A stretch of DNA of 64,000 nt, taken from the NCBI GenBank assembly GCA_037974665.1, contig CM075771.1, forward strand, positions 23,571,425 through 23,635,424, given 5' to 3'. The notes under the pieces were generated by a model. It made no database searches and was not told the origin of the DNA. It saw only the letters and a program-made list of their open reading frames with translations. Position numbers and translations under genes: made by a program. The stretch comes from Ehretia macrophylla (taxonomy: Eukaryota; Streptophyta; Magnoliopsida; Boraginales; Ehretiaceae). Shown here piece by piece: positions 1 to 64,000 of the stretch. Within the stretch, counting starts at the first letter, position 1, and the number at the start of each line of letters is the position of its first letter.

Positions 1-3000
1 ATCGATCAGGGCATATTGAGGCTAACTGCTAGAGGAAGGGTGGTAAATGTACGGGTTATGGTAGAGGCCAAGGTGTTCAGAATAGGGCTGCAGGTGCACG
101 TCCAGCACAGAGGGTTCAGGCTAGGGTCTTTGCACTAGATGCAGATGAGCTACCCGATACTACAGCTATAGTGGAATGTACATTTCTTCTCAATACTCAG
201 CCAGTTAAAGTTTTGATTGATCCCGGAGCTATACATTCGTTTATAACTCCTGCATGTGCACGATCTGTGAATGTTTGCATTGATAAATTGCCTCATGAAG
301 TTGAAGTTAGTACTCCTTTGGGTGCAAAATTTGTTACTGAATCTATTTGCAAATCTTGTGATATATGTATTGAGAACCATAAATTTCCTGCTGATTTAAT
401 TATATTGCCATTCCGTGACTTTGAAATCATTTTGGGAATGGACTGGTTGGGAAAGTATTATGCTCAGTTGGATTGTAGAACAAAGATTGTTTATCTTCAA
501 GTTCATGATCTACTGGTACTAGAGATTGTTGGTAACTGCAGGGCTGGCCGAATTCCACTTTTATTAGCGATCAAGACTTCTAAGTTGTTGAATAGGGGTT
601 GTGAAGCTTACTTAGCCTATTTGATCAATTAGCCTGCTGATAAGTTGAGTTTGAATGAGGTTCCGATTGTTAGAGACTTCCCTGGCGTATTTCCCGAGGA
701 ATTACCGGGTTTACCACCGGATAGGGAGATTGAGTTCGTGATTGATCTTGTGCCAGGCATCGCGCCAATTTCTAGGAGTCCTTAAAGAATGGCTTCGGCT
801 GAACTTCAGGAGTTAAAAATTCAGCTTCAGAACTTGCTTGAGAAAGGGTTTATACAACCTAGTTCTTCGCCGTGGGGCACACCTGTGTTGTTTGTGAGAA
901 AAAAAGACGGCACGCTACGGTTATGCATTGATTATAGGGGACTTAATCAAGTCACGATTAAGAACAAATACCCATTGCCGTTGATTGAAGAATTGTTTGA
1001 CCAGTTGCAGGGTGCGAGTGTTTACTCCAAATTTGACTTGAGGTAGGGTTACTATCAACTTAGGATTCGGAGTGACGATATACCGAAGACGGCTTTCATG
1101 ACTAGATATAGCCACTATGAGGTTGTTGTTTTGCCGTTTGGTTTGACGAATGCACCAGCTGCATTCATGGACTTGATGTAGAGAGTTTTTCGACCTTACC
1201 TTGATCAGTTTGTCGTGATCTTTATTGACGACATTTTAGTTTATTCGAAGAACGAGGCTGAACATGAGCAACACTTGAAGATTGTGCTTCAGACTTTGCA
1301 GGAAAACAAGCTTTTTGCTAAATTCAGCAAGTGCGAGTTCTGGTTGAATCAGATATCTTTTCTAGGCCATATCATTTCAGATCATGGAATTTCAGTGGAC
1401 CCAGCTATGATTGAAGTTGTTTCATCTTGGAAGAGACCTGAGACGGTGTCAGAGATTCGGAGTTTTCTTGGATTGGCAGGTTACTACCGGAGATTTGTTA
1501 AAGACTTTTCCAAAATTTCTGGGCCTTTGAGCCAGTTGACTCGGAAGAAAGTTGCTTACAACTGGGATGCCAAGTGTGAATCCAGTTTCCAAGAATTGAA
1601 GAAGAGACTAACTACAGCTCCTATACTAGCTTTACCTGAGGGAACAGAGAACTTTGTTGTCTACAGTGATGCATCTAAAGAAGGTTTGGGCTGTGTTTTA
1701 ATGCAGAATGGTAAGGTGATTGCCTATGCTTCTAGGAAATTGAAACCTTATGAAGTCAATTACCCTATACATGATCTTGAGTTAGCTGCAGTTGTGTCTG
1801 CTTTGAAGAAGTGGCATCACTACTTGTGGGGTTGTAGATTTGAAATTTTTACTGACCACAAGAGTCTCAAGTATTTGTTGTCACGGAAGGATTTGAATAT
1901 GAGGCAGCGGAGATGGCTAGAGCTTTTGGGTGGTTATAACTGTTCTATTAACTACGTGCCAGGTAAGGCAAATGTGGTTGCTGATGCTTTGAGCCGAAAG
2001 GCTACTGTTGCAAGCTTGATTATCAAGGATTGGGAGACTTTGGAAGAAATTTGTTCATGGAAGCCAGAAGCTACTGAGGTAGGGATTCGATTTGCTAGTT
2101 TGCAGATTCAGTCAGGGTTGCTAGCACAGATCAGAGAGGCTCAGAAGACTGATCCTCACATCTTGAAGATCCAAGAAAAGTCAAAAGGGGGAGAGTCGGA
2201 GTTTAAATTACATGCAGATGGCATCTTCAGATTCAGGGATAGAGTATGTGTTCCTGATGATCCGATTTTGAAGAATGAGATTCTGTCCGAGGCACATAAT
2301 TCGAGGTATACGATTCATCCGGGCAGTACAAAGATGTATAGAGACTTGAAACAACACTTCTGGTGGAACAATATGAAGAGGGAGATTGCTGGGTATGTAT
2401 CCAGATGTTTGACTTGTCAGAGGGTTAAAGTTGAGCATCAGAGGCCAGCCGGACTTCTACAGCCGTTGTCGATTCCGCAATGGAAGTGGGTACATATAAC
2501 AATGGACCTTGTGACCGATCTTCCTAGATCTCCGAGAGGATGTGATTCTGTTTGGGTTGTTGTGGACCGCTTGACTAAAGTTACACATTTTATTCCCGTG
2601 AACAAACATGATAGCCTTGATAAGCTAGCTGAGCTTTATGTTGCTAATATTGTGAGATTGCATGGTGTGCCACAGAGTATAGTGTCAGATAGGGATCCTA
2701 GATTCAGATCTCGTTTTTGGAGTAAACACTTCCGATCTGTCAGTCCCTGGGTTCCAAACCTGCGATCGAGAAATCGGGAATTTCTTAAAAGAAAGAAGCA
2801 TGAAAATAAGGGATCCAAAAAGGGCCGTTACCCGCGAGTTCGGGGTGGGCAGTCTTGTTTGCGGGTGTACGATCTAATCCTAATCCTATACCCGCAGGGA
2901 GGCGAAACTTCCTGTTATTGAGGGGATGGCAGAAGTTGCAAGAGGCCATGGGAACTAAGTTGAGCTTCAGTACTGCATATCATCCGCAAACTGATGGCCA

Positions 3001-3793
3001 GTCTGAGAGAACCATCAGGATCTTGGAGGACATGCTTCGAGCATGTGTGCTAGACTTTGGGAAGAACTGGGAGAAGTTTTTGCCTTTAGCGGAGTTCGCC
3101 TACAACAATAGTTATCAATCTACTATCGGTATGGCTCCCTACGAGGCGTTGTATGGTCGGAAATGCAGATCCCCGTTATATTGGGAAGAGGTTGGAGAGA
3201 TGAGAACAGTTGATCCGACTGTGTTACCTGAGATGATTAAGATGGTAGATAATGTTCACCTTATTCGCCAGCGTATGCTTACAGCTCAGAGTCGTCAAAA
3301 GAGTTATGCGGATAAGCACCGTCGGGATCTTGAGTTTGATTTGGGAGATTGGGTGTTTCTTAAGATTTCTCCACGGAAGGGATTGATTCGGCACGGTAAG
3401 AGCGGGAAGCTTAGTCCCAGGTATGTGGGTCCGTATGAGATCACCGAAAAGGTAGGTCCTTTGGCTTATCGATTAGCTTTGCCTCCGAGCTTGTCGAGAC
3501 TGCACGATGTGTTCCACGTGTCTATGTTGAAGAAGTACCATCCAGACCCTTCACATGTACTTGAACCGGAGCCTTTGCAGATTGAAGAAAAGTTGTCTTA
3601 TGAAGAGAAACCGATTAGAATTGTGGATCGGAAAGTTCAGGAGCTTCGCAGAAAGAGTATTCCGTTAGTAAATGTTCTGTGGAATCATCATGGGTTTGAG
3701 GAAGCAACTTGGGAAAGAGAGGACCAGGTTCGGGATCAGTATCCGGAGATGTTTGTTGACCAGGTAGGAATTGCGTGGGCGCAATTGTTTTAA
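1..3793 (+). pseudogene. Degraded gag-pol remnant of element 1
   Basis: This is a relic of the polyprotein that would process itself, copy element RNA into DNA and integrate it. Visible landmarks are a retropepsin-like site (VLIDPGAIHSFI, near 210-245), reverse transcriptase with FIDDILVYS near 1220, RNase H with TDHKSLKYL near 1855, and an integrase zinc-binding region with HNSRYTIHP and CLTCQ near 2300-2420. The integrase core has MDLVTDLP and SDRDPRF near 2500-2705. The C-terminal part has [11 protein letters not shown] near 3510 and a chromodomain-like stretch ([15 protein letters not shown]) near 3670-3720. The motifs are well preserved but the reading frame is not continuous. No function is expected today. 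Confidence 0.9.
2735..2920. other. Foreign insert of unknown type inside element 1 integrase
   Basis: About 190 bp here has no counterpart in the integrase regions of elements 2 and 3, whose core runs straight through at the same place. The insert contains ACCCGC/GCGGGT motifs and an imperfect inverted repeat near 2861-2902 (TGCGGGTGTA against TATACCCGCA). That recalls small non-autonomous hAT-like DNA elements, but I see no clear terminal repeats or target-site duplication. Boundaries are approximate and the family is not identified. Confidence 0.4.
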
Positions 3794-3804
3794 GGGGGAG
3801 AGGG
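3792..3804 (+). other. Polypurine tract of element 1
   Basis: The purine run AAGGGGGAGAGGG lies directly before the LTR start TGTAATACCC. This is the standard site for plus-strand DNA priming in LTR retrotransposons and fixes the 3' LTR start. Confidence 0.85.
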
Positions 3805-5072
3805 TGTAATACCCGAGCCCGGAATGTGAAATTTCTTGTTTATTATTTTGAAAATTATATTTCCTTAAATTCTTTATGAATTAATTGTTACTTTCTCGTT
3901 GTCGCAACGTGCATTGCATTTAGGGAGCGATAGGTAGAGAATGATTTCTATTCCTCAGCACATAGTGAAACTAATATTTAGATGACTTAAATTTTATATT
4001 TTAGTTGTTGCTAGCTGAAATTTTAGTTGGTGTTAGTTATTGAGCTTAAAAATGCACAAAAATAAGTCATTTTGACCAAGTTTTAAGTTGTTGACCTAAG
4101 CCTTTGACCATTTGACCATGTAGTATTTAAATAAGCTTTTAACTTAGCAAAATTAAAAAAAAAAAAACAGCAGCTGAAACAGAGGTGCAGGCCGTGAGCT
4201 TCATAGATAAAAAAAAAACTTTTCAACTTCCAATCGATCAATCTTCGCGTGAGCTCGTGCGGGGTGATTTTCGAGGCAACTAGCGTTGTTTTCCTAGCGA
4301 CTAGGAGTACCTGAGGTGAGGGAATCACGTTATTTGCGCATTTAAATGTTAATTCTATCAACTTTGCAATTTATAGATTTTATCCGTAGATTGTTGTTTA
4401 AATCATTTTGATGCTTCTAGAATGTTCATTGGCAATTGTAGAACGTGTATTAATAGCTTTTTAACATTTTCTACTGTTAAATGTTGAGATTGCAATTTAA
4501 TTTGGATGTTGAATAGTATTTTATGAATAGTAAACCCTTGGAACAATGAAGTTGTTCCGTTATGCTGTCCGTTGATGTAAAATTGTGCTAGGTGTGCTAG
4601 AATGCCAAAATGCATGGTTTTTTTTGGTTGCGTAGTGGAAAAAATAGGAATTAATCCTTGTTGACAGTCGGGGTCGTTTACGTCAACTTTATCGTTTTCT
4701 TGTTTTGCGTGTTGGCATTATTTCGGGAAGCCATGGAACCACTTTTGGTGCGATTATGGCGTTGGTTGGGTGTTTGGTTGTTATAGTTGTAGTTCAAACG
4801 AGAAAGGGGGAAATCAGGGCTTTGCGCGAGTTCTAAGGTAAAGTAAGGTTTCGGGTTGTTTGGATGTACCTTTTGGTGACCTAGGAGGTTTGGTGAAGTC
4901 GGTTTCCAGAACTCGTGGCTCGTTTGGAAATGGTAGCGTTTTGCTAGTTGGGGCCAATTTGTGTTTTTGTGTGTTTTCTTGACTTTATGCCTATAGAATG
5001 CTTAGGATTGCTTGAAATACTTGTTTGAATTGACTTGGATTGAAATGCTTATCAATTGCTGCTATTGCGTGC

Positions 5073-5099
5073 GAGAGTAACCTACTTTGTTATTCTCTC
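5073..5099 (+). other. LTR hairpin with CTACTTT loop (element 1)
   Basis: GAGAGTAAC and GTTATTCTCTC can pair with a two-base bulge around the loop CTACTTT. The same loop flanked by AAC and GTT occurs in the element 2 family LTRs, where the outer stem has a different sequence (GGAGG with CCTCC) but still pairs. Structure is inferred by eye. Confidence 0.5.
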
Positions 5100-5528
5100 A
5101 CGTGTGGCTTTATCGCTTGTTATCGCCTTGTATCGAGTCTTGCATTGCATAGTGTCTCGCGCGTGAGTGATGGGCCTCTCTGGGTAGCCTTGGGTTGCCA
5201 GTGTTGGTTGCTCTAGCTCCGCTGCTATTCCCTTTCTCGCTTGGGTTGCCTCTCAGGGAGATTTGGGTCGTAGGTTGATGGATACTTCCGGGGTATTCCA
5301 AACTAGTGTTAGAAGGTGGTTTGGGCCGGCGCGCCGTCATCAAATTTGTGTTTGAAAGTTGCTCGTGAAAAGAGTATCGTATCCTTTGAATGAGTGTTTG
5401 CAGCTTTAAATACTTGCCTTGCTTTATTGTTGGCTTTGGCTTGTATCTCTATATGATTTGTATGTATTGCTTGGCTAATTGTATTGCATACTCCTCTCAT
5501 CTCCGTCCTTGAGACCAATTGCCCTCAC

Positions 5529-5548
5529 TGAGCAATAGTTTTTGCTCA
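5529..5548 (+). other. Conserved LTR hairpin near 3' end of LTR (element 1)
   Basis: TGAGCAA and TTGCTCA form a perfect 7-bp stem around the loop TAGTTT. It is preceded by CTCAC and followed by a pyrimidine-rich tract ending ATTTTTTTACAG, which resembles a plant splice acceptor. The matching position in the other families' LTRs has a stem of different sequence that also pairs fully. Confidence 0.6.
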
Positions 5549-8500
5549 TTCCTCTCTATACTATTTTTTTACAGGAGTAGTTGAAGCAGACCCTCTTGAG
5601 GTAATTGAGGAGGAGGAACAGGTGGAGGTGTTCCCGTGATTGCACTTCTTTGCTTTGCTGGTGGTTGGTTGCCAGATTTTGTGCGAGCCTTGCTTGATAT
5701 GTATATTGCTTGGATGTCGCTTAATTTTGAGGCTTGTAGCCTTGTATGTATTTTCTGGTTTGAGGCCTCTACGGTCTTATGTTGTATAAGTTGGAAGAAT
5801 GTAATAGTTGTAAACTTATACCCTTGTGACTAGTAAGGAAATGCATGCTAATGAAGTTGATTAGTGGCATAAATATTTGTGTAGTATGCATGGCATTTTG
5901 GTTTGGAAAGTTGGTTAATAAGAAAATGTATATTGTGAAGAAAGTCGGCTTGTTTTGATTATTTTATGGCTTTTGCAAGTATTATATTGATTTTAGGGTT
6001 TTCGGATCGTCCGCGGTACAGAGGAGACTCCATCCATGTGTCGGGTCCGGGCTTGGCCTTTTGCGGAGTCGGGTCGGGGTGTGATAGCAGCCGAGCAGGC
6101 TTGCTGCCCCCATCGTAGAACTCTTAGAGAACTTTCCAATGGTATGCTGTGCACCGCGTAACTCCTTACGGATCAAAAGTTATGGGCACCGGAGCGACGG
6201 GACCTTGTCCCAAGCCCCACGCCCTTGGTTTGCAGGCCCTGCCTCTACCTGAAGCGAAGTTGTCTTGCCCAAGGTGCCGTGGGATTCGATAATAAAAATG
6301 TGATGGATTGGGTTGTCGTCCTTTTCGCAGCTCACGACGTACGATCCGGGACGGAAAAACAGCGCAAAAGCATAAAAGTGTCCCAAAACTGATGAAAACG
6401 TTCAATTTTGGACTTTGAAAATAGGCGCAGCCGAAAAGACTAGTTGCTATCGTTGTAGAGCTCTTAGAGAACTTTTCAACGGTATGCTGTGCACCGCGTA
6501 ACTCCTTACGGATCAAAAGTTATAGGCAGCGGAGCGATGGAGACGTGGTCCCAAGCCCCACGCCCTCAGTTTGCAGACCCAGCCTCTACGTGAAATAACG
6601 TTGTCTTGCCCAAGGTACCATGGGATTCGATAATAGAAATGTGATGGATTAGGTTGTCGTCCTTTTCGCGGCTGATGACGTACGATCCATGACAGAAAAA
6701 CAGCGAAAAAGAAGAAAATTATACCGATACTGGTGAAAATGTTTGATTTTGGGGTTCAAAAAAAGCGCGGCTGAGCAGGCTTGCTGCCCCCGTCGTAGAG
6801 CTCTCGGAGAGCTTTCCAACAATATGTTGTGCGCCACGTAACTCCTTACGGATCAAAAGTTATGGGCACCGGAGCGACGGAGACCTAGTCCCAAACCCAT
6901 CGCCCTAGGTTTGCGGGCCCAACCTCTATGTGAAGCGAAGTTGACTTGCCCAAGGTGCAGTGGGATTCGATAATAGAAATACTATGAATTAGGTTGTCGT
7001 CCTTTTAGCTGCTCACGACGCACGATCCGAGACGAAAAAATAGCACAAAAGAAGAAAAGTGTACCGAAATTGAAGAAAACGTTCAATTTTGGGCTCCGAA
7101 AATAGGCGCGGCCGAGCAGGTTTGCTGCTCCCGGCGTAGAGCTCTCGGAGAGCTTTCCAACGGTATGTTGTGCGCCACGTAACACCTTACGGATCAAAAG
7201 TTATGGGTACCGGAGCGATAGATACATGGTCACGAGCCCCACGCCCTCGGTTTTTGGGCTTAGCCTCTACGTGAAGCAAAGTTGTCTTGCCCAAGATGCC
7301 ATGGGATTCAATAATAGAAATGTGATGGATTAGGTTGTCATCCTTTTCGCGGCTAATGACGTATGATCCGGGATGGAAAAACTGCGCAAAAAAAGAAAAG
7401 TATCCCAATACTGATGAAAAAGTTCAATTTTGGGCTTATAAAACAAGCGCAGCCAAGCAGGTTTGCTACCCACGTCGTAGAGCTCTCAGTGAGCTTTCCA
7501 ACGGTATGTTGTGCACCGCGTAACTCCTTATGGATCAAAAGTTATAGGCACCGGAGTGACGAAGACCTGGTCCCAAGCCCTACCCCTCGGTTTACGGGCC
7601 CAGCCTCTACGTGAAGCGAAGTTGTCTTGCCCAAGGTGCCGTGGGATTCAATAATAGAAATGTGATGGATTAGGTTGTCGTCCTTTTCGCTACTCACGAC
7701 GTACGATCCGGGACCGAAAAAGATCGCAAAAAAAAAAGTGTCCCAAAACTGATGAAAACGTTTGATTTTGGGCTCCAACAGTAGGCGTAGCCAAGCAAGC
7801 TTGTTGCACCCATCGTAGAACTCTCGGAAAGCTTTGCAACGGTATACTGTGCGCCGCGTGCCTCCTTACGGATCAAAAGTTATGGGCACCGGAGCAACGG
7901 AGACCTGGTCCCAAGCCCTACGTCCTCGGTTTGCGGGCCTAGCCTCTACGTGAAGCAAAGTTGTCTTGCCCATGGTACTGTCGGATTCAATAATAGAAAT
8001 GTGATGGATTAGGTTGTCGTCCTATTCGTGGCTCACGACGTACGATCCGGGACAGAAAAACAGTGCAAAAGAATAAAAGGGTTCTGAAACTGATGAAAAC
8101 GTTCGATTTTAGGCTCCGAAAACAGATGCAGCCAAGCAGGCTTGCTACCCCCATGATAGAGCTCTCGGAGAGTTTTCCAAAGGTATGCTCTGCACCGCAT
8201 AACTCCTTACGGATCGAATGTTATGGGCACCAGAGCGACTAAGACCTGGTCCCAAGCTCCACGCCCTCGGTTTACGGGCCTAGCCTCTACGTGAAGCGAA
8301 GTTGTCTTTCCCAAGGTGTCGTGGGATTCGATAATGGAAATCTGATAGATTAGGTTGTCGTCCTTTTCGCGACTCACGACTTACGATTCGGGATGAAAAA
8401 ACAGTGCAAAAGAATAAAAGGGTCCCGAAACTGATGAAAATGTTCGATTTTGGGCTCTGAAAACAGGCACAGCCTAGCAAGCTTGCTGCCCCCGTCGTAG

Positions 8501-9129
8501 AGCTCTTGGAGAGCTTTCCAAAGGTATGTTGTGCACCGTGTAACTCCTTACAGACCGAATGTTATGGGCACCGGAGCGATTGAGACCTAGACCCAAGCCC
8601 CACGCCCTCGGTTTGTGAGCCCAGCCTATACGTGAAGTGAACATGTCATGCCCAAGGTGTCGTGGGATTCGGTAATAGAAATGTGATTGATTAGGTTGTC
8701 GTTTCGCTGCTGATGTCGTACGATCCGGGACTAAAAAGCAGCGCAAAAGAAGAAAAGTGTCCCGAAACTGAATAAAACGTTCGATTTTGGGCTCCAAAAA
8801 TAGGTGCAGGTAAGCCAGCTTGATTCCCTCATCGTAGAGCTCTCGGAGAGCTTTCCAACGGTATGCTATGCGCCGCGTAACTCCTTACGGATCAAAAGTT
8901 ATGGGCATCGGAGCGACGGAGACCTAGTCCCAACCCCACGCCCTCGGTTTGCGGGCCCAGCCTCTACGTGAAGCAAAGTTTTCTTGCCCAAGGTGTCGTT
9001 TGATTCAATAATAGACATGTGATGGATTAGGTTGTCGTCATTTTCATGGCTCACGACGTACGATCCGGGATGGAAAAACTGTGCAAAAGAAGAAAAGTAT
9101 CCTAAAATTGATGAAAACGTTTGATTTTG

Positions 9130-10260
9130 GGCTCTGAAAATAGGTGCAGCAGAGAAGGCTAGTTGCCCCCGTCAGAGAGCTCTTGGAGACTTTTCCAACG
9201 GTATGCTGTGCGTCCCGTAACTCCTAACGGATCAAAAGTTATAGGTACCGGAGCGACGGAGACCTGGTCCCAAGCGCCACACCCTCGGTTTTCGGGCCCA
9301 GCCTCTATGTGAAGCGAAGTTTTCTTGCCCAAGTTGCCATGGGATTCGATAATAGAAATGTAATGGATTAGGCTGTCGTCCTTTTCGAGGCTCATGACGT
9401 ACGATCCGGGGCAGAAAAACAGCGCAAAAGAATAAAATTATCCCGATACTGATGAAAACGTTCGATTTTGGGGCTCAAAAACATGCGTAGCCGAGCAGGC
9501 TTGCTACCACCATCGTAGAGCTCTCGGAGAGCTTTCTAACGGTATGTTGTGCGCCGCGTAGCTCCTTACGGATCAAAAGTCATGGGCACCGGAGCGACGA
9601 AGACCTGGTCCAAAGCCCTACGCCCTCTGTTTGTGGGCCCATCCTGTACGTAAAACGAAGTTGTCTTGCCCAAGGTGCAGTGGGATTAGATAATAGAAAT
9701 GTGATGGATTAGGTTGTCGTCCTTTTCATGGCTCACGACATAAGATTCGGGACGGAAAAACAGTGCAAAAAAAGAAAAGTATCTCGATAACGATGAAAAA
9801 GTTTGATTTTGGGCTTCAAAAACAAGTGCAGCCAAGCAGGCTTGCTGCCCTCGTCGTACAACTCTCGGAGAGCTTTCCAACGGTATGCTGTGCATAGCGT
9901 AACTCCGTACGGATCAAAAGTTATGGGCTCCAAAGCGACAGAGACCTGGTCCCAAGCCCCATGCCCTCAGTTTGTAGGCCCAGCCTCTATGTGAAGCGAA
10001 GTTGTATTGCCTAAGGTACCGTGGGATTCAATAATAGAAATGTGATGGATTAGGTTATCGTCCTTTTCGCGGCTCACGACGTACGATCCGGAACAGAAAA
10101 ACAGCACAAAAGAAGAAAAGTATCACAAAACTGATGAAAACATTAGATTTTGGGCTCCAAAAATAGGTGCGGCAGAGCAGGCTTGCTGCCACCATCGTAG
10201 AGCTCTCGGACAGCTGTCCAACGGTATGTTGTTCGCCACGTAACTTCTTACGAATCAAAA
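9130..10260 (-). repeat. Satellite higher-order block, copy A
   Basis: Successive monomers here carry private variants (GAGAAGGCTAGTTGCCCCC near 9153, TTTGGGGCTCAAAAACATGCG near 9467-9486, GATGAAAAAGTTTGATTTTG near 9792). These recur in the same order in 13835-14960, about 14 monomers away. This points to duplication of multi-monomer blocks by unequal exchange. Confidence 0.65.
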
Positions 10261-13200
10261 GTTATGGGCACTAGAGCGACAAAGACCGGGCCCCAAGCCC
10301 CACGCCCTCAGTTTGCGGGCCCAACCTCTACGTGAAGCGAAGTTGTGTTGCCCAAGGTACCATGGGATTCGATAATAGAAATGTGATGGATTAGGTTGTC
10401 GTCCTTTTCGTGGCTCACGAAATACAATCCAGGATGAAAAAACTGCGCAAAAGAATAAAAGTATCCCGAAACTGATGAAAACGTTCGATTTTGGGCTCCG
10501 AAAATAGGTGCAGTCGAGCAGGCTTGCTGCCCCGTACGTAGAGCTCTCGGAGAGCTTTCCAACGATATGCTTTGCGTCGCGTAACTCCTTACGGATCAAA
10601 AGTTATGGGCAGCGGAGCGACTGAGACCTGGTCCCAAGCCCCACGCCCTCGGTTTGCTGGCCCAGCCTTTATGTGAAGCGAAGTTGTCTTTTCTAAGGTA
10701 CTGTGGGATTCGATAATATAAATGTGATGGATTAGGTTGTTGTCATTTTTGCGGCTCATGACGTACGATCTGGGACGAAAAAACATCGCAAAATGAGAAA
10801 AATGTCCCAAAACTGATGAAAACTTTCGATTTTAGGCTCCGAAAACTGGCACAGCCTAGCAAGCTTCCTGCCCCTATCATAGAGCTCTCGGAGAGCTTTC
10901 CAACGGAGCGACGGAGACCTGGTCCCAAGCTCCACGCCTCGGTTTGTAGGCCCAGCCTCTACGTGAAGTGAAGTTGTCTTGCCCAAGGTGCCATGGGATT
11001 CGATAATAGAAATGTGATGGATTATGTTGTCGTCCTTTTCTAGGCTCACGATGTACGATCTGGGAAGGAAAAGCAGCGCAAAAGAAGAAAAGTGTCCCAA
11101 AACTAATGAAAACATTCGATTTTGGGCTCCCAAAACAGGTGCAACCGAGCAGGCTTGCTACCCTCTTCGTAGAGATCTTTGAGAGCTTTCCAACGGTATG
11201 TTGTGTGCTGCGTAACTCCTGACGGATCAAAAGTTATGGGCACTAGAGCGATGGAGACCTGGTCCCAAGCCCCACGCCCTCGGTTTGCGGGCCCAGCCTC
11301 TACGTGAAGCGAAGTTGTCTTGCCCAAGGTGCCGTGGGATTTGATCATAGAAATGTGATGGATTAGGTTGTCGTCCTTTTCTAAGCTCACGACGTACGAT
11401 CCGGGAAGGAAAAACAGCGCAATAGAAGAAAAGTGTCCCAAAACTAATGAAAACGTTCGATTTTGGGCTCCCAAAAGAGGTACAGCCGAGTAGGGTTGCT
11501 ACACCCGTCGTAGAGCTCTCGGAGAGCTTTCAAACGGTATGTTGTGTGCCACATAACTCCTTACGGATCAAAAGTTATGGGCACCGGAGTGACAGATACC
11601 TGGTCACAAGCCCCACGCCCTCGGTTTACGGTCCCAGCCTCTACGTGAAGCAAATTTGTCTTGCCCAAAGTGCCGTGGGATTCGATAATAGAAATGTAAT
11701 GGATTAGGTTGTCGTCCTTTTCGCGGCTGATGACGTACGATCCGGGATGAAAAAACATCATAGAAGAAGAAAAGTGTCCTGAAATTGATTAAAATATTTG
11801 CTTCAAAAATAGGCGCAGCCAAGGAGGCTTGCTGCCTCCGTCGTAGATCTCTCGGAGAGCTTTCCAACGGTATGCAGTGCGCCGCGTAACTCCATACGAA
11901 TCAAAAGTTATGGGCACCGGAGCGACGGAGACCTGGTCCCAAGTGCCACACCCTCGGTTTGCGGGCCCAGCCGCTACGTGAAGTGAAGCTGTCTTGCCCA
12001 AGGTGCTATGGGATTCGATAATAGAAATGTGATGGATTAGGTTGCCGTCCATTTTGCGGCTCACGACGTACGGTCCGGGACGAAAAACCAATGCAAAAGA
12101 AGAAAAGTGTCCCAAAATGGATGAAAATGTTCGATTTTGGGTTCCAAAAGTAGGTACAGCAGAGCAGGCTTGCTGCCCTTGTCGTAAAGCTCTTGGAGTG
12201 CTTTCTATCGTTATGCTGTGCGCTGCATAACTCCTTACGGATCAAAAGTTATGGGCACCGGAGTGACGGAGACTTGGTCCCAAGCCCCATGCCCTCAGTT
12301 TGCGGGCCCAGCCTCTACATGAAAAGAAGTTGTCTCGCCCAAGGTGCCCTGGGATTCGATAATAGAAATGTGATGGATTAGGTTGTCGTCCTTTTCTAGG
12401 CTCACGACGTACGATCCAGGAAGGAAAAACAGCGCAAAAGAAGAAAAGTATCCTGAAACTGATGAAAACATTCAAATTTGGGCTCCGAAAATAGGCACAG
12501 TCGAGCAGGATTACTGCCCCCGTCGTAGAGCTCTCAGAGAGCTATCCAATGGTATGCTAAGCGCTGCGTAACTCTTGACGAATCAAAAGTTTTGGGCACC
12601 GGAGCGACGGAGAACTAGTCCCAAGCCCCACACCCTTGGTTTGCGGGCCAGCCTCTATGAGAAGCGAAGTTGTCTTGCAAAAGGTGCCGTGGGATTCGAT
12701 AATAGAAATGTGAAGGATTAGGTTGTCGTCCTTTTCTAGGCTCACAACGTACGATCCGGGAAGGAAAAACAGCGCAAAAGAAGAAAAGTATCATGAAACT
12801 AATGAAAACGTTCAATTTTGGGATCCGAAAATAGGCGCAGCCGAGCAGGCTTACTACCCTTGTCGTAGAGCTCTCAGAGAGCTTTCCAACGGTATGCTGT
12901 ACGCCGCGTAACTCCTTACGGATCTAAAGTTATGGGCACCGGAGCGACGGAGACCGGGTTCCAAGCCCTACGCCCTCGGTTTGCGGGCCCATCCTCTACA
13001 TGAAGCGAAGTTGTCTTGCCCAATGTGCCTTGTGATTCGATAATAGAAATTTGATGGATTAGGTTGTCGTCCTTTTCGCGACTCATAACGCACGATCCGG
13101 GACGGAAAAACAGCGTAAAAGAAGAAAAGTGTACCGAAACTGTTGAAAACATTCATTTTTGGGCTTCGAAAATAGGCCCAATCGTGCAGGCTTGCTGCCC

Positions 13201-13834
13201 CCGTCATAGAGCTCTCGGAGAGCTTTCCAACGGTATGCTGTGCACCGCGTAACTCCTTACGGATCAAAAGTTATGGGCACCGGAGCGATGGAGACCTGGT
13301 CCCAAGCCCCACGCCCTCGGTTTACGGGCCTAGCCTTTACGTGAAGCGAAGTTGTCTTTCCCAAGGTACAGTGGGATTCAATAATAGAAATGTGATGGAT
13401 TAGGTTGTCGTCTTTTTCGTGGCTCACGACGTACGATCCAGGACGAAAAAACATTGCAAAAGAATACAAGGGTCCCGAAACTGATGAAAACATTCGATTT
13501 TGGGCTCCAAAAACAGGTGCAACGACCTAGGCTTGCTGTCCCCATCGTAGAGCTCTCGGAGAGCTTTCTAAAGGTATGTTGTGCAACTCCTTACAAATCA
13601 AAAATTATGGGCACCGGAGCGACAGAGACCTAGTCCCAAGCCCCAAGCCCTCGGTTTGCGAGCCCAGCCTCTACGTGAAGCAAATTTGTCTTGCCCAAGG
13701 TGCCATGGGATTCAATAATAGACATGTGATGGATTAGGTTGTCGTCATTTTCGCAGCTCACGATGTACGATCCGGGACGAAAAAACAGCGCAAAAGAAGA
13801 AAAATGTCCTGAAACTGATGAAAATGTTTCATTT

Positions 13835-14960
13835 TGGGCTCCGAAAATAGGCCCAGCTGAGAAGGCTAGCTGCCCCCGTCGTAGAGCTCTCGAAAAGCTT
13901 TCCAATGGTATGCTGTGCGCCCCGTAACTCCTTATGAATCAAAAGTTATGGGTACCGGAGCGACGGAGACCTGGTCCCCAGCGCCACGCCCTCGGTTTGT
14001 GTGCCCAGCCTCTATGTGAAGCGAAGTTGTCTTGCCCAAGGTGCCGTGGTATTCGATAATAGAAATGTGATGGATTAGGTTGTCGTCCTTTTCGCGGCTC
14101 ACGACGTACGATCCGGGACATAAAAAATCGCAAAAAAAGAAAATTATCCCGATACTGATGAAAAAGTTCAATTTTGGGGTTCAAAAACATGCGCAGCCGA
14201 GTAGCCTAGCTACCACCGTCGTGGAGCTCTCGGAGAGCTTTCCAACGGTATGCTGTGCGCCGCGTAACTCCTTACGGATCAAAAGTTATGGGCACCGGAG
14301 CGACGGAGACCTGGTCTCAAGCCCTACGCCCTCGGTTTGCGGGACCAGCCTCTACGTGAAGCGAAGTTGTCTTACCCAAGGTGCCGTGGGATTAGATAAT
14401 AGAAATGTGATGGATTAGGTTGTCGTATTTTTCGTGGCTCATGACGTGCGATCCGGGAAGGAAAAACAGCGCAAAAAAAGAAAAGTATCCCGATACTAAT
14501 GAAAAAGTTTGATTTTGGGCTTCAAAAATAGGTGCAGCCAAGCAGGCTTGCTGCCTCCGAAGTAGAGCTCTCGGAGAGCTTTCCAACGGTATGCTGTGCA
14601 TCGCGTAACTCCGTACGGATCAAAAGTTATGGGCATTGGAGCGACGAAGACCTGGTCCCAAGCCCCATTCCCTCGGTTTGCAGGCCCAACCTCTATGTGA
14701 AGCGAAGTTGTATTGCCCAAGGAGCCGTGGGATTCGATAATAGAAATGTGATGGACTAGGTTATCGTCCTTTTTGTGGCTCACGACGTACGATCCGTAAC
14801 GGAAAGACAGCACAAAAGAAGAAAAGTTTCCCAAAACTGATGAAAATATTCGATATTGGGATCCAAAAACCGACACGGCCGAGCAGGCTTGCTGCCACCG
14901 TTGTAGAGCTCTAGGAGAGCTGTCCAACGGTGTGCTGTGCACCACGTAACTCCTTACGGA
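13835..14960 (-). repeat. Satellite higher-order block, copy B
   Basis: This partner of 9130-10260 has the same variant order: GAGAAGGCTAGCTGCCCCC near 13859, TTCAAAAACATGCGCAGCC near 14179, and GATTTTGGGCTTCAAAAATA near 14511. The offset is about 4.7 kb, or 14 monomers less the 60-bp loss near 10901. Confidence 0.6.
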
Positions 14961-16261
14961 TCAAAAGTTATGGGCACTAGAGCGATCAAGACCTGGCCCC
15001 AAGGCCAACGCCCTCAGTTTGCGGGCCCAGCCTCTACGAGAAGCGAAGTTGTCTTTCCCAATATGCCGTGGGAATCGATAATAGAAATATGATGGATTAG
15101 GTTGTCGTCCTTTTCGCGGCTCACGACGTACGATCCAGGACAAAAAAACACCGCAAAAGAAGAAAAGTGTCCTGAAACTGATCAAAACGTTCAATTTTGG
15201 GCCCGACAATAGGCGCAGCCTAGTAGGCTTGCTACCCCCATCGTAGAGCTCTCGGAGAGCTTTCCAACGGTATTCAGAGCCACGTAACTCCTTACGGATC
15301 AAAAGTAATGGGCCCCAGAGCGACAGATACATGGTCACAAGCCCCACACCCTCAGTTTGCGGGCCTAGCCTCTACGTGAAGCGAAGTTGTCTTGCCCAAG
15401 GTGCTATGGGATTTGATAATAGAAATGTGATGGATTAGGTTGTCGTCCTTTTTGCGGCTCACGACGTACGATCCGGGACAAAAAAACGGCGGAAAAGAAG
15501 AAAAGTATCCCGAAACTGATGAAAACATTCAATTTTGGGCTCCCAATATAGGCACAGCCGAGCAGGCTTGCTGCCCTCCTCGTATAACTCTCGGAGAGCT
15601 TTCCAACTGTATGTTGTGCGTCGCGTAACTCGTTACAGATCAAAGTTATGGGCAGCGGAGCGACGGAGACCTGGTCCCAAGCCCCACGCCCTCGGTTTAC
15701 GGGCCCAGCCTCTACATGAAGCAAAGTTGTCTTGCCTAAGGTGCAGTGGAATTCGATAATATAAATGCGATGGATTAGGTTGTCGTTCTTTTCGCAGCTC
15801 ACGACATACGATCCGGACGGAAAAATGACGCAAAAGAAGAAAAGTATCCCAAAACTTATGAAAACATTCAATTTTGGGCTCCAAAAATAGGCGCAGCTGA
15901 GCAGGCTTGCTGCCCACGTCGTAGAGCTCTCGGAGAGCTTTCCAATGGTATGATGTGCGTCATGCAACTCCTTACGGATCAAACGTTATGGGCATTAGAG
16001 CGACGGATACCTGGTCACAAGTCCGACGCCCTCGGTTTGCTCGCCCAGCCTCTACATGAAGTGAAGTTGTCTTGCCTAAGGTGCTGTGGGATTCAGTAAC
16101 AGAAATATGATGGATTAGGTTGTCGTCCTTTTCGCAGCTCATGACGTACGATCTGGGACGAAAAAATAGTGCAAAAGAAGAAAAGTATCCCGATACTGAT
16201 GAAAACGTTTGATTTTGGGCTCCGAAAATTGGCGCAGCTGTGAGGCCCGACCTCGACTTGT

Positions 16262-16460
16262 GTGTGATACCTCGTTTCATGTGCCCTAACTTAGATTTGC
16301 GTGCCTTGACCTAGGTTTAAGAATTGTGTTTTATTTTGTGTGCCTTGCATTGAATTACGTGCATTCATTTAGGATTGCGTGCATTTACTTGGGAAATGTG
16401 CATTCGTCTCGTAGTTCGTGCCTTACCTCGTAGTGCGTGCCCTAAACCTAGGAAAACATG
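16262..16460 (+). repeat. Degenerate short tandem repeats at LTR 5' end
   Basis: Variants of CGTGCNTTNACCTNG recur every 20-30 bp (GTGCCCTAACTTAG, GCGTGCCTTGACCTAGG, GTGCCTTACCTCG, GCGTGCCCTAAACCTAGG). The same zone is present in the nested LTR and is expanded in the solo LTR at 36289, which partly explains that LTR's greater length. Confidence 0.6.
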
Positions 16461-18585
16461 CCCTCACGCTAATCAAGAAAGCATCTTACACGAAGCACTA
16501 GACCATTAATTAATCCTACAAATTCTACTAACTAATATTAAATTGCTAATTCAACCCACTAGAAGACAAAATCTCACAAAAAGCTAGACATTCTTTATTC
16601 CTTATTCTTTATTCTTTGCATATCCCAATAACACAATTAAAATATTGCTCAACCAAGACAAAAAATTCAGATTCTTGTAATGCCTTGGCCGACCACCTTG
16701 TGTGCATTTGTGCTTGCTTGCATAATTCAAAATTGAACCTAGACAATTCTATGACACAAAGCAATAAAAAAATTAGCTCAAAACCCTCCTCAAAGCTCCA
16801 ATTCTCGACACAAGCTCCTTGCCCGTGCTTGACACTTCAAATGATGCTTCTTGAAGACACAAAATCTGAATTTGCAAAGCTCAAGGCCGACATATGCTTC
16901 AAACTTTGCAAAGCTTTTATTTTTCTTTCATTTTCCTTCATTTCCTCTCATTCCTCTCTCATTTCTTCTCTCTCTCTCGGCCTTGGCTGAGTTTCTACAC
17001 TCTATAGTTTATCTTCATCACTTCACGGTTCATCAAAGCATGCAAGAAGCTAGGGAGCTCGACTAAGCAAGCTAGGTTGTAAGAAACACACATGCAAGCT
17101 CTTTGAACCTCCATTTCGGCTTAGGTGAGTTTGCTAGCTTCCATTTCTTTTCTTCTTGTTCTAACCACATGCACCTACTAAGAACTTGGTTACTAAGCTA
17201 GGAAATTAGAGAAAATCAAGTGGTGTCTCAGCTAAGCAAGGAAAAGAGTCAATCTTGTGCAACCATCAAGAGTCTTGTGCATCTTCTTGTTGTTTTACTA
17301 AGGTGAGGGGCTAAACTTCTTGAAAATCTTTATAAAAAAAAACCACATGCATGCCCTTAAATGTCTATCTTTACTTTTGTACTTGAGATATATGCGTGTT
17401 CATGAGCTTTTATAAACATGCATGGCAAGATTCTTGGCTAGAATGTGATGATAGATGAAATCAGATATGTGACAGTTTTCTGCCTTGTTAGTACGAGGTG
17501 ATTTTGACTAGGTAAATGATATTAAAAATGCGTGAAAATTGGTAGGTAACTAGTTTTTGCAGTTCTCAACACTTGTCACAGAAATAGGCCAAATCTAATT
17601 TCGACTCTAAGGTCCTCAAAATGGCTAATTATCAAAATGTGTCCAAATCTGGAAAGTCTGGAAAAATGAAGCAGGTTTTGGTAGATTCACTGACCTTGTA
17701 GAACGAACCAGTTTTGACTTAATAAATGATATCCAAAATGCATGAAATTTTGTGTGCAGCTATATTTTTCAGTTCTGGACATTTTTGTCAGAAATGGACT
17801 AAGGCTAAATCTGACCCGAAGGCCCTAAAAAACGACAAGTATTGAAATGTATGCAAATCTGGACAGTTTTGTGCAGTCTCACTGTTTTGGCTATAACTAT
17901 TGAACCCGAACTCCAAATGATGCGAGGTTTGTTTCTGAATTTAGTTCACTCCTTAACCTTTAATTTTACATCTTATTCACTGGAATTGGAGATTATTTTC
18001 TTGTCTTAATGATTGTGAGAAAACAGTCCATTGCAATGAGGGTTTCACTTAGTGAAATGCTTAGAAAAATTGTTGTAGCTTCTCTTGTTGTATTAAATGC
18101 TTGAGATTGTGGCATTTGGATGTTGTGTGGACTGTTCTAAATGCTTAAGGGTGTTTGAATTAATCAATGCGTGGCTTGAGTTTAATTACGAGATGACTTG
18201 GGACTTAATTGCACACGGGTAAGCACGAATTGAAACCCTAGTGACTAGGTAAATTTGCTAAGTTGTTGATCTTATGGACATCATGTTTGATTATGAAATT
18301 AGTAGACTACCCGTAGTTGCCCTCATAGCCCTAAACATGATTTCGATGATTACATGTTGACAAGTAGGCCTTTCTTGCACCCGGTTCCACGTAGACGTCA
18401 TTGCATGTTGAATAATCTTATTATTTGATTACGTGAACTTTGAAATGAGTTATATGACTTGATTTACATGCATTACATGGCTGCCCGTTTAATATTCATA
18501 TAACTCCATGTGCTTTATAAGTGAAATTGCCTGTCATATCGTGCCTCGCTTGTTTACTTGTCAATGTGCAATCTTATGACTGCTC

Positions 18586-18611
18586 GGAGGCAACCTACTT
18601 TGTTGTCCTCC
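18586..18611 (+). other. LTR hairpin with CTACTTT loop (element 2)
   Basis: GGAGGCAAC pairs with GTTGTCCTCC, with one bulged T, around the loop CTACTTT. It recurs at 25746-25771, where a G-T wobble replaces one pair, and twice in the solo LTR (38836-38861 and 39020-39045). An analogous hairpin with another stem lies in the element 1 LTR. Confidence 0.55.
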
Positions 18612-18651
18612 TAATGTGATATATTAAATGTCATAATTATGCATTGCATAC

Positions 18652-18665
18652 AAGGTTGCAACCTT
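18652..18665. other. Palindrome AAGGTTGCAACCTT
   Basis: This perfect 14-bp palindrome lies just after TGCATTGCATAC and is present in all three LTRs of this family. It could be a protein-binding site or part of a folded RNA; function unknown. Confidence 0.5.
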
Positions 18666-18676
18666 TCATTCTGGCG

Positions 18677-18734
18677 TGGTAGCGTTCACGCACACTGGGC
18701 GGCATCGGGCTTACCGATGCAACCGTGACTACCA
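18677..18734 (+). other. Three-stem hairpin in element 2 LTR
   Basis: Nested stems can form: TGGTAG with CTACCA, TCACG with CGTGA, and GCATCGG with CCGATGC around the loop GCTTA. The nested LTR (25839-25896) and the solo LTR (39111-39169) keep the outer stems, with mainly wobble-type changes. The structure is inferred by eye, not by folding software. Confidence 0.5.
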
Positions 18735-19094
18735 TTGTCCAATTCCCTCTCTCGCTTGGGGGCTAGACTTCCTCAGAAAGTTGGGTCGTAAGATTTCGAG
18801 GTACATCCGGAGTACACCCATTTGGCATGATAAGGGGATGATTTGAGGTCGGCCGCAACAACTGATACTGGAATTAAACTGAGAGCAAAAGCTCACCGTA
18901 TCCTTTTCACTATGTGTATAAGTACTCTCGCTTGGTTCCTAGAGGACCTCGGGGAGGAAAGACGGGTAATTGTGTTCCTTTACTTTTACATTACGTTATG
19001 TACTTACTTGTGATATATTCATGCTTGCAAAAAGGATTTTCATAAGTTGAACCGGAAAAATGAGTTTCAAAACTTATTTCTCATTCCCCCTCGC

Positions 19095-19112
19095 TGAGTT
19101 CATAAGGACTCA
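19095..19112 (+). other. Conserved LTR hairpin near 3' end of LTR (element 2)
   Basis: TGAGT pairs with ACTCA around the loop TCATAAGG, inside CTCGCTGAG...ACTCACC. A pyrimidine-rich tract ending ATCATCTCAG follows, then a short acidic open frame. It is identical in the nested LTR (26265-26282) and the solo LTR (39510-39527). Confidence 0.55.
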
Positions 19113-19842
19113 CCATCTTTTATCATCTCAGGTGAAGAAGACCAAGAACAGGTACCCGAGGACGATGTGCCTAATGATGATTCCTTGGAATGATTGCTTA
19201 CCCTACGTGCCTTGCTTGACTATGGCCATTTTGTGAACCATATGTTGCTTGAAGACTATTTCATTTCTTATGATGCTTGTTGTTGTAATGTAAAAGACCC
19301 TCGTTGTAATTTCGGGTCTAATTTTGGCTTGTACTGATAATAACTAGATAGACACTACTATGGTCGTTGTTGCTATCGTTATTGGCTAGTATCTATCATA
19401 GGATTACGAAGTATCAGGTAAGGACTAAGTAAAATGAACCTATCCAATCTTAAGCAGGTACTCATTGATAAGCTAAGATCAACAGGTACTTTTGTAACAA
19501 GGATTAACAAACAAACGAGACATAGTATCACGTTTGGTTATTAATCAAACGAGACTTCGAGATAACTAGTAGGTATTTCGATTGGTTATAAATAGTAATC
19601 TTAGTTAGAAATAAAATTGAGATTGGAAATTTTGAGGCGTTTAGAGAATTAGGTCAAACCAAAGAGCCTAATTACAGCCGTTATGCTGCCGGATTTCTGA
19701 AAAATTGTGGAGTTTAGGCTAAAGCATTAAGTGCTAAACTCTCTTTAACGATTAAGTACGTGATATGACTTGAATTATTAAATCACACCCTAGTCTAACT
19801 TTCATAGGTCGGGATGGGGCGTGACACCTTATAGAAGAAGAA

Positions 19843-19860
19843 TGATATCAGAGCCAGGTT
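19843..19860 (+). other. Primer-binding site, initiator-Met tRNA type
   Basis: TGATATCAGAGCCAGGTT differs at one base from TGGTATCAGAGCCAGGTT, the complement of the plant initiator-methionine tRNA 3' end. It lies 16 bp inside the 5' LTR. This is the site where minus-strand DNA synthesis starts. Confidence 0.85.
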
Positions 19861-20097
19861 GCTTGAGCTGGGTTTAACTCTTTGACCATGGATAGAGCCT
19901 TAATGTAATTAGGATGACTTGTCTATATATTATTGTGTGATCATGTTAAATGTGCCTTCTATGTTCTATGTGCTTAAGTGATTAACATGTCTTAATTGTT
20001 TCTAGAATTGTGTATCTATATTATGTTGCATATCTTATGCATTAAATTATTGTTTGTCATATTTCAATAAATTGTGCATCGTAATCTGTGCCTATAG

Positions 20098-21120
20098 ATG
20101 GCTGGCCTTAGTACCCGTACTACTAATAGGAGCGGTGAGCCCCAAGAGACCGGAGATGCTTATCAAACTAATCCCGGCATAGCTATGTTTAACATGATGG
20201 CAAATGCCATGGATCGCGTGTCGCAAGTGATGGAACGTCAAGATGCACGTGAAGCAAACAACAACAACAACAGGAATGATGGTAACCATGGGAGACATAG
20301 CAGAATGAGGGAGTTCCTTGACTTTCGCCCGTCCAAATTCCACGAGGAAACTGATGATGAGAAAGCAGAGGCTTGGCTGTCTGAGATCGAGAGGATTTTC
20401 AGGCCACTTGATTATACTGATGAAGAAAAGGTGGAGTTTGCTGTGTTTCTGTTGCACGGGGATGCTGAGCATTGGTGGCACACTGTGGAGGCACTGTGGG
20501 AAACTGATCATACCCCTCGCTTGTGAGGTAATTTCGTTAAGGCTTTCAAGGAGAAATATGTACTTGCAGTTTCCAGGCAGAGGCGGATTGAGGAATTCAT
20601 GCACTTGAACCAGGGTAACATGACAGTGGCCCAGTACGAGGCTCGTTTTGACCGACTGTCCCGTTATGCTCAATACATGGTCAGTACTCCGGAGGTGAAG
20701 ATGTGGAAATTTACGACTGGATTGAGGCCAAAGATTCAAGACCAGTTGGCTTCGCATGACTTCGATACCTATTCTGCTCTCTTTGCTGCTGCTTCCCGAG
20801 TTGAGAAGAGGAAACTTGATAGAGCCGGTTCGAGTCAGCCGAACAAGAAACCATACCAGCCTCCAAGTCAACATAGGAAATTCCAAAGCCAGAGTCGTAG
20901 TCAGGGCCAGAGCCAGAACAGACCAGTGAATAACTGTGGCCCGACTAAAGCGCCATCAGCCTCTTCCACCCGCGGATCCACAGGTAGTTCACCTGCTACT
21001 CAGTCTATCAACTGTTCTTACTGTGACAAGAAGGGTCATACCGAGGCCCAGTGCTAGAAGAAGTCAGGACGATGTGTACGGTGTGGCAGTGATCAGCATC
21101 AGATCAAGGATTGCCCTAAA
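20098..21120 (+). pseudogene. Degraded gag remnant of element 2
   Basis: This is a capsid/nucleocapsid relic. It has an N-terminal variable part, then a retrotransposon gag core (FRPSKFHEETDDEKAEAWLS, then FAVFLLHGDAEHWW-like motifs near 20430-20480, and QYEARFDRLSRYA near 20630). A Q/S-rich linker follows, then a CCHC zinc knuckle (CSYCDKKGHTEAQC) near 21015-21056. The order is standard for chromovirus gag. The first Met codon at 20098 follows the primer-binding site by about 240 bp. The frame is not continuous. Confidence 0.85.
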
Positions 21121-21189
21121 TGGCAAGCAGGACAAAATCAAGTTAAACCAGCTGGTAAAGGCAAGACTCCAATTCCTAGAGTTCAGGCT

Positions 21190-23150
21190 CGAGCTTATGC
21201 TATTGAGTGCGTGGAGCTTCCACAGGAGACCATTGTTGTTGAAGGTACATTCTTCATACTGAATCAACCTGTTAGGGTGCTAATTGATCTAGGTTTTGCT
21301 CATTCATTTATTACTCCCTTATGTGTGCAACGTGTAAAGCTACAAGTTGTATGTTTGCCTTACGAAGTAGAAGTTGGTACTCCGATGGGTTCTAAACTTG
21401 TTACTAGCTCAGCTTGTAAAGCATGTAAAATCCAAATTAAAGATAGGGAATTCTCGACCAATCTTATTGTATTACCTTTTCGAGACTATGAAGTCATTTT
21501 AGGGATGGACTGGTTGGCAAAGCATCATGCCTAACTAGATTGCCAGACGAAGATTGTAACATTCCAGGTACCTGGTCAACCAATACTGGAGGTAATGGGT
21601 CAAAGAGATTTCACCGGGAGTTCTATCATTTCATCTACGAAAGCAGTGAAGTCCTTGAAAAAAGGGTGTAGTGGATACTTAGCTTACCTTATTAACAAGC
21701 CGTCGGACAAAGCTAAGTTGGAGGAGATGCCAGTGATCAAAGACTATGCGGATGTGTTTCAAGAAGAATTGCCTGGTTTACCCCCAAATCGGGAGATTGA
21801 GTTCATTATAGAGTTACTGCTTGGCACCCAGCCGATATCTAAAGCCCCCTATTATATGGCACCGGCCGAGCTACAAGAATTGAAGGACCAATTGCAAGGA
21901 TTGTTGAAGAAGGGGTTTGTTCAACCAAGTTCTTCTCCATGGGGTGCACTAGTCCTATTTGTAAAGAAGAAAGACGGAACACTGAGGCTATGCATCGATT
22001 ATCGAGGATTGAAACAAGTGACTGTCAAGAATAATACCCACTTCCACTGATCGACGAGTTGTTTGATCAACTTCAAGGAGCCAAAGTGTATTCGAAACTC
22101 GACTTGAGGCAAGGGTACTATTAGTTGCGGATCAAAAAAGGAGGATGTGCCTAAAACGGCTTTCAGGACGAGATATGGGCATTATGAATATGTGGTGATG
22201 CCATTTGGACTAACTAATGCCCCTGCAGCTTTTATGGACTTGATGCACAGGGTGTTTCAACCCTACTTGGACCAATTTGTGGTGATCTTCATTGATGATA
22301 TTTTGGTATACTTGAAATCTGAGGCTGAGCATGAACAACATCTGCGGTTGGTACTGCAGAAACTTCGAGAGCATCAATTGTATACAAAGTTTAGCAAGTG
22401 CGAATTTTGGTTGCAGCAGATTGCATTTTTGGGGCATATCATATCCCAAGAGGGAATAGCAGTGGATCCAGCAAAGATAGAAGCGGTGATGTCTTGGAAG
22501 AAGCCGGAAAATGTTACGGAGGTTCGGAGTTTTCTTGGTCTAGCCGGCTATTATCGGAGGTTCGTGAAGGATTTCTCTAAGATTGCAGGACCGCTTACAA
22601 AGCTTACTCAAAAGAAAACAAAGTTCACGTGGGATGACAAGTGTGAGAACAGCTTCCAAGAATTGAAGAAAAGATTGACTACCGCACATGTTCTTGCATT
22701 GCCTGAAGGGAGTCAAGGTTTTGTAATCTATAGCGATGCTTCGAAGAGAGGACTGGGATGTGTGTTGATGCAAAATGGTAGAGTGATTGCGTATGCCTCT
22801 AGGAAACCGAAACCGTATGAATTGAACTACCCGACGTATGATTTGGAGTTAGCGGCTATTGTGTTTGCACTCAAGAAATGGAGGCACTATCTGTGGGGTA
22901 ACAAGTTTGAGGTGTTTACTGATCACAAGAGCTTGAAATACTTGTTCTCACAAAAGGAGTTGAACATGAGGCAAAGACGGTGGATGGAGCTTTTGGATGA
23001 CTATAACTGCACAATCAATTATGTGTCTGGTAAAGCAAATGTAGTTGCAGATGCCTTAAGTAGGAAAGCGAGCATGGCAAAACTGGAAGTCAAGGTGCAG
23101 GAGTTGTTGGAGGAAGCATTTTTGTGGAAACCACAATTGACTCGAAAAGG
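21190..23150 (+). pseudogene. Degraded protease, RT and RNase H remnant of element 2
   Basis: The protease region has VLIDLGFAHSFI near 21278-21312. Reverse transcriptase has PSSSPWG near 21935, RLCIDYRG near 21985 and the catalytic box FIDDILVY near 22289. The RNase H region has [19 protein letters not shown] near 22725-22780 and TDHKSLKYL near 22920. The amino-acid sequence is close to elements 1 and 3. The frame is broken, so no product is expected. Confidence 0.88.
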
Positions 23151-23199
23151 GTTACTATTTGCCACTACACAGGTTCAATCGACCTTGTTGTTTGAATTA

Positions 23200-23392
23200 T
23201 GAGAGGCTCAACAGAAGGACCAACAATTTTAGAAGATTAAATAAAGCAACACAGATTTCAAGTTTCATGATGATGGTATTTGGAGGTTTAGGAATCGGAT
23301 TTGTGTTCCTAATGATCCAGAGTTGAAAAAGAAGATTATTGAAGAAGCCCATAACTCAAGATACACTATTCACCCTGGCGAAACAAAGATGT
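23200..23392 (+). pseudogene. Integrase N-terminal remnant of element 2
   Basis: This holds the start of integrase up to the zinc-binding region ([14 protein letters not shown] near 23351-23392). It is interrupted exactly at the nested solo LTR. GATGT at 23388-23392 is the left copy of that LTR's target-site duplication. Confidence 0.85.
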
Positions 23393-26300
23393 TGTGAGGC
23401 CCGACCCCGATTTGCATGCAAAGCCTAGCTTTGTTTGCCCTGACCTAGATTTGCGTGCCATGACCTAGGTTTAAGAAATGAGTTCATTTTATGTGCCATG
23501 CATTGAATTACATGCATTCGTTTGGGATTGCGTGCATTTACTTGAAAAACGTGCGTTCGTCTCGTAGTTCGTGTCCTACCTCGTAGTGCGTGCCCTAGAC
23601 CTAGGAAAGCGTGCCTTCATGCTAATCAAGAAAGTATCTTTCACGAAGCACAAGACTATTAAACAATCCTACAAAGTCCACTATCAATATAATAATCCAA
23701 ATTCCATTCACTAGAAGACAAAAATGCACCAAAAACAAAACATTCCTTATTCTTTATCCATTATTCTTTTTGCACTTCAAAATACAATTAGAATAATGCT
23801 CAAGATGACACAAATTCAGCCATTTTATTAGCCTTGGCCGACCATACCATGGTTTTGCACAAGGTTTGAGCAAATTATTTTATTCTATTGCATGCCAAGA
23901 CAAATTATGACTCATAGCATTAAAAAATTGCTCAAAATTCACTCAATCTCCTCACCATTCTCGGCCATAACACCTTTCCATGCTAGACATTTCAAAATTT
24001 AAAGCATTTGGAAGACAAAAGCTGAAATTGAAAGCATCAAGGCCGAGCAAGCTCCTCAACTTGCAAGGCTTTTGTTTTATTTTCATTTCCTTCATTTCTT
24101 CCTCTCACATTTCTCTCTCATTCTCATTTTCCTCTCTCCATTTCGGTCCTTGGCTGAGTTCTCACCACCTTTGCTCCTCTTCATCATTCCTTAGTCGAAC
24201 AAGGCAAGCAAATCATCCAAGCAACTCAAGCAAACAAGCTAGAGTTCGAAAATCACTCTTGCATGTGCATTGAAGCTTCATTTCGGCCCTAGGTACGCTT
24301 CTTGACAACCATTTCTTTTCTCCATTGTTTAACCTCATGCTTGTGCTAAGAGATTGATCATTAAGCTAGGAAAAATAGAGAAAAACTAGTGAGGTTCTCG
24401 GCTAAGCAAGGGAAAGGAGAAGATTTGAGCTTCAACAAAGGGTCTTGAGCATTTTGTGGTTGATTGCTAAGGTGAGGGTTAAAACCTTTTGAAAACTCTT
24501 CAAAATTTCACATGCATGCTCATGAATGTGTGTATTTGCTTCTGCACTTGAGATATATGGTCGTTCATAAGCTTAAACAACCATGCATGGCAAGATCTTG
24601 GCTTGAAAATGATGCTAGGTGAAGTCGAAATGGATGACAGCTCTCTGACCAGTCTGTTCGAGGTAAGTTTAGCTAAGCAAATGATGTTGCAAATTATTTA
24701 AAATTTGTGGGTGATCAGTTTGGAAAGTTTTGAACATTTTTCCAAGAAATAGGCCGAAGCTAATTTTGACTCTAAGGTCCTCAAAATGGCAAATCATTAA
24801 AATGTGACCAAATCTGGAAATCTGGAAAAATGAATCAGGTTTTGGAAGATGCACTGACCTTGTCGAACGAATCATATTTGACTTAGTAAATGTTGTCTAA
24901 AACGCATGAAATTTTGTGTACTTCTATATTTTTCAGTTCTGGATAATTTTGTCAGAAATGGACCAAAGCTAAAACTGACTCTAAGGACCACAAAAACGTC
25001 AATTTCTGAAAAGTGTACAAATCTGGACAGTTTTGTGCTACCTCACTGTTTCGGCTATAACTAATGATTCTGAATTCCAATTGATGCAAGGTTTGTTTCT
25101 GATTTTAGTTAACTTCTTAAGCTTTAATTTGACATCTTATTTACTGAATTTGGAGATTTTTTGATTATCCTATTGATTGTGAGAAAATAGCCTATTGCAG
25201 TAAAGGTTTTATTTAGCCATATGCTTGGAAAATTGTTGTAACCTCTCTTGTGGTACTAATTGTGTGGAAATGTGGTGTTGGGATGTTGTGTGGACTATTT
25301 TGAACGTTTGAGGATGTTGAATTAAATGATGTATGGTTTGAGATTGACATTGAGTTGGGTTGAGGCTCAAATTGCACGAATATACTTGAAATGGAAGCCC
25401 TAACGACTAGGTAGTCTTAATAAGTGTTGATTATTTGGATATTGTGTTGGAATCATAAGCTTAGTGGTCTGCCCGTAAATGTTTTATAACTTCAAAAGTG
25501 ATCTTGACCATTGCATGTTGACAATTAAGCTTTTCTTGCATCCGAACCCATGTTAATATCATTGCATGGTGAATAATCTTATCACTTGATTGTGTGGACT
25601 TTTAATGAGTTATATGGCCTGTTTTACATGTTTTACATGGCTGCCCGTTTAATTTCCATATAACTCTATATGCCTTTTAAGTGAAATTTCCTGTCTTATC
25701 GTGTCCTGCTTGTTTATCTGTCAATGTGCAATCCTATGACTGTCCGGAGGCAACCTACTTTGTTGTCTTCCTTCTGTGATATATATTACCTGTCATGAAT
25801 GTGCATTGCATACAAGGTTGCAACCTTTCCTGTCGGCATGGTAGCGATCATGTACGCCGGGCGGCATCGGGCTTGCCGGTGTTACCGTGACCACCATGGT
25901 CCCATTCCCTCTCTCGCTTGGGGGCTAGACTTCCTCGGAGAGTTGGGTCGTAGGATTTTGGGGTACATCCGGAGTACACCCACCTGGTGTGTTTGGGGGA
26001 TGATTTGAAGTTGGCCGCAACAACTGATCCTGGATCTGATCTGAGAGCAAAAGCTCACCGTATCCTTTTTATTATGTGTATAAGTACTCCCGCTTGGATC
26101 CTAGAGAACCTTGGGGATGAAAGACCGGTATTCCTGTTCTGTACTTGTATTTCTGTACTTGTATTTCTGTACTTGTATTTCTGTTGTATTCATGTTTGAG
26201 AAAGGGGTTTTCATAAGTTTAACCGGAAAATGAGTTTCAAAACTTATTTCTCGTTCCCCCTCGCTGAGTTCATAAGGACTCACCCTCTTTTATCATCTCA

Positions 26301-26994
26301 GGTGAAGAAGAACAGGTACAGGAACCCGAGGATAATGTACCTAACGATGAACCCCTGGAGTGATTGCCTGTTATTGTTATTTTGCTTGAACGTGACTACT
26401 TGTGTACTTTGTGCTGCTTGAAGACTATCTATCTTATGTTGTTGTTGTCGCTAATGTAAAAGACCCCCGTTGTAATTTGGGGTCTAATTTTGGTTTGTAC
26501 TTATATTAAGTAGACTGATACTAGACATACTATGATCGTTTTTGCTTTTGTTATCATTAGTATCTATCATAGGTTATGATGTTAGTTAAGGAATAGGCAA
26601 ATGAACTTACCCAATCTCAACAGGTACTCGCTAATAAACTAAGATCAACAGGTATATTTTGAAACGAGGATAAATGGACAAACGAGACATAGTATCATGC
26701 TAGGTTATAAATCAAACGGGACGTCGAAATAACCAATAGGCAATTCAATTGATGATAAAATAGTAAACTCTAGTTGGGAATGAACTTGAATTGAAAGTTT
26801 TGAGGTTGTTAGAAAATTTAGGTCAAAACAAGAGCCCAATTACAGCTGTTATGCTGCCGGATTTCTGGAAAATTTTGGAGTCTAGAATAAAACGTTAAGT
26901 GTTAAACCTCCTAGAATGGTTAAGAATGTGAAAGGACTTGAATGTTTAGATCACACCCTAGTCTAACCTTTATAGGCCGGGTTGGGGCGTGACA
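23393..26994 (+). repeat. Nested solo LTR in element 2 integrase
   Basis: This 3,602-bp LTR of the element 2 family starts TGTGAGGCCCGACCCCG and ends GGGTTGGGGCGTGACA. It is flanked by perfect 5-bp direct repeats GATGT (23388-23392 and 26995-26999). No internal element sequence is present, so it is what remains after recombination between the two LTRs of a full insert. It shares the hairpins of the family (25746-25771, 25839-25896, 26265-26282). It inserted after element 2, in the same orientation. Confidence 0.95.
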
Positions 26995-27806
26995 GATGTA
27001 CTGGGATTTGAAACAACACTATTGGTGGAATAACATGAAGAGAGAGATCACGGAGTTTGTGGCATGGTGTTTAACTTGCTAGAGAGTCAAAGAAGAACAT
27101 CAACGACCAGTAGGTTTACTTCAGCCGTTGGAGATTCCTCAATGGAAATGGGAGCATATAACTATGGACTTTGTTATGGACCTACCCAGGTCACAAAAGG
27201 GTCATGACGCCGTTTGGGTCATAGTGGATAGATTGACTAAGTCAGCACACTTCTTACCGATGAACAAGGAGGATAGTCCTGAGAAATTGGGAGATATGTA
27301 TGTGGCGGAGATTGTAAGATTGCACAAGATGCCTGTGAGTATTGTATCGGATAGGGATCCTCGTTTTACCTCCCGATTTTGGAATAGATTGCAAGAAGCT
27401 TTGGGAACGAAGTTGAGTTTCAACATGGCTTATCACCCTCAAACTGATGGACAATCGAAGAGAACTATTCAGATTCTGGAGGATATGCTGAGGGCGTGTG
27501 TTTTAGACTTTGGGAAAGGTTGGGAGAAATACCTGTCTCTAGCGGAGTTCGCTTATAATAATAGTTATCAGGCCACTATTGGGATGGCCCCATTTGAGGC
27601 GTTGTATGGACGTAAGTGTCGATCCCCAATTTACTGGGATGAAGTAGGTGAAACGAAGACTTTTGACCCGACCCTTCTACCTGAACTTATGAAGACTGTT
27701 GATAATATCCACCTCGTCCGGAAACGGATGCTTACCGCCCAAAGTAGGCAGAAAAGTTATGTAGACCGACGGAGACGGAGCCTAGAGTTTGAGGTCGGCG
27801 ACAGGG
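26995..27806 (+). pseudogene. Integrase core remnant of element 2, cut by 5S array
   Basis: Integrase resumes after the nested [13 protein letters not shown]-type region near 27020, [10 protein letters not shown] near 27165, SDRDPRF near 27350, and [10 protein letters not shown] near 27430. It then runs to [14 protein letters not shown] near 27800. At about 27806 the text changes from GAGGTCGGCGACAGGG to 5S-spacer sequence (CCGTTCAGGC). The chromodomain tail and 3' LTR are absent. Confidence 0.88.
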
Positions 27807-28197
27807 CCGTTCAGGCTTTCCAAAATGTTTTATGAGTCACATTTCTATTATCGAGTCCCACTGCATCTTGGCCAAGACAACTTCACGTCGTGTAAAGGCT
27901 AGGCCCGCAAACCGAGGGCGTGGGGCCTGTGACCAGGTCTTCATCGCTCCGATGCCCATAACTTTTGATTCTTAAGGTATTATGTGACACACAGCATACC
28001 ATTGCAAAGCTCTCCGAGAGCTCTACGATGGGGGCAGCAAGCCTGCTTGGCTGTGCCTATTTTCAGAGCCAAAAAATTGAACGTTTTCGTCAATTTTGGG
28101 CCACTTTTATTCTTTTTGTGCTGTTTCTTCATCCCGGATCGTTCGTCTGGAGCCACAAAATGGATAACAAATAAGGGCTTTGCGCCCTCAACATGAC

Positions 28198-28279
28198 GGG
28201 TACGATCATACCATCAGTAATGCACTAGATCCCATCAGAAGTCTGAAGTTAAGCGTGCTTGGGCGAGAGTAGTACTAGT
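28198..28279 (+). pseudogene. 5S rRNA copy 1, truncated
   Basis: Class I copy that stops after about 82 nt. It is joined directly to the spacer at GCGCCTGTTTTTGG, so the 3' third of the gene and the first part of the spacer are missing. The next copy starts only 227 bp later. Confidence 0.9.
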
Positions 28280-28424
28280 GGCGCCTGTTTTTGGGGCCCA
28301 AAATTGAACGTTTTAATCAATTTCGGGCCACTTTTCTTCTTTTTACGCTGTTTCTTCATCCCGGATCGTTCGGCATGAGATGAAAAATGGACGACACATA
28401 AAGGCTTTGCATCCTCAACATGAT

Positions 28425-28543
28425 GGGTGCAATCATACCATCAGTAATGCAACGAATCCCATCAGAAATCCAAAGTTAAGCGTGCCTAGGCGACAGTAGT
28501 ACAACGATAAGTGACCCCCTAGGAAGTCCTCGTGTTGCACCCC
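28425..28543 (+). rRNA. 5S rRNA-like copy 2
   Basis: Full-length class I copy. The box C region is altered (ACGATAAGTGACC instead of AGGATGGGTGACC), and box A has CCTAGGCGA. Probably not functional. Confidence 0.82.
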
Positions 28544-28955
28544 CCTTTTCATTTTGTTTTTTTTTCCCATTCAGGCTTGCCAAAATGCTTTATCCATCAC
28601 ATTTCTATTATCGAGTCCCACGACATCTTGGGCAAGACAACTTCGCTTTGCGTAGAGGCTAGGCTTGCAAACCGGTGGCGTGGGGCCTGTGGACAGGTCT
28701 CCGTCGTTTTATTGCCCATAACTTTTGATTCGTAAGGAGTTATGAGGCACAAAGCATACCGTTGGAAAGCTCTCCGCAAGCTCTACGACGGGGTCAACAA
28801 GCCTCCTCGGCTGTGCCTGTTTTTAGGGCCCAAAATCAAATGTTTTCATCAGTTTTGAGCCACTTTCTTCTTTTTACGTTGTTTCTTTATCTTGGATCAT
28901 TCGTCGGGAGCCGCGAAAAGGATGACACTTAAGGGCTCAGTACCCTCAAAATGAT

Positions 28956-29074
28956 GGGTACGATCACACCAACAGAAATGCACCGGATCCCATCTGTACT
29001 TCGAAGTTAAGGGTGCTTGGGCGAGAGTAGTACAAGAATGGGTGACCGCCTGGGAAGTCCTCGTGTTGCGCCCC
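28956..29074 (+). rRNA. 5S rRNA-like copy 3
   Basis: Full-length class II copy. It has scattered changes, for example AAGGGTGC in box A and GCGCCCC at the end. Confidence 0.85.
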
Positions 29075-29486
29075 CTATTCGTTTTGTTTTTTTTGCCCTG
29101 TTCATGCTTGCCAAAATGCTTTATCTGTCACATTTCTGTTATCGTGTCCCACGACATCTTGGGCAAGACAACATTACTTCTCGTAGAGGCTAGGCCCGCA
29201 AACCGAGGGCGTGGGGCCTGTGACCAGGTCTCCGTCGCTCTGGTCTCCATAACTTTTGATCCGTAAGGAGTTATGTGGCGCACAACATACCGTTGGAAAG
29301 CTCTCCGAGAGCTCTACGATGGGAGCATTAAGCTTGCAGGGCTGCGCCTATTTTCGGAGCCCAAAATCGAATGTTTTCATCAGTTTCGAGCCACTTTCGT
29401 CTTTTTGCGCTATTTCTTTGTCTCGGATCGATCGTCAGGAGCCGCAAAAAGGATGACACATAAGGGCTTAGCGCCCTCAACATGAC

Positions 29487-29605
29487 GGATGCTATCATAC
29501 CAACAGAAATGCACCGGATCCCATCTGTACTCCGAAGTTAAGCGTGATTGGGCGAGAGTAGTACAAGGATGGATGACCCCCTGGGAAGTCCTCGTGTTGC
29601 ACCCC
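29487..29605 (+). rRNA. 5S rRNA-like copy 4
   Basis: Full-length class II copy starting GGATGCTATC. Box C reads GGATGGATGACC. Confidence 0.85.
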
Positions 29606-29984
29606 TCATTTCGTTTTGCTTTTTTGCCCCGTTGAGGCTTGCCAAAATGCTTTATCCGTCACACTTCTATTATCGACTCCCACGGCATCTTAGCCAAGAC
29701 AACTTCGCTTCGCGTAGAGTCTACGCCCGCAATCTGAGGGCGTGGGACCTGTGAACAGGTCTCCATTATTCTGGTACCCATAACTTTTGATCGGTAAGGA
29801 GTTATGTGGCGTGCAGCATAACTTTCGAAAGCTCTCCAAGAGCTCTATGACGGGGGCATCTAGCCTGCTCGGCTGCGCCTATTTTCGGGGCCCAAAATTG
29901 AACATTTTCATCAGTTTTGGGCCAAATTTCTTCTTTTTGCGGTGTTTCTTCGTCCCGGATCGTTCATCGGGAGACGCGAAAAGG

Positions 29985-30018
29985 ACGACACATAAGGGCT
30001 TTGCGCCATCAACTTGAC
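29985..30018 (+). promoter_or_regulatory. 5S upstream region (example, before copy 5)
   Basis: The string CACATAAGGG lies about 22-31 bp before the gene. Plant 5S genes carry a TATA-like box near -28, and here only ATAA remains. Position -1 is C in most copies, as in known plant 5S promoters. The same region precedes nearly every copy in the window and is missing from the satellite at 6087-16238. Confidence 0.45.
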
Positions 30019-30137
30019 GGGTGCGATCATGCCATCAGTAATGCACCGAATCCCATCAGAACTCCGAAGTTAAGCATAGTTGGGCGAGAGTAGTACGAGG
30101 ATGGGTGATCCCCCGGGAGGTCCTCGTGTTGCACCCC
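30019..30137 (+). rRNA. 5S rRNA-like copy 5
   Basis: Full-length class I copy. Box A is changed (AAGCATAGTTGG) and the box C end reads GATCCCCCGGGAGG. Confidence 0.85.
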
Positions 30138-30158
30138 CATTTTCGTTTTGTTTTTTTG
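30138..30158 (+). terminator. T-rich Pol III terminator-like tract (example, after copy 5)
   Basis: Several T runs (TTTTCG, TTTTG, TTTTTTT) follow the gene end within about 20 bp. RNA polymerase III stops at runs of four or more T. An equivalent tract follows almost every full copy in the window. Confidence 0.7.
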
Positions 30159-30550
30159 CCCTGTTCAGGTTTGCCAAGATGCTTTATCCATCACATTTCT
30201 ATTATCGAGTCCCACAGCATCTTTGGCAAGACAACTTCGCATCGCGTAGAGGCTAGGCCCGCAAACTGAGGGCGTAGGTTCTGTGACTAGGTCTCCGTCG
30301 CTCTGATGCCCATAACGTTTGATCCGTAAAGAGTTATGCGGCACATAGCATACCGTTAGGAAGCTCTCCGAGAGCTCTACAACGGTGCGGCAAGCCTTCT
30401 CGGCTGCGCCTATTTTTTGAGCAAAAAAATTAAATGTTTTCATCAGTTTCAGGCCACTTTTCTTCTTTTTGCGTTGTTTCTTCATCCCGGATCGTTCGTC
30501 GGGAGTCGCGAAAAGAACGACACATAAGGGCTTTACGCCCTCAACATGAC

Positions 30551-30669
30551 GGATGCGATCATACCATCAGTAATGCAATAGATCCCATCAGAACTCCAAA
30601 GTTAAGCGTGCTTGGGCGAGAGTAGTACTAGGATGGGCGACCCCCTGGGAAGTCCTCGTGTTGCTCCCC
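30551..30669 (+). rRNA. 5S rRNA-like copy 6
   Basis: Full-length class I copy starting GGATGCG. Box A and the intermediate element (GTTAAGCGTGCTTGGGCGAG) are intact; box C has GGGCGACC. Confidence 0.87.
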
Positions 30670-31081
30670 TTTTTTCGTTTTGTCTTTTAGCCCTGTTCAG
30701 GCTTGCCAAGATGCTTTATCCTTCATATTTATATTATCGTGTCCCACGGCATCACGGCCAAGACAACTTCGCTTTGCGTAAAGGCTAGGCCCGCAAACTG
30801 AGGGCGTAGGGCCTGTGACCAGGTCTCCGTCGCTCCGATGCCCATCACTTTTGATTTGTAAGGAGTTATGCGGCGCATAACATACCGTTGGGAAGCTCTC
30901 CAAGAGCTCTACGACGGGGACTGCAAGCCTGCACAGCTGCGCCTTTTTCAGTGCTTAAAATTGAACATTTTAATCAGTTTGGGGCCTCTTTTCTTCTTTT
31001 TGCGGTGTTTCTTCGTCTCAGATCGTTCGTTGTTAGCCGTGAAAAGGACGATACATAAGGGCTTTGCGCCCTGAACATGAC

Positions 31082-31200
31082 GGGTGCGATCATACCATCA
31101 GTAATGCACTAGATCCCATTAGAACTCCAAAGTTGAGCGTGCTTGGGCGAGAGTAGTACAAGGATGGGTGACCCCTTAGGAAGTCCTCGTGTTGCACCCC
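31082..31200 (+). rRNA. 5S rRNA-like copy 7
   Basis: Full-length class I copy with GTTGAGCG in box A. It has A at nt 79, as in classes II and III, so it may be a recombinant. Confidence 0.86.
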
Positions 31201-31611
31201 CCTTTTCATTTTGTTTTTTTGCCCCGTTCAGGCTTGCCAAGAAGCTTTATCCGTCATATTTCGATTATCGAGCCGCACGGCATCTTGGGCAAGACAACAT
31301 CACTTCGCGTAGAGGCTAGGCCCGCAAACCGAGGGCGTGGGGCCTGTGACCAAGTCTCCATCGCTCTAGTGCCCTTAACTTTTGATCGGTAAGGAGTTAT
31401 GTGGCGTACAACATACCGATGGAAAGCTCTCCGAAAGCACTAAGACAAGGTAGTAAGCCTGCTCGGCTGCGCCTATTTTCGGAGCTCAAAATCAAATGTT
31501 TTTATCTGTTTTGAGCCACTTTCTTCTTTTTGTGATGATTCTTCATCTCGAATCGTTTGTCGGGAGCTGTGAAAAGGACGACACATAAGGGCTTAGCGCC
31601 CTTAACATAAC

Positions 31612-31730
31612 GGGTGCGATCATACCAATAGAAATGCACCGGATCCCATCTGTACTCCGAAGTTAAGCCTGCTTGGGCTAGAGTAGTACTAGGATGGGTA
31701 ACCCCCTGGGAAGTCTTCGTGTTGCACCCC
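31612..31730 (+). rRNA. 5S rRNA-like copy 8
   Basis: Class II copy (ATAGA and CTGTA) but with T at nt 79. It reads GGGCTAGAG after box A. Confidence 0.85.
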
Positions 31731-32144
31731 CCTTTTCGTTTTGTTTTTTTGCCCCGTGCAAATTTGCAAAAATGCTTTATCCATCACATTTCTATTATCG
31801 AGTCCCACGGCATCTTGGCCAAGACAAATTTGCGTCGCATAGAGGCTAAGCCCGCAAACCGAGGGCGTGAGGCCTGTGAACAAGTCTCTGTCGTTCTATT
31901 GCCCATAAATTTTTATCCGTAAGGAGATATACGTCGCATAGAATACCGTTGGGAAGCTCTCCGAGAGCTCTACAACGTGGTCAGCAAGCCTGCTCAGCTA
32001 TGCCTATTTTCTGAGGCCCAAAATTAAACATTGTCATCAGTTTTCGGCCACTCTTATTCTTTTTCCGTTGTTTCTTCATCCCGGATCGTTCATCGGGAGC
32101 CGCAAAAAGGACGACACATAAGGGCTTTGCGGCCTCAATATGAT

Positions 32145-32263
32145 GGGTGCGATCATACCATCCGTAATGTACCGGATCCCACCAGAACTCCAAAGTTAAG
32201 CGTGTTTGGGCGAGAGTTGCACTAGGATGGGTAACCCTTTGGGAAGTCCTCGTGTTGCACCCC
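32145..32263 (+). rRNA. 5S rRNA-like copy 9
   Basis: Class I copy with GAGAGTTGCACTAGG. Its flanks match those of copy 22 (43019), which marks the start of an older block duplication. Confidence 0.85.
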
Positions 32264-32673
32264 CTTTTTCATTTTGTTTTTTCGCCCCGTTCTGGCTTGC
32301 CAAAATACTTTATCCATCACATTTCTATTATCGAGTCTCACGGCATCTTGGGAAAGACAACATCATTCGCATAGAGGCTAGGCCCACAAACCGAGTGCGT
32401 GGGGCCTGTGACCAGGTCTCCGTCGCTCTAGTGCCCATAACTTTTGGTTCGCAAGGAGTTATGCGGTGCACAACATACCGTTGGAAAGCTCTTCGAGAGC
32501 TCTACGACGGGGGCAGTGAGCTTACTCGGCTGCGCCTATTTTCAGAGCCCAAAATCTAATGTTTTCATCAGTTTTGAGCCACTTTCTTCTTTTTTGAGGT
32601 TTCTTCGTCTCAAATCATTCGTCGGGAGCCGCGAAAAGGACGACACACAAAGGCTTAGCGACCTCAACATGAT

Positions 32674-32792
32674 GGGTACAATCATACCAACAGAAATGCA
32701 CCGGATCCCATCTGTACTCCGAAGTTAAACGTGCTTGGGCGAGTGTAGTACAAGGATGGGTGACCCTCTGGGAAGTCCTAGTGTTGCACCCC
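32674..32792 (+). rRNA. 5S rRNA-like copy 10
   Basis: Class II copy with GTTAAACG in box A. It is the counterpart of copy 23. Confidence 0.85.
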
Positions 32793-33202
32793 CCCTTTTT
32801 GTTTTGTTTTTTTGCTCCGTTTGGGCTTGCCAAGATGCTTTATCCGTCACATTTCTATTATCGAGTCCCACGGTATCTTGGGCAAGACAACTTCGCGTAG
32901 AGACTAGGCCTGCAAACCGAGGGTGTAGGGCCTATGACCTGGTCTCCGTCGTTTCGATGCCCATAACTTTTGATCCGTAAGGTGTTATATGGCGCACGGC
33001 AAACCGTTGGAAAGCTCTCCGAGAGCTCTACGACGGAGACTACAAGCCTGCTCAACTGCGCCTATTTTAGGAGCCCAAAAATCAAATGTTTTCATCAGTC
33101 GAAGGCTATTTTTCTTTTTTTTGCGCTATTTCTTTGTCCCAGATCGTTCGTCGGGAGCCGCGAAAAGGACAACAAATAAGGGCTTCGCACCCTCAACATG
33201 AT

Positions 33203-33321
33203 GGGTGTAATCATACCATCAGTAATGCACCGGATCCTATATGTACTCCAAAGTTAAGCGTGCTTGGGCGAGAGTAGTACAAGGATGGGTAACCCCCTGG
33301 GAAATCCTCGTGTTGCACCCC
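33203..33321 (+). rRNA. 5S rRNA-like copy 11
   Basis: Class III copy (TCAGT with ATGTA). Box A is intact. It is the counterpart of copy 24. Confidence 0.85.
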
Positions 33322-33735
33322 CCTTTTCGTTTTATTTTTTTGCCCCGTTCATGCTTGCCCAAATGCTTTATCAGTCACATTTCTATTATCGAGTCCCACG
33401 GCATCGTGGGCAAGAGAACTTGGCTTCGCGTAGAGGCTAGGCCCGCAAATCGAGGGCGTGGGGCCTATGACTAGGTCTCCGTCGTTCTGGTGCCCAAAAC
33501 TTTTGATCCATAAGGTGATATGCGGTGCACAGCATACCGTTGAAAAGCTCTCTGAGTGCTCTACGACGAGGGCAGCAAGCCTGCTCAGTTGCATATATTT
33601 TTGGTGCCAAAAAATTGAACGTTTTCATCAGTTTCATGCTACTTTTCTTTTTTCTGAGCTGTTTCTTCATCCCGCATCATTCGTTGAGAGCCGCGAAAAG
33701 GACGACACATAAGGGCTTAGCGCCCTCAACAAGAT

Positions 33736-33854
33736 GGGTGCGATCATACCATCAGTTTTGCACTGGATCCCATCAGAACTCCAAAGTTAAGCGTGCTTTG
33801 GCAAGAGTTGTACTAGAATGGGTGACCCCCTGGGAAGTCCTCGTGTTGCACCCT
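33736..33854 (+). rRNA. 5S rRNA-like copy 12
   Basis: Class I copy with CAGTTTTGC near nt 18-26 and GCTTTGGCAAG in box A. Counterpart of copy 25. Confidence 0.84.
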
Positions 33855-34267
33855 CATTTTCCTTTTGTTTTTCGCCCCGTTCATGCTTGCCCAAATGCTT
33901 TATCTGTCACATTTCTATTATTGAGTCCCACGACATCTTGGGCAAGACAACTTCGCTTCGTGTAGAGGATAGGCCCACAAACCGAAGGCGTGGGGCCTGT
34001 GACCAGGTCTCCGTCATTCTGGTGCCTATAACTTTTGATCCGTAAGGTGTTATGCGGCACACAACATACCGTTAAAAAGCTCTCCGAGTGCTCTTTGACG
34101 GGGGCTGCAAACCTACTCGTCTGTGCTAGTTTTCGGAGCCCAAAAATTAAACGTTTTCATCAGTTTTAGACCACTTTTCTTCTTTTTGAGCTGTTTCTTT
34201 GTCCTGGATCATTTGTCGGGAGCCGCAAAAATGACGACTCATAAGGGCTTTGCGCCCTCAACATGTC

Positions 34268-34386
34268 GGGTGCGATCATACCATCAGTAATGCACTAGAT
34301 CCCACCATAACTCCAAAGTTAAGCGTGCTTGGGCGAGAGTAGTACTATGATGGGTGACCCCCTGGGAAGTCCTCATGTTTCACCCC
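34268..34386 (+). rRNA. 5S rRNA-like copy 13
   Basis: Class I copy with an intact box A. It ends TCATGTTTCACCCC. Confidence 0.85.
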
Positions 34387-34799
34387 CTTTTTCCTTTTGC
34401 TTTTTGCCCCGTTCATGCTTGCCTAAATGCTTTATCTGTCACATTTCTATTATCGAGTCCCACGACATCATGGGCAAGACAACTTCGCTTCGCGTAGAGG
34501 TTAGGCCCACAAACCGAGGGCGTGGGGCTTGTGACCAAGTCTCCGTCATTCTGGTGCCTATAACTTTTTATCCGTAAGGTGTTATGCAGCGCAAAACATA
34601 CCGTTGGAAAGCTCTCCGAGTGCTCTTCGACAGGGGTTGCAAGCCTGCTCGGCTGCGCTAGTTTTTGAAGCCCAAAAATTAAACATTTTCATCAGTTTTA
34701 GACCACTTTTCTTCTTTTTGAGCTGTTTCTTCATCCCGGATCACTCGTCGGGAGCCGCAAAAATGACGACTCACAAGGGCTTTGCGCCCTCAACATGTC

Positions 34800-34918
34800 G
34801 GGTGCGATCATACCATCAGTAATGCACTGGATCCCACTAGAACTCCAAAGTTAAGCGTGCTTGGGCGAGAGTAGTACTAGGATGGGCGACCCCCTCGGAA
34901 GTCCTCGTGTTCCCCCCC
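34800..34918 (+). rRNA. 5S rRNA-like copy 14 with poly-C 3' end
   Basis: Class I copy with intact box A. Its last bases are replaced by a run of 21 C (34912-34932) in place of GCACCCCCC, so the 3' strand of helix I is lost. Confidence 0.83.
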
Positions 34919-35351
34919 CCCCCCCCCCCCCCGCCTTTTCGTTTTGTTTTTTTACCCCGTTCAGGCTTGCGAAAATACTTCATCCGTCACATTTCTATTA
35001 TCGAGTTCCACGACATCATGGCTAAGACAGCTTCGCTTCGCGTAGAGCCTAGGCCCGCAAACCGAGGGTGTGGGGCTTGTGAATAGGTCTCCTCTCCGTC
35101 ATTCTAGTGTCCATAAGTTTTGATCCATTAGGAGTTGTGCGGCGCACAACATACCCTTGGAAAGATCTCTGAGAGCTCTACGACGAAGGCGGCTAGCCTT
35201 CTCGTTTGCGCCTATTTTCGGTGACCAAAATCAAATGTTTTCATCAGTTTTGGCCTACATTTCTTCTATTTGCGATGTTTCTTAGTCCCGAATCGTTCAT
35301 CGGGAGACACGAAAAGGAGGACACATAAGGGCTTTGCGCCCTCAACATGAC

Positions 35352-35470
35352 GGGTGCGCTCATACCATCAGTATTGCACCGGATCCCATCAGAACTCTGA
35401 AGTTAAGCGTGCTTGGGCGAGAGTAGTACTAGAGTGGGTGACCCCCTGGGAAGTCCTCGTGTTGCACCCC
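35352..35470 (+). rRNA. 5S rRNA-like copy 15
   Basis: Class I copy with intact box A. Box C begins TAGAGTGGGTGACC. The spacer before it carries a short CTCCTCTCCGTC insertion-like stretch, which lengthens the unit. Confidence 0.86.
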
Positions 35471-35885
35471 CTTTTTGTTTTGTTTTGTTTTTTCCTCGTT
35501 CAGGCTTTCCAAGATGCTTTATCCGTCACATTTCTATTATCGAGTCCTACGGCATCTTGGGCAAGACAACTTCGCTTCGCATAAAGGCTGGGCCTGCAAA
35601 CCGGGGGCGTGGGGCCTGTGACCAAGTCTCCGTCACTCTGATGCCCATAACATTTGATCCGTAAGAAGTTATACGGCGCACAACATACCATTGGGAAGCT
35701 CTCCGACAACTCTACGACGGGGGCAGCAAGCTTGCTCGGCTGCATCCATTTTTGGAGCCCAAAAATTAAACATTTTCATCAGTTTTAGGCCAATTTTCTT
35801 CTTTTTGCGCTGTTTCTTCGTCCCGGATCTTCGTCGGGAGCCGCGAAACGGAAGACACAAAAGGGCTTTGTGCCCTCCACATGAC

Positions 35886-36004
35886 GGGTGCGATCATACC
35901 ACCATTAATGCACTGGATCCCATTAGAACTCCAAAGTTAAGCGTGGTTGGGCGAGAGTAGTACTAGGATGGGTGACACCCTAGGAAGTCCTCGTGTTACA
36001 CCCC
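35886..36004 (+). rRNA. 5S rRNA-like copy 16
   Basis: Class I-like copy with ACCATTAATGC at nt 16-26. It ends GTTACACCCC. It is the last copy before the solo LTR. Confidence 0.85.
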
Positions 36005-36288
36005 CCATTTTTGTTATGTTTTTTTGCCTCGTTCATGCTTTCCGAAATGCTTTATCTGTCACATTTCAATTATCGTGTCCCACGAAATCTTGGGCAAGAC
36101 AACTTCGCTTTGCGTAGAGGCTAGGCCCGCAAAACGAGGGTGTGGGGCCTGTGACCAAGTCTCCGTCGTTCTGGTGCGTATAACTTTTGATTCGTCAAGT
36201 GTTATGCGGCGCACAGCATACCGTTGGAAAGCTCTCCGATAGCTCTACGACGCGGGCAGCAAGCCTGCTCAGCTGCGCCTGTTTCTGG

Positions 36289-39200
36289 TGTGAGGCTCGA
36301 CCCCGAATAATGTGTCCTACCTCAATTTGCGCACCTTAGACCTAAAATTAAATGACCGACCTTGGATTACGTGTCCTGTCTTGGTTTTCATGCATACCTC
36401 GTCATACGTGCCTTGACCTAGAATAGTGTGCCCTAATCCCCGACTCATGTGCAGTACCTAGAAATACGTTCCCTGACCTCGATGTACGTGCGTTACCTCG
36501 TTTCGTATGCCCTAACCTTGAACTACGTACCTTAACCTAGATATAGAGTCATTCCTTGATTTGCGTGCATTTGTATTAGAATCCGTGCATTTATCTTGAA
36601 GTATGTGCATTAGTCATGAAGTTCGTGTCTTACTTCGTAGTTCGTGTCTACCTCGTAATTCGTGCCCTAGACCTAGGAATCCATGCCACCACGTTGATCA
36701 AGAAAGAATCCTACACAAAGCACTAGACACTAAAATAATCCTGCACAATCCACTAACCAATATTATATTCCTAATTCAAATTCTCTACAAACTCCACTAA
36801 CAATAAAATAATATTAAACTATTCCTACATTTCCCACTAACTATTATTCTATTCATAATTCAACTCATCAACAAACATTCCTATATTTTATTTTACCTAG
36901 ATTCCCTAATTTCTCAACATTCCTATGACAATTCTAATGACACAAATGCATAAAGAATTATTCCTAGACAAACTATGACAAACACTTAGCACAATGCATA
37001 AAACAATGCTCAAAACCACCTAAATCCTCTACCTTGCTCAACCAAACCACCTTTGCCCATGCTAAACATTTTAAAATCACACATTGAAGACACAAAAATC
37101 AGAATTTAATGGCCCAAGGCTGACCAAGTGCTTGAATAATGCAAAAGCCTTCATTTTTTTGTCATTTCTTCTTTCGTCTCACATTTTCTCTCTCTCCCTC
37201 TCATTCTCTCTCTCCATTTCGGTTTTGGCTGAGTTCTCTCCACCTCTTAGCTCATCTTCATCATCCTAAGGTGCATCAAGACAAACCACAAGCAAAGAAA
37301 CTCACCCAAGCAAGCTAGGATGCAAGAAACACACATGCAAGCATTTTGAGTCACCATTTTCGGCCTAGGTAAGTTTTTTTGGATTCCATTTCTTTTCTTC
37401 TTGTTCTAACCTCATGCATGTGCTAAGAGATTGATCACTAGGCTAGGAAAAATAGAGAAACCAAGTTGGAATCTCGGCTAAGCAAGAAGAAGAAGAGATT
37501 TGAAGCTTCAACAAGTTTTTTGTGCATCTTTGTGGTTGATTGCTAAGGTGAGGGCTAAAACCTTTTGAAAACTCTTCAAAAATTCACATGCATGCTCATA
37601 AATGTATGTCTTTGCTTCTGTACTTGAGTTATATGTTCGTTCATAAGCTTAAACAACCATGCATGGCAAGATCTTGGCTAGAAAGTGGTGATAGGTGAAG
37701 TCGGATTGTTGACAGCTCTCTGACCAGTCGGTTTCGAGGTACGTTTAGCTAGGAAAATGATGTTGAAAATCCTTGAAAATTGGTAGGTGACTATTTTGGA
37801 CAGTTTTGAACACGTTTCTCAGAAATATGCCAAAGCTAATTTCGACTCTAAAGTCCTCAAAATGGTGACTCTTTAAAATATGTCCAAATCTGGAAATCTG
37901 GAAAAATGAAGCAGGTTTTGGAAGATGCAATGACCTTGTAGAACGAACCAGATTTGACTTAGTTAATGATGTCCAAAATGCATGAAAATTGGTGTGCTGC
38001 TAGATTTTTCAGTTATGGACATTTGTGGCAGAAATGGACTAAGGCTGAATCTGACCCTAAGGACCTGAAAAACGTCAATTATCGAAATGTGTACAAATCT
38101 GGACAGTTTTGTGCTATTCCACTGTTTCGGCTATATCTAATGATCCCGAACTCCAATTGATGCAAGGTTTGTTTCTGATTTTAGTTAACTTCTTAAGCTT
38201 TAATTTGAAATCTTATTCACTAGATTTGGAGATTGTTTGATTATCCTATTGATTGTGAGAAAACAGCCTATTGCAGTAAAGGTTTCACTTAGCTACATGC
38301 TTGGAAAATTGTTGTAACCTCTCTTGTGGTACTAATTGTGTGGAAATGTGATGTTGGGATGTTGTGTGGACTGTTTTGAGTACTTGAGGATGTTTGAATT
38401 GAATGATGCATGACTTGAAAATGATTTTGAGATTTACTTTGAATTGGGTTGAGGCTCAAATTGCATGAATATACACGAAATGGAAACCCTAATGACTAGG
38501 TAGTTTTGCTAAGTGTTGATCATTTGGATGTTGTGTGGAAATTATATGCTTAGTGGGCTGCCCGTAAATGTCTTATAACTTCAAATGTGAATTTGATCAT
38601 CGCATGTTGACAAATGAGCTTTTCTCGCACCCGAACCCACGTAAATGATATTGCATGTTGAATAATCTTATCACTTGATTACGTGGACTTCGAAATGAGT
38701 TATATGGCTTGACTCGCATGTGTTACATGGCTGCCCGTTTAATGTTCATATGGCTCTATATGCCTTTCAAGTGAAATTACTTGTCTTATCGTGCCTCGTT
38801 TGATTACTTGATAACATGTGATCTTGAAATTGATCGGAGGCAACCTACTTTGTTGTCCTCCTAATGTGAATTGTTAAAAGATATTCAATGGTTTAATTGA
38901 ACATGATTACTTGGCTGCCCGTTAAAGTTTAATTGCTTTCAAATGGATATATGAAATGATTATATGTTCTTACAATGCCTTATATGCCAATATGTCAAAA
39001 TGTGATCATATACTTGCTCGGAGGCAACCTACTTTGTTGACCTCCTAATGTGAAATGTTAAATGACATAAATGGGCATTGTATACAAGGTTGCAACCTTT
39101 CATTGTGGCATGGTAGCGTTTCACGAACGCCGGGCGGCATAGGGCTTGCCGGTGCTCCCGTGACTACCATGGTCTAATTCCCTCTTTCGCTTGGCATTCC

Positions 39201-40221
39201 ACCCTCGAAGAGTTGGGTCGTAGGATTTCAGGGTACATCCGGAGTACACCCACCTGGCGTGTTTTTGGGGATGATTTGAAGTCGGCCGCAACTTCTGATT
39301 CTGAAACTGATCTGAGAGCAAAAGCTCACTGTATCCTTTTTACTATGTGTATAAGTACTTTCGCTTGGTTCCTAGAGAACCTCGGGGAGGAAAGACTGGT
39401 ATTCCTGTTCCTGTATCTTATATCATTGTTATATTCATGCTTGTAAAAAGGATTTTCATAAGTTGAACCGGAAAATGATTTTCAAAACCTGTTTCTCGTT
39501 CCCCCTCGCTGAGTTCATAAGGACTCACCCTCTTTTTTGTCACAGGTGCAGCAGATTTGGAACAAGTACCCGAAGTAAATGTGCTTGTTGACGATTTCTG
39601 GGAGTGACTACGTGCTTTTGTGCTTTGCCTGAAAGGGGTTGCTATATGGATATTGTGTTTGATTGCAAAATGTTCATTTTATTTATGTAAATGACCCCGT
39701 TGTAATTTGGGTCTAATTCTGGGATTGTACTATCTATAACCGGACGAACTTTTATTTGGTTGTTTGCTTTCGTTTTCTTAGTTATCGTAGGCATTCAAAC
39801 CACTAGATGAACAATCAACTAAGTTAATTCTATCTAATTTCACCTCGGTGCTCATTTGCAAACTAAAGGATAATAGATACTTGTATGATAGGAAATTGAC
39901 AAATAAATAAGACATAGTTATCATGTTAGGCTTATTAACCAAACGAGGCTTTCAAGATAAACTAGTAGGAAAATCGGTTGGTGACAAATAGGAGTCCCTA
40001 ATGGAATTAGATTAATGATTGGAATAATTGAGGCGTTTAGAGAATTAGGTCAAACCAAAGAGCCCAATTACAAACGTTATGCTACCGGTTTTCCGAAAAA
40101 ACTTAGAGTTTAGACTAAAATGATAAGTGTTAAATCTTCATGAACGGTTAAGTATGTGACATGTCCTGAACGTTTAGATCACACCCTAGTCTAACCTTAT
40201 AGGCCGGGTTGGGGCGTGACA
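36289..40221 (+). repeat. Solo LTR in 5S array, element 2 family
   Basis: This 3,933-bp LTR starts TGTGAGGCTCGACCCCG and ends GGGTTGGGGCGTGACA. It is flanked by perfect 5-bp repeats TCTGG (36284-36288 and 40222-40226), and the 5S spacer continues across it without loss. No internal region remains. It is longer than its relatives because of extra 5'-end short repeats and an internal duplication of about 184 bp (38836-38861 against 39020-39045). It also carries the hairpins at 39111-39169 and 39510-39527. It is younger than the array unit it interrupts. Confidence 0.96.
38836..39045 (+). repeat. Internal ~184-bp duplication in solo LTR
   Basis: The CTACTTT-loop hairpin and neighbouring sequence (CCTCCTAATGTGAA, GGCTGCCCGTT-like strings) occur twice. 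The other two LTRs of the family have one copy. Confidence 0.6.
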
Positions 40222-40356
40222 TCTGGGGCCCAAAATTGAAAGTTTTAATCAGTTTTGGGTCACTTTTCTTCTTTTTGTGCTATTTCTTCGTCCCGGATCA
40301 TTCGTCGGGAGCCGCAAAAAGGACGACACAAACGAGCTTTGTGCCCTCAACATGGA

Positions 40357-40475
40357 GTGTGCGATCATACAATCAGTACTGCACCGGATCCCATCAGAAC
40401 TCCAAAGTTAAGCGTGCTTGGGCGAGAGTAGTACTAGGATGGGTGACCCCCTGGGAAGTCCTCGTGTTGCACAAC
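40357..40475 (+). rRNA. 5S rRNA-like copy 17
   Basis: Class I copy starting GTGTGCGATC. Box A and box C are intact; its end has an AA insertion-like GCACAACCCC. Confidence 0.86.
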
Positions 40476-40889
40476 CCCTTTTCATTTTGTTTTTTTTTCC
40501 CATTTAGGCTTGCCAAGATGCTTTATCCATCACATTTTTATTATCGAGTTCCACGGCATCTTGGGCAAGACAACTTCGCTTCACGTAGAGGCTAGGCCCG
40601 CATACCGAGGGCTTGGGGCCTGTGACCAGGTCTCCGTTGAACCCGATACCCATAACTTTTGATCCGTAAGGAGTTATGCAGCGCAAAACATACCGTTGGA
40701 AAGCTCTCCGAGAGCTCTACGACGGGGGCAGCAAGCATGCTCGGATGGGCCTATTTTCAGAGTCTAAAATTGAATGTTTTCATCAGTTTCCTGCCACTTT
40801 TTTCTTTTTGGGTTGTTTCTTCATCTCGGATTGTTCGTCGAGAGCCGCGAAAAGGACGACACATAAGAGCTTAGCGCCCTCAACATGAC

Positions 40890-41008
40890 GGGTGCGATCA
40901 TACAAACAGTAATGCACCGGATCTCATCTGTACTGCGAAGTTAAGCATGCTTGGTCGAGAGTAGTACAAGGATGAGTGACCCCCTTGGAAGTCGTCGTGT
41001 TGCACCCC
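40890..41008 (+). rRNA. 5S rRNA-like copy 18
   Basis: Mixed copy (ACAGT with CTGTA). Box C reads GGATGAGTGACC. Confidence 0.84.
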
Positions 41009-41420
41009 CTTTTTTGTTTTGTTTTTCTGCCCTTTCAGGCTTGCCAAAATGCTTTATCCATCACATTTCTATTATCAAGTCCCAAGGCATCTTGGCCAAG
41101 ACACCTTCGATTCACGTAGAGGCTAGGCCCGCAAATTGAGGGCGTGGGGCCGGTGACCAGGTCTCCTTCGTTCTGGTCCCCATAACTTTTGATCCGTAAG
41201 GAGTTATGCGGTGCATAACATACCCTTGGAAAGCTCTCCGAGTGCTCTACGACGGGGGTAGCACGCCTGCTAGGCTAGGCCTATTTTCGGGGCCCAAAAT
41301 CAAACGTTTTAATTAGTTTCGGGCCACTTTTATTCTTTTTCCGCTGTTTCTTCGTCCCAGATCGTTCGTCGGGAGCCGCGAAAAGGATGACACATAAGGG
41401 CTTTCCGCACTCAACATGAC

Positions 41421-41539
41421 GTGTGTGATCTTACCATCAGTAATGCACTGGATCCCATCAGAACCCCAAGGTTAAGCGTGCTTGGGCGAGAGTAGTACTA
41501 GGATGGGTGACCCACTAGGAAGTCCTCATGTTGCACCCC
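41421..41539 (+). rRNA. 5S rRNA-like copy 19
   Basis: Class I copy starting GTGTGTGATC, with CCCCAAGGTTAAGCG around box A. Confidence 0.85.
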
Positions 41540-41953
41540 CCTTTTCTTTAAGTTTTTGTGCGCAGTTCAGGCTTGCCAATATGCTTTATTCGTCACATTT
41601 CTATTATTGAGTCCAACAGCATCTTGGGCAAGACAACTTCATTTCGCGTAGAGGCTAGGCCCACAAACTGAAGGCGTGGGGCCTCTGACTAGGTCTCCGT
41701 CGCTCCGATGCCCATAACTTTTGATCCGTAAAGTGTCATGGGGCGCACAGTATACCGTTGCAAAGCTCTCCGAGTGCTCTACGACGGGGGTAGCAAGCCT
41801 ACTCGGCTGCACATGTTTTCGGTGCCTAAAAATTGAACATTTTTATCTGTTTCAGTATACTTTTCTTCTTTTTACGCTGTTTCTTCATCCTGGATCCTTC
41901 GTCGGGAGCCGTAAAAATGACGAGACATAAGGGCTTAGCGCCCTCAACATGAC

Positions 41954-42072
41954 AGGTGCAATCATACCAACAGAAATACACTAGATCCCATCTATACTCC
42001 AAAGTTAAGTGTGCATGGGCGAGAGTAGTACTAGGATGGGTGACCCCCTGGGAAGTCCTCGTGTTGCACCCC
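41954..42072 (+). rRNA. 5S rRNA-like copy 20
   Basis: Class II-like copy (ACAGA with CTATA). Box A reads GTTAAGTGTGCATGGG. Confidence 0.85.
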
Positions 42073-42486
42073 CCATTTTCGTTTTGTTTTTTTGCCCCGT
42101 TCAAGCTTTCCCAAATGCTTTATCTGTCACATTTCAATTATCGAGTCCCACGACATATTGGGCAAGACAACTTCGCTTCACGTAGAGGCTAGGCCCCTAA
42201 ACCGAGGGCATGAGGCCTATTAACAGGTCTCCGTCGTTCTAGTGCCCATAACTTTTGATTCCTAAGGAGTTATACAGCGCACAACATACCTTTGGAAAGC
42301 TCTCCGAGAGCTCTACGACGAGGGCGGCTAGCGTGCTCGGCTGCGCCAATTTTTGTGGCCCAAAATTGAACGTTTTCATCAGTTTTGGGCCATATTTCTT
42401 CTTTTTGTGCTGTTTCTTCATCCCGAATCGTTCGTTGGGAGACGCGAAAAGGACGACACATAAGGGCTTTGCACCATCAACATGAT

Positions 42487-42605
42487 AGGTACAATCATAC
42501 CATCAGCAATGCACCGGATCCCATCAGAACTCCGAAGTTAAGCGTGCAAGGGTGAAAGTAGTACTAGGATGGGTGACCCCCTAGGAAGTCCTCGTGCTGC
42601 ACCCC
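42487..42605 (+). rRNA. 5S rRNA-like copy 21
   Basis: Class I copy with GTGCAAGGGTGAAAG in the box A region. Its upstream flank (GGGAGACGCG) matches that of copy 5. Confidence 0.85.
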
Positions 42606-43018
42606 CTTTTTCGTTTTGTTTTTTTGCTCTGTTCAGGCTTGCCAAGATGCTTTATCCGTCACATTTCTATTATCGAGTCCCACAGCATCTTGGGCAAGAC
42701 AATTTCGCTTCGCATAAAGGCTAGGCCCACAAACCGAGGGCGTGGGGCCTTTGACCAGGTCACCGTCGTTCCGATGCCCATAACTTTTGATCTGTAAGGA
42801 GTTATGCGGTGGACAGCATACCGTTGAGAAGCTCTCCGGGAGCTCTACGACGAGGCAGCAAGCCAGCTCTGCTACGCCTATTTTTTAAGCCCAAAAATTA
42901 AACGTTGTCATCAATTTTAGGTCACTCCTATTCTTTTTGCGTTGTTTCTTCGTCCCAGATCGTTCGTCGGGAGCCGCGAAAAGGACGACACATAGGGGCT
43001 TTGCGGCCTCAATATGAT

Positions 43019-43137
43019 GGGTGCGATCATACCATCAGTAATACACTGGATCCCATCAGAACTCCAAAGTTAAGCATGTTTGGGCGAGAGTTGTACTAGG
43101 ATGGGTGACCCCTTGGGAATTCCTTGTGTTGCACCCC
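43019..43137 (+). rRNA. 5S rRNA-like copy 22
   Basis: Class I copy with GTTTGGGCGAGAGTTGTACTAGG. The 3,875-bp duplicated block starts at its 3' end. Confidence 0.85.
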
Positions 43138-43548
43138 CTTTTTCGTTTTGTTTTTTTTCCCCACTCCGGCTTGTCAAAATGCTTTATCAGTCACATTTCT
43201 ATTATCGAGTCCCACGGCATCTTGGGCAAGACAACATCATTCGCATAGAGCCTAGGCCTACAAACCGAGTGTGTGGGGCCTGTGACCAGGTCTCTGTCGC
43301 TCTGGTGCCCATTACTTTTGATTCGCAAGGAGTTATGCGGTGCATAACATACCGTTGGAAAGCTCTCCGAGATCTCTACGACGGGGGCAGCGAGCTTACT
43401 CGGCTGCGCCTATTTTCAGAGCCCAAAATCGAATGTTTTCATTAGTTTTGAGCCACTTTCTTCTTTTTTCACAGTTTCTTCATCTCAAATCGTTAGTCGG
43501 GAGCCGCAAAAAGGACGACACACAAGGGCTTAGCGACCTCAACATGAT

Positions 43549-43667
43549 GAGTGAGATCATACCAACAGAAATGCACCGGATCCCATCTGTACTCCAAAGT
43601 TAAACGTGCTTGGGCGAGTCTAGTACAAGGATGGGTGACCCCCTGGGAAGTCCTGCTGTTGCACCCC
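43549..43667 (+). rRNA. 5S rRNA-like copy 23
   Basis: Class II copy starting GAGTGAGATC, with GAGTCTAGTAC after box A. Duplicated at 47424. Confidence 0.85.
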
Positions 43668-44080
43668 CTTTTTTTTTTGTTTTTTTGCTCCGTACTGGCT
43701 TGCCAAGATGCTTTATCCGTCATATTTCTATTATCGAGTCCCACAGCATCTTGGGCAAAACAACTTCACTTCGCGTAGAGGCTAGGCCTGCAAACCGAGG
43801 GTGTAGGGCCTGTGACCTGGTCTCTGTCGTTCCGATTCCCATAACTTTTGATCCGTAAGGTGTTATGCAGCGCACAGCATACTGTTGGAAAGCTCTCCGA
43901 GTGCTCTACGACGGAGGCAGCAAGCCTGCTCAATTGCACCTGTTTTCGGAGCCCAAAAATCGAACGTTTTCATCAGTGGATGGCCACTTTTCTTCTTTTT
44001 GCGCTATTTCTTCGTCCAGGATCGTTCGTCTGGAGCCGCGAAAAGGAGAACAAATAAGGGCTTCGCACCCTCAACATGAC

Positions 44081-44199
44081 GGGTACAATCATACCATCAG
44101 TAATGCATGGGATCCCATCTGTACTCCAAAGTTAAGCGTGCTTGGGTGAGAGTAGTACAAGGATGGGTGGTCCCCTGGGAAATCCTCGTGTTGCACCGC
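44081..44199 (+). rRNA. 5S rRNA-like copy 24
   Basis: Class III copy. Box C reads GGATGGGTGGTCC. Duplicated at 47956. Confidence 0.85.
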
Positions 44200-44613
44200 C
44201 CTTTTCATTTTTTTTTCTTGCCCCGTTCATGTTTGCCCAAATGCTTTATCAGTCACATTTCTATTATCGAGTCCCACGGCATCGTGAGCAAGAGAACTTG
44301 GCTTCCCGTAGAGGCTAGGCCTGCAAACCGAGGGCGTGGGGCCTATGACCAGGTCTCTGTCGTTCTGGTGCCCATAACTTTTGATCCGTAAGGTGTTATG
44401 CGACGCACAGCAAACCGTTGAAAAGCTCTCCGAGTGCTCTATGATGGGGGCAACAAGCCTGCTCGGTTGCGTCTATTTTCGGTGCCAAAAAATTGAATGT
44501 TTTCATTAGTTTCATGCTACTTTTCTTCTTTCTGAGATGCTTCTTCATCCCGGATCGTTCGTCAGGAGCCGCGAAAAGGACGACACATAAGGGCTTTGCG
44601 CCCTCAACAAGAT

Positions 44614-44732
44614 GGGTGTGATCATACCACCAGTTTTGCACTGGATCCCATCAGAACTTGAAAGTTAAGCGTGCTTTAGCGAGAGTAGTACTAGGATGGG
44701 TAACCCCCTGGGAAGTCCTCGTGTTGCACCCC
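44614..44732 (+). rRNA. 5S rRNA-like copy 25
   Basis: Class I copy with CCAGTTTTGC and GCTTTAGCGAG. Duplicated at 48489. Confidence 0.84.
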
Positions 44733-45145
44733 TCTTTTCGTTTTGTTTTTTGCCCCGTTCATACTTTCCCAAATGCTCTATCTGTCACATTTCTATTATC
44801 GAGTCCTACGACATCTTGGGCAACACAACTTCGCTTCGCGTAGAGGCAAGGCCTACAAACCGAGGGCGTGGGGCCTGTGACTAGGTCGCCGTCATTCTGG
44901 TGCCTATAACTTTTGATCCGCAAGGTGTTATACGGCGCACAGCATACCATTGGAAAGCTCTTTGAGTGCTCTTCTACGGGGGCAGCAAGCCTCCTTGCTT
45001 GTGCTAGTTTTTGGAGCCCAAAAATTGAACATTTTCATCAATTTTAGGCCACTTTTCTTCTTTTTGAGCTGTTTCTTCGTCCCGGATCGTTCTTCGGGAG
45101 CTGCGAAAATGACGACTCATAAGGGCTTTGCGCCCTCAACATGTC

Positions 45146-45264
45146 GGGTGCGATCATACCATTAGTAGTGCACTGGATCCCACCAAAACTCCAAAGTTAA
45201 GTGTGCTTGGGCGAGAGTAGTACTAGGATGGGTGACCCCCTCGGATGTCCTCGTGTTGCACCCC
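45146..45264 (+). rRNA. 5S rRNA-like copy 26
   Basis: Class I copy with TTAGTAGTGC and GTTAAGTGTGC. Duplicated at 49021. Confidence 0.85.
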
Positions 45265-45677
45265 CTTTTTCGATTTTTTTTTTTGCCCCATTCATGCTTT
45301 CCCAAATGCTCTATCCGTCACATTTCTATTATCGAGTCCCACGACATCTTGGGCAAGACAACTTTGCTTCGCATAGACGCTAGGACCGCAAACCGAGGGC
45401 GTGGGGCCTGTGACCAGGTATCCATCATTCTGGTGCGCAAAACTTTTTATCTGTAAGGAGTTATGCGGCGCACAACATACAGTTGGAAAGCTCTCCGAGA
45501 GCTCTAAGACGTGGGCAGCAAGCCTGCTCGGCTGCGCCAGTTTTCAGGGCCCATAATTGATTGTTTTAATCAGTTTCAGGCCGCTTTTCTTCTTTTTACG
45601 TTGTTTCTTCGTCCTGGATCATTTGTCGGGAGCAGCGAAAAGGACGACACATAAGGGCTTTGCGCCCTCAACATGAC

Positions 45678-45796
45678 GGGTGCGATCATACCATCTGTAT
45701 TGCACCGGATCCCATCAGAACTCCAAAGTTAAGCGTGCTTGGGTGAAAGTAGTACTAGGATGGTTGACCCCCTAGGAAGTCCTCGTGTTGCACCCC
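45678..45796 (+). rRNA. 5S rRNA-like copy 27
   Basis: Class I copy with TCTGTATTGC. It is the last gene before the plastid patch. Duplicated at 49553. Confidence 0.85.
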
Positions 45797-45935
45797 CCTT
45801 TTCGTTCTGTTTTTTTGCCCCGTTCAGGCTTGCCAGGATGCTTTATCCATCACATTTCTTTTATCGAGTCCCACGGCATCTTGGCCAAGACAACTTCGCT
45901 TCACATAGAGGCTAGGCCCGCAAACCGAGGGCGTG

Positions 45936-46167
45936 GGGACACCAAAGGCCTCTGCCCTTCCATCCCTTGGATAGATAGAGAGGGAGGGCAGAGCTTTTGG
46001 TTTTTTCATATTGTCAAAGAGTTGAACAATGGTTTTTTCGTGTTGTCAAAGATTTGAACAATGAAAATAGAAGGCGAGTGCCTGATCGAATTGATCAGGT
46101 CATGTAGGAACAAGGTTCAAGTCTACCGGTCTGTTAGGATGCCTCAGCTGCATACATCACTGCACTT
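45936..46167 (-). other. Nuclear insertion of plastid DNA (4.5S rRNA end plus 4.5S-5S spacer)
   Basis: The 5S spacer breaks off after GGGCGTGGGG and resumes at TTGGAAAGCTCTCC. Between them, on the minus strand, lies chloroplast rrn sequence: the 3' half of 4.5S rRNA, then the spacer towards plastid 5S (CATGACCTGATCAATTCGA, CCCTCCCTCTCTATCTATCC, GCAGAGGCCTTTGGTGTCC). I recognise this region from plastid inverted-repeat rRNA operons. The unit is 684 bp instead of about 532, so about 230 bp came in and about 79 bp of spacer was lost. Short matches at the joints (GGG and TT) suggest end joining. Confidence 0.92.
46115..46167 (-). pseudogene. rrn4.5: Plastid 4.5S rRNA, 3' half (nuclear copy)
   Basis: These 53 nt match the 3' end of the ~103-nt chloroplast 4.5S rRNA (AAGTGCAGTGATG ... 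GACCGGTAGACTTGAAC, read on the minus strand). It is only a fragment and has no function in the nucleus. Confidence 0.9.
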
Positions 46168-46361
46168 GGAAAGCTCTCCGAGAGCTCTTCGACGGGGGCA
46201 GCAAGCCTGCTCGGCTGTGCCTGTTTTTGGAGCCCAAAAACCGAACGTTTCCATAAGTTTCAGGCCACGTTTCATCTTTTTGCGCTATTTCTTCATCCCA
46301 GATCGTTCATCGGGAGCCGCGAAAAGGACAACAAATAAGGGCTTTGCGCCCACAACATGAC

Positions 46362-46480
46362 GAGTGCAACCATACTATTAGTAATGCACTGGATCCCATC
46401 TGTACTCCGAAGTTAAGCGTGTTTGGGCGAGAGTAGTCCAAGGATGGGTGACCCCCTGGGAAGTCCTCGTGTTGCACCCC
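46362..46480 (+). rRNA. 5S rRNA-like copy 28
   Basis: Class III copy starting GAGTGCAACC, with GTAGTCCAAGG. Duplicated at 50237. Confidence 0.84.
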
Positions 46481-46893
46481 CCTTTTCGTTTTGTTTTGTT
46501 GCCCCGTTCTTGCTTGCTTAAATGCTTAATCCGTCACATTTCTATTATCGAGTCCCACGGCATCATGGGCAAGACAACTTCGCTTCGCATAGAGGCTAGG
46601 CCCGCAAATCGAAGGCGTGGGGCCTATGACCAGGTTTCCGTCCTTTTGGTGCCCATAACTTTTGATCCGTAAGGTGTATGCGGCGCACAACATACCATTG
46701 GAGAGCTCTCCGAGTGGTCTATGATTAGGGAAGCAAGCCTGCTTGGTTGCGCCACCTTTTGGAGCCCAAAAAGTGAACGGTTTCATCAGGTTCAGGCCAC
46801 GTTTCTTCTTTTCGAGCTATTTCTTCATCCCTGATCGTTCGCCGGGAGCCGCGAAAATGATGACACAAAAGGGCCTTGTGACCTCAACATGAC

Positions 46894-47012
46894 GGTTACG
46901 ATCATACCACCAGTAATGCACTGGATCCCATCAGAACTACAAAGTTAAGCATGCTTGGGTGGGAGTAGTACTATGATGGGTGACCCCCTAGGAAGTCCTC
47001 GTGTTGCACCCC
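46894..47012 (+). rRNA. 5S rRNA-like copy 29
   Basis: Class I-like copy with CCAGT at nt 17-21, starting GGTTACGATC. The duplication junction lies in its 3' end. Duplicated at 50769. Confidence 0.84.
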
Positions 47013-47423
47013 CTTTTTCGTTTTGTTTTTTTTCCCCACTCCGGCTTGTCAAAATGCTTTATCAGTCACATTTCTATTATCGAGTCCCACGGCATCTTGG
47101 GCAAGACAACATCATTCGCATAGAGCCTAGGCCTACAAACCGAGTGTGTGGGGCCTGTGACCAGGTCTCTGTCGCTCTGGTGCCCATTACTTTTGATTCG
47201 CAAGGAGTTATGCGGTGCATAACATACCGTTGGAAAGCTCTCCGAGATCTCTACGACGGGGGCAGCGAGCTTACTCGGCTGCGCCTATTTTCAGAGCCCA
47301 AAATCGAATGTTTTCATTAGTTTTGAGCCACTTTCTTCTTTTTTCACAGTTTCTTCATCTCAAATCGTTAGTCGGGAGCCGCAAAAAGGACGACACACAA
47401 GGGCTTAGCGACCTCAACATGAT

Positions 47424-47542
47424 GAGTGAGATCATACCAACAGAAATGCACCGGATCCCATCTGTACTCCAAAGTTAAACGTGCTTGGGCGAGTCTAGTA
47501 CAAGGATGGGTGACCCCCTGGGAAGTCCTGCTGTTGCACCCC
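47424..47542 (+). rRNA. 5S rRNA-like copy 30
   Basis: Class II; duplicate of copy 23. Confidence 0.85.
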
Positions 47543-47955
47543 CTTTTTTTTTTGTTTTTTTGCTCCGTACTGGCTTGCCAAGATGCTTTATCCGTCATAT
47601 TTCTATTATCGAGTCCCACAGCATCTTGGGCAAAACAACTTCACTTCGCGTAGAGGCTAGGCCTGCAAACCGAGGGTGTAGGGCCTGTGACCTGGTCTCT
47701 GTCGTTCCGATTCCCATAACTTTTGATCCGTAAGGTGTTATGCAGCGCACAGCATACTGTTGGAAAGCTCTCCGAGTGCTCTACGACGGAGGCAGCAAGC
47801 CTGCTCAATTGCACCTGTTTTCGGAGCCCAAAAATCGAACGTTTTCATCAGTGGATGGCCACTTTTCTTCTTTTTGCGCTATTTCTTCGTCCAGGATCGT
47901 TCGTCTGGAGCCGCGAAAAGGAGAACAAATAAGGGCTTCGCACCCTCAACATGAC

Positions 47956-48074
47956 GGGTACAATCATACCATCAGTAATGCATGGGATCCCATCTGTACT
48001 CCAAAGTTAAGCGTGCTTGGGTGAGAGTAGTACAAGGATGGGTGGTCCCCTGGGAAATCCTCGTGTTGCACCGC
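47956..48074 (+). rRNA. 5S rRNA-like copy 31
   Basis: Class III; duplicate of copy 24. The T-rich tract after it differs from the copy A version. Confidence 0.85.
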
Positions 48075-48488
48075 CCTTTTCGTTTTGTTTTCTTGCCCCG
48101 TTCATGTTTGCCCAAATGCTTTATCAGTCACATTTCTATTATCGAGTCCCACGGCATCGTGAGCAAGAGAACTTGGCTTCCCGTAGAGGCTAGGCCTGCA
48201 AACCGAGGGCGTGGGGCCTATGACCAGGTCTCTGTCGTTCTGGTGCCCATAACTTTTGATCCGTAAGGTGTTATGCGACGCACAGCAAACCGTTGAAAAG
48301 CTCTCCGAGTGCTCTATGATGGGGGCAACAAGCCTGCTCGGTTGCGTCTATTTTCGGTGCCAAAAAATTGAATGTTTTCATTAGTTTCATGCTACTTTTC
48401 TTCTTTCTGAGATGCTTCTTCATCCCGGATCGTTCGTCAGGAGCCGCGAAAAGGACGACACATAAGGGCTTTGCGCCCTCAACAAGAT

Positions 48489-48607
48489 GGGTGTGATCAT
48501 ACCACCAGTTTTGCACTGGATCCCATCAGAACTTGAAAGTTAAGCGTGCTTTAGCGAGAGTAGTACTAGGATGGGTAACCCCCTGGGAAGTCCTCGTGTT
48601 GCACCCC
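48489..48607 (+). rRNA. 5S rRNA-like copy 32
   Basis: Class I; duplicate of copy 25. Confidence 0.84.
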
Positions 48608-49020
48608 TCTTTTCGTTTTGTTTTTTGCCCCGTTCATACTTTCCCAAATGCTCTATCTGTCACATTTCTATTATCGAGTCCTACGACATCTTGGGCAACA
48701 CAACTTCGCTTCGCGTAGAGGCAAGGCCTACAAACCGAGGGCGTGGGGCCTGTGACTAGGTCGCCGTCATTCTGGTGCCTATAACTTTTGATCCGCAAGG
48801 TGTTATACGGCGCACAGCATACCATTGGAAAGCTCTTTGAGTGCTCTTCTACGGGGGCAGCAAGCCTCCTTGCTTGTGCTAGTTTTTGGAGCCCAAAAAT
48901 TGAACATTTTCATCAATTTTAGGCCACTTTTCTTCTTTTTGAGCTGTTTCTTCGTCCCGGATCGTTCTTCGGGAGCTGCGAAAATGACGACTCATAAGGG
49001 CTTTGCGCCCTCAACATGTC

Positions 49021-49139
49021 GGGTGCGATCATACCATTAGTAGTGCACTGGATCCCACCAAAACTCCAAAGTTAAGTGTGCTTGGGCGAGAGTAGTACTA
49101 GGATGGGTGACCCCCTCGGATGTCCTCGTGTTGCACCCC
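49021..49139 (+). rRNA. 5S rRNA-like copy 33
   Basis: Class I; duplicate of copy 26. Confidence 0.85.
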
Positions 49140-49552
49140 CTTTTTCGATTTTTTTTTTTGCCCCATTCATGCTTTCCCAAATGCTCTATCCGTCACATTT
49201 CTATTATCGAGTCCCACGACATCTTGGGCAAGACAACTTTGCTTCGCATAGACGCTAGGACCGCAAACCGAGGGCGTGGGGCCTGTGACCAGGTATCCAT
49301 CATTCTGGTGCGCAAAACTTTTTATCTGTAAGGAGTTATGCGGCGCACAACATACAGTTGGAAAGCTCTCCGAGAGCTCTAAGACGTGGGCAGCAAGCCT
49401 GCTCGGCTGCGCCAGTTTTCAGGGCCCATAATTGATTGTTTTAATCAGTTTCAGGCCGCTTTTCTTCTTTTTACGTTGTTTCTTCGTCCTGGATCATTTG
49501 TCGGGAGCAGCGAAAAGGACGACACATAAGGGCTTTGCGCCCTCAACATGAC

Positions 49553-49671
49553 GGGTGCGATCATACCATCTGTATTGCACCGGATCCCATCAGAACTCCA
49601 AAGTTAAGCGTGCTTGGGTGAAAGTAGTACTAGGATGGTTGACCCCCTAGGAAGTCCTCGTGTTGCACCCC
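49553..49671 (+). rRNA. 5S rRNA-like copy 34
   Basis: Class I; duplicate of copy 27. Confidence 0.85.
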
Positions 49672-49810
49672 CCTTTTCGTTCTGTTTTTTTGCCCCGTTC
49701 AGGCTTGCCAGGATGCTTTATCCATCACATTTCTTTTATCGAGTCCCACGGCATCTTGGCCAAGACAACTTCGCTTCACATAGAGGCTAGGCCCGCAAAC
49801 CGAGGGCGTG

Positions 49811-50042
49811 GGGACACCAAAGGCCTCTGCCCTTCCATCCCTTGGATAGATAGAGAGGGAGGGCAGAGCTTTTGGTTTTTTCATATTGTCAAAGAGTTGA
49901 ACAATGGTTTTTTCGTGTTGTCAAAGATTTGAACAATGAAAATAGAAGGCGAGTGCCTGATCGAATTGATCAGGTCATGTAGGAACAAGGTTCAAGTCTA
50001 CCGGTCTGTTAGGATGCCTCAGCTGCATACATCACTGCACTT
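49811..50042 (-). other. Nuclear insertion of plastid DNA, duplicated copy
   Basis: This has the same joints and content as 45936-46167, so it arose by the block duplication and not by a second transfer. Confidence 0.92.
49990..50042 (-). pseudogene. rrn4.5: Plastid 4.5S rRNA, 3' half (duplicated nuclear copy)
   Basis: Duplicate of the fragment at 46115-46167. Confidence 0.9.
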
Positions 50043-50236
50043 GGAAAGCTCTCCGAGAGCTCTTCGACGGGGGCAGCAAGCCTGCTCGGCTGTGCCTGTT
50101 TTTGGAGCCCAAAAACCGAACGTTTCCATAAGTTTCAGGCCACGTTTCATCTTTTTGCGCTATTTCTTCATCCCAGATCGTTCATCGGGAGCCGCGAAAA
50201 GGACAACAAATAAGGGCTTTGCGCCCACAACATGAC

Positions 50237-50355
50237 GAGTGCAACCATACTATTAGTAATGCACTGGATCCCATCTGTACTCCGAAGTTAAGCGTGTTTG
50301 GGCGAGAGTAGTCCAAGGATGGGTGACCCCCTGGGAAGTCCTCGTGTTGCACCCC
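50237..50355 (+). rRNA. 5S rRNA-like copy 35
   Basis: Class III; duplicate of copy 28. Confidence 0.84.
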
Positions 50356-50768
50356 CCTTTTCGTTTTGTTTTGTTGCCCCGTTCTTGCTTGCTTAAATGC
50401 TTAATCCGTCACATTTCTATTATCGAGTCCCACGGCATCATGGGCAAGACAACTTCGCTTCGCATAGAGGCTAGGCCCGCAAACCGAAGGCGCGGGGCGT
50501 GTGACCAGGTCTCCGTCGTTTTGGTGCCCATAACTTTTGATCCGTAAGGTGTATGCGGCGCACAACATACCATTGGAAAGCTCTCCGAGTGGTCTATGAT
50601 TAGGGAAGCAAGCCTGCTTGGTTGCGCCACCTTTTGGAGCCCAAAAATTGAACGTTTTCATCAGGTTCAGGCCACTTTTCTTCTTTTCGAGCTATTTCTT
50701 CATCCCTGATCGTTCGTCGGGAGCCGCGAAAATGATGACACAAAAGGGCTTTGTGACCTCAACATGAC

Positions 50769-50887
50769 GGTTACGATCATACCACCAGTAATGCACTGGA
50801 TCCCATCAGAACTACAAAGTTAAGCATGCTTGGGTGGGAGTAGTACTATGATGGGTGACCCCCTAGGAAGTCCTCGTGTTGCACCCC
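50769..50887 (+). rRNA. 5S rRNA-like copy 36
   Basis: Class I-like; duplicate of copy 29, ending the duplicated block. Confidence 0.84.
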
Positions 50888-51301
50888 CCTTTTCGTTTTG
50901 TTTTTTTGCCTCGTTCATGCTTGCCCAAATGTTCTACCCATCACATTTCTATTGTCGAGTCCCAAGACATCTTGGGAAAGACAACTTCGCTTCGCGTATA
51001 GGCTAGGCCCGCAAACCTAGGGCGTGAGGCCTGTGACCAGGTCTTCATCTTTCTGGTGCCCATAACTTTTGATCCGTAAGGAGTTATACCGCACACAGCA
51101 TGCCGTTGGAAAGCTCTCCGAGAGCTCTACGATGGGAGCAACAAGCATGCTTGGCTGCGCTAGTTTTCGGGGCCCTAAATTGATCATTTTAATCAATTTT
51201 GGGCCACTTTTCTTCTTTTTGAGCTATTTCTTCGTCCCGGATCGTTCCTCGGCAGGCCGCGAAAAGGATGACACATAAGGGCTTTGCACCTTCAACATGA
51301 C

Positions 51302-51420
51302 AGGTGCGATCATTCCATCAGTAATGCACTAGATCCCATCAGAACTCCAAAGTTAAGCATGCTTGGGCAAGAGTAGTACTAGGATGGGTGACCCCCTTGG
51401 AAGTCCTCGTGTTGCACCCC
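51302..51420 (+). rRNA. 5S rRNA-like copy 37
   Basis: Class I copy starting AGGTGCGATC. Box A reads GTTAAGCATGCTTGGGCAAG. Confidence 0.85.
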
Positions 51421-51832
51421 CCTTTTAGTTTTGTTTTTTTGCCCCGTTCAGGCATGCGAATATGCTTTATCCGTGACATTTCTATTATTAAGTCCCACGG
51501 CATCTTGGGCAAGACAACTTTGCTTCGTGTAGAGGCTAGGCCTGCAAACCGAGTGCGTGGGGCCTGTGACCAGGTCTCCGTCGCTCTGGTGCCCATAACT
51601 TTTGATCCGCAAGGAGTTATGCGACGCACAGCATACCGTTGGAAAGCTCTTCGAGAGCTTTACGACGGGGGCAAGAAGCCTGCTTGGCTGTGCCTTATTT
51701 CGGTGACCAAAATGAATGTTTTCATCAGTTTTGAGCTACTTTCTTCTTTTTGTGCTGTTTTCTTTGTTTCGTATCGTTCGTCGGGAGCCGCGAAAAGGAT
51801 GACACATAAAGGCTTAGCGCCCTCAACATTAC

Positions 51833-51951
51833 GGGTGCGATCATACCAACAGAAATGCATTGGATCCCATCTGTACTCCGAAGTTAAGCATGCTTGGGCG
51901 AGAGTAGTACAAGGATAGGTGACCCCCTGGGAAGTGCTCGAGTTGCACCCC
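51833..51951 (+). rRNA. 5S rRNA-like copy 38
   Basis: Class II copy. Box C reads GGATAGGTGACC and the end has GTGCTCGAGTTGC. Confidence 0.85.
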
Positions 51952-52363
51952 CCTTTTTGTTTTGTTTTTTGCTCCGTTCAGGCTTGCCAAGATGCTTTAT
52001 CCGTCCCATTTCTATTATCGAGTCCCACGGCATCTTGGGCAAGACAACTTCGCTTCGCGTAGAGGCTAGGCCCGCAAACTGAAGGCGTGGGTCCTGTGAC
52101 CAGGTCTCCGTTGTTCCGATGCCCTAACTTTTGATCTGTAAGGTGTTATGCAGTGCACAGTATACCGTTAGAAAGCTTTCCGAGTGCTCTATGATTGGGG
52201 CTGCAAGCCTACTCAGCTGCGATTGTTTTCAGAGCCCAAAAATTGAACGTTTTCATCAGTTTCAGGCCATTTTTTTTCTTTTTATGATGTTTCTTCGTCC
52301 CGGATCGTTCGTTAGGAGCGGCAAAAAGGACAACAAATAAGGGCTTTGGGCCCTCAGCATGAC

Positions 52364-52482
52364 GAGTACGATCATACCATCTGTAATGCATCGGATCCTA
52401 TCTATAATCCGAAGTTAAGCGTGCTTGGGCGAGAGTAGTACAAGTATGGGTGACCCCCTGGGAAGTTCTTGTATTGCACCCC
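52364..52482 (+). rRNA. 5S rRNA-like copy 39
   Basis: Class III-like copy (TCTGT with CTATA). Last copy before element 3. Confidence 0.84.
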
Positions 52483-52754
52483 CCTTTTCATTTTTTTTTT
52501 GCCCTGTTCATGCTTGCCCAAATGTTTTATCCATCACATTTCTATTATCGAGTCCCACGGCATCTTGGCCAAGACACCTTCACTTCGCGTAGAGGCTATG
52601 CCCACAAACCGAGGGTGTGGGGCCTGTGGCAAGGTTTCTATCGCTCCGATGCCCATAACTTTTGATTTGGAAGGTGTTATGCGCTGCACAGCATACCGTT
52701 GGAAACCTCTTTGAGTGGTCTATGATGGGGGTAGCAAGCCTGCTCTACTGCATC

Positions 52755-55163
52755 TGTCACGCCCCAACTCGACCCCACCTACAATCAGTTAGCACGCAAC
52801 GGAATTTCAGCAGTATAACGACAGTAATTAAGACACCGAGGCTCTAAACCAACCCCTCATAACATCATACAATCAAACTCCTCAACCAAACAACAACCAA
52901 TTCCTCAATACCATTAACAACATACAACATAACCATATTATACAACAATCATTCTTAGACGATCCACTCATAGTTATACGCCTCCGTTCCAACATAATAC
53001 CTTAACTTTAACATACATATCAAAATAGATTATAAACCAATTTAGTAATCTAAACAAGGTCAAAAGAAGACTACTAAATCATTATACATCAGTCTTTATA
53101 CTAAGGTAGGTTTTACAATACATCATATTACAATAACTATAAACAATCTCATGGCAAAGACTCTTGCACATAAGACTCATCCACGTAAGGCACATTTTCC
53201 CCTTCTGGAGGCACGTACCCGAAATCTTGAGAAATGACACCTTTAAGCATGCAATAATAGAGAGTGAGCTTATATAAAACAAGCTCAGCGAGGATCCGAT
53301 AAATCTTTAACAGTATTTACTACACTCCTTGGAAATGATCCTTTGAGCAAGTAAACACACAATAACATCAATAATACTATCATCACATAAACTATAATGA
53401 CCATTCAATGAAGGATACATTAGTTGGTGTAGCTCCAAATGCCATCACGATCATAACAGCCTTCTTGTGACTCCCATAAACTCACGCACCTGAGGTACCT
53501 CAATAACCTCTCCCTCTATGACCCCTCTGTCATGTGAGTTGGAGGTAGTCTCTAGTAGTCATGCCGTTATCAACCCGACAGCCGGATGCTGCCCGAGAGG
53601 TGGCACACACATACCAATGACTCAGCAATAATAATAAACATCAATCATTCACAGGAGGACAACCTTTTCCATTGACTATCTCCCGGTTCATCAATCATCA
53701 ATCAATAATCATATTATCATCATAATAACATCAATAATCAATTTAACAACAAATAACTAAGTTAGATGACAAAATAGGCCATCCAACCGAACATGTGTTA
53801 AACACACAATCAAACCCTAGTTTACCCATCATCAACTCACAATTCAATCACTCAAACCACACCCAATCAACTAAGGCATAATTTAACATTTTAAAGAAAG
53901 ACAACCTAAACTTCAAATATTCATAACCTACATTCTACTAGTCCAAACCACTTCAAATCAGTTTCTATTACTCACCCAATCAATCAACTACATTAGCCCC
54001 CTCGGAAACCAACCAAAACACATCCAAATCATGCCCAACAACCCTAAAACCCTAATGCGTCATGGCTGAAATTTCTGGACTTCCACACGGACATCACAAT
54101 CGAAAATTCGGCATTACAACAGCGCTACCAAGTAATTATCAAACTTTTAGAAATGGACGGCAATCGATTTCAACTAATACAACTCAAGATAATCAAGAAA
54201 TGGCAAATAACTCAACTTTAAATACCCAAAAATAAATAATTATGCTACAACGGTTCAAATCTCGTAAGATTACATATAAATGATCCCTATCATGCACTAA
54301 GCAATAATCTAATATCAAATTAACATTTTAACGGTTCAATAATCAATTCTACGCAAAAACATAAAAGATGAGTTTTGAGATCCAGAATTTTTCTCTCACC
54401 TTTGATGCGAAATAAGCCTAGATATGCGTGTAATGCGTGCCCAACAAGAGGAATCCAACTCGGCACGAAAATTTACAAACAAAAACTAGCTTTTTCTTTG
54501 AAAATTTGCTTTGAAAACCTTGAAATTTCTTTCTCTTTTTTTCCTCTCCTTCCTCACGTCAATGTGTGTGCAAATGGGTATGTTTTTGTGCTTTGCTTGT
54601 GTGTGTTGGTGATATATGCATAAAGGTCAACAACTTAAATGAAAGTCAAAGTTGAAATTAATTGATTTTTAGTGTTTTCTTGACTTTAAATTCATTTTTT
54701 TTATCACCATTTCTCAAAACAATTATACAACACCCAAGATAGCTCAAGTAGGTTATTTTTAGGTGACAAGAAGTTTTACATCCAAACAATTCTACCCTAG
54801 TCGGCTTAAAACTCGATTTTTACAAAAGTCGGTGTAAAAACCCTAATAAATTCCTAAGCCGATTTGAAAACCGTTTTAATCAAACACATGTCTATTAAAG
54901 TCCGAGGACTAGGTCTAGAAGGGTTAAAAAGACCAGTTTCAAAATTTTAGCGGACGTGTTTCAAAAATACTATTCACTAAAAGTCGACGATAAAATTTCT
55001 GACTCCATTTTTGATAAAAATTTCATGAATGCACATTTAGCATGTTCTAGGAGTAATATCAAAATTATCACATTCTAAGTCATATAGCACATAAACAAGT
55101 CAATTCACGCAAAACGAGATAAAGCACGTAAAACGAGACAGGATAGAAAAGTGGGGTTTCACA
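52755..55163 (-). repeat. 3' LTR of element 3
   Basis: This 2,409-bp LTR, read on the minus strand, starts TGTGAAACCCCAC and ends GAGTTGGGGCGTGACA. It is a third LTR family but shares the GGGGCGTGACA end with the element 2 family. It contains the conserved hairpin at 53265-53287. Confidence 0.93.
53265..53287 (-). other. Conserved LTR hairpin (element 3, 3' LTR)
   Basis: A perfect 7-bp stem TGAGCTT with AAGCTCA surrounds a 9-base loop. In element orientation it reads CTCGCTGAGCTT ... AAGCTCACTCTC. It lies about 510 bp from the LTR 3' end, like the hairpins of the other families but with a different stem sequence. Confidence 0.6.
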
Positions 55164-55184
55164 TTCTCCCCCCCCCCCCCTTAA
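55164..55184 (-). other. Polypurine tract of element 3, with G13 run
   Basis: On the minus strand this reads TTTAAG followed by 13 G and AGAA, directly next to the 3' LTR. The long G run is unusual and could vary in length by slippage or sequencing error. Confidence 0.8.
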
Positions 55185-55199
55185 AGAAATTTCGTCCTC

Positions 55200-58100
55200 G
55201 AAATTCTTACTTGATGTATTGAACAGATCTGGGGACTGCTGATGCATCTGATCTCGTCTCTCCCAATTAGCTTCCTCGATACCGTGATGCTTCCACAAGA
55301 CCTTAACCATCGGAATCTTCTTCGACCTCAACTCTCGTTCCATCTGATCAAGAATACGAATTGGACGCTCGTCATAAGTCAGATTCTCACGAAGCTATAG
55401 CGGCTCTGGCTCAAGAATATGAGAAGGATCCGGATTATATTTTCGCAAATTAGACACGTGAAATACATCGTGGACATTTGAGAAATTCTCTGGTAAAGCC
55501 AACCGATATGCCAACTTACCTACTCTGCTAGTAATCTCAAATGGCCCTACAAACCTCGGACTCAGCTTACCACCTTTACCATAACGAGCAAACCCCTTAC
55601 GAGGAGACAATCTCAAGAAAACCTGATCTCCGACTGCAAACTCCATGTCCCGACGACGCTTATCAGCATAACTCTTGAATCTACTATGCACCGTAAGCAT
55701 TCTCTGCCTGATCAACTGAATATTCTCAATCTTCTCAAGAAGCTCTGGCATGATAGTCGGATCAATAGTCTTCATCTCCCCTACCTCATCCCAATACAAA
55801 GGTGAACGACACTTACGACCGTAAAGAGCGGCAAAAGGTGCCATCCCAATAGTAGCTTGATAACTATTGTTATAGGCAAACTCAGCAAGTGGTAGATGTT
55901 TCTCCCAGTTCTTCCCGAAGTCCAGAAAACAAGCCCTGAGCATATCTTCCAGAATCTGAATAGTCCTCTCAGATTGACCGTCGGTCTGGGGATGATACGC
56001 TGTACTGAAATTAAGCTAAGTACCCAAAGTCTCCTGAAGTTTCTCCTACAAGCGAGAAGTAAATCGAGGATCTCGATTTGAGACAATACTAGATGGAATC
56101 CCGTGAAGTCTAACAATCTGATCCAAATAAAGACCTGTTAACTTTGTAACCTCATCTCCCATCCTCATCGAAATAAAATGAGCTGTCTTCGTCAAACGAT
56201 CCACGACAACCCAAACTGCATCATTACCCCTCGCTGTTCTAGGCAAACTAATGACGAAACCCATCGTAATATGCTCCTATTTCTACTCTGGTATAGCCAA
56301 CGACTAAAGTAACCCTACAGGTCGTTGATGCTCGGATTTTACCTTCTGACAAGTCAAACATCTAGATACAAACTGAGCAACCTCTCTCTTCATGTTATTC
56401 CACCAGTAATGTTGCTTCAAATCCCGATACATCTTGGTTCCACCTGGATAAATAGTATACTTAGAATTATGAGCCTCCTCCAGAATACCTCGCCTTAAGC
56501 CCGATTCATCGGGAACACAAACCCTGTTCCGAAATCGAAGAATACCATCCTCATGCACTTTGAAGTCAGACTGATCATCCGTGATCTGGTCCTTGATCTT
56601 CTGAAGTTTAGCGTCAAGTTGCTGAGCTTCTCTGATTTGAGACATCAATAAAGGCTGAATACGGAGATGTGAACACATCACCCCAACTTGAGTCAACTCC
56701 GGTCTCCAATAAGTAAATTCCTCAAGAACCTCCCATTTCTTGATAGCCAAACAAGAAACACTTGCCTTACGGCTAAGAGCGTCTGCCATAACATTTGCCT
56801 TCCCAGGCAGATAGTTGATAGAACAATTATAATCTCCAAGAAGTTCCATCCACCTCCGCTGATGCATATTCAACTCCTTCTGTGAAAATAAATACTTAAG
56901 ACTCTTATGATCAGTGAAAATCTCGAACTTACTACCCCACAGATAATGACGCCACTTTTTCAGTGCGAAAACAACAGCTGCCAACTCAAGATCATGAGTC
57001 GGATAATTCTTCATAATGTTTCAACATTCTAGATGCATAGGCAATAACCTGGTCATTCTGCATAAGTACACATCCCAAGCCCTCCTTGGATGCATCGCTG
57101 TAGATGACCATATTGTCAGTCCCCTCTGGTAGAGCAAGTACTGGAGCAGTAGTCAACCTCTTTTTCAACTCTTGAAATCCACTCTCGCATTTCTCATCCC
57201 AAACAAAACTAGTCTGTTTCTGAGTTAACTTAGAAAGTGGCCCTGCAATCTTAGAAAAGTCCTTGACAAACCTACGATAATAACCTTCCAAGCCAAGAAA
57301 GCTACGAACCTCCGAAACATTCTTCGGACGTTTCCAAGACATCACCACTTCAATCTTAGTGGAATCTATAGATATATCGCTCTATGTAATCACGTGGCCA
57401 AGAAAAGATATGTGTTGCCGCCAAAATTCATATTTGCTGAACTTGGCAAACAACTAATGCTCCTGCAATTTCTGTAAGACAAGCTATAGATGTTGCTCGT
57501 GCTCCGATTCAGATTTAGAATAGACCAAGATATCATCAATAAATATAACCACGAATTGGTCCAAGTACGGCATAAAAACCCGAAGCACAAGGTCCATAAA
57601 TGCTGCCGGTGCATTAGTTAATCCAAAGGGCATAACTACAAACTCATAATGCCCGTACCGAGTCCTGAAGGCAGACTTCGGAACATCCTCCGTGCGAATC
57701 GGAAGCTGATAATACCCCTACCTCAAGTCAAACTTAGAGTAGACTTTGGCTCCCTAAAGTTGATCAAACAACTCATCAATCAGTGGCAAAGGATACTTGT
57801 TCTTGATGGTCACCTGATTCAAACCACGATAATCAATACACAATCTCAAGGTACCATCTTTCTTCTTCACAAATAAAACAGGAGCTCCCCAAGGTGAAGA
57901 GCTCTGCTGAATGAAACCCTTATCTATTAACTCCTGCAACTGAGTTTTCAGCTCCTTCAACTTAGCTGGTGCCATCCGATACGCTGATTTTGAAATCGGT
58001 TGAGTACCGGGAATAAGATTAATCACAAACTCCACATCTCTCTCTGGCAGTAACCTTGGCAACTCCTCGGGAAATACATTAGGATATTCCCGAATAATAG

Positions 58101-59892
58101 GAACTTCCTCTAGCTGTAGCTTATCAGATGTCTTGTTGATCAAATAAGCTAGATAACCCGAACACCCCTTACTCACCAACTTAACGGCTTTAGTTGCTGA
58201 GATAACAAAACTCGTCTTAGCACCCCGGTTCCCTACTACCTCAACTACTGGCTGATCTGGCAAACGAACTGTACTACCTTTGTTCTATAGTTCAACTAGG
58301 CATCATACTTAGATAGCGAATCCATACCCAAGATAACATCGTACCGCCGGATAGGAAATAAGATAAGGTCCGAAGGAAAATTATACCCTTTAACATGTAA
58401 TATACAATCCTTACATATTAAGCCAGTAACATACTTATCAGTCAAAGAGGTACTAATCTCAACCACATAAGGCAATCTTTCAGGTTGCATATTAACACGT
58501 TGCACACAAGCAGGAGTAATGAAAGAATGCGTAGCACCAGAATCAATCAACACTTTAACAAGTTGATCAAGTATAAGGAAGTGGCCTTCCACCACTGCAG
58601 TCTCCTCAGGCATCTCCTCTAAGTCAACTGCGTAGGCCCGAGCCTGAACTCGCTGCTGCTAAGGTGCACTGGCCGCAAGTCGGCCCTGATAACCCTGAGT
58701 CGCTGTCCAACCCTTAGTCCTCGAATATCTAGGGCAATCCCTCGCCCTATGCTAATTTTTGCCTCATCCTAAACACATCCCTGCCCTCACTCTATAATCG
58801 GCCTCCACATGCCCCGTGTGCTTGCAATGTGTACACTGCGGTGATGATGCACTAACACTACCCCTGGAAGAACCAGAAGCTGAAGAAACAGCTGAACCAG
58901 CCAGCTGCTGAGGCCTTACCAAACTAGGCCTGTACTGACCCTGAGATTGGGCTGGCCTAAACTGGGACTGAACCTGATATGACCCCTGTTGAAACTGAGG
59001 CTGATAATAACTCTGTTGTCCCTGTAGCCTAAAAGAACCTTGCTGAGCTGGTGGCCTGTACACAACCTGCTGTATGGGAGGCCTATACATGCTCTGCTGA
59101 AACTGCGGCTGATACGACCTCTTACTAAGCTGACTAGACACAAGCTAATCCCCCTTTCTCTTTTATAACCTAGAAGCTGCATCAAAGGCCTCAATGAATA
59201 TATCATATCGATTCAGAGCTATCGCATCCTGAATCTCGGGCCTCAACCCCAACATAAATCTACAAGTCCTCCGCTCCTCATCAGCCACATACTTAGGTGC
59301 ATACCGGGACAATCGAGTAAATGTGGCCTCATACTAAGCTACTGAGGCATCCTCCTGAATCAGAGACAGAAACTCAGCCTCTCTCCTCTCCTGTGCAATC
59401 CTTCGGACATACTTCTCCCGAAAAGCTCTCAGGAAGGTATCCCAGGCATAAGGAACACCCCGAGTCTCCCAGCTAGCTCTCATTGTGCGCTACCATTCCT
59501 CTGCCTCATCATCTAATAAGTATACGGCAAAGGTAACCTTTCGTTCATCGGTGTAATCAAGACGATCATAAATCTTCTCCACCTTATTAATCAACGCTTC
59601 AGCCTTCCGATCATCGGGTTCCCCCTAAAATCAAGGTGGATGATACCCTAAGAACTCTTTTAGGGTACCACACCCGTGGTTTCCACCATGTACATTCAAT
59701 AGCTGAGCCTGCAAAGCCTGAGTCTGGGCAGCTTGCCCTGCTAACAACTGTGCATGTCCGGCCACTAACTCAGCAATCCTATCCATAGCTGCCCCAAAAC
59801 GATCATCACCCCTATCACGGCCTGGTGCCGCATTACCAGGAGTCTCATCTACTACCTCGGGCCAACCTCTGGTCCTTGGTCTATTGGCCATT
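55200..59892 (-). pseudogene. Degraded gag-pol remnant of element 3
   Basis: Relic of the polyprotein. The gag N-terminus starts MANRPRTRGWPEVVDE near 59892. A Q/Y/P-rich linker with repeated FQQG- and PPAQQ-type motifs leads to a zinc-knuckle region near 58800. The protease region has VLIDSGATHSFI near 58530-58560. RT has [20 protein letters not shown] near 57850-57900, RNase H has TDHKSLKYL near 56905, and integrase has [20 protein letters not shown] near 56430-56480, CLTCQ near 56345 and [10 protein letters not shown] near 55790. The C-terminal part has [11 protein letters not shown] near 55460 and the chromodomain-like VKVLWKHHGIEEANWE near 55270-55320. Not continuous and not expected to be functional. 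Confidence 0.9.
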
Positions 59893-60153
59893 CTACTAAT
59901 CAAAGAGTTAACACAGGTTATAGCACGTAAACAGGTTATAAACAACTATTAGCACATAAACAACAAACTCATATAAAACACATAAACAAATTGATCACAT
60001 AATCACATAAGCACTGAATCACATAATCACTTAATCACTTAATCATTTTAATCATATTAATACATGGTTCACTTTTCTTTCTTTTCATACATACTTTCAT
60101 GCTAAGACCATTACCCACATTCCGAGAATACACCGGCTGACATCTAAACATGC

Positions 60154-60165
60154 GCTCTGATACCA
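60154..60165 (-). other. Primer-binding site, initiator-Met tRNA type (element 3)
   Basis: On the minus strand TGGTATCAGAGC matches the first 12 bases complementary to the initiator-Met tRNA 3' end, 6 bp inside the 5' LTR. Beyond 12 bases the match stops. Confidence 0.82.
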
Positions 60166-60171
60166 CTTAAA

Positions 60172-62583
60172 TGTCACGCCCCAACTCGACCCTACCTACA
60201 ATCAGCCAGGACGCAACGGAATTTCAGCAGTATAACGACAGTAATTAAGACACCGCGGTTCTAAACCAACCTCTCAGAACATCATTCATTCAAACTCCTC
60301 AACCAAACAACAATCAATTCCTCAATACCATTAACAACATACAACATAACCATATTATACAACAATCATTCTTAGACGATCCATTCATAGTTATACGCCT
60401 CCGTTCAAACACAATACCTTAACTTTAACATACATATCAAAATAGATGATAAACCAATCTAGTAATCTAAACAAGGTCAAAAGAAGACTACTAAACCATT
60501 ATACATCAGTCTTTATACTAAGGTAGATTTTACAATACATCATATTACAATAACTATAAACAATCTCATGGCAAAGACTCTTGCACATAAGACTCATCCA
60601 CGTAAGGCACATTTTTCTCTTCTGGAGGAATGTACCCGAAATATTGCGAAAGAACACTTTTAAGCATGCAATAATAGAAAGTGAGCTTATATAAAACAAG
60701 CTCAGCGAGGATCCGATAGATCTCTAACAGTATTTATTATACTCCTTGGAAATGATCATTTGAGCAAGTAAACACATAATAACATCAATAATACTATCAT
60801 CACATAAACTATAATGACCATTCAATAAAGGATACACTAGTTGGTGTAGCTCCAAACGCCATCACGATCATAACAGCCTTCTTGTGACTCCCATAAACTC
60901 ACGCACCTGAGGTACCACAATAACCTTTCCCTCCATGACACCTCCGTCATACGAGCTGGAGGTAGTCTCTGGTAGTCATGCCATTATCAACCCGACAGCC
61001 CGATGCTGCCCGAGAGGTGGCACAAACATACCAAAGGCTCAGCAATAATAATAAACATCAATCATTCACAGGAGGACAACCTTTTCCGTTGACTATATCC
61101 CGGTTCATCAATCATCAATCAATAATCATATTATCATCATAATAACATCAATAATCAATTTAACAACAAATAACTAAGTTAGATGACAAAGTAGGCCATC
61201 TAACCGAACATGCGTTAAACACACAATCAAACCCTAGTTTACCCATCATCAACTCACAGTTCAATCACTCAAACCACACCCAATCAACTAAGACAAAATT
61301 TAACATTTTAAAGAAAGACAACCTAAACTTCAAATAATCATAACCTACATTCTACTAGTCCAAACCCCTCCAAATCAGATTCTATCACTCACCCAATCAA
61401 TCAACTACATTAGCCCCCTCGAAAACCAACCAAAACACATCCAAATCATGCCCAACAACCCTAAAACCCTAATGCGTCATGGTTTAAATTTTTGGACTTC
61501 CACACGGACATCACAATCGAAAATTCGGCATTACAACAGTGCTACCAAGTAATTATCAAACTTTTAGAAATCGACGACAATCGATTTCAACCAATACAAC
61601 TCAAGATAATCAAGAAATGGCAAATAACTCAACTTTAAATACCCAAAAATAAATAATTATGCTACAACGGTTCAAATCTCGTAAGATTACATATAAATGA
61701 TCCCTATCATGCACTAAGCAATAATCTAATATCAAATTAACAATTTAACGGTTCAATAATCAATTCTACGCAAAAACATAAAAGATGAGTTTTGAGATCC
61801 AGAATTTTTCTCTCACCTTTGATGCGAAATAAGCCTAGATATGCGTGTAATGCATGCCCAACAAAAGGAATCCAACTCGGTACGAAAATTTACGAACAAA
61901 AACTAGCTTTTTCTTTGAAAATTTGCTTTGAAAACCTTGAAATTTCTTTCTCTTTTTTTCCTCTTCTTCCTCACGGCAATGTGTGTGCAAATGGTTGTGT
62001 TTTTGTGCTTTGCTTGTGTGTGTTGGTGATATATGCATAAAGGTCAACAACTTAAATGAAAGTCAAAGTTGAAATTAATTGATTTTTAGTGTTTTCTTGA
62101 CTTTAAATTCATTTTTTTGATCACCATTGCTCAAAACAATTATACAACACCCAAGATAGCTCAAGTAGGTTATTTTTAGGTGACAAGAAGTTTTACATCC
62201 AAACAATTCTACCCGAGTCGGCTTAAAACTTGGTTTTCGCAAAACTCGGTGTAAAAACCCTAATAAATTCCTAAGCCGATTTGAAAATCGTTTTAATCAA
62301 ACACAGGTCTATTAAAGTCCGAGGACTAGGTCTAGAAGGGTTAAAAAGACCAGTTTCAAAATTTTAGCGAACGTGTTTCAAAAACACTAATCATTAAAAG
62401 TCAACGATAAAATTTCTGACTCCGTTTTTGATGAAAATTTCATGAATGCACATTTAGCATGTTCTAGGAGTATTAATATCAAAATTATCACATTCTAAGT
62501 CATATAGCACATAAACAGGTCAATTGACGCAAAACGAGATAAAGCACGCAAAACGAGACAAGATAGAAAAGTGGGGTTTTACC
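60172..62583 (-). repeat. 5' LTR of element 3
   Basis: This 2,412-bp LTR is a partner of 52755-55163. Samples show about 17 differences in the first 300 bp and about 8 in a 240-bp stretch near the other end. It carries the same hairpin at 60682-60704. Confidence 0.93.
60682..60704 (-). other. Conserved LTR hairpin (element 3, 5' LTR)
   Basis: The stem and loop are identical to 53265-53287, although flanking bases have changed between the two LTRs. Confidence 0.6.
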
Positions 62584-62728
62584 GCGTCTGTTTTCAAAGC
62601 CCAAAAATTGAACATTTTCATCAGTTTCGGGCCACTTTTCTTCTTTTTCCGCTGTTTCTTCCTCCCGGATCGTTCGTCGGGAGCCGAAAAAAGGACAACA
62701 AATAAGGGCATTAAGCCTTCAACATGAC

Positions 62729-62846
62729 GGGTGCAATCATACCATCAGTAATGCACCGGATCCCATGTGTACTCCGAAGTTAAGCATGCTTGGGCGAATT
62801 AGTACAAGGATGGGTGACCCCATGGGAAGTCCTCGTGTTGAACCCC
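62729..62846 (+). rRNA. 5S rRNA-like copy 40
   Basis: Class III copy, one base shorter than the rest because box A is followed by GGGCGAATTAGTAC. It ends GTTGAACCCC. Confidence 0.83.
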
Positions 62847-63259
62847 TATTTTCTTTTTGTTTTTTTGCTTAATTCAGGCTTGCCAAGATGCTTTATCTGT
62901 CATATTTCTATTATCGAGTCCCACGGCATTTTGGGCAAGACAACTTCGCTTCACGTAGAGGCTAGGCCCGCAAACTGAGGGCATGGGGCCTGTGACTAGG
63001 TCTCCGTCGCTCCGATGCTGTAACTTTTGATCTGTAAGGTGTTATGCGGCGCACAGCATACCGTGAGAAAGCTTTCTGAGTGCTCTACGACGAGGGCAGC
63101 AAGCCTGCTCGGCTACGCTTGTTTTCAGAGCCTAAAATTTGAACGTTTTCATCAATTTCGAGCCACATTTCTTCTTTTTGCGTTGTTTCTTCGTCCCAGA
63201 TCGTTCGTCGGGGGCCGCAAAAAGGACAATAAATAAGGGCTTTGCACCCTCAACATGAC

Positions 63260-63378
63260 GAGTGCGATCATACCATCAGTAATGCATCGGATCCCATCTA
63301 TACGCCGAAGTTAAATGTGCTTGGGCGAGAGTAGTACAAGTATGGGTGACCCCTTGGGAAGTCCTCGTGTTGCACCCC
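63260..63378 (+). rRNA. 5S rRNA-like copy 41
   Basis: Class III-like copy (TCAGT with CTATA). Box A reads GTTAAATGTGCTTGGG. Confidence 0.85.
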
Positions 63379-63789
63379 CCTTTTCATTTTTTTTGGCCCC
63401 GTTCATGCTTGCCCAAATGTTTTATCCGTCACATTTCTAGTATCGAGTCCCACAGTATCTTGGCCAAGACAACTTCGCTTTGCGTAGAGGCTAAGCCCGC
63501 AAACCAAGGGTGTGGGCCCTATGACAAGGTCTTCGTCACTCCGATGCCCATAACTTTGGATCCGGAAGGTGTTATGCGCCGCACAGCATACCGTTGGAAA
63601 CCTCTTTGAGTGCTCTATGATGGGGGCAGTAAGCCTGCTCTATTGCATCTATTTTCAGGGCCCAAAAATTAAACATTTTCATCAGTTTTAGGCCACTTTT
63701 CTTCTTTTGGAGCTATTTCTTCGTCCCGGATTGTTCGTCGGGAGTCGCGAAAAGGACTACAAATAAGGGAATTAAGCCTTCAACATGAT

Positions 63790-63908
63790 GGGTGCAATCA
63801 TACTATCAGTAATGCATCGGATCCCATCTATACTCCGAAGTTAAGCGTGCTTGGGCGAGAGTAGTACAAGGATGGGTAACCCACTAGGAAGTCCTCGTGT
63901 TGCACCCC
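63790..63908 (+). rRNA. 5S rRNA-like copy 42
   Basis: Class III-like copy with intact box A (GTTAAGCGTGCTTGGGCGAG) and box C GGATGGGTAACC. Confidence 0.86.
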
Positions 63909-64000
63909 CCTTTTAGTTTTGTTTTTTTGCCCGTTCATGCTTTCCCAAATGCTTTCTCCATCACATTTCTATTATCAAGTCCCACGGCATCTTGGTCAAG

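Follow-up and report, generated by a model that had tools for sequence, protein, structure and literature searches.

The window analyzed here, a stretch of 64,000 nucleotides of Ehretia macrophylla contig CM075771.1, holds a plant-like 5S rDNA locus that has decayed. It consists of the following features, given in window coordinates.

1..6086 (+): element 1, Ty3/gypsy, with its 5' part outside the window; protease, reverse transcriptase (RT), RNase H, integrase, and LTR
6087..6091 (+): GCAGC adjoining element 1, unit 386–390; the other end of element 1 is outside the window
6087..16238 (-): array 1, a 341-bp derivative of the 5S unit (TRF period 341 bp)
16234..16238 (+): GCAGC adjoining element 2, unit 386–390
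16239..27806 (+): element 2, with a 5' LTR (16239–19826) and pol, from self-blast and Pfam
23393..26994 (+): solo LTR of element 2's family, nested in the pol of element 2; GATGT duplication on both sides, 5/5
27807..36288 (+): array 2, mostly ~532-bp 5S rDNA units, in the orientation opposite to array 1
36284..36288 (+): TCTGG, left duplication copy of the solo LTR, unit 398–402
36289..40221 (+): solo LTR of 3.93 kb, of element 2's family
40222..40226 (+): TCTGG, right duplication copy of the solo LTR
40222..52754 (+): array 3, 5S rDNA units
52750..52754 (+): GCATC, left duplication copy of element 3, unit 389–393
52755..62583 (-): element 3, Ty3/gypsy, with two LTRs and broken reading frames
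62584..62588 (+): GCGTC, right duplication copy of element 3, with one mismatch to GCATC
62584..64000 (+): array 4, 5S rDNA units

Unit positions refer to a 533-bp consensus of the 5S unit, with 5S +1 designated as position 1. Of the 38 unit intervals, 35 went into this consensus; those of 552, 684, and 684 bp were left out, and a 227-bp interval at 28198 was absent from its input. Comparison with the consensus by blastn indicates that array 1 keeps unit coordinates 168–505 on the minus strand. The 5S gene is absent from this array, where the Rfam 5S search gave no match, and the spacer segment 168–505 is common to both unit types (533-bp and 341-bp).

Pfam was run on 10 of the 16 open reading frames, and two of these 10 gave no match. 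Element 1 contains RVP_2, RVT_1, RT_RNaseH, and Integrase_H2C2 in this order, plus an rve match below the cut-off, and it also matches SH3_Tf2-1. Its one visible LTR (~2.28 kb, TGTAATACC...GGGGTGTGATA) begins at about 3805. The Ty3/gypsy order of protease, RT, RNase H, and then integrase between LTRs is thus present, and elements 2 and 3 show parts of it. The 3' end of element 2 is missing: the element breaks off within the integrase near 27,806, and its chromodomain region is lost. The LTRs of element 3 (~2.41 kb each) are 95.6% identical (K2P 0.045). The solo LTR at 36289..40221 has no coding part and was classed by its LTR similarity to element 2. Chromoviruses carry a chromodomain at the C-terminus of the integrase; the Pfam Chromo matches in element 1 (E = 0.0037, 17.6 bits) and element 3 (E = 0.022, 15.1 bits) are both below the cut-off of 25.1. 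The elements may be chromovirus-like members of Ty3/gypsy. Presumably they could belong to the Tekay clade, at which only their long LTRs hint.

LTR comparison and junction mapping confirmed an initial sequence-only reading of this locus in that three LTR families and two orientations are present. One family is that of element 1, one comprises element 2 and the solo LTR, and one is that of element 3. Elements 1 and 2 were assigned to different families because, at E 1e-3, the LTR of element 1 has no match to the 5' LTR that belongs to element 2 itself, and shares only an 87-bp stretch (74%) with the LTR nested in element 2 and only a 70-bp stretch (74%) with the solo LTR at 36289..40221. Relative to the unit, elements 1, 2, and 3 are antisense and the solo LTR is sense. 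Two of the LTR ends at the junctions are non-canonical: element 1 finishes with TA, not CA, and the outer right end of element 3 starts with GG, while its other LTR starts with TG.

The LTR/array junctions are located at unit positions 386–390 (element 1), 386–390 (element 2), 389–393 (element 3), and 398–402 (solo LTR), all within 17 bp of the 533-bp unit. Their starts (386, 386, 389, and 398) span 12 bp on the consensus, exactly as the sequence-only reading had placed them (four insertions ~12 bp apart, with element 3 three bases and the solo LTR twelve bases on). It had put the point ~130–145 bp upstream of the 5S gene; the measured positions are -148 to -132 relative to the 5S that follows. 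The spacer 17-mer that it quoted, GCTGCGCCTGTTTTCGG, has no exact occurrence in the window, where the majority reading is GCTGCGCCTATTTTCGG. Its target 5-mers held in part. Target duplication can be checked at two of the four junctions, where TCTGG is indeed found twice beside the solo LTR (5/5) and GCATC/GCGTC beside element 3 agree at 4/5 positions, whereas GCAGC at elements 1 and 2 is the abutting sequence: the other end of element 1 lies outside the window, and the 3' end of element 2 is missing. The GATGT target of the nested LTR has no clear motif in common with these sites by eye. The insertion site falls in the 20-bp window where the unit varies most (381–400), and is thus unlike a conserved recognition sequence. 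Twelve other array breakpoints were mapped at 82, 388, 119, 143, 168, 505, 262, 337, 285, 334, 318, and 324; 11 are outside the site, the exception being the deletion end at 388 in the unit at 28198. General fragility of the site was rejected, with one of 12 breakpoints there (P 0.44 for at least one in 25 bp).

Multiplication of one insertion by unequal crossing-over was ruled out, because the presence of three LTR families in two orientations excludes copying of a single insertion. Chance plus non-independence is a serious rival, possible though rather doubtful: four insertions, effectively two or three, may lie close together by luck in old insertion-tolerant arrays. The sample is small (n = 4), the duplications of elements 1 and 2 are unverifiable, and the simulated probability for the two verified insertions only is 0.036. 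Insertion of transposable elements into diverged 5S arrays is also ordinary. In the short-unit 5S locus of wheat 5BS, highly diverged units are broken by several, mostly LTR, elements, which lie in the spacers in all cases but one; the available part of that paper gives these insertions without unit coordinates and describes no 5S-less derivative array (PMC5688495). Against chance, the simulated probability of four starts within 12 bp under uniform placement is 7.2e-5, or 1.7e-3 if elements 1 and 2 are taken as a single insertion, and these values count every LTR/array junction in the window. They support the non-random placement claimed by the sequence-only reading, at the strength that four insertions with two verified duplications allow. 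The Bayes factor for one 17-bp hot spot at an unidentified position over uniform placement is ~2e4 (four insertions), 980 (three), or 31 (two verified), and is generous because the width of 17 bp comes from the observed cluster itself. With phased nucleosomes at assumed places offering two or three equivalent sites, the chance of all four insertions at one of them is 0.5–5.6%.

A shared rearrangement, in which elements 1 and 2 flanking array 1 are not independent (e.g., because recombination at one insertion site set the ends of the array) and only three events took place, appears quite improbable. The two elements have the same abutting GCAGC and the same orientation, neither duplication is provable, and element 2 is located at the switch of array orientation. 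However, their LTRs are of different families, and a recognizable LTR end is present at each junction. Recognition of a cruciform or palindrome at GCAGC...GCTGC, also suggested by the sequence-only reading, is extremely unlikely. By eye, GCAGC and GCTGC can form a stem with a loop of 11 bases, but the predicted folding of the DNA is no better than that of shuffled sequences (z = -0.46, with 61/200 shuffles folding as well, and z = 0.02, with 88/200), and the reported preference for palindromes is very small, and non-significant for Tekay (p 0.61), in the portion of the source available (PMC6911290).

Targeting linked to Pol III, as in Ty1, Ty3, and Tj1, would have the integrase guided by the machinery on the 5S gene, namely TFIIIB/TFIIIC or Pol III. 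Ty3 inserts at the Pol III start, and Ty1 in a nucleosomal window that extends as far as ~1 kb upstream of active Pol III genes. Element 3 and the solo LTR, 132–145 bp upstream of the 5S start, fit a Ty1-type distance, and elements 1 and 2 have no gene; the closeness to the Pol III start seen for Ty3 and Tj1 is not found here (-148 to -132, and array 1 without a 5S gene). The single 5S copy out of 42 with all three internal promoter boxes exact, in an exact-match and hence strict test, lies directly downstream of the solo LTR at 36289..40221, and the T4 run after the gene is kept in all 42 copies. However, at least one box is altered in the other 41, and divergence per 20-bp window is 5–11% in the gene and 6–18% in the spacer, so that the gene is only slightly better kept. 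In the accessible text, Ty1, Ty3, Tj1, and TRE5 insert at a fixed distance from a gene transcribed by Pol III, Ty1 doing so at nucleosome faces (PMC5911963, PMC4600332). For Tj1, 13 of 17 sequenced inserts lay no more than 12 bp upstream of a tRNA gene, far closer than the 132–148 bp found here (PMC4600332). Because elements 1 and 2, two of the four sites, are in the 341-bp derivative without a 5S gene, the Pol III-linked cause among the earlier suggestions is disfavored, and we regard it as unlikely.

Because the sites agree whether or not the unit has a 5S gene, a shared cause would be sought in the common spacer. The reading that we prefer, on which we are about evenly divided, is a modest integration hot spot in the 5S spacer, used by chromovirus-like Ty3/gypsy elements and caused by the DNA or chromatin of the common spacer. 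Both the hot spot itself and the independence of all four events are inferred. Three chromovirus-like families would have integrated at nearly one spacer point, with segment 168–505 encoding whatever draws integration. The most likely agent would be either a positioned nucleosome or the local geometry of the DNA where GC-rich sequence gives way to A/T-rich sequence, and it may expose a single face to the integrase; neither the 5S gene nor its Pol III complex would be required for site choice. This nucleosomal or structural cause is conjectural. The nucleosome edge proposed earlier did not emerge from a periodicity model, too crude for heavy weight, which gave no common position at 386–402: its best dyads differ between unit types, those of the 533-bp unit lying close to the start of 5S and those of the 341-bp unit at 415–498 and 191–222. 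The predicted DNA structure at the site is likewise not unusual by folding against shuffles. According to the part of the study available (PMC6911290), palindromes are slightly preferred at plant LTR insertion sites, predicted nucleosome occupancy there follows a strong positional pattern, and target duplications show a weak preference (T rare on the left, A rare on the right, and an AT-rich center). The end letters fit the latter at three of the four sites, TCTGG being the misfit, and we judged this preference too weak to cause a 17-bp cluster.

Two other plant systems resemble this arrangement. Beon1 is a Galadriel chromovirus in the 18S rDNA of beet, and it shares with our locus a chromovirus affiliation (putative here), one conserved position in an rRNA repeat, a 5-bp duplication (here at the two checkable junctions), and both orientations, the latter across Beta species; it differs in being a single family within the coding region of 18S rDNA, for which the authors, in the available excerpt, suggest a possible single event (PMC3605345). 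In the window, three families are found in the 5S spacer. TRRT in tomato 18S rDNA similarly comprises LTR elements at one site in several units, one reversed and one a solo LTR, with an rDNA-derived satellite close by; it is one family with the same flanks, and the available text invokes post-insertion recombination (PMC2679016). The latter explanation fails here because three families are present. The fixed position of Beon1 and TRRT is inside the 18S rRNA gene, and the window insertions are in the 5S spacer.

Searches with the unit or plant 5S patterns against viral contigs, and with the unit pattern against the genome contigs collection, found no loci. An LTR-end pattern in two viral contigs was attributed to chance, as blastn at 1e-5 aligned neither of them to the window. 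Among the matches listed in the open-access literature, there was no published report of an insertion hot spot in the 5S spacer, nor was there a paper on one among the matches listed for centromere-targeting elements, and the available parts of PMC8961926 and PMC12371157 contain nothing on such a hot spot.

To our knowledge, how plant LTR elements choose bases within heterochromatic repeats is largely an open question. Because tandem repeats provide many near-identical targets, plotting the insertions along the unit as a histogram gives a direct measure of integrase preference. A peak common to gene-bearing and 5S-less units would, by computation alone, distinguish Pol III tethering from a cause in chromatin or DNA. 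For type II chromodomains, the kind of seed-plant chromoviruses, the partners are described as not identified in the accessible text of the source (PMC6317226). We tentatively entertain, with more doubt than belief, a Pol III-independent single landing site that is encoded by the spacer and used by several plant chromovirus families. If this is true, the spacer would be a chromatin-encoded safe haven for LTR elements, outliving its source gene.

The 42 Rfam matches to 5S rRNA in the whole window lie on the + strand from 28,198 to 63,908, in units mostly about 532 bp long. An array of 341-bp units occupies 6,087-16,238 on the opposite strand. The 5S genes and retroelements suggest that the window is plant-like nuclear DNA. 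We numbered unit coordinates (5S +1 = 1) on a 533-bp consensus of 35 of the 38 unit intervals, dropping those of 552, 684 and 684 bp; a 227-bp interval at 28198 was not included. Of the unit coordinates, only 168-505 survive in the 341-bp unit, which lacks the 5S gene and its flanks; the array at 6087-16238 is a satellite derived from the 5S rDNA spacer after about 190 bp, the gene included, had been lost. Four retroelement blocks break the arrays:

1-6086, element 1 (E1)
16239-27806, element 2 (E2)
36289-40221, solo LTR
52755-62583, element 3 (E3)

A 3,875-bp array segment spanning some seven units occurs as two tandem copies (approximately 43100-46999 and 46975-50874). These are 94-100% identical per 100 bp, mostly 100%, and reflect either unequal exchange in the very recent past or an error of assembly. 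A 227-bp insert (45939-46165 and 49814-50040) takes the place of coordinates 262-337 in one of the units and again in its duplicate; it is a candidate for plastid rRNA-operon spacer DNA.

The array sequence abutting the LTR corresponds to coordinates 386-390 at both E1 and E2, 389-393 at E3 and 398-402 at the solo LTR, and all four sites lie at -148 to -132 relative to the next 5S. The offsets proposed in the sequence-only reading, which placed four insertions near one point of the spacer, are correct on the consensus; its 17-mer has no literal match in the window, and at base ten the majority sequence has A, not G. Target duplications are readable at the solo LTR (TCTGG/TCTGG) and E3 (GCATC/GCGTC, a mismatch of the type that CpG decay would produce), and E1 and E2 each miss one end. 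TGTGAGG starts the LTR of E2, the solo LTR and a second solo LTR, nested inside the E2 pol. GCGTGACA forms the right end of the solo LTR and, reversed, the left end of E3. The E1 LTR ends at the junction in GTGTGATA, with TA in place of CA, and the right end of E3 begins with GG, its inner LTR with TG; these two ends have therefore decayed, and the exact base there relies on alignment. Array orientation switches across E2 (16238-27807), whose right border is not an LTR end: its 3' end is lost in the integrase and joined to coordinate 143, probably an inversion or deletion breakpoint within the element. In the 227-bp unit at 28198-28424, a deletion joins 5S position 81 to about unit position 389, an endpoint inside the insertion cluster.

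One family (74-82% identity over the main blocks) comprises E2 together with the solo and nested LTRs; the nested copy, at 23393-26994, inserted into a member of its own family and is flanked by a perfect 5-bp duplication, GATGT. Matches of the E1 LTR were confined to 87 bp of the nested LTR and 70 bp of the solo LTR (74% each), with none to E2's own 5' LTR at E 1e-3, and the E3 LTR matched none of the LTRs of E1, E2, solo or nested. In their coding regions, E1, E2 and E3 share 67-74% identity. Taken together, these comparisons place the elements in three families within one lineage. The solo LTR runs sense to the unit, and E1, E2 and E3 run antisense, in agreement with the three families and two orientations previously noted. 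From the domains of E1 (protease, RT, RNase H, integrase and an SH3-like tail) and Pfam chromodomain matches in the tails of E1 (E 0.0037) and E3 (E 0.022), both below the cut-off, the elements are designated as putatively chromovirus-like Ty3/gypsy. The E3 LTR pair has 104 differences in 2,407 sites (K2P 0.045), giving an age of about 1.7 million years at 1.3e-8 substitutions per site per year, the rate applied in PMC5688495.

The count took in all LTR/array junctions in the window and so involved no selection of insertions. In 2,000,000 uniform simulations that placed two insertions across the 338 retained bases and the other two across 533, four starts fell within 12 bp in 7.2e-5 of runs. 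The chance is 1.7e-3 with E1 and E2 taken as one event and 0.036 for the verified pair (solo LTR and E3). A 17-bp hot spot of unspecified place, its width taken from the data themselves, is favoured over uniformity by about 2e4, 980 and 31, respectively. The strength of these statistics depends on E1 and E2 being independent insertions. Some doubt remains, since they share an identical site and orientation flanking one array with no provable duplication, but their LTR families differ. The clustering is a good observation with suggestive statistics, and chance is a less likely but serious alternative.

Three causes had been proposed: Pol III-linked targeting, a nucleosome edge and a cruciform. 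Pol III-linked targeting is opposed by array 1 (6087-16238), the site of E1 and E2, which has no 5S gene; the visible units flanking both lack the 5S. All four sites have the spacer in common and not the gene, which holds strictly only if the insertions of E1 and E2 followed gene loss. One hint favours Pol III: the sole 5S with three exact boxes lies directly downstream of the solo LTR. By exact match to the box sequences, a strict test, box A is kept in 13/42 copies, the intermediate element in 27/42, box C in 15/42 and all three in 1/42. A T4 run follows the gene in 42/42 copies, and C stands at -1 in 28/42. Divergence per 20-bp window is about 5-11% in the gene and 6-18% in the spacer, leaving the gene only marginally better preserved; the 5S arrays look like relics.

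A nucleosome edge is unsupported by a crude periodicity model, which gave no position common to both unit types: the best predicted dyads of the 533-bp unit fall close to the start of the 5S (7-57, 529-530), those of the 341-bp unit at 476-498, 415 and 191-222. If nucleosomes were phased, each unit offering two or three equivalent windows at assumed places, the probability would be 0.5-5.6%; this would fit better than uniform placement and would still need one preferred window. The unit lengths of 341 and 532 approximate two and three nucleosome repeats, which is arithmetic, not evidence. The cruciform is unsupported: the site folds no differently from shuffled sequences. The site marks a transition from a GC-rich stretch to A/T-rich sequence. 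Coordinates 361-460, around the cluster, are among the most diverged parts even without CpG columns; 381-400 is the most diverged 20-bp window, also without them (0.141), followed by 141-160 and 421-440 (0.134).

In 12 plant genomes, LTR elements are inserted non-randomly; the predicted-nucleosome pattern of their sites is strong and the preference for palindromes only slight (PMC6911290). A chromovirus lies at one position of 18S rDNA in beet (PMC3605345) and in tomato (PMC2679016); both groups lean to a single event spread by recombination or descent, which cannot cover the three families found here. In wheat 5BS, TEs interrupt a diverged 5S array, all but one of them within spacers (PMC5688495). 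No unit-coordinate hot spot in 5S spacers appeared among the open-access matches listed, mostly titles and abstract openings. We favour, at about even odds, an integration hot spot that would be encoded by the 5S spacer itself and act independently of Pol III.
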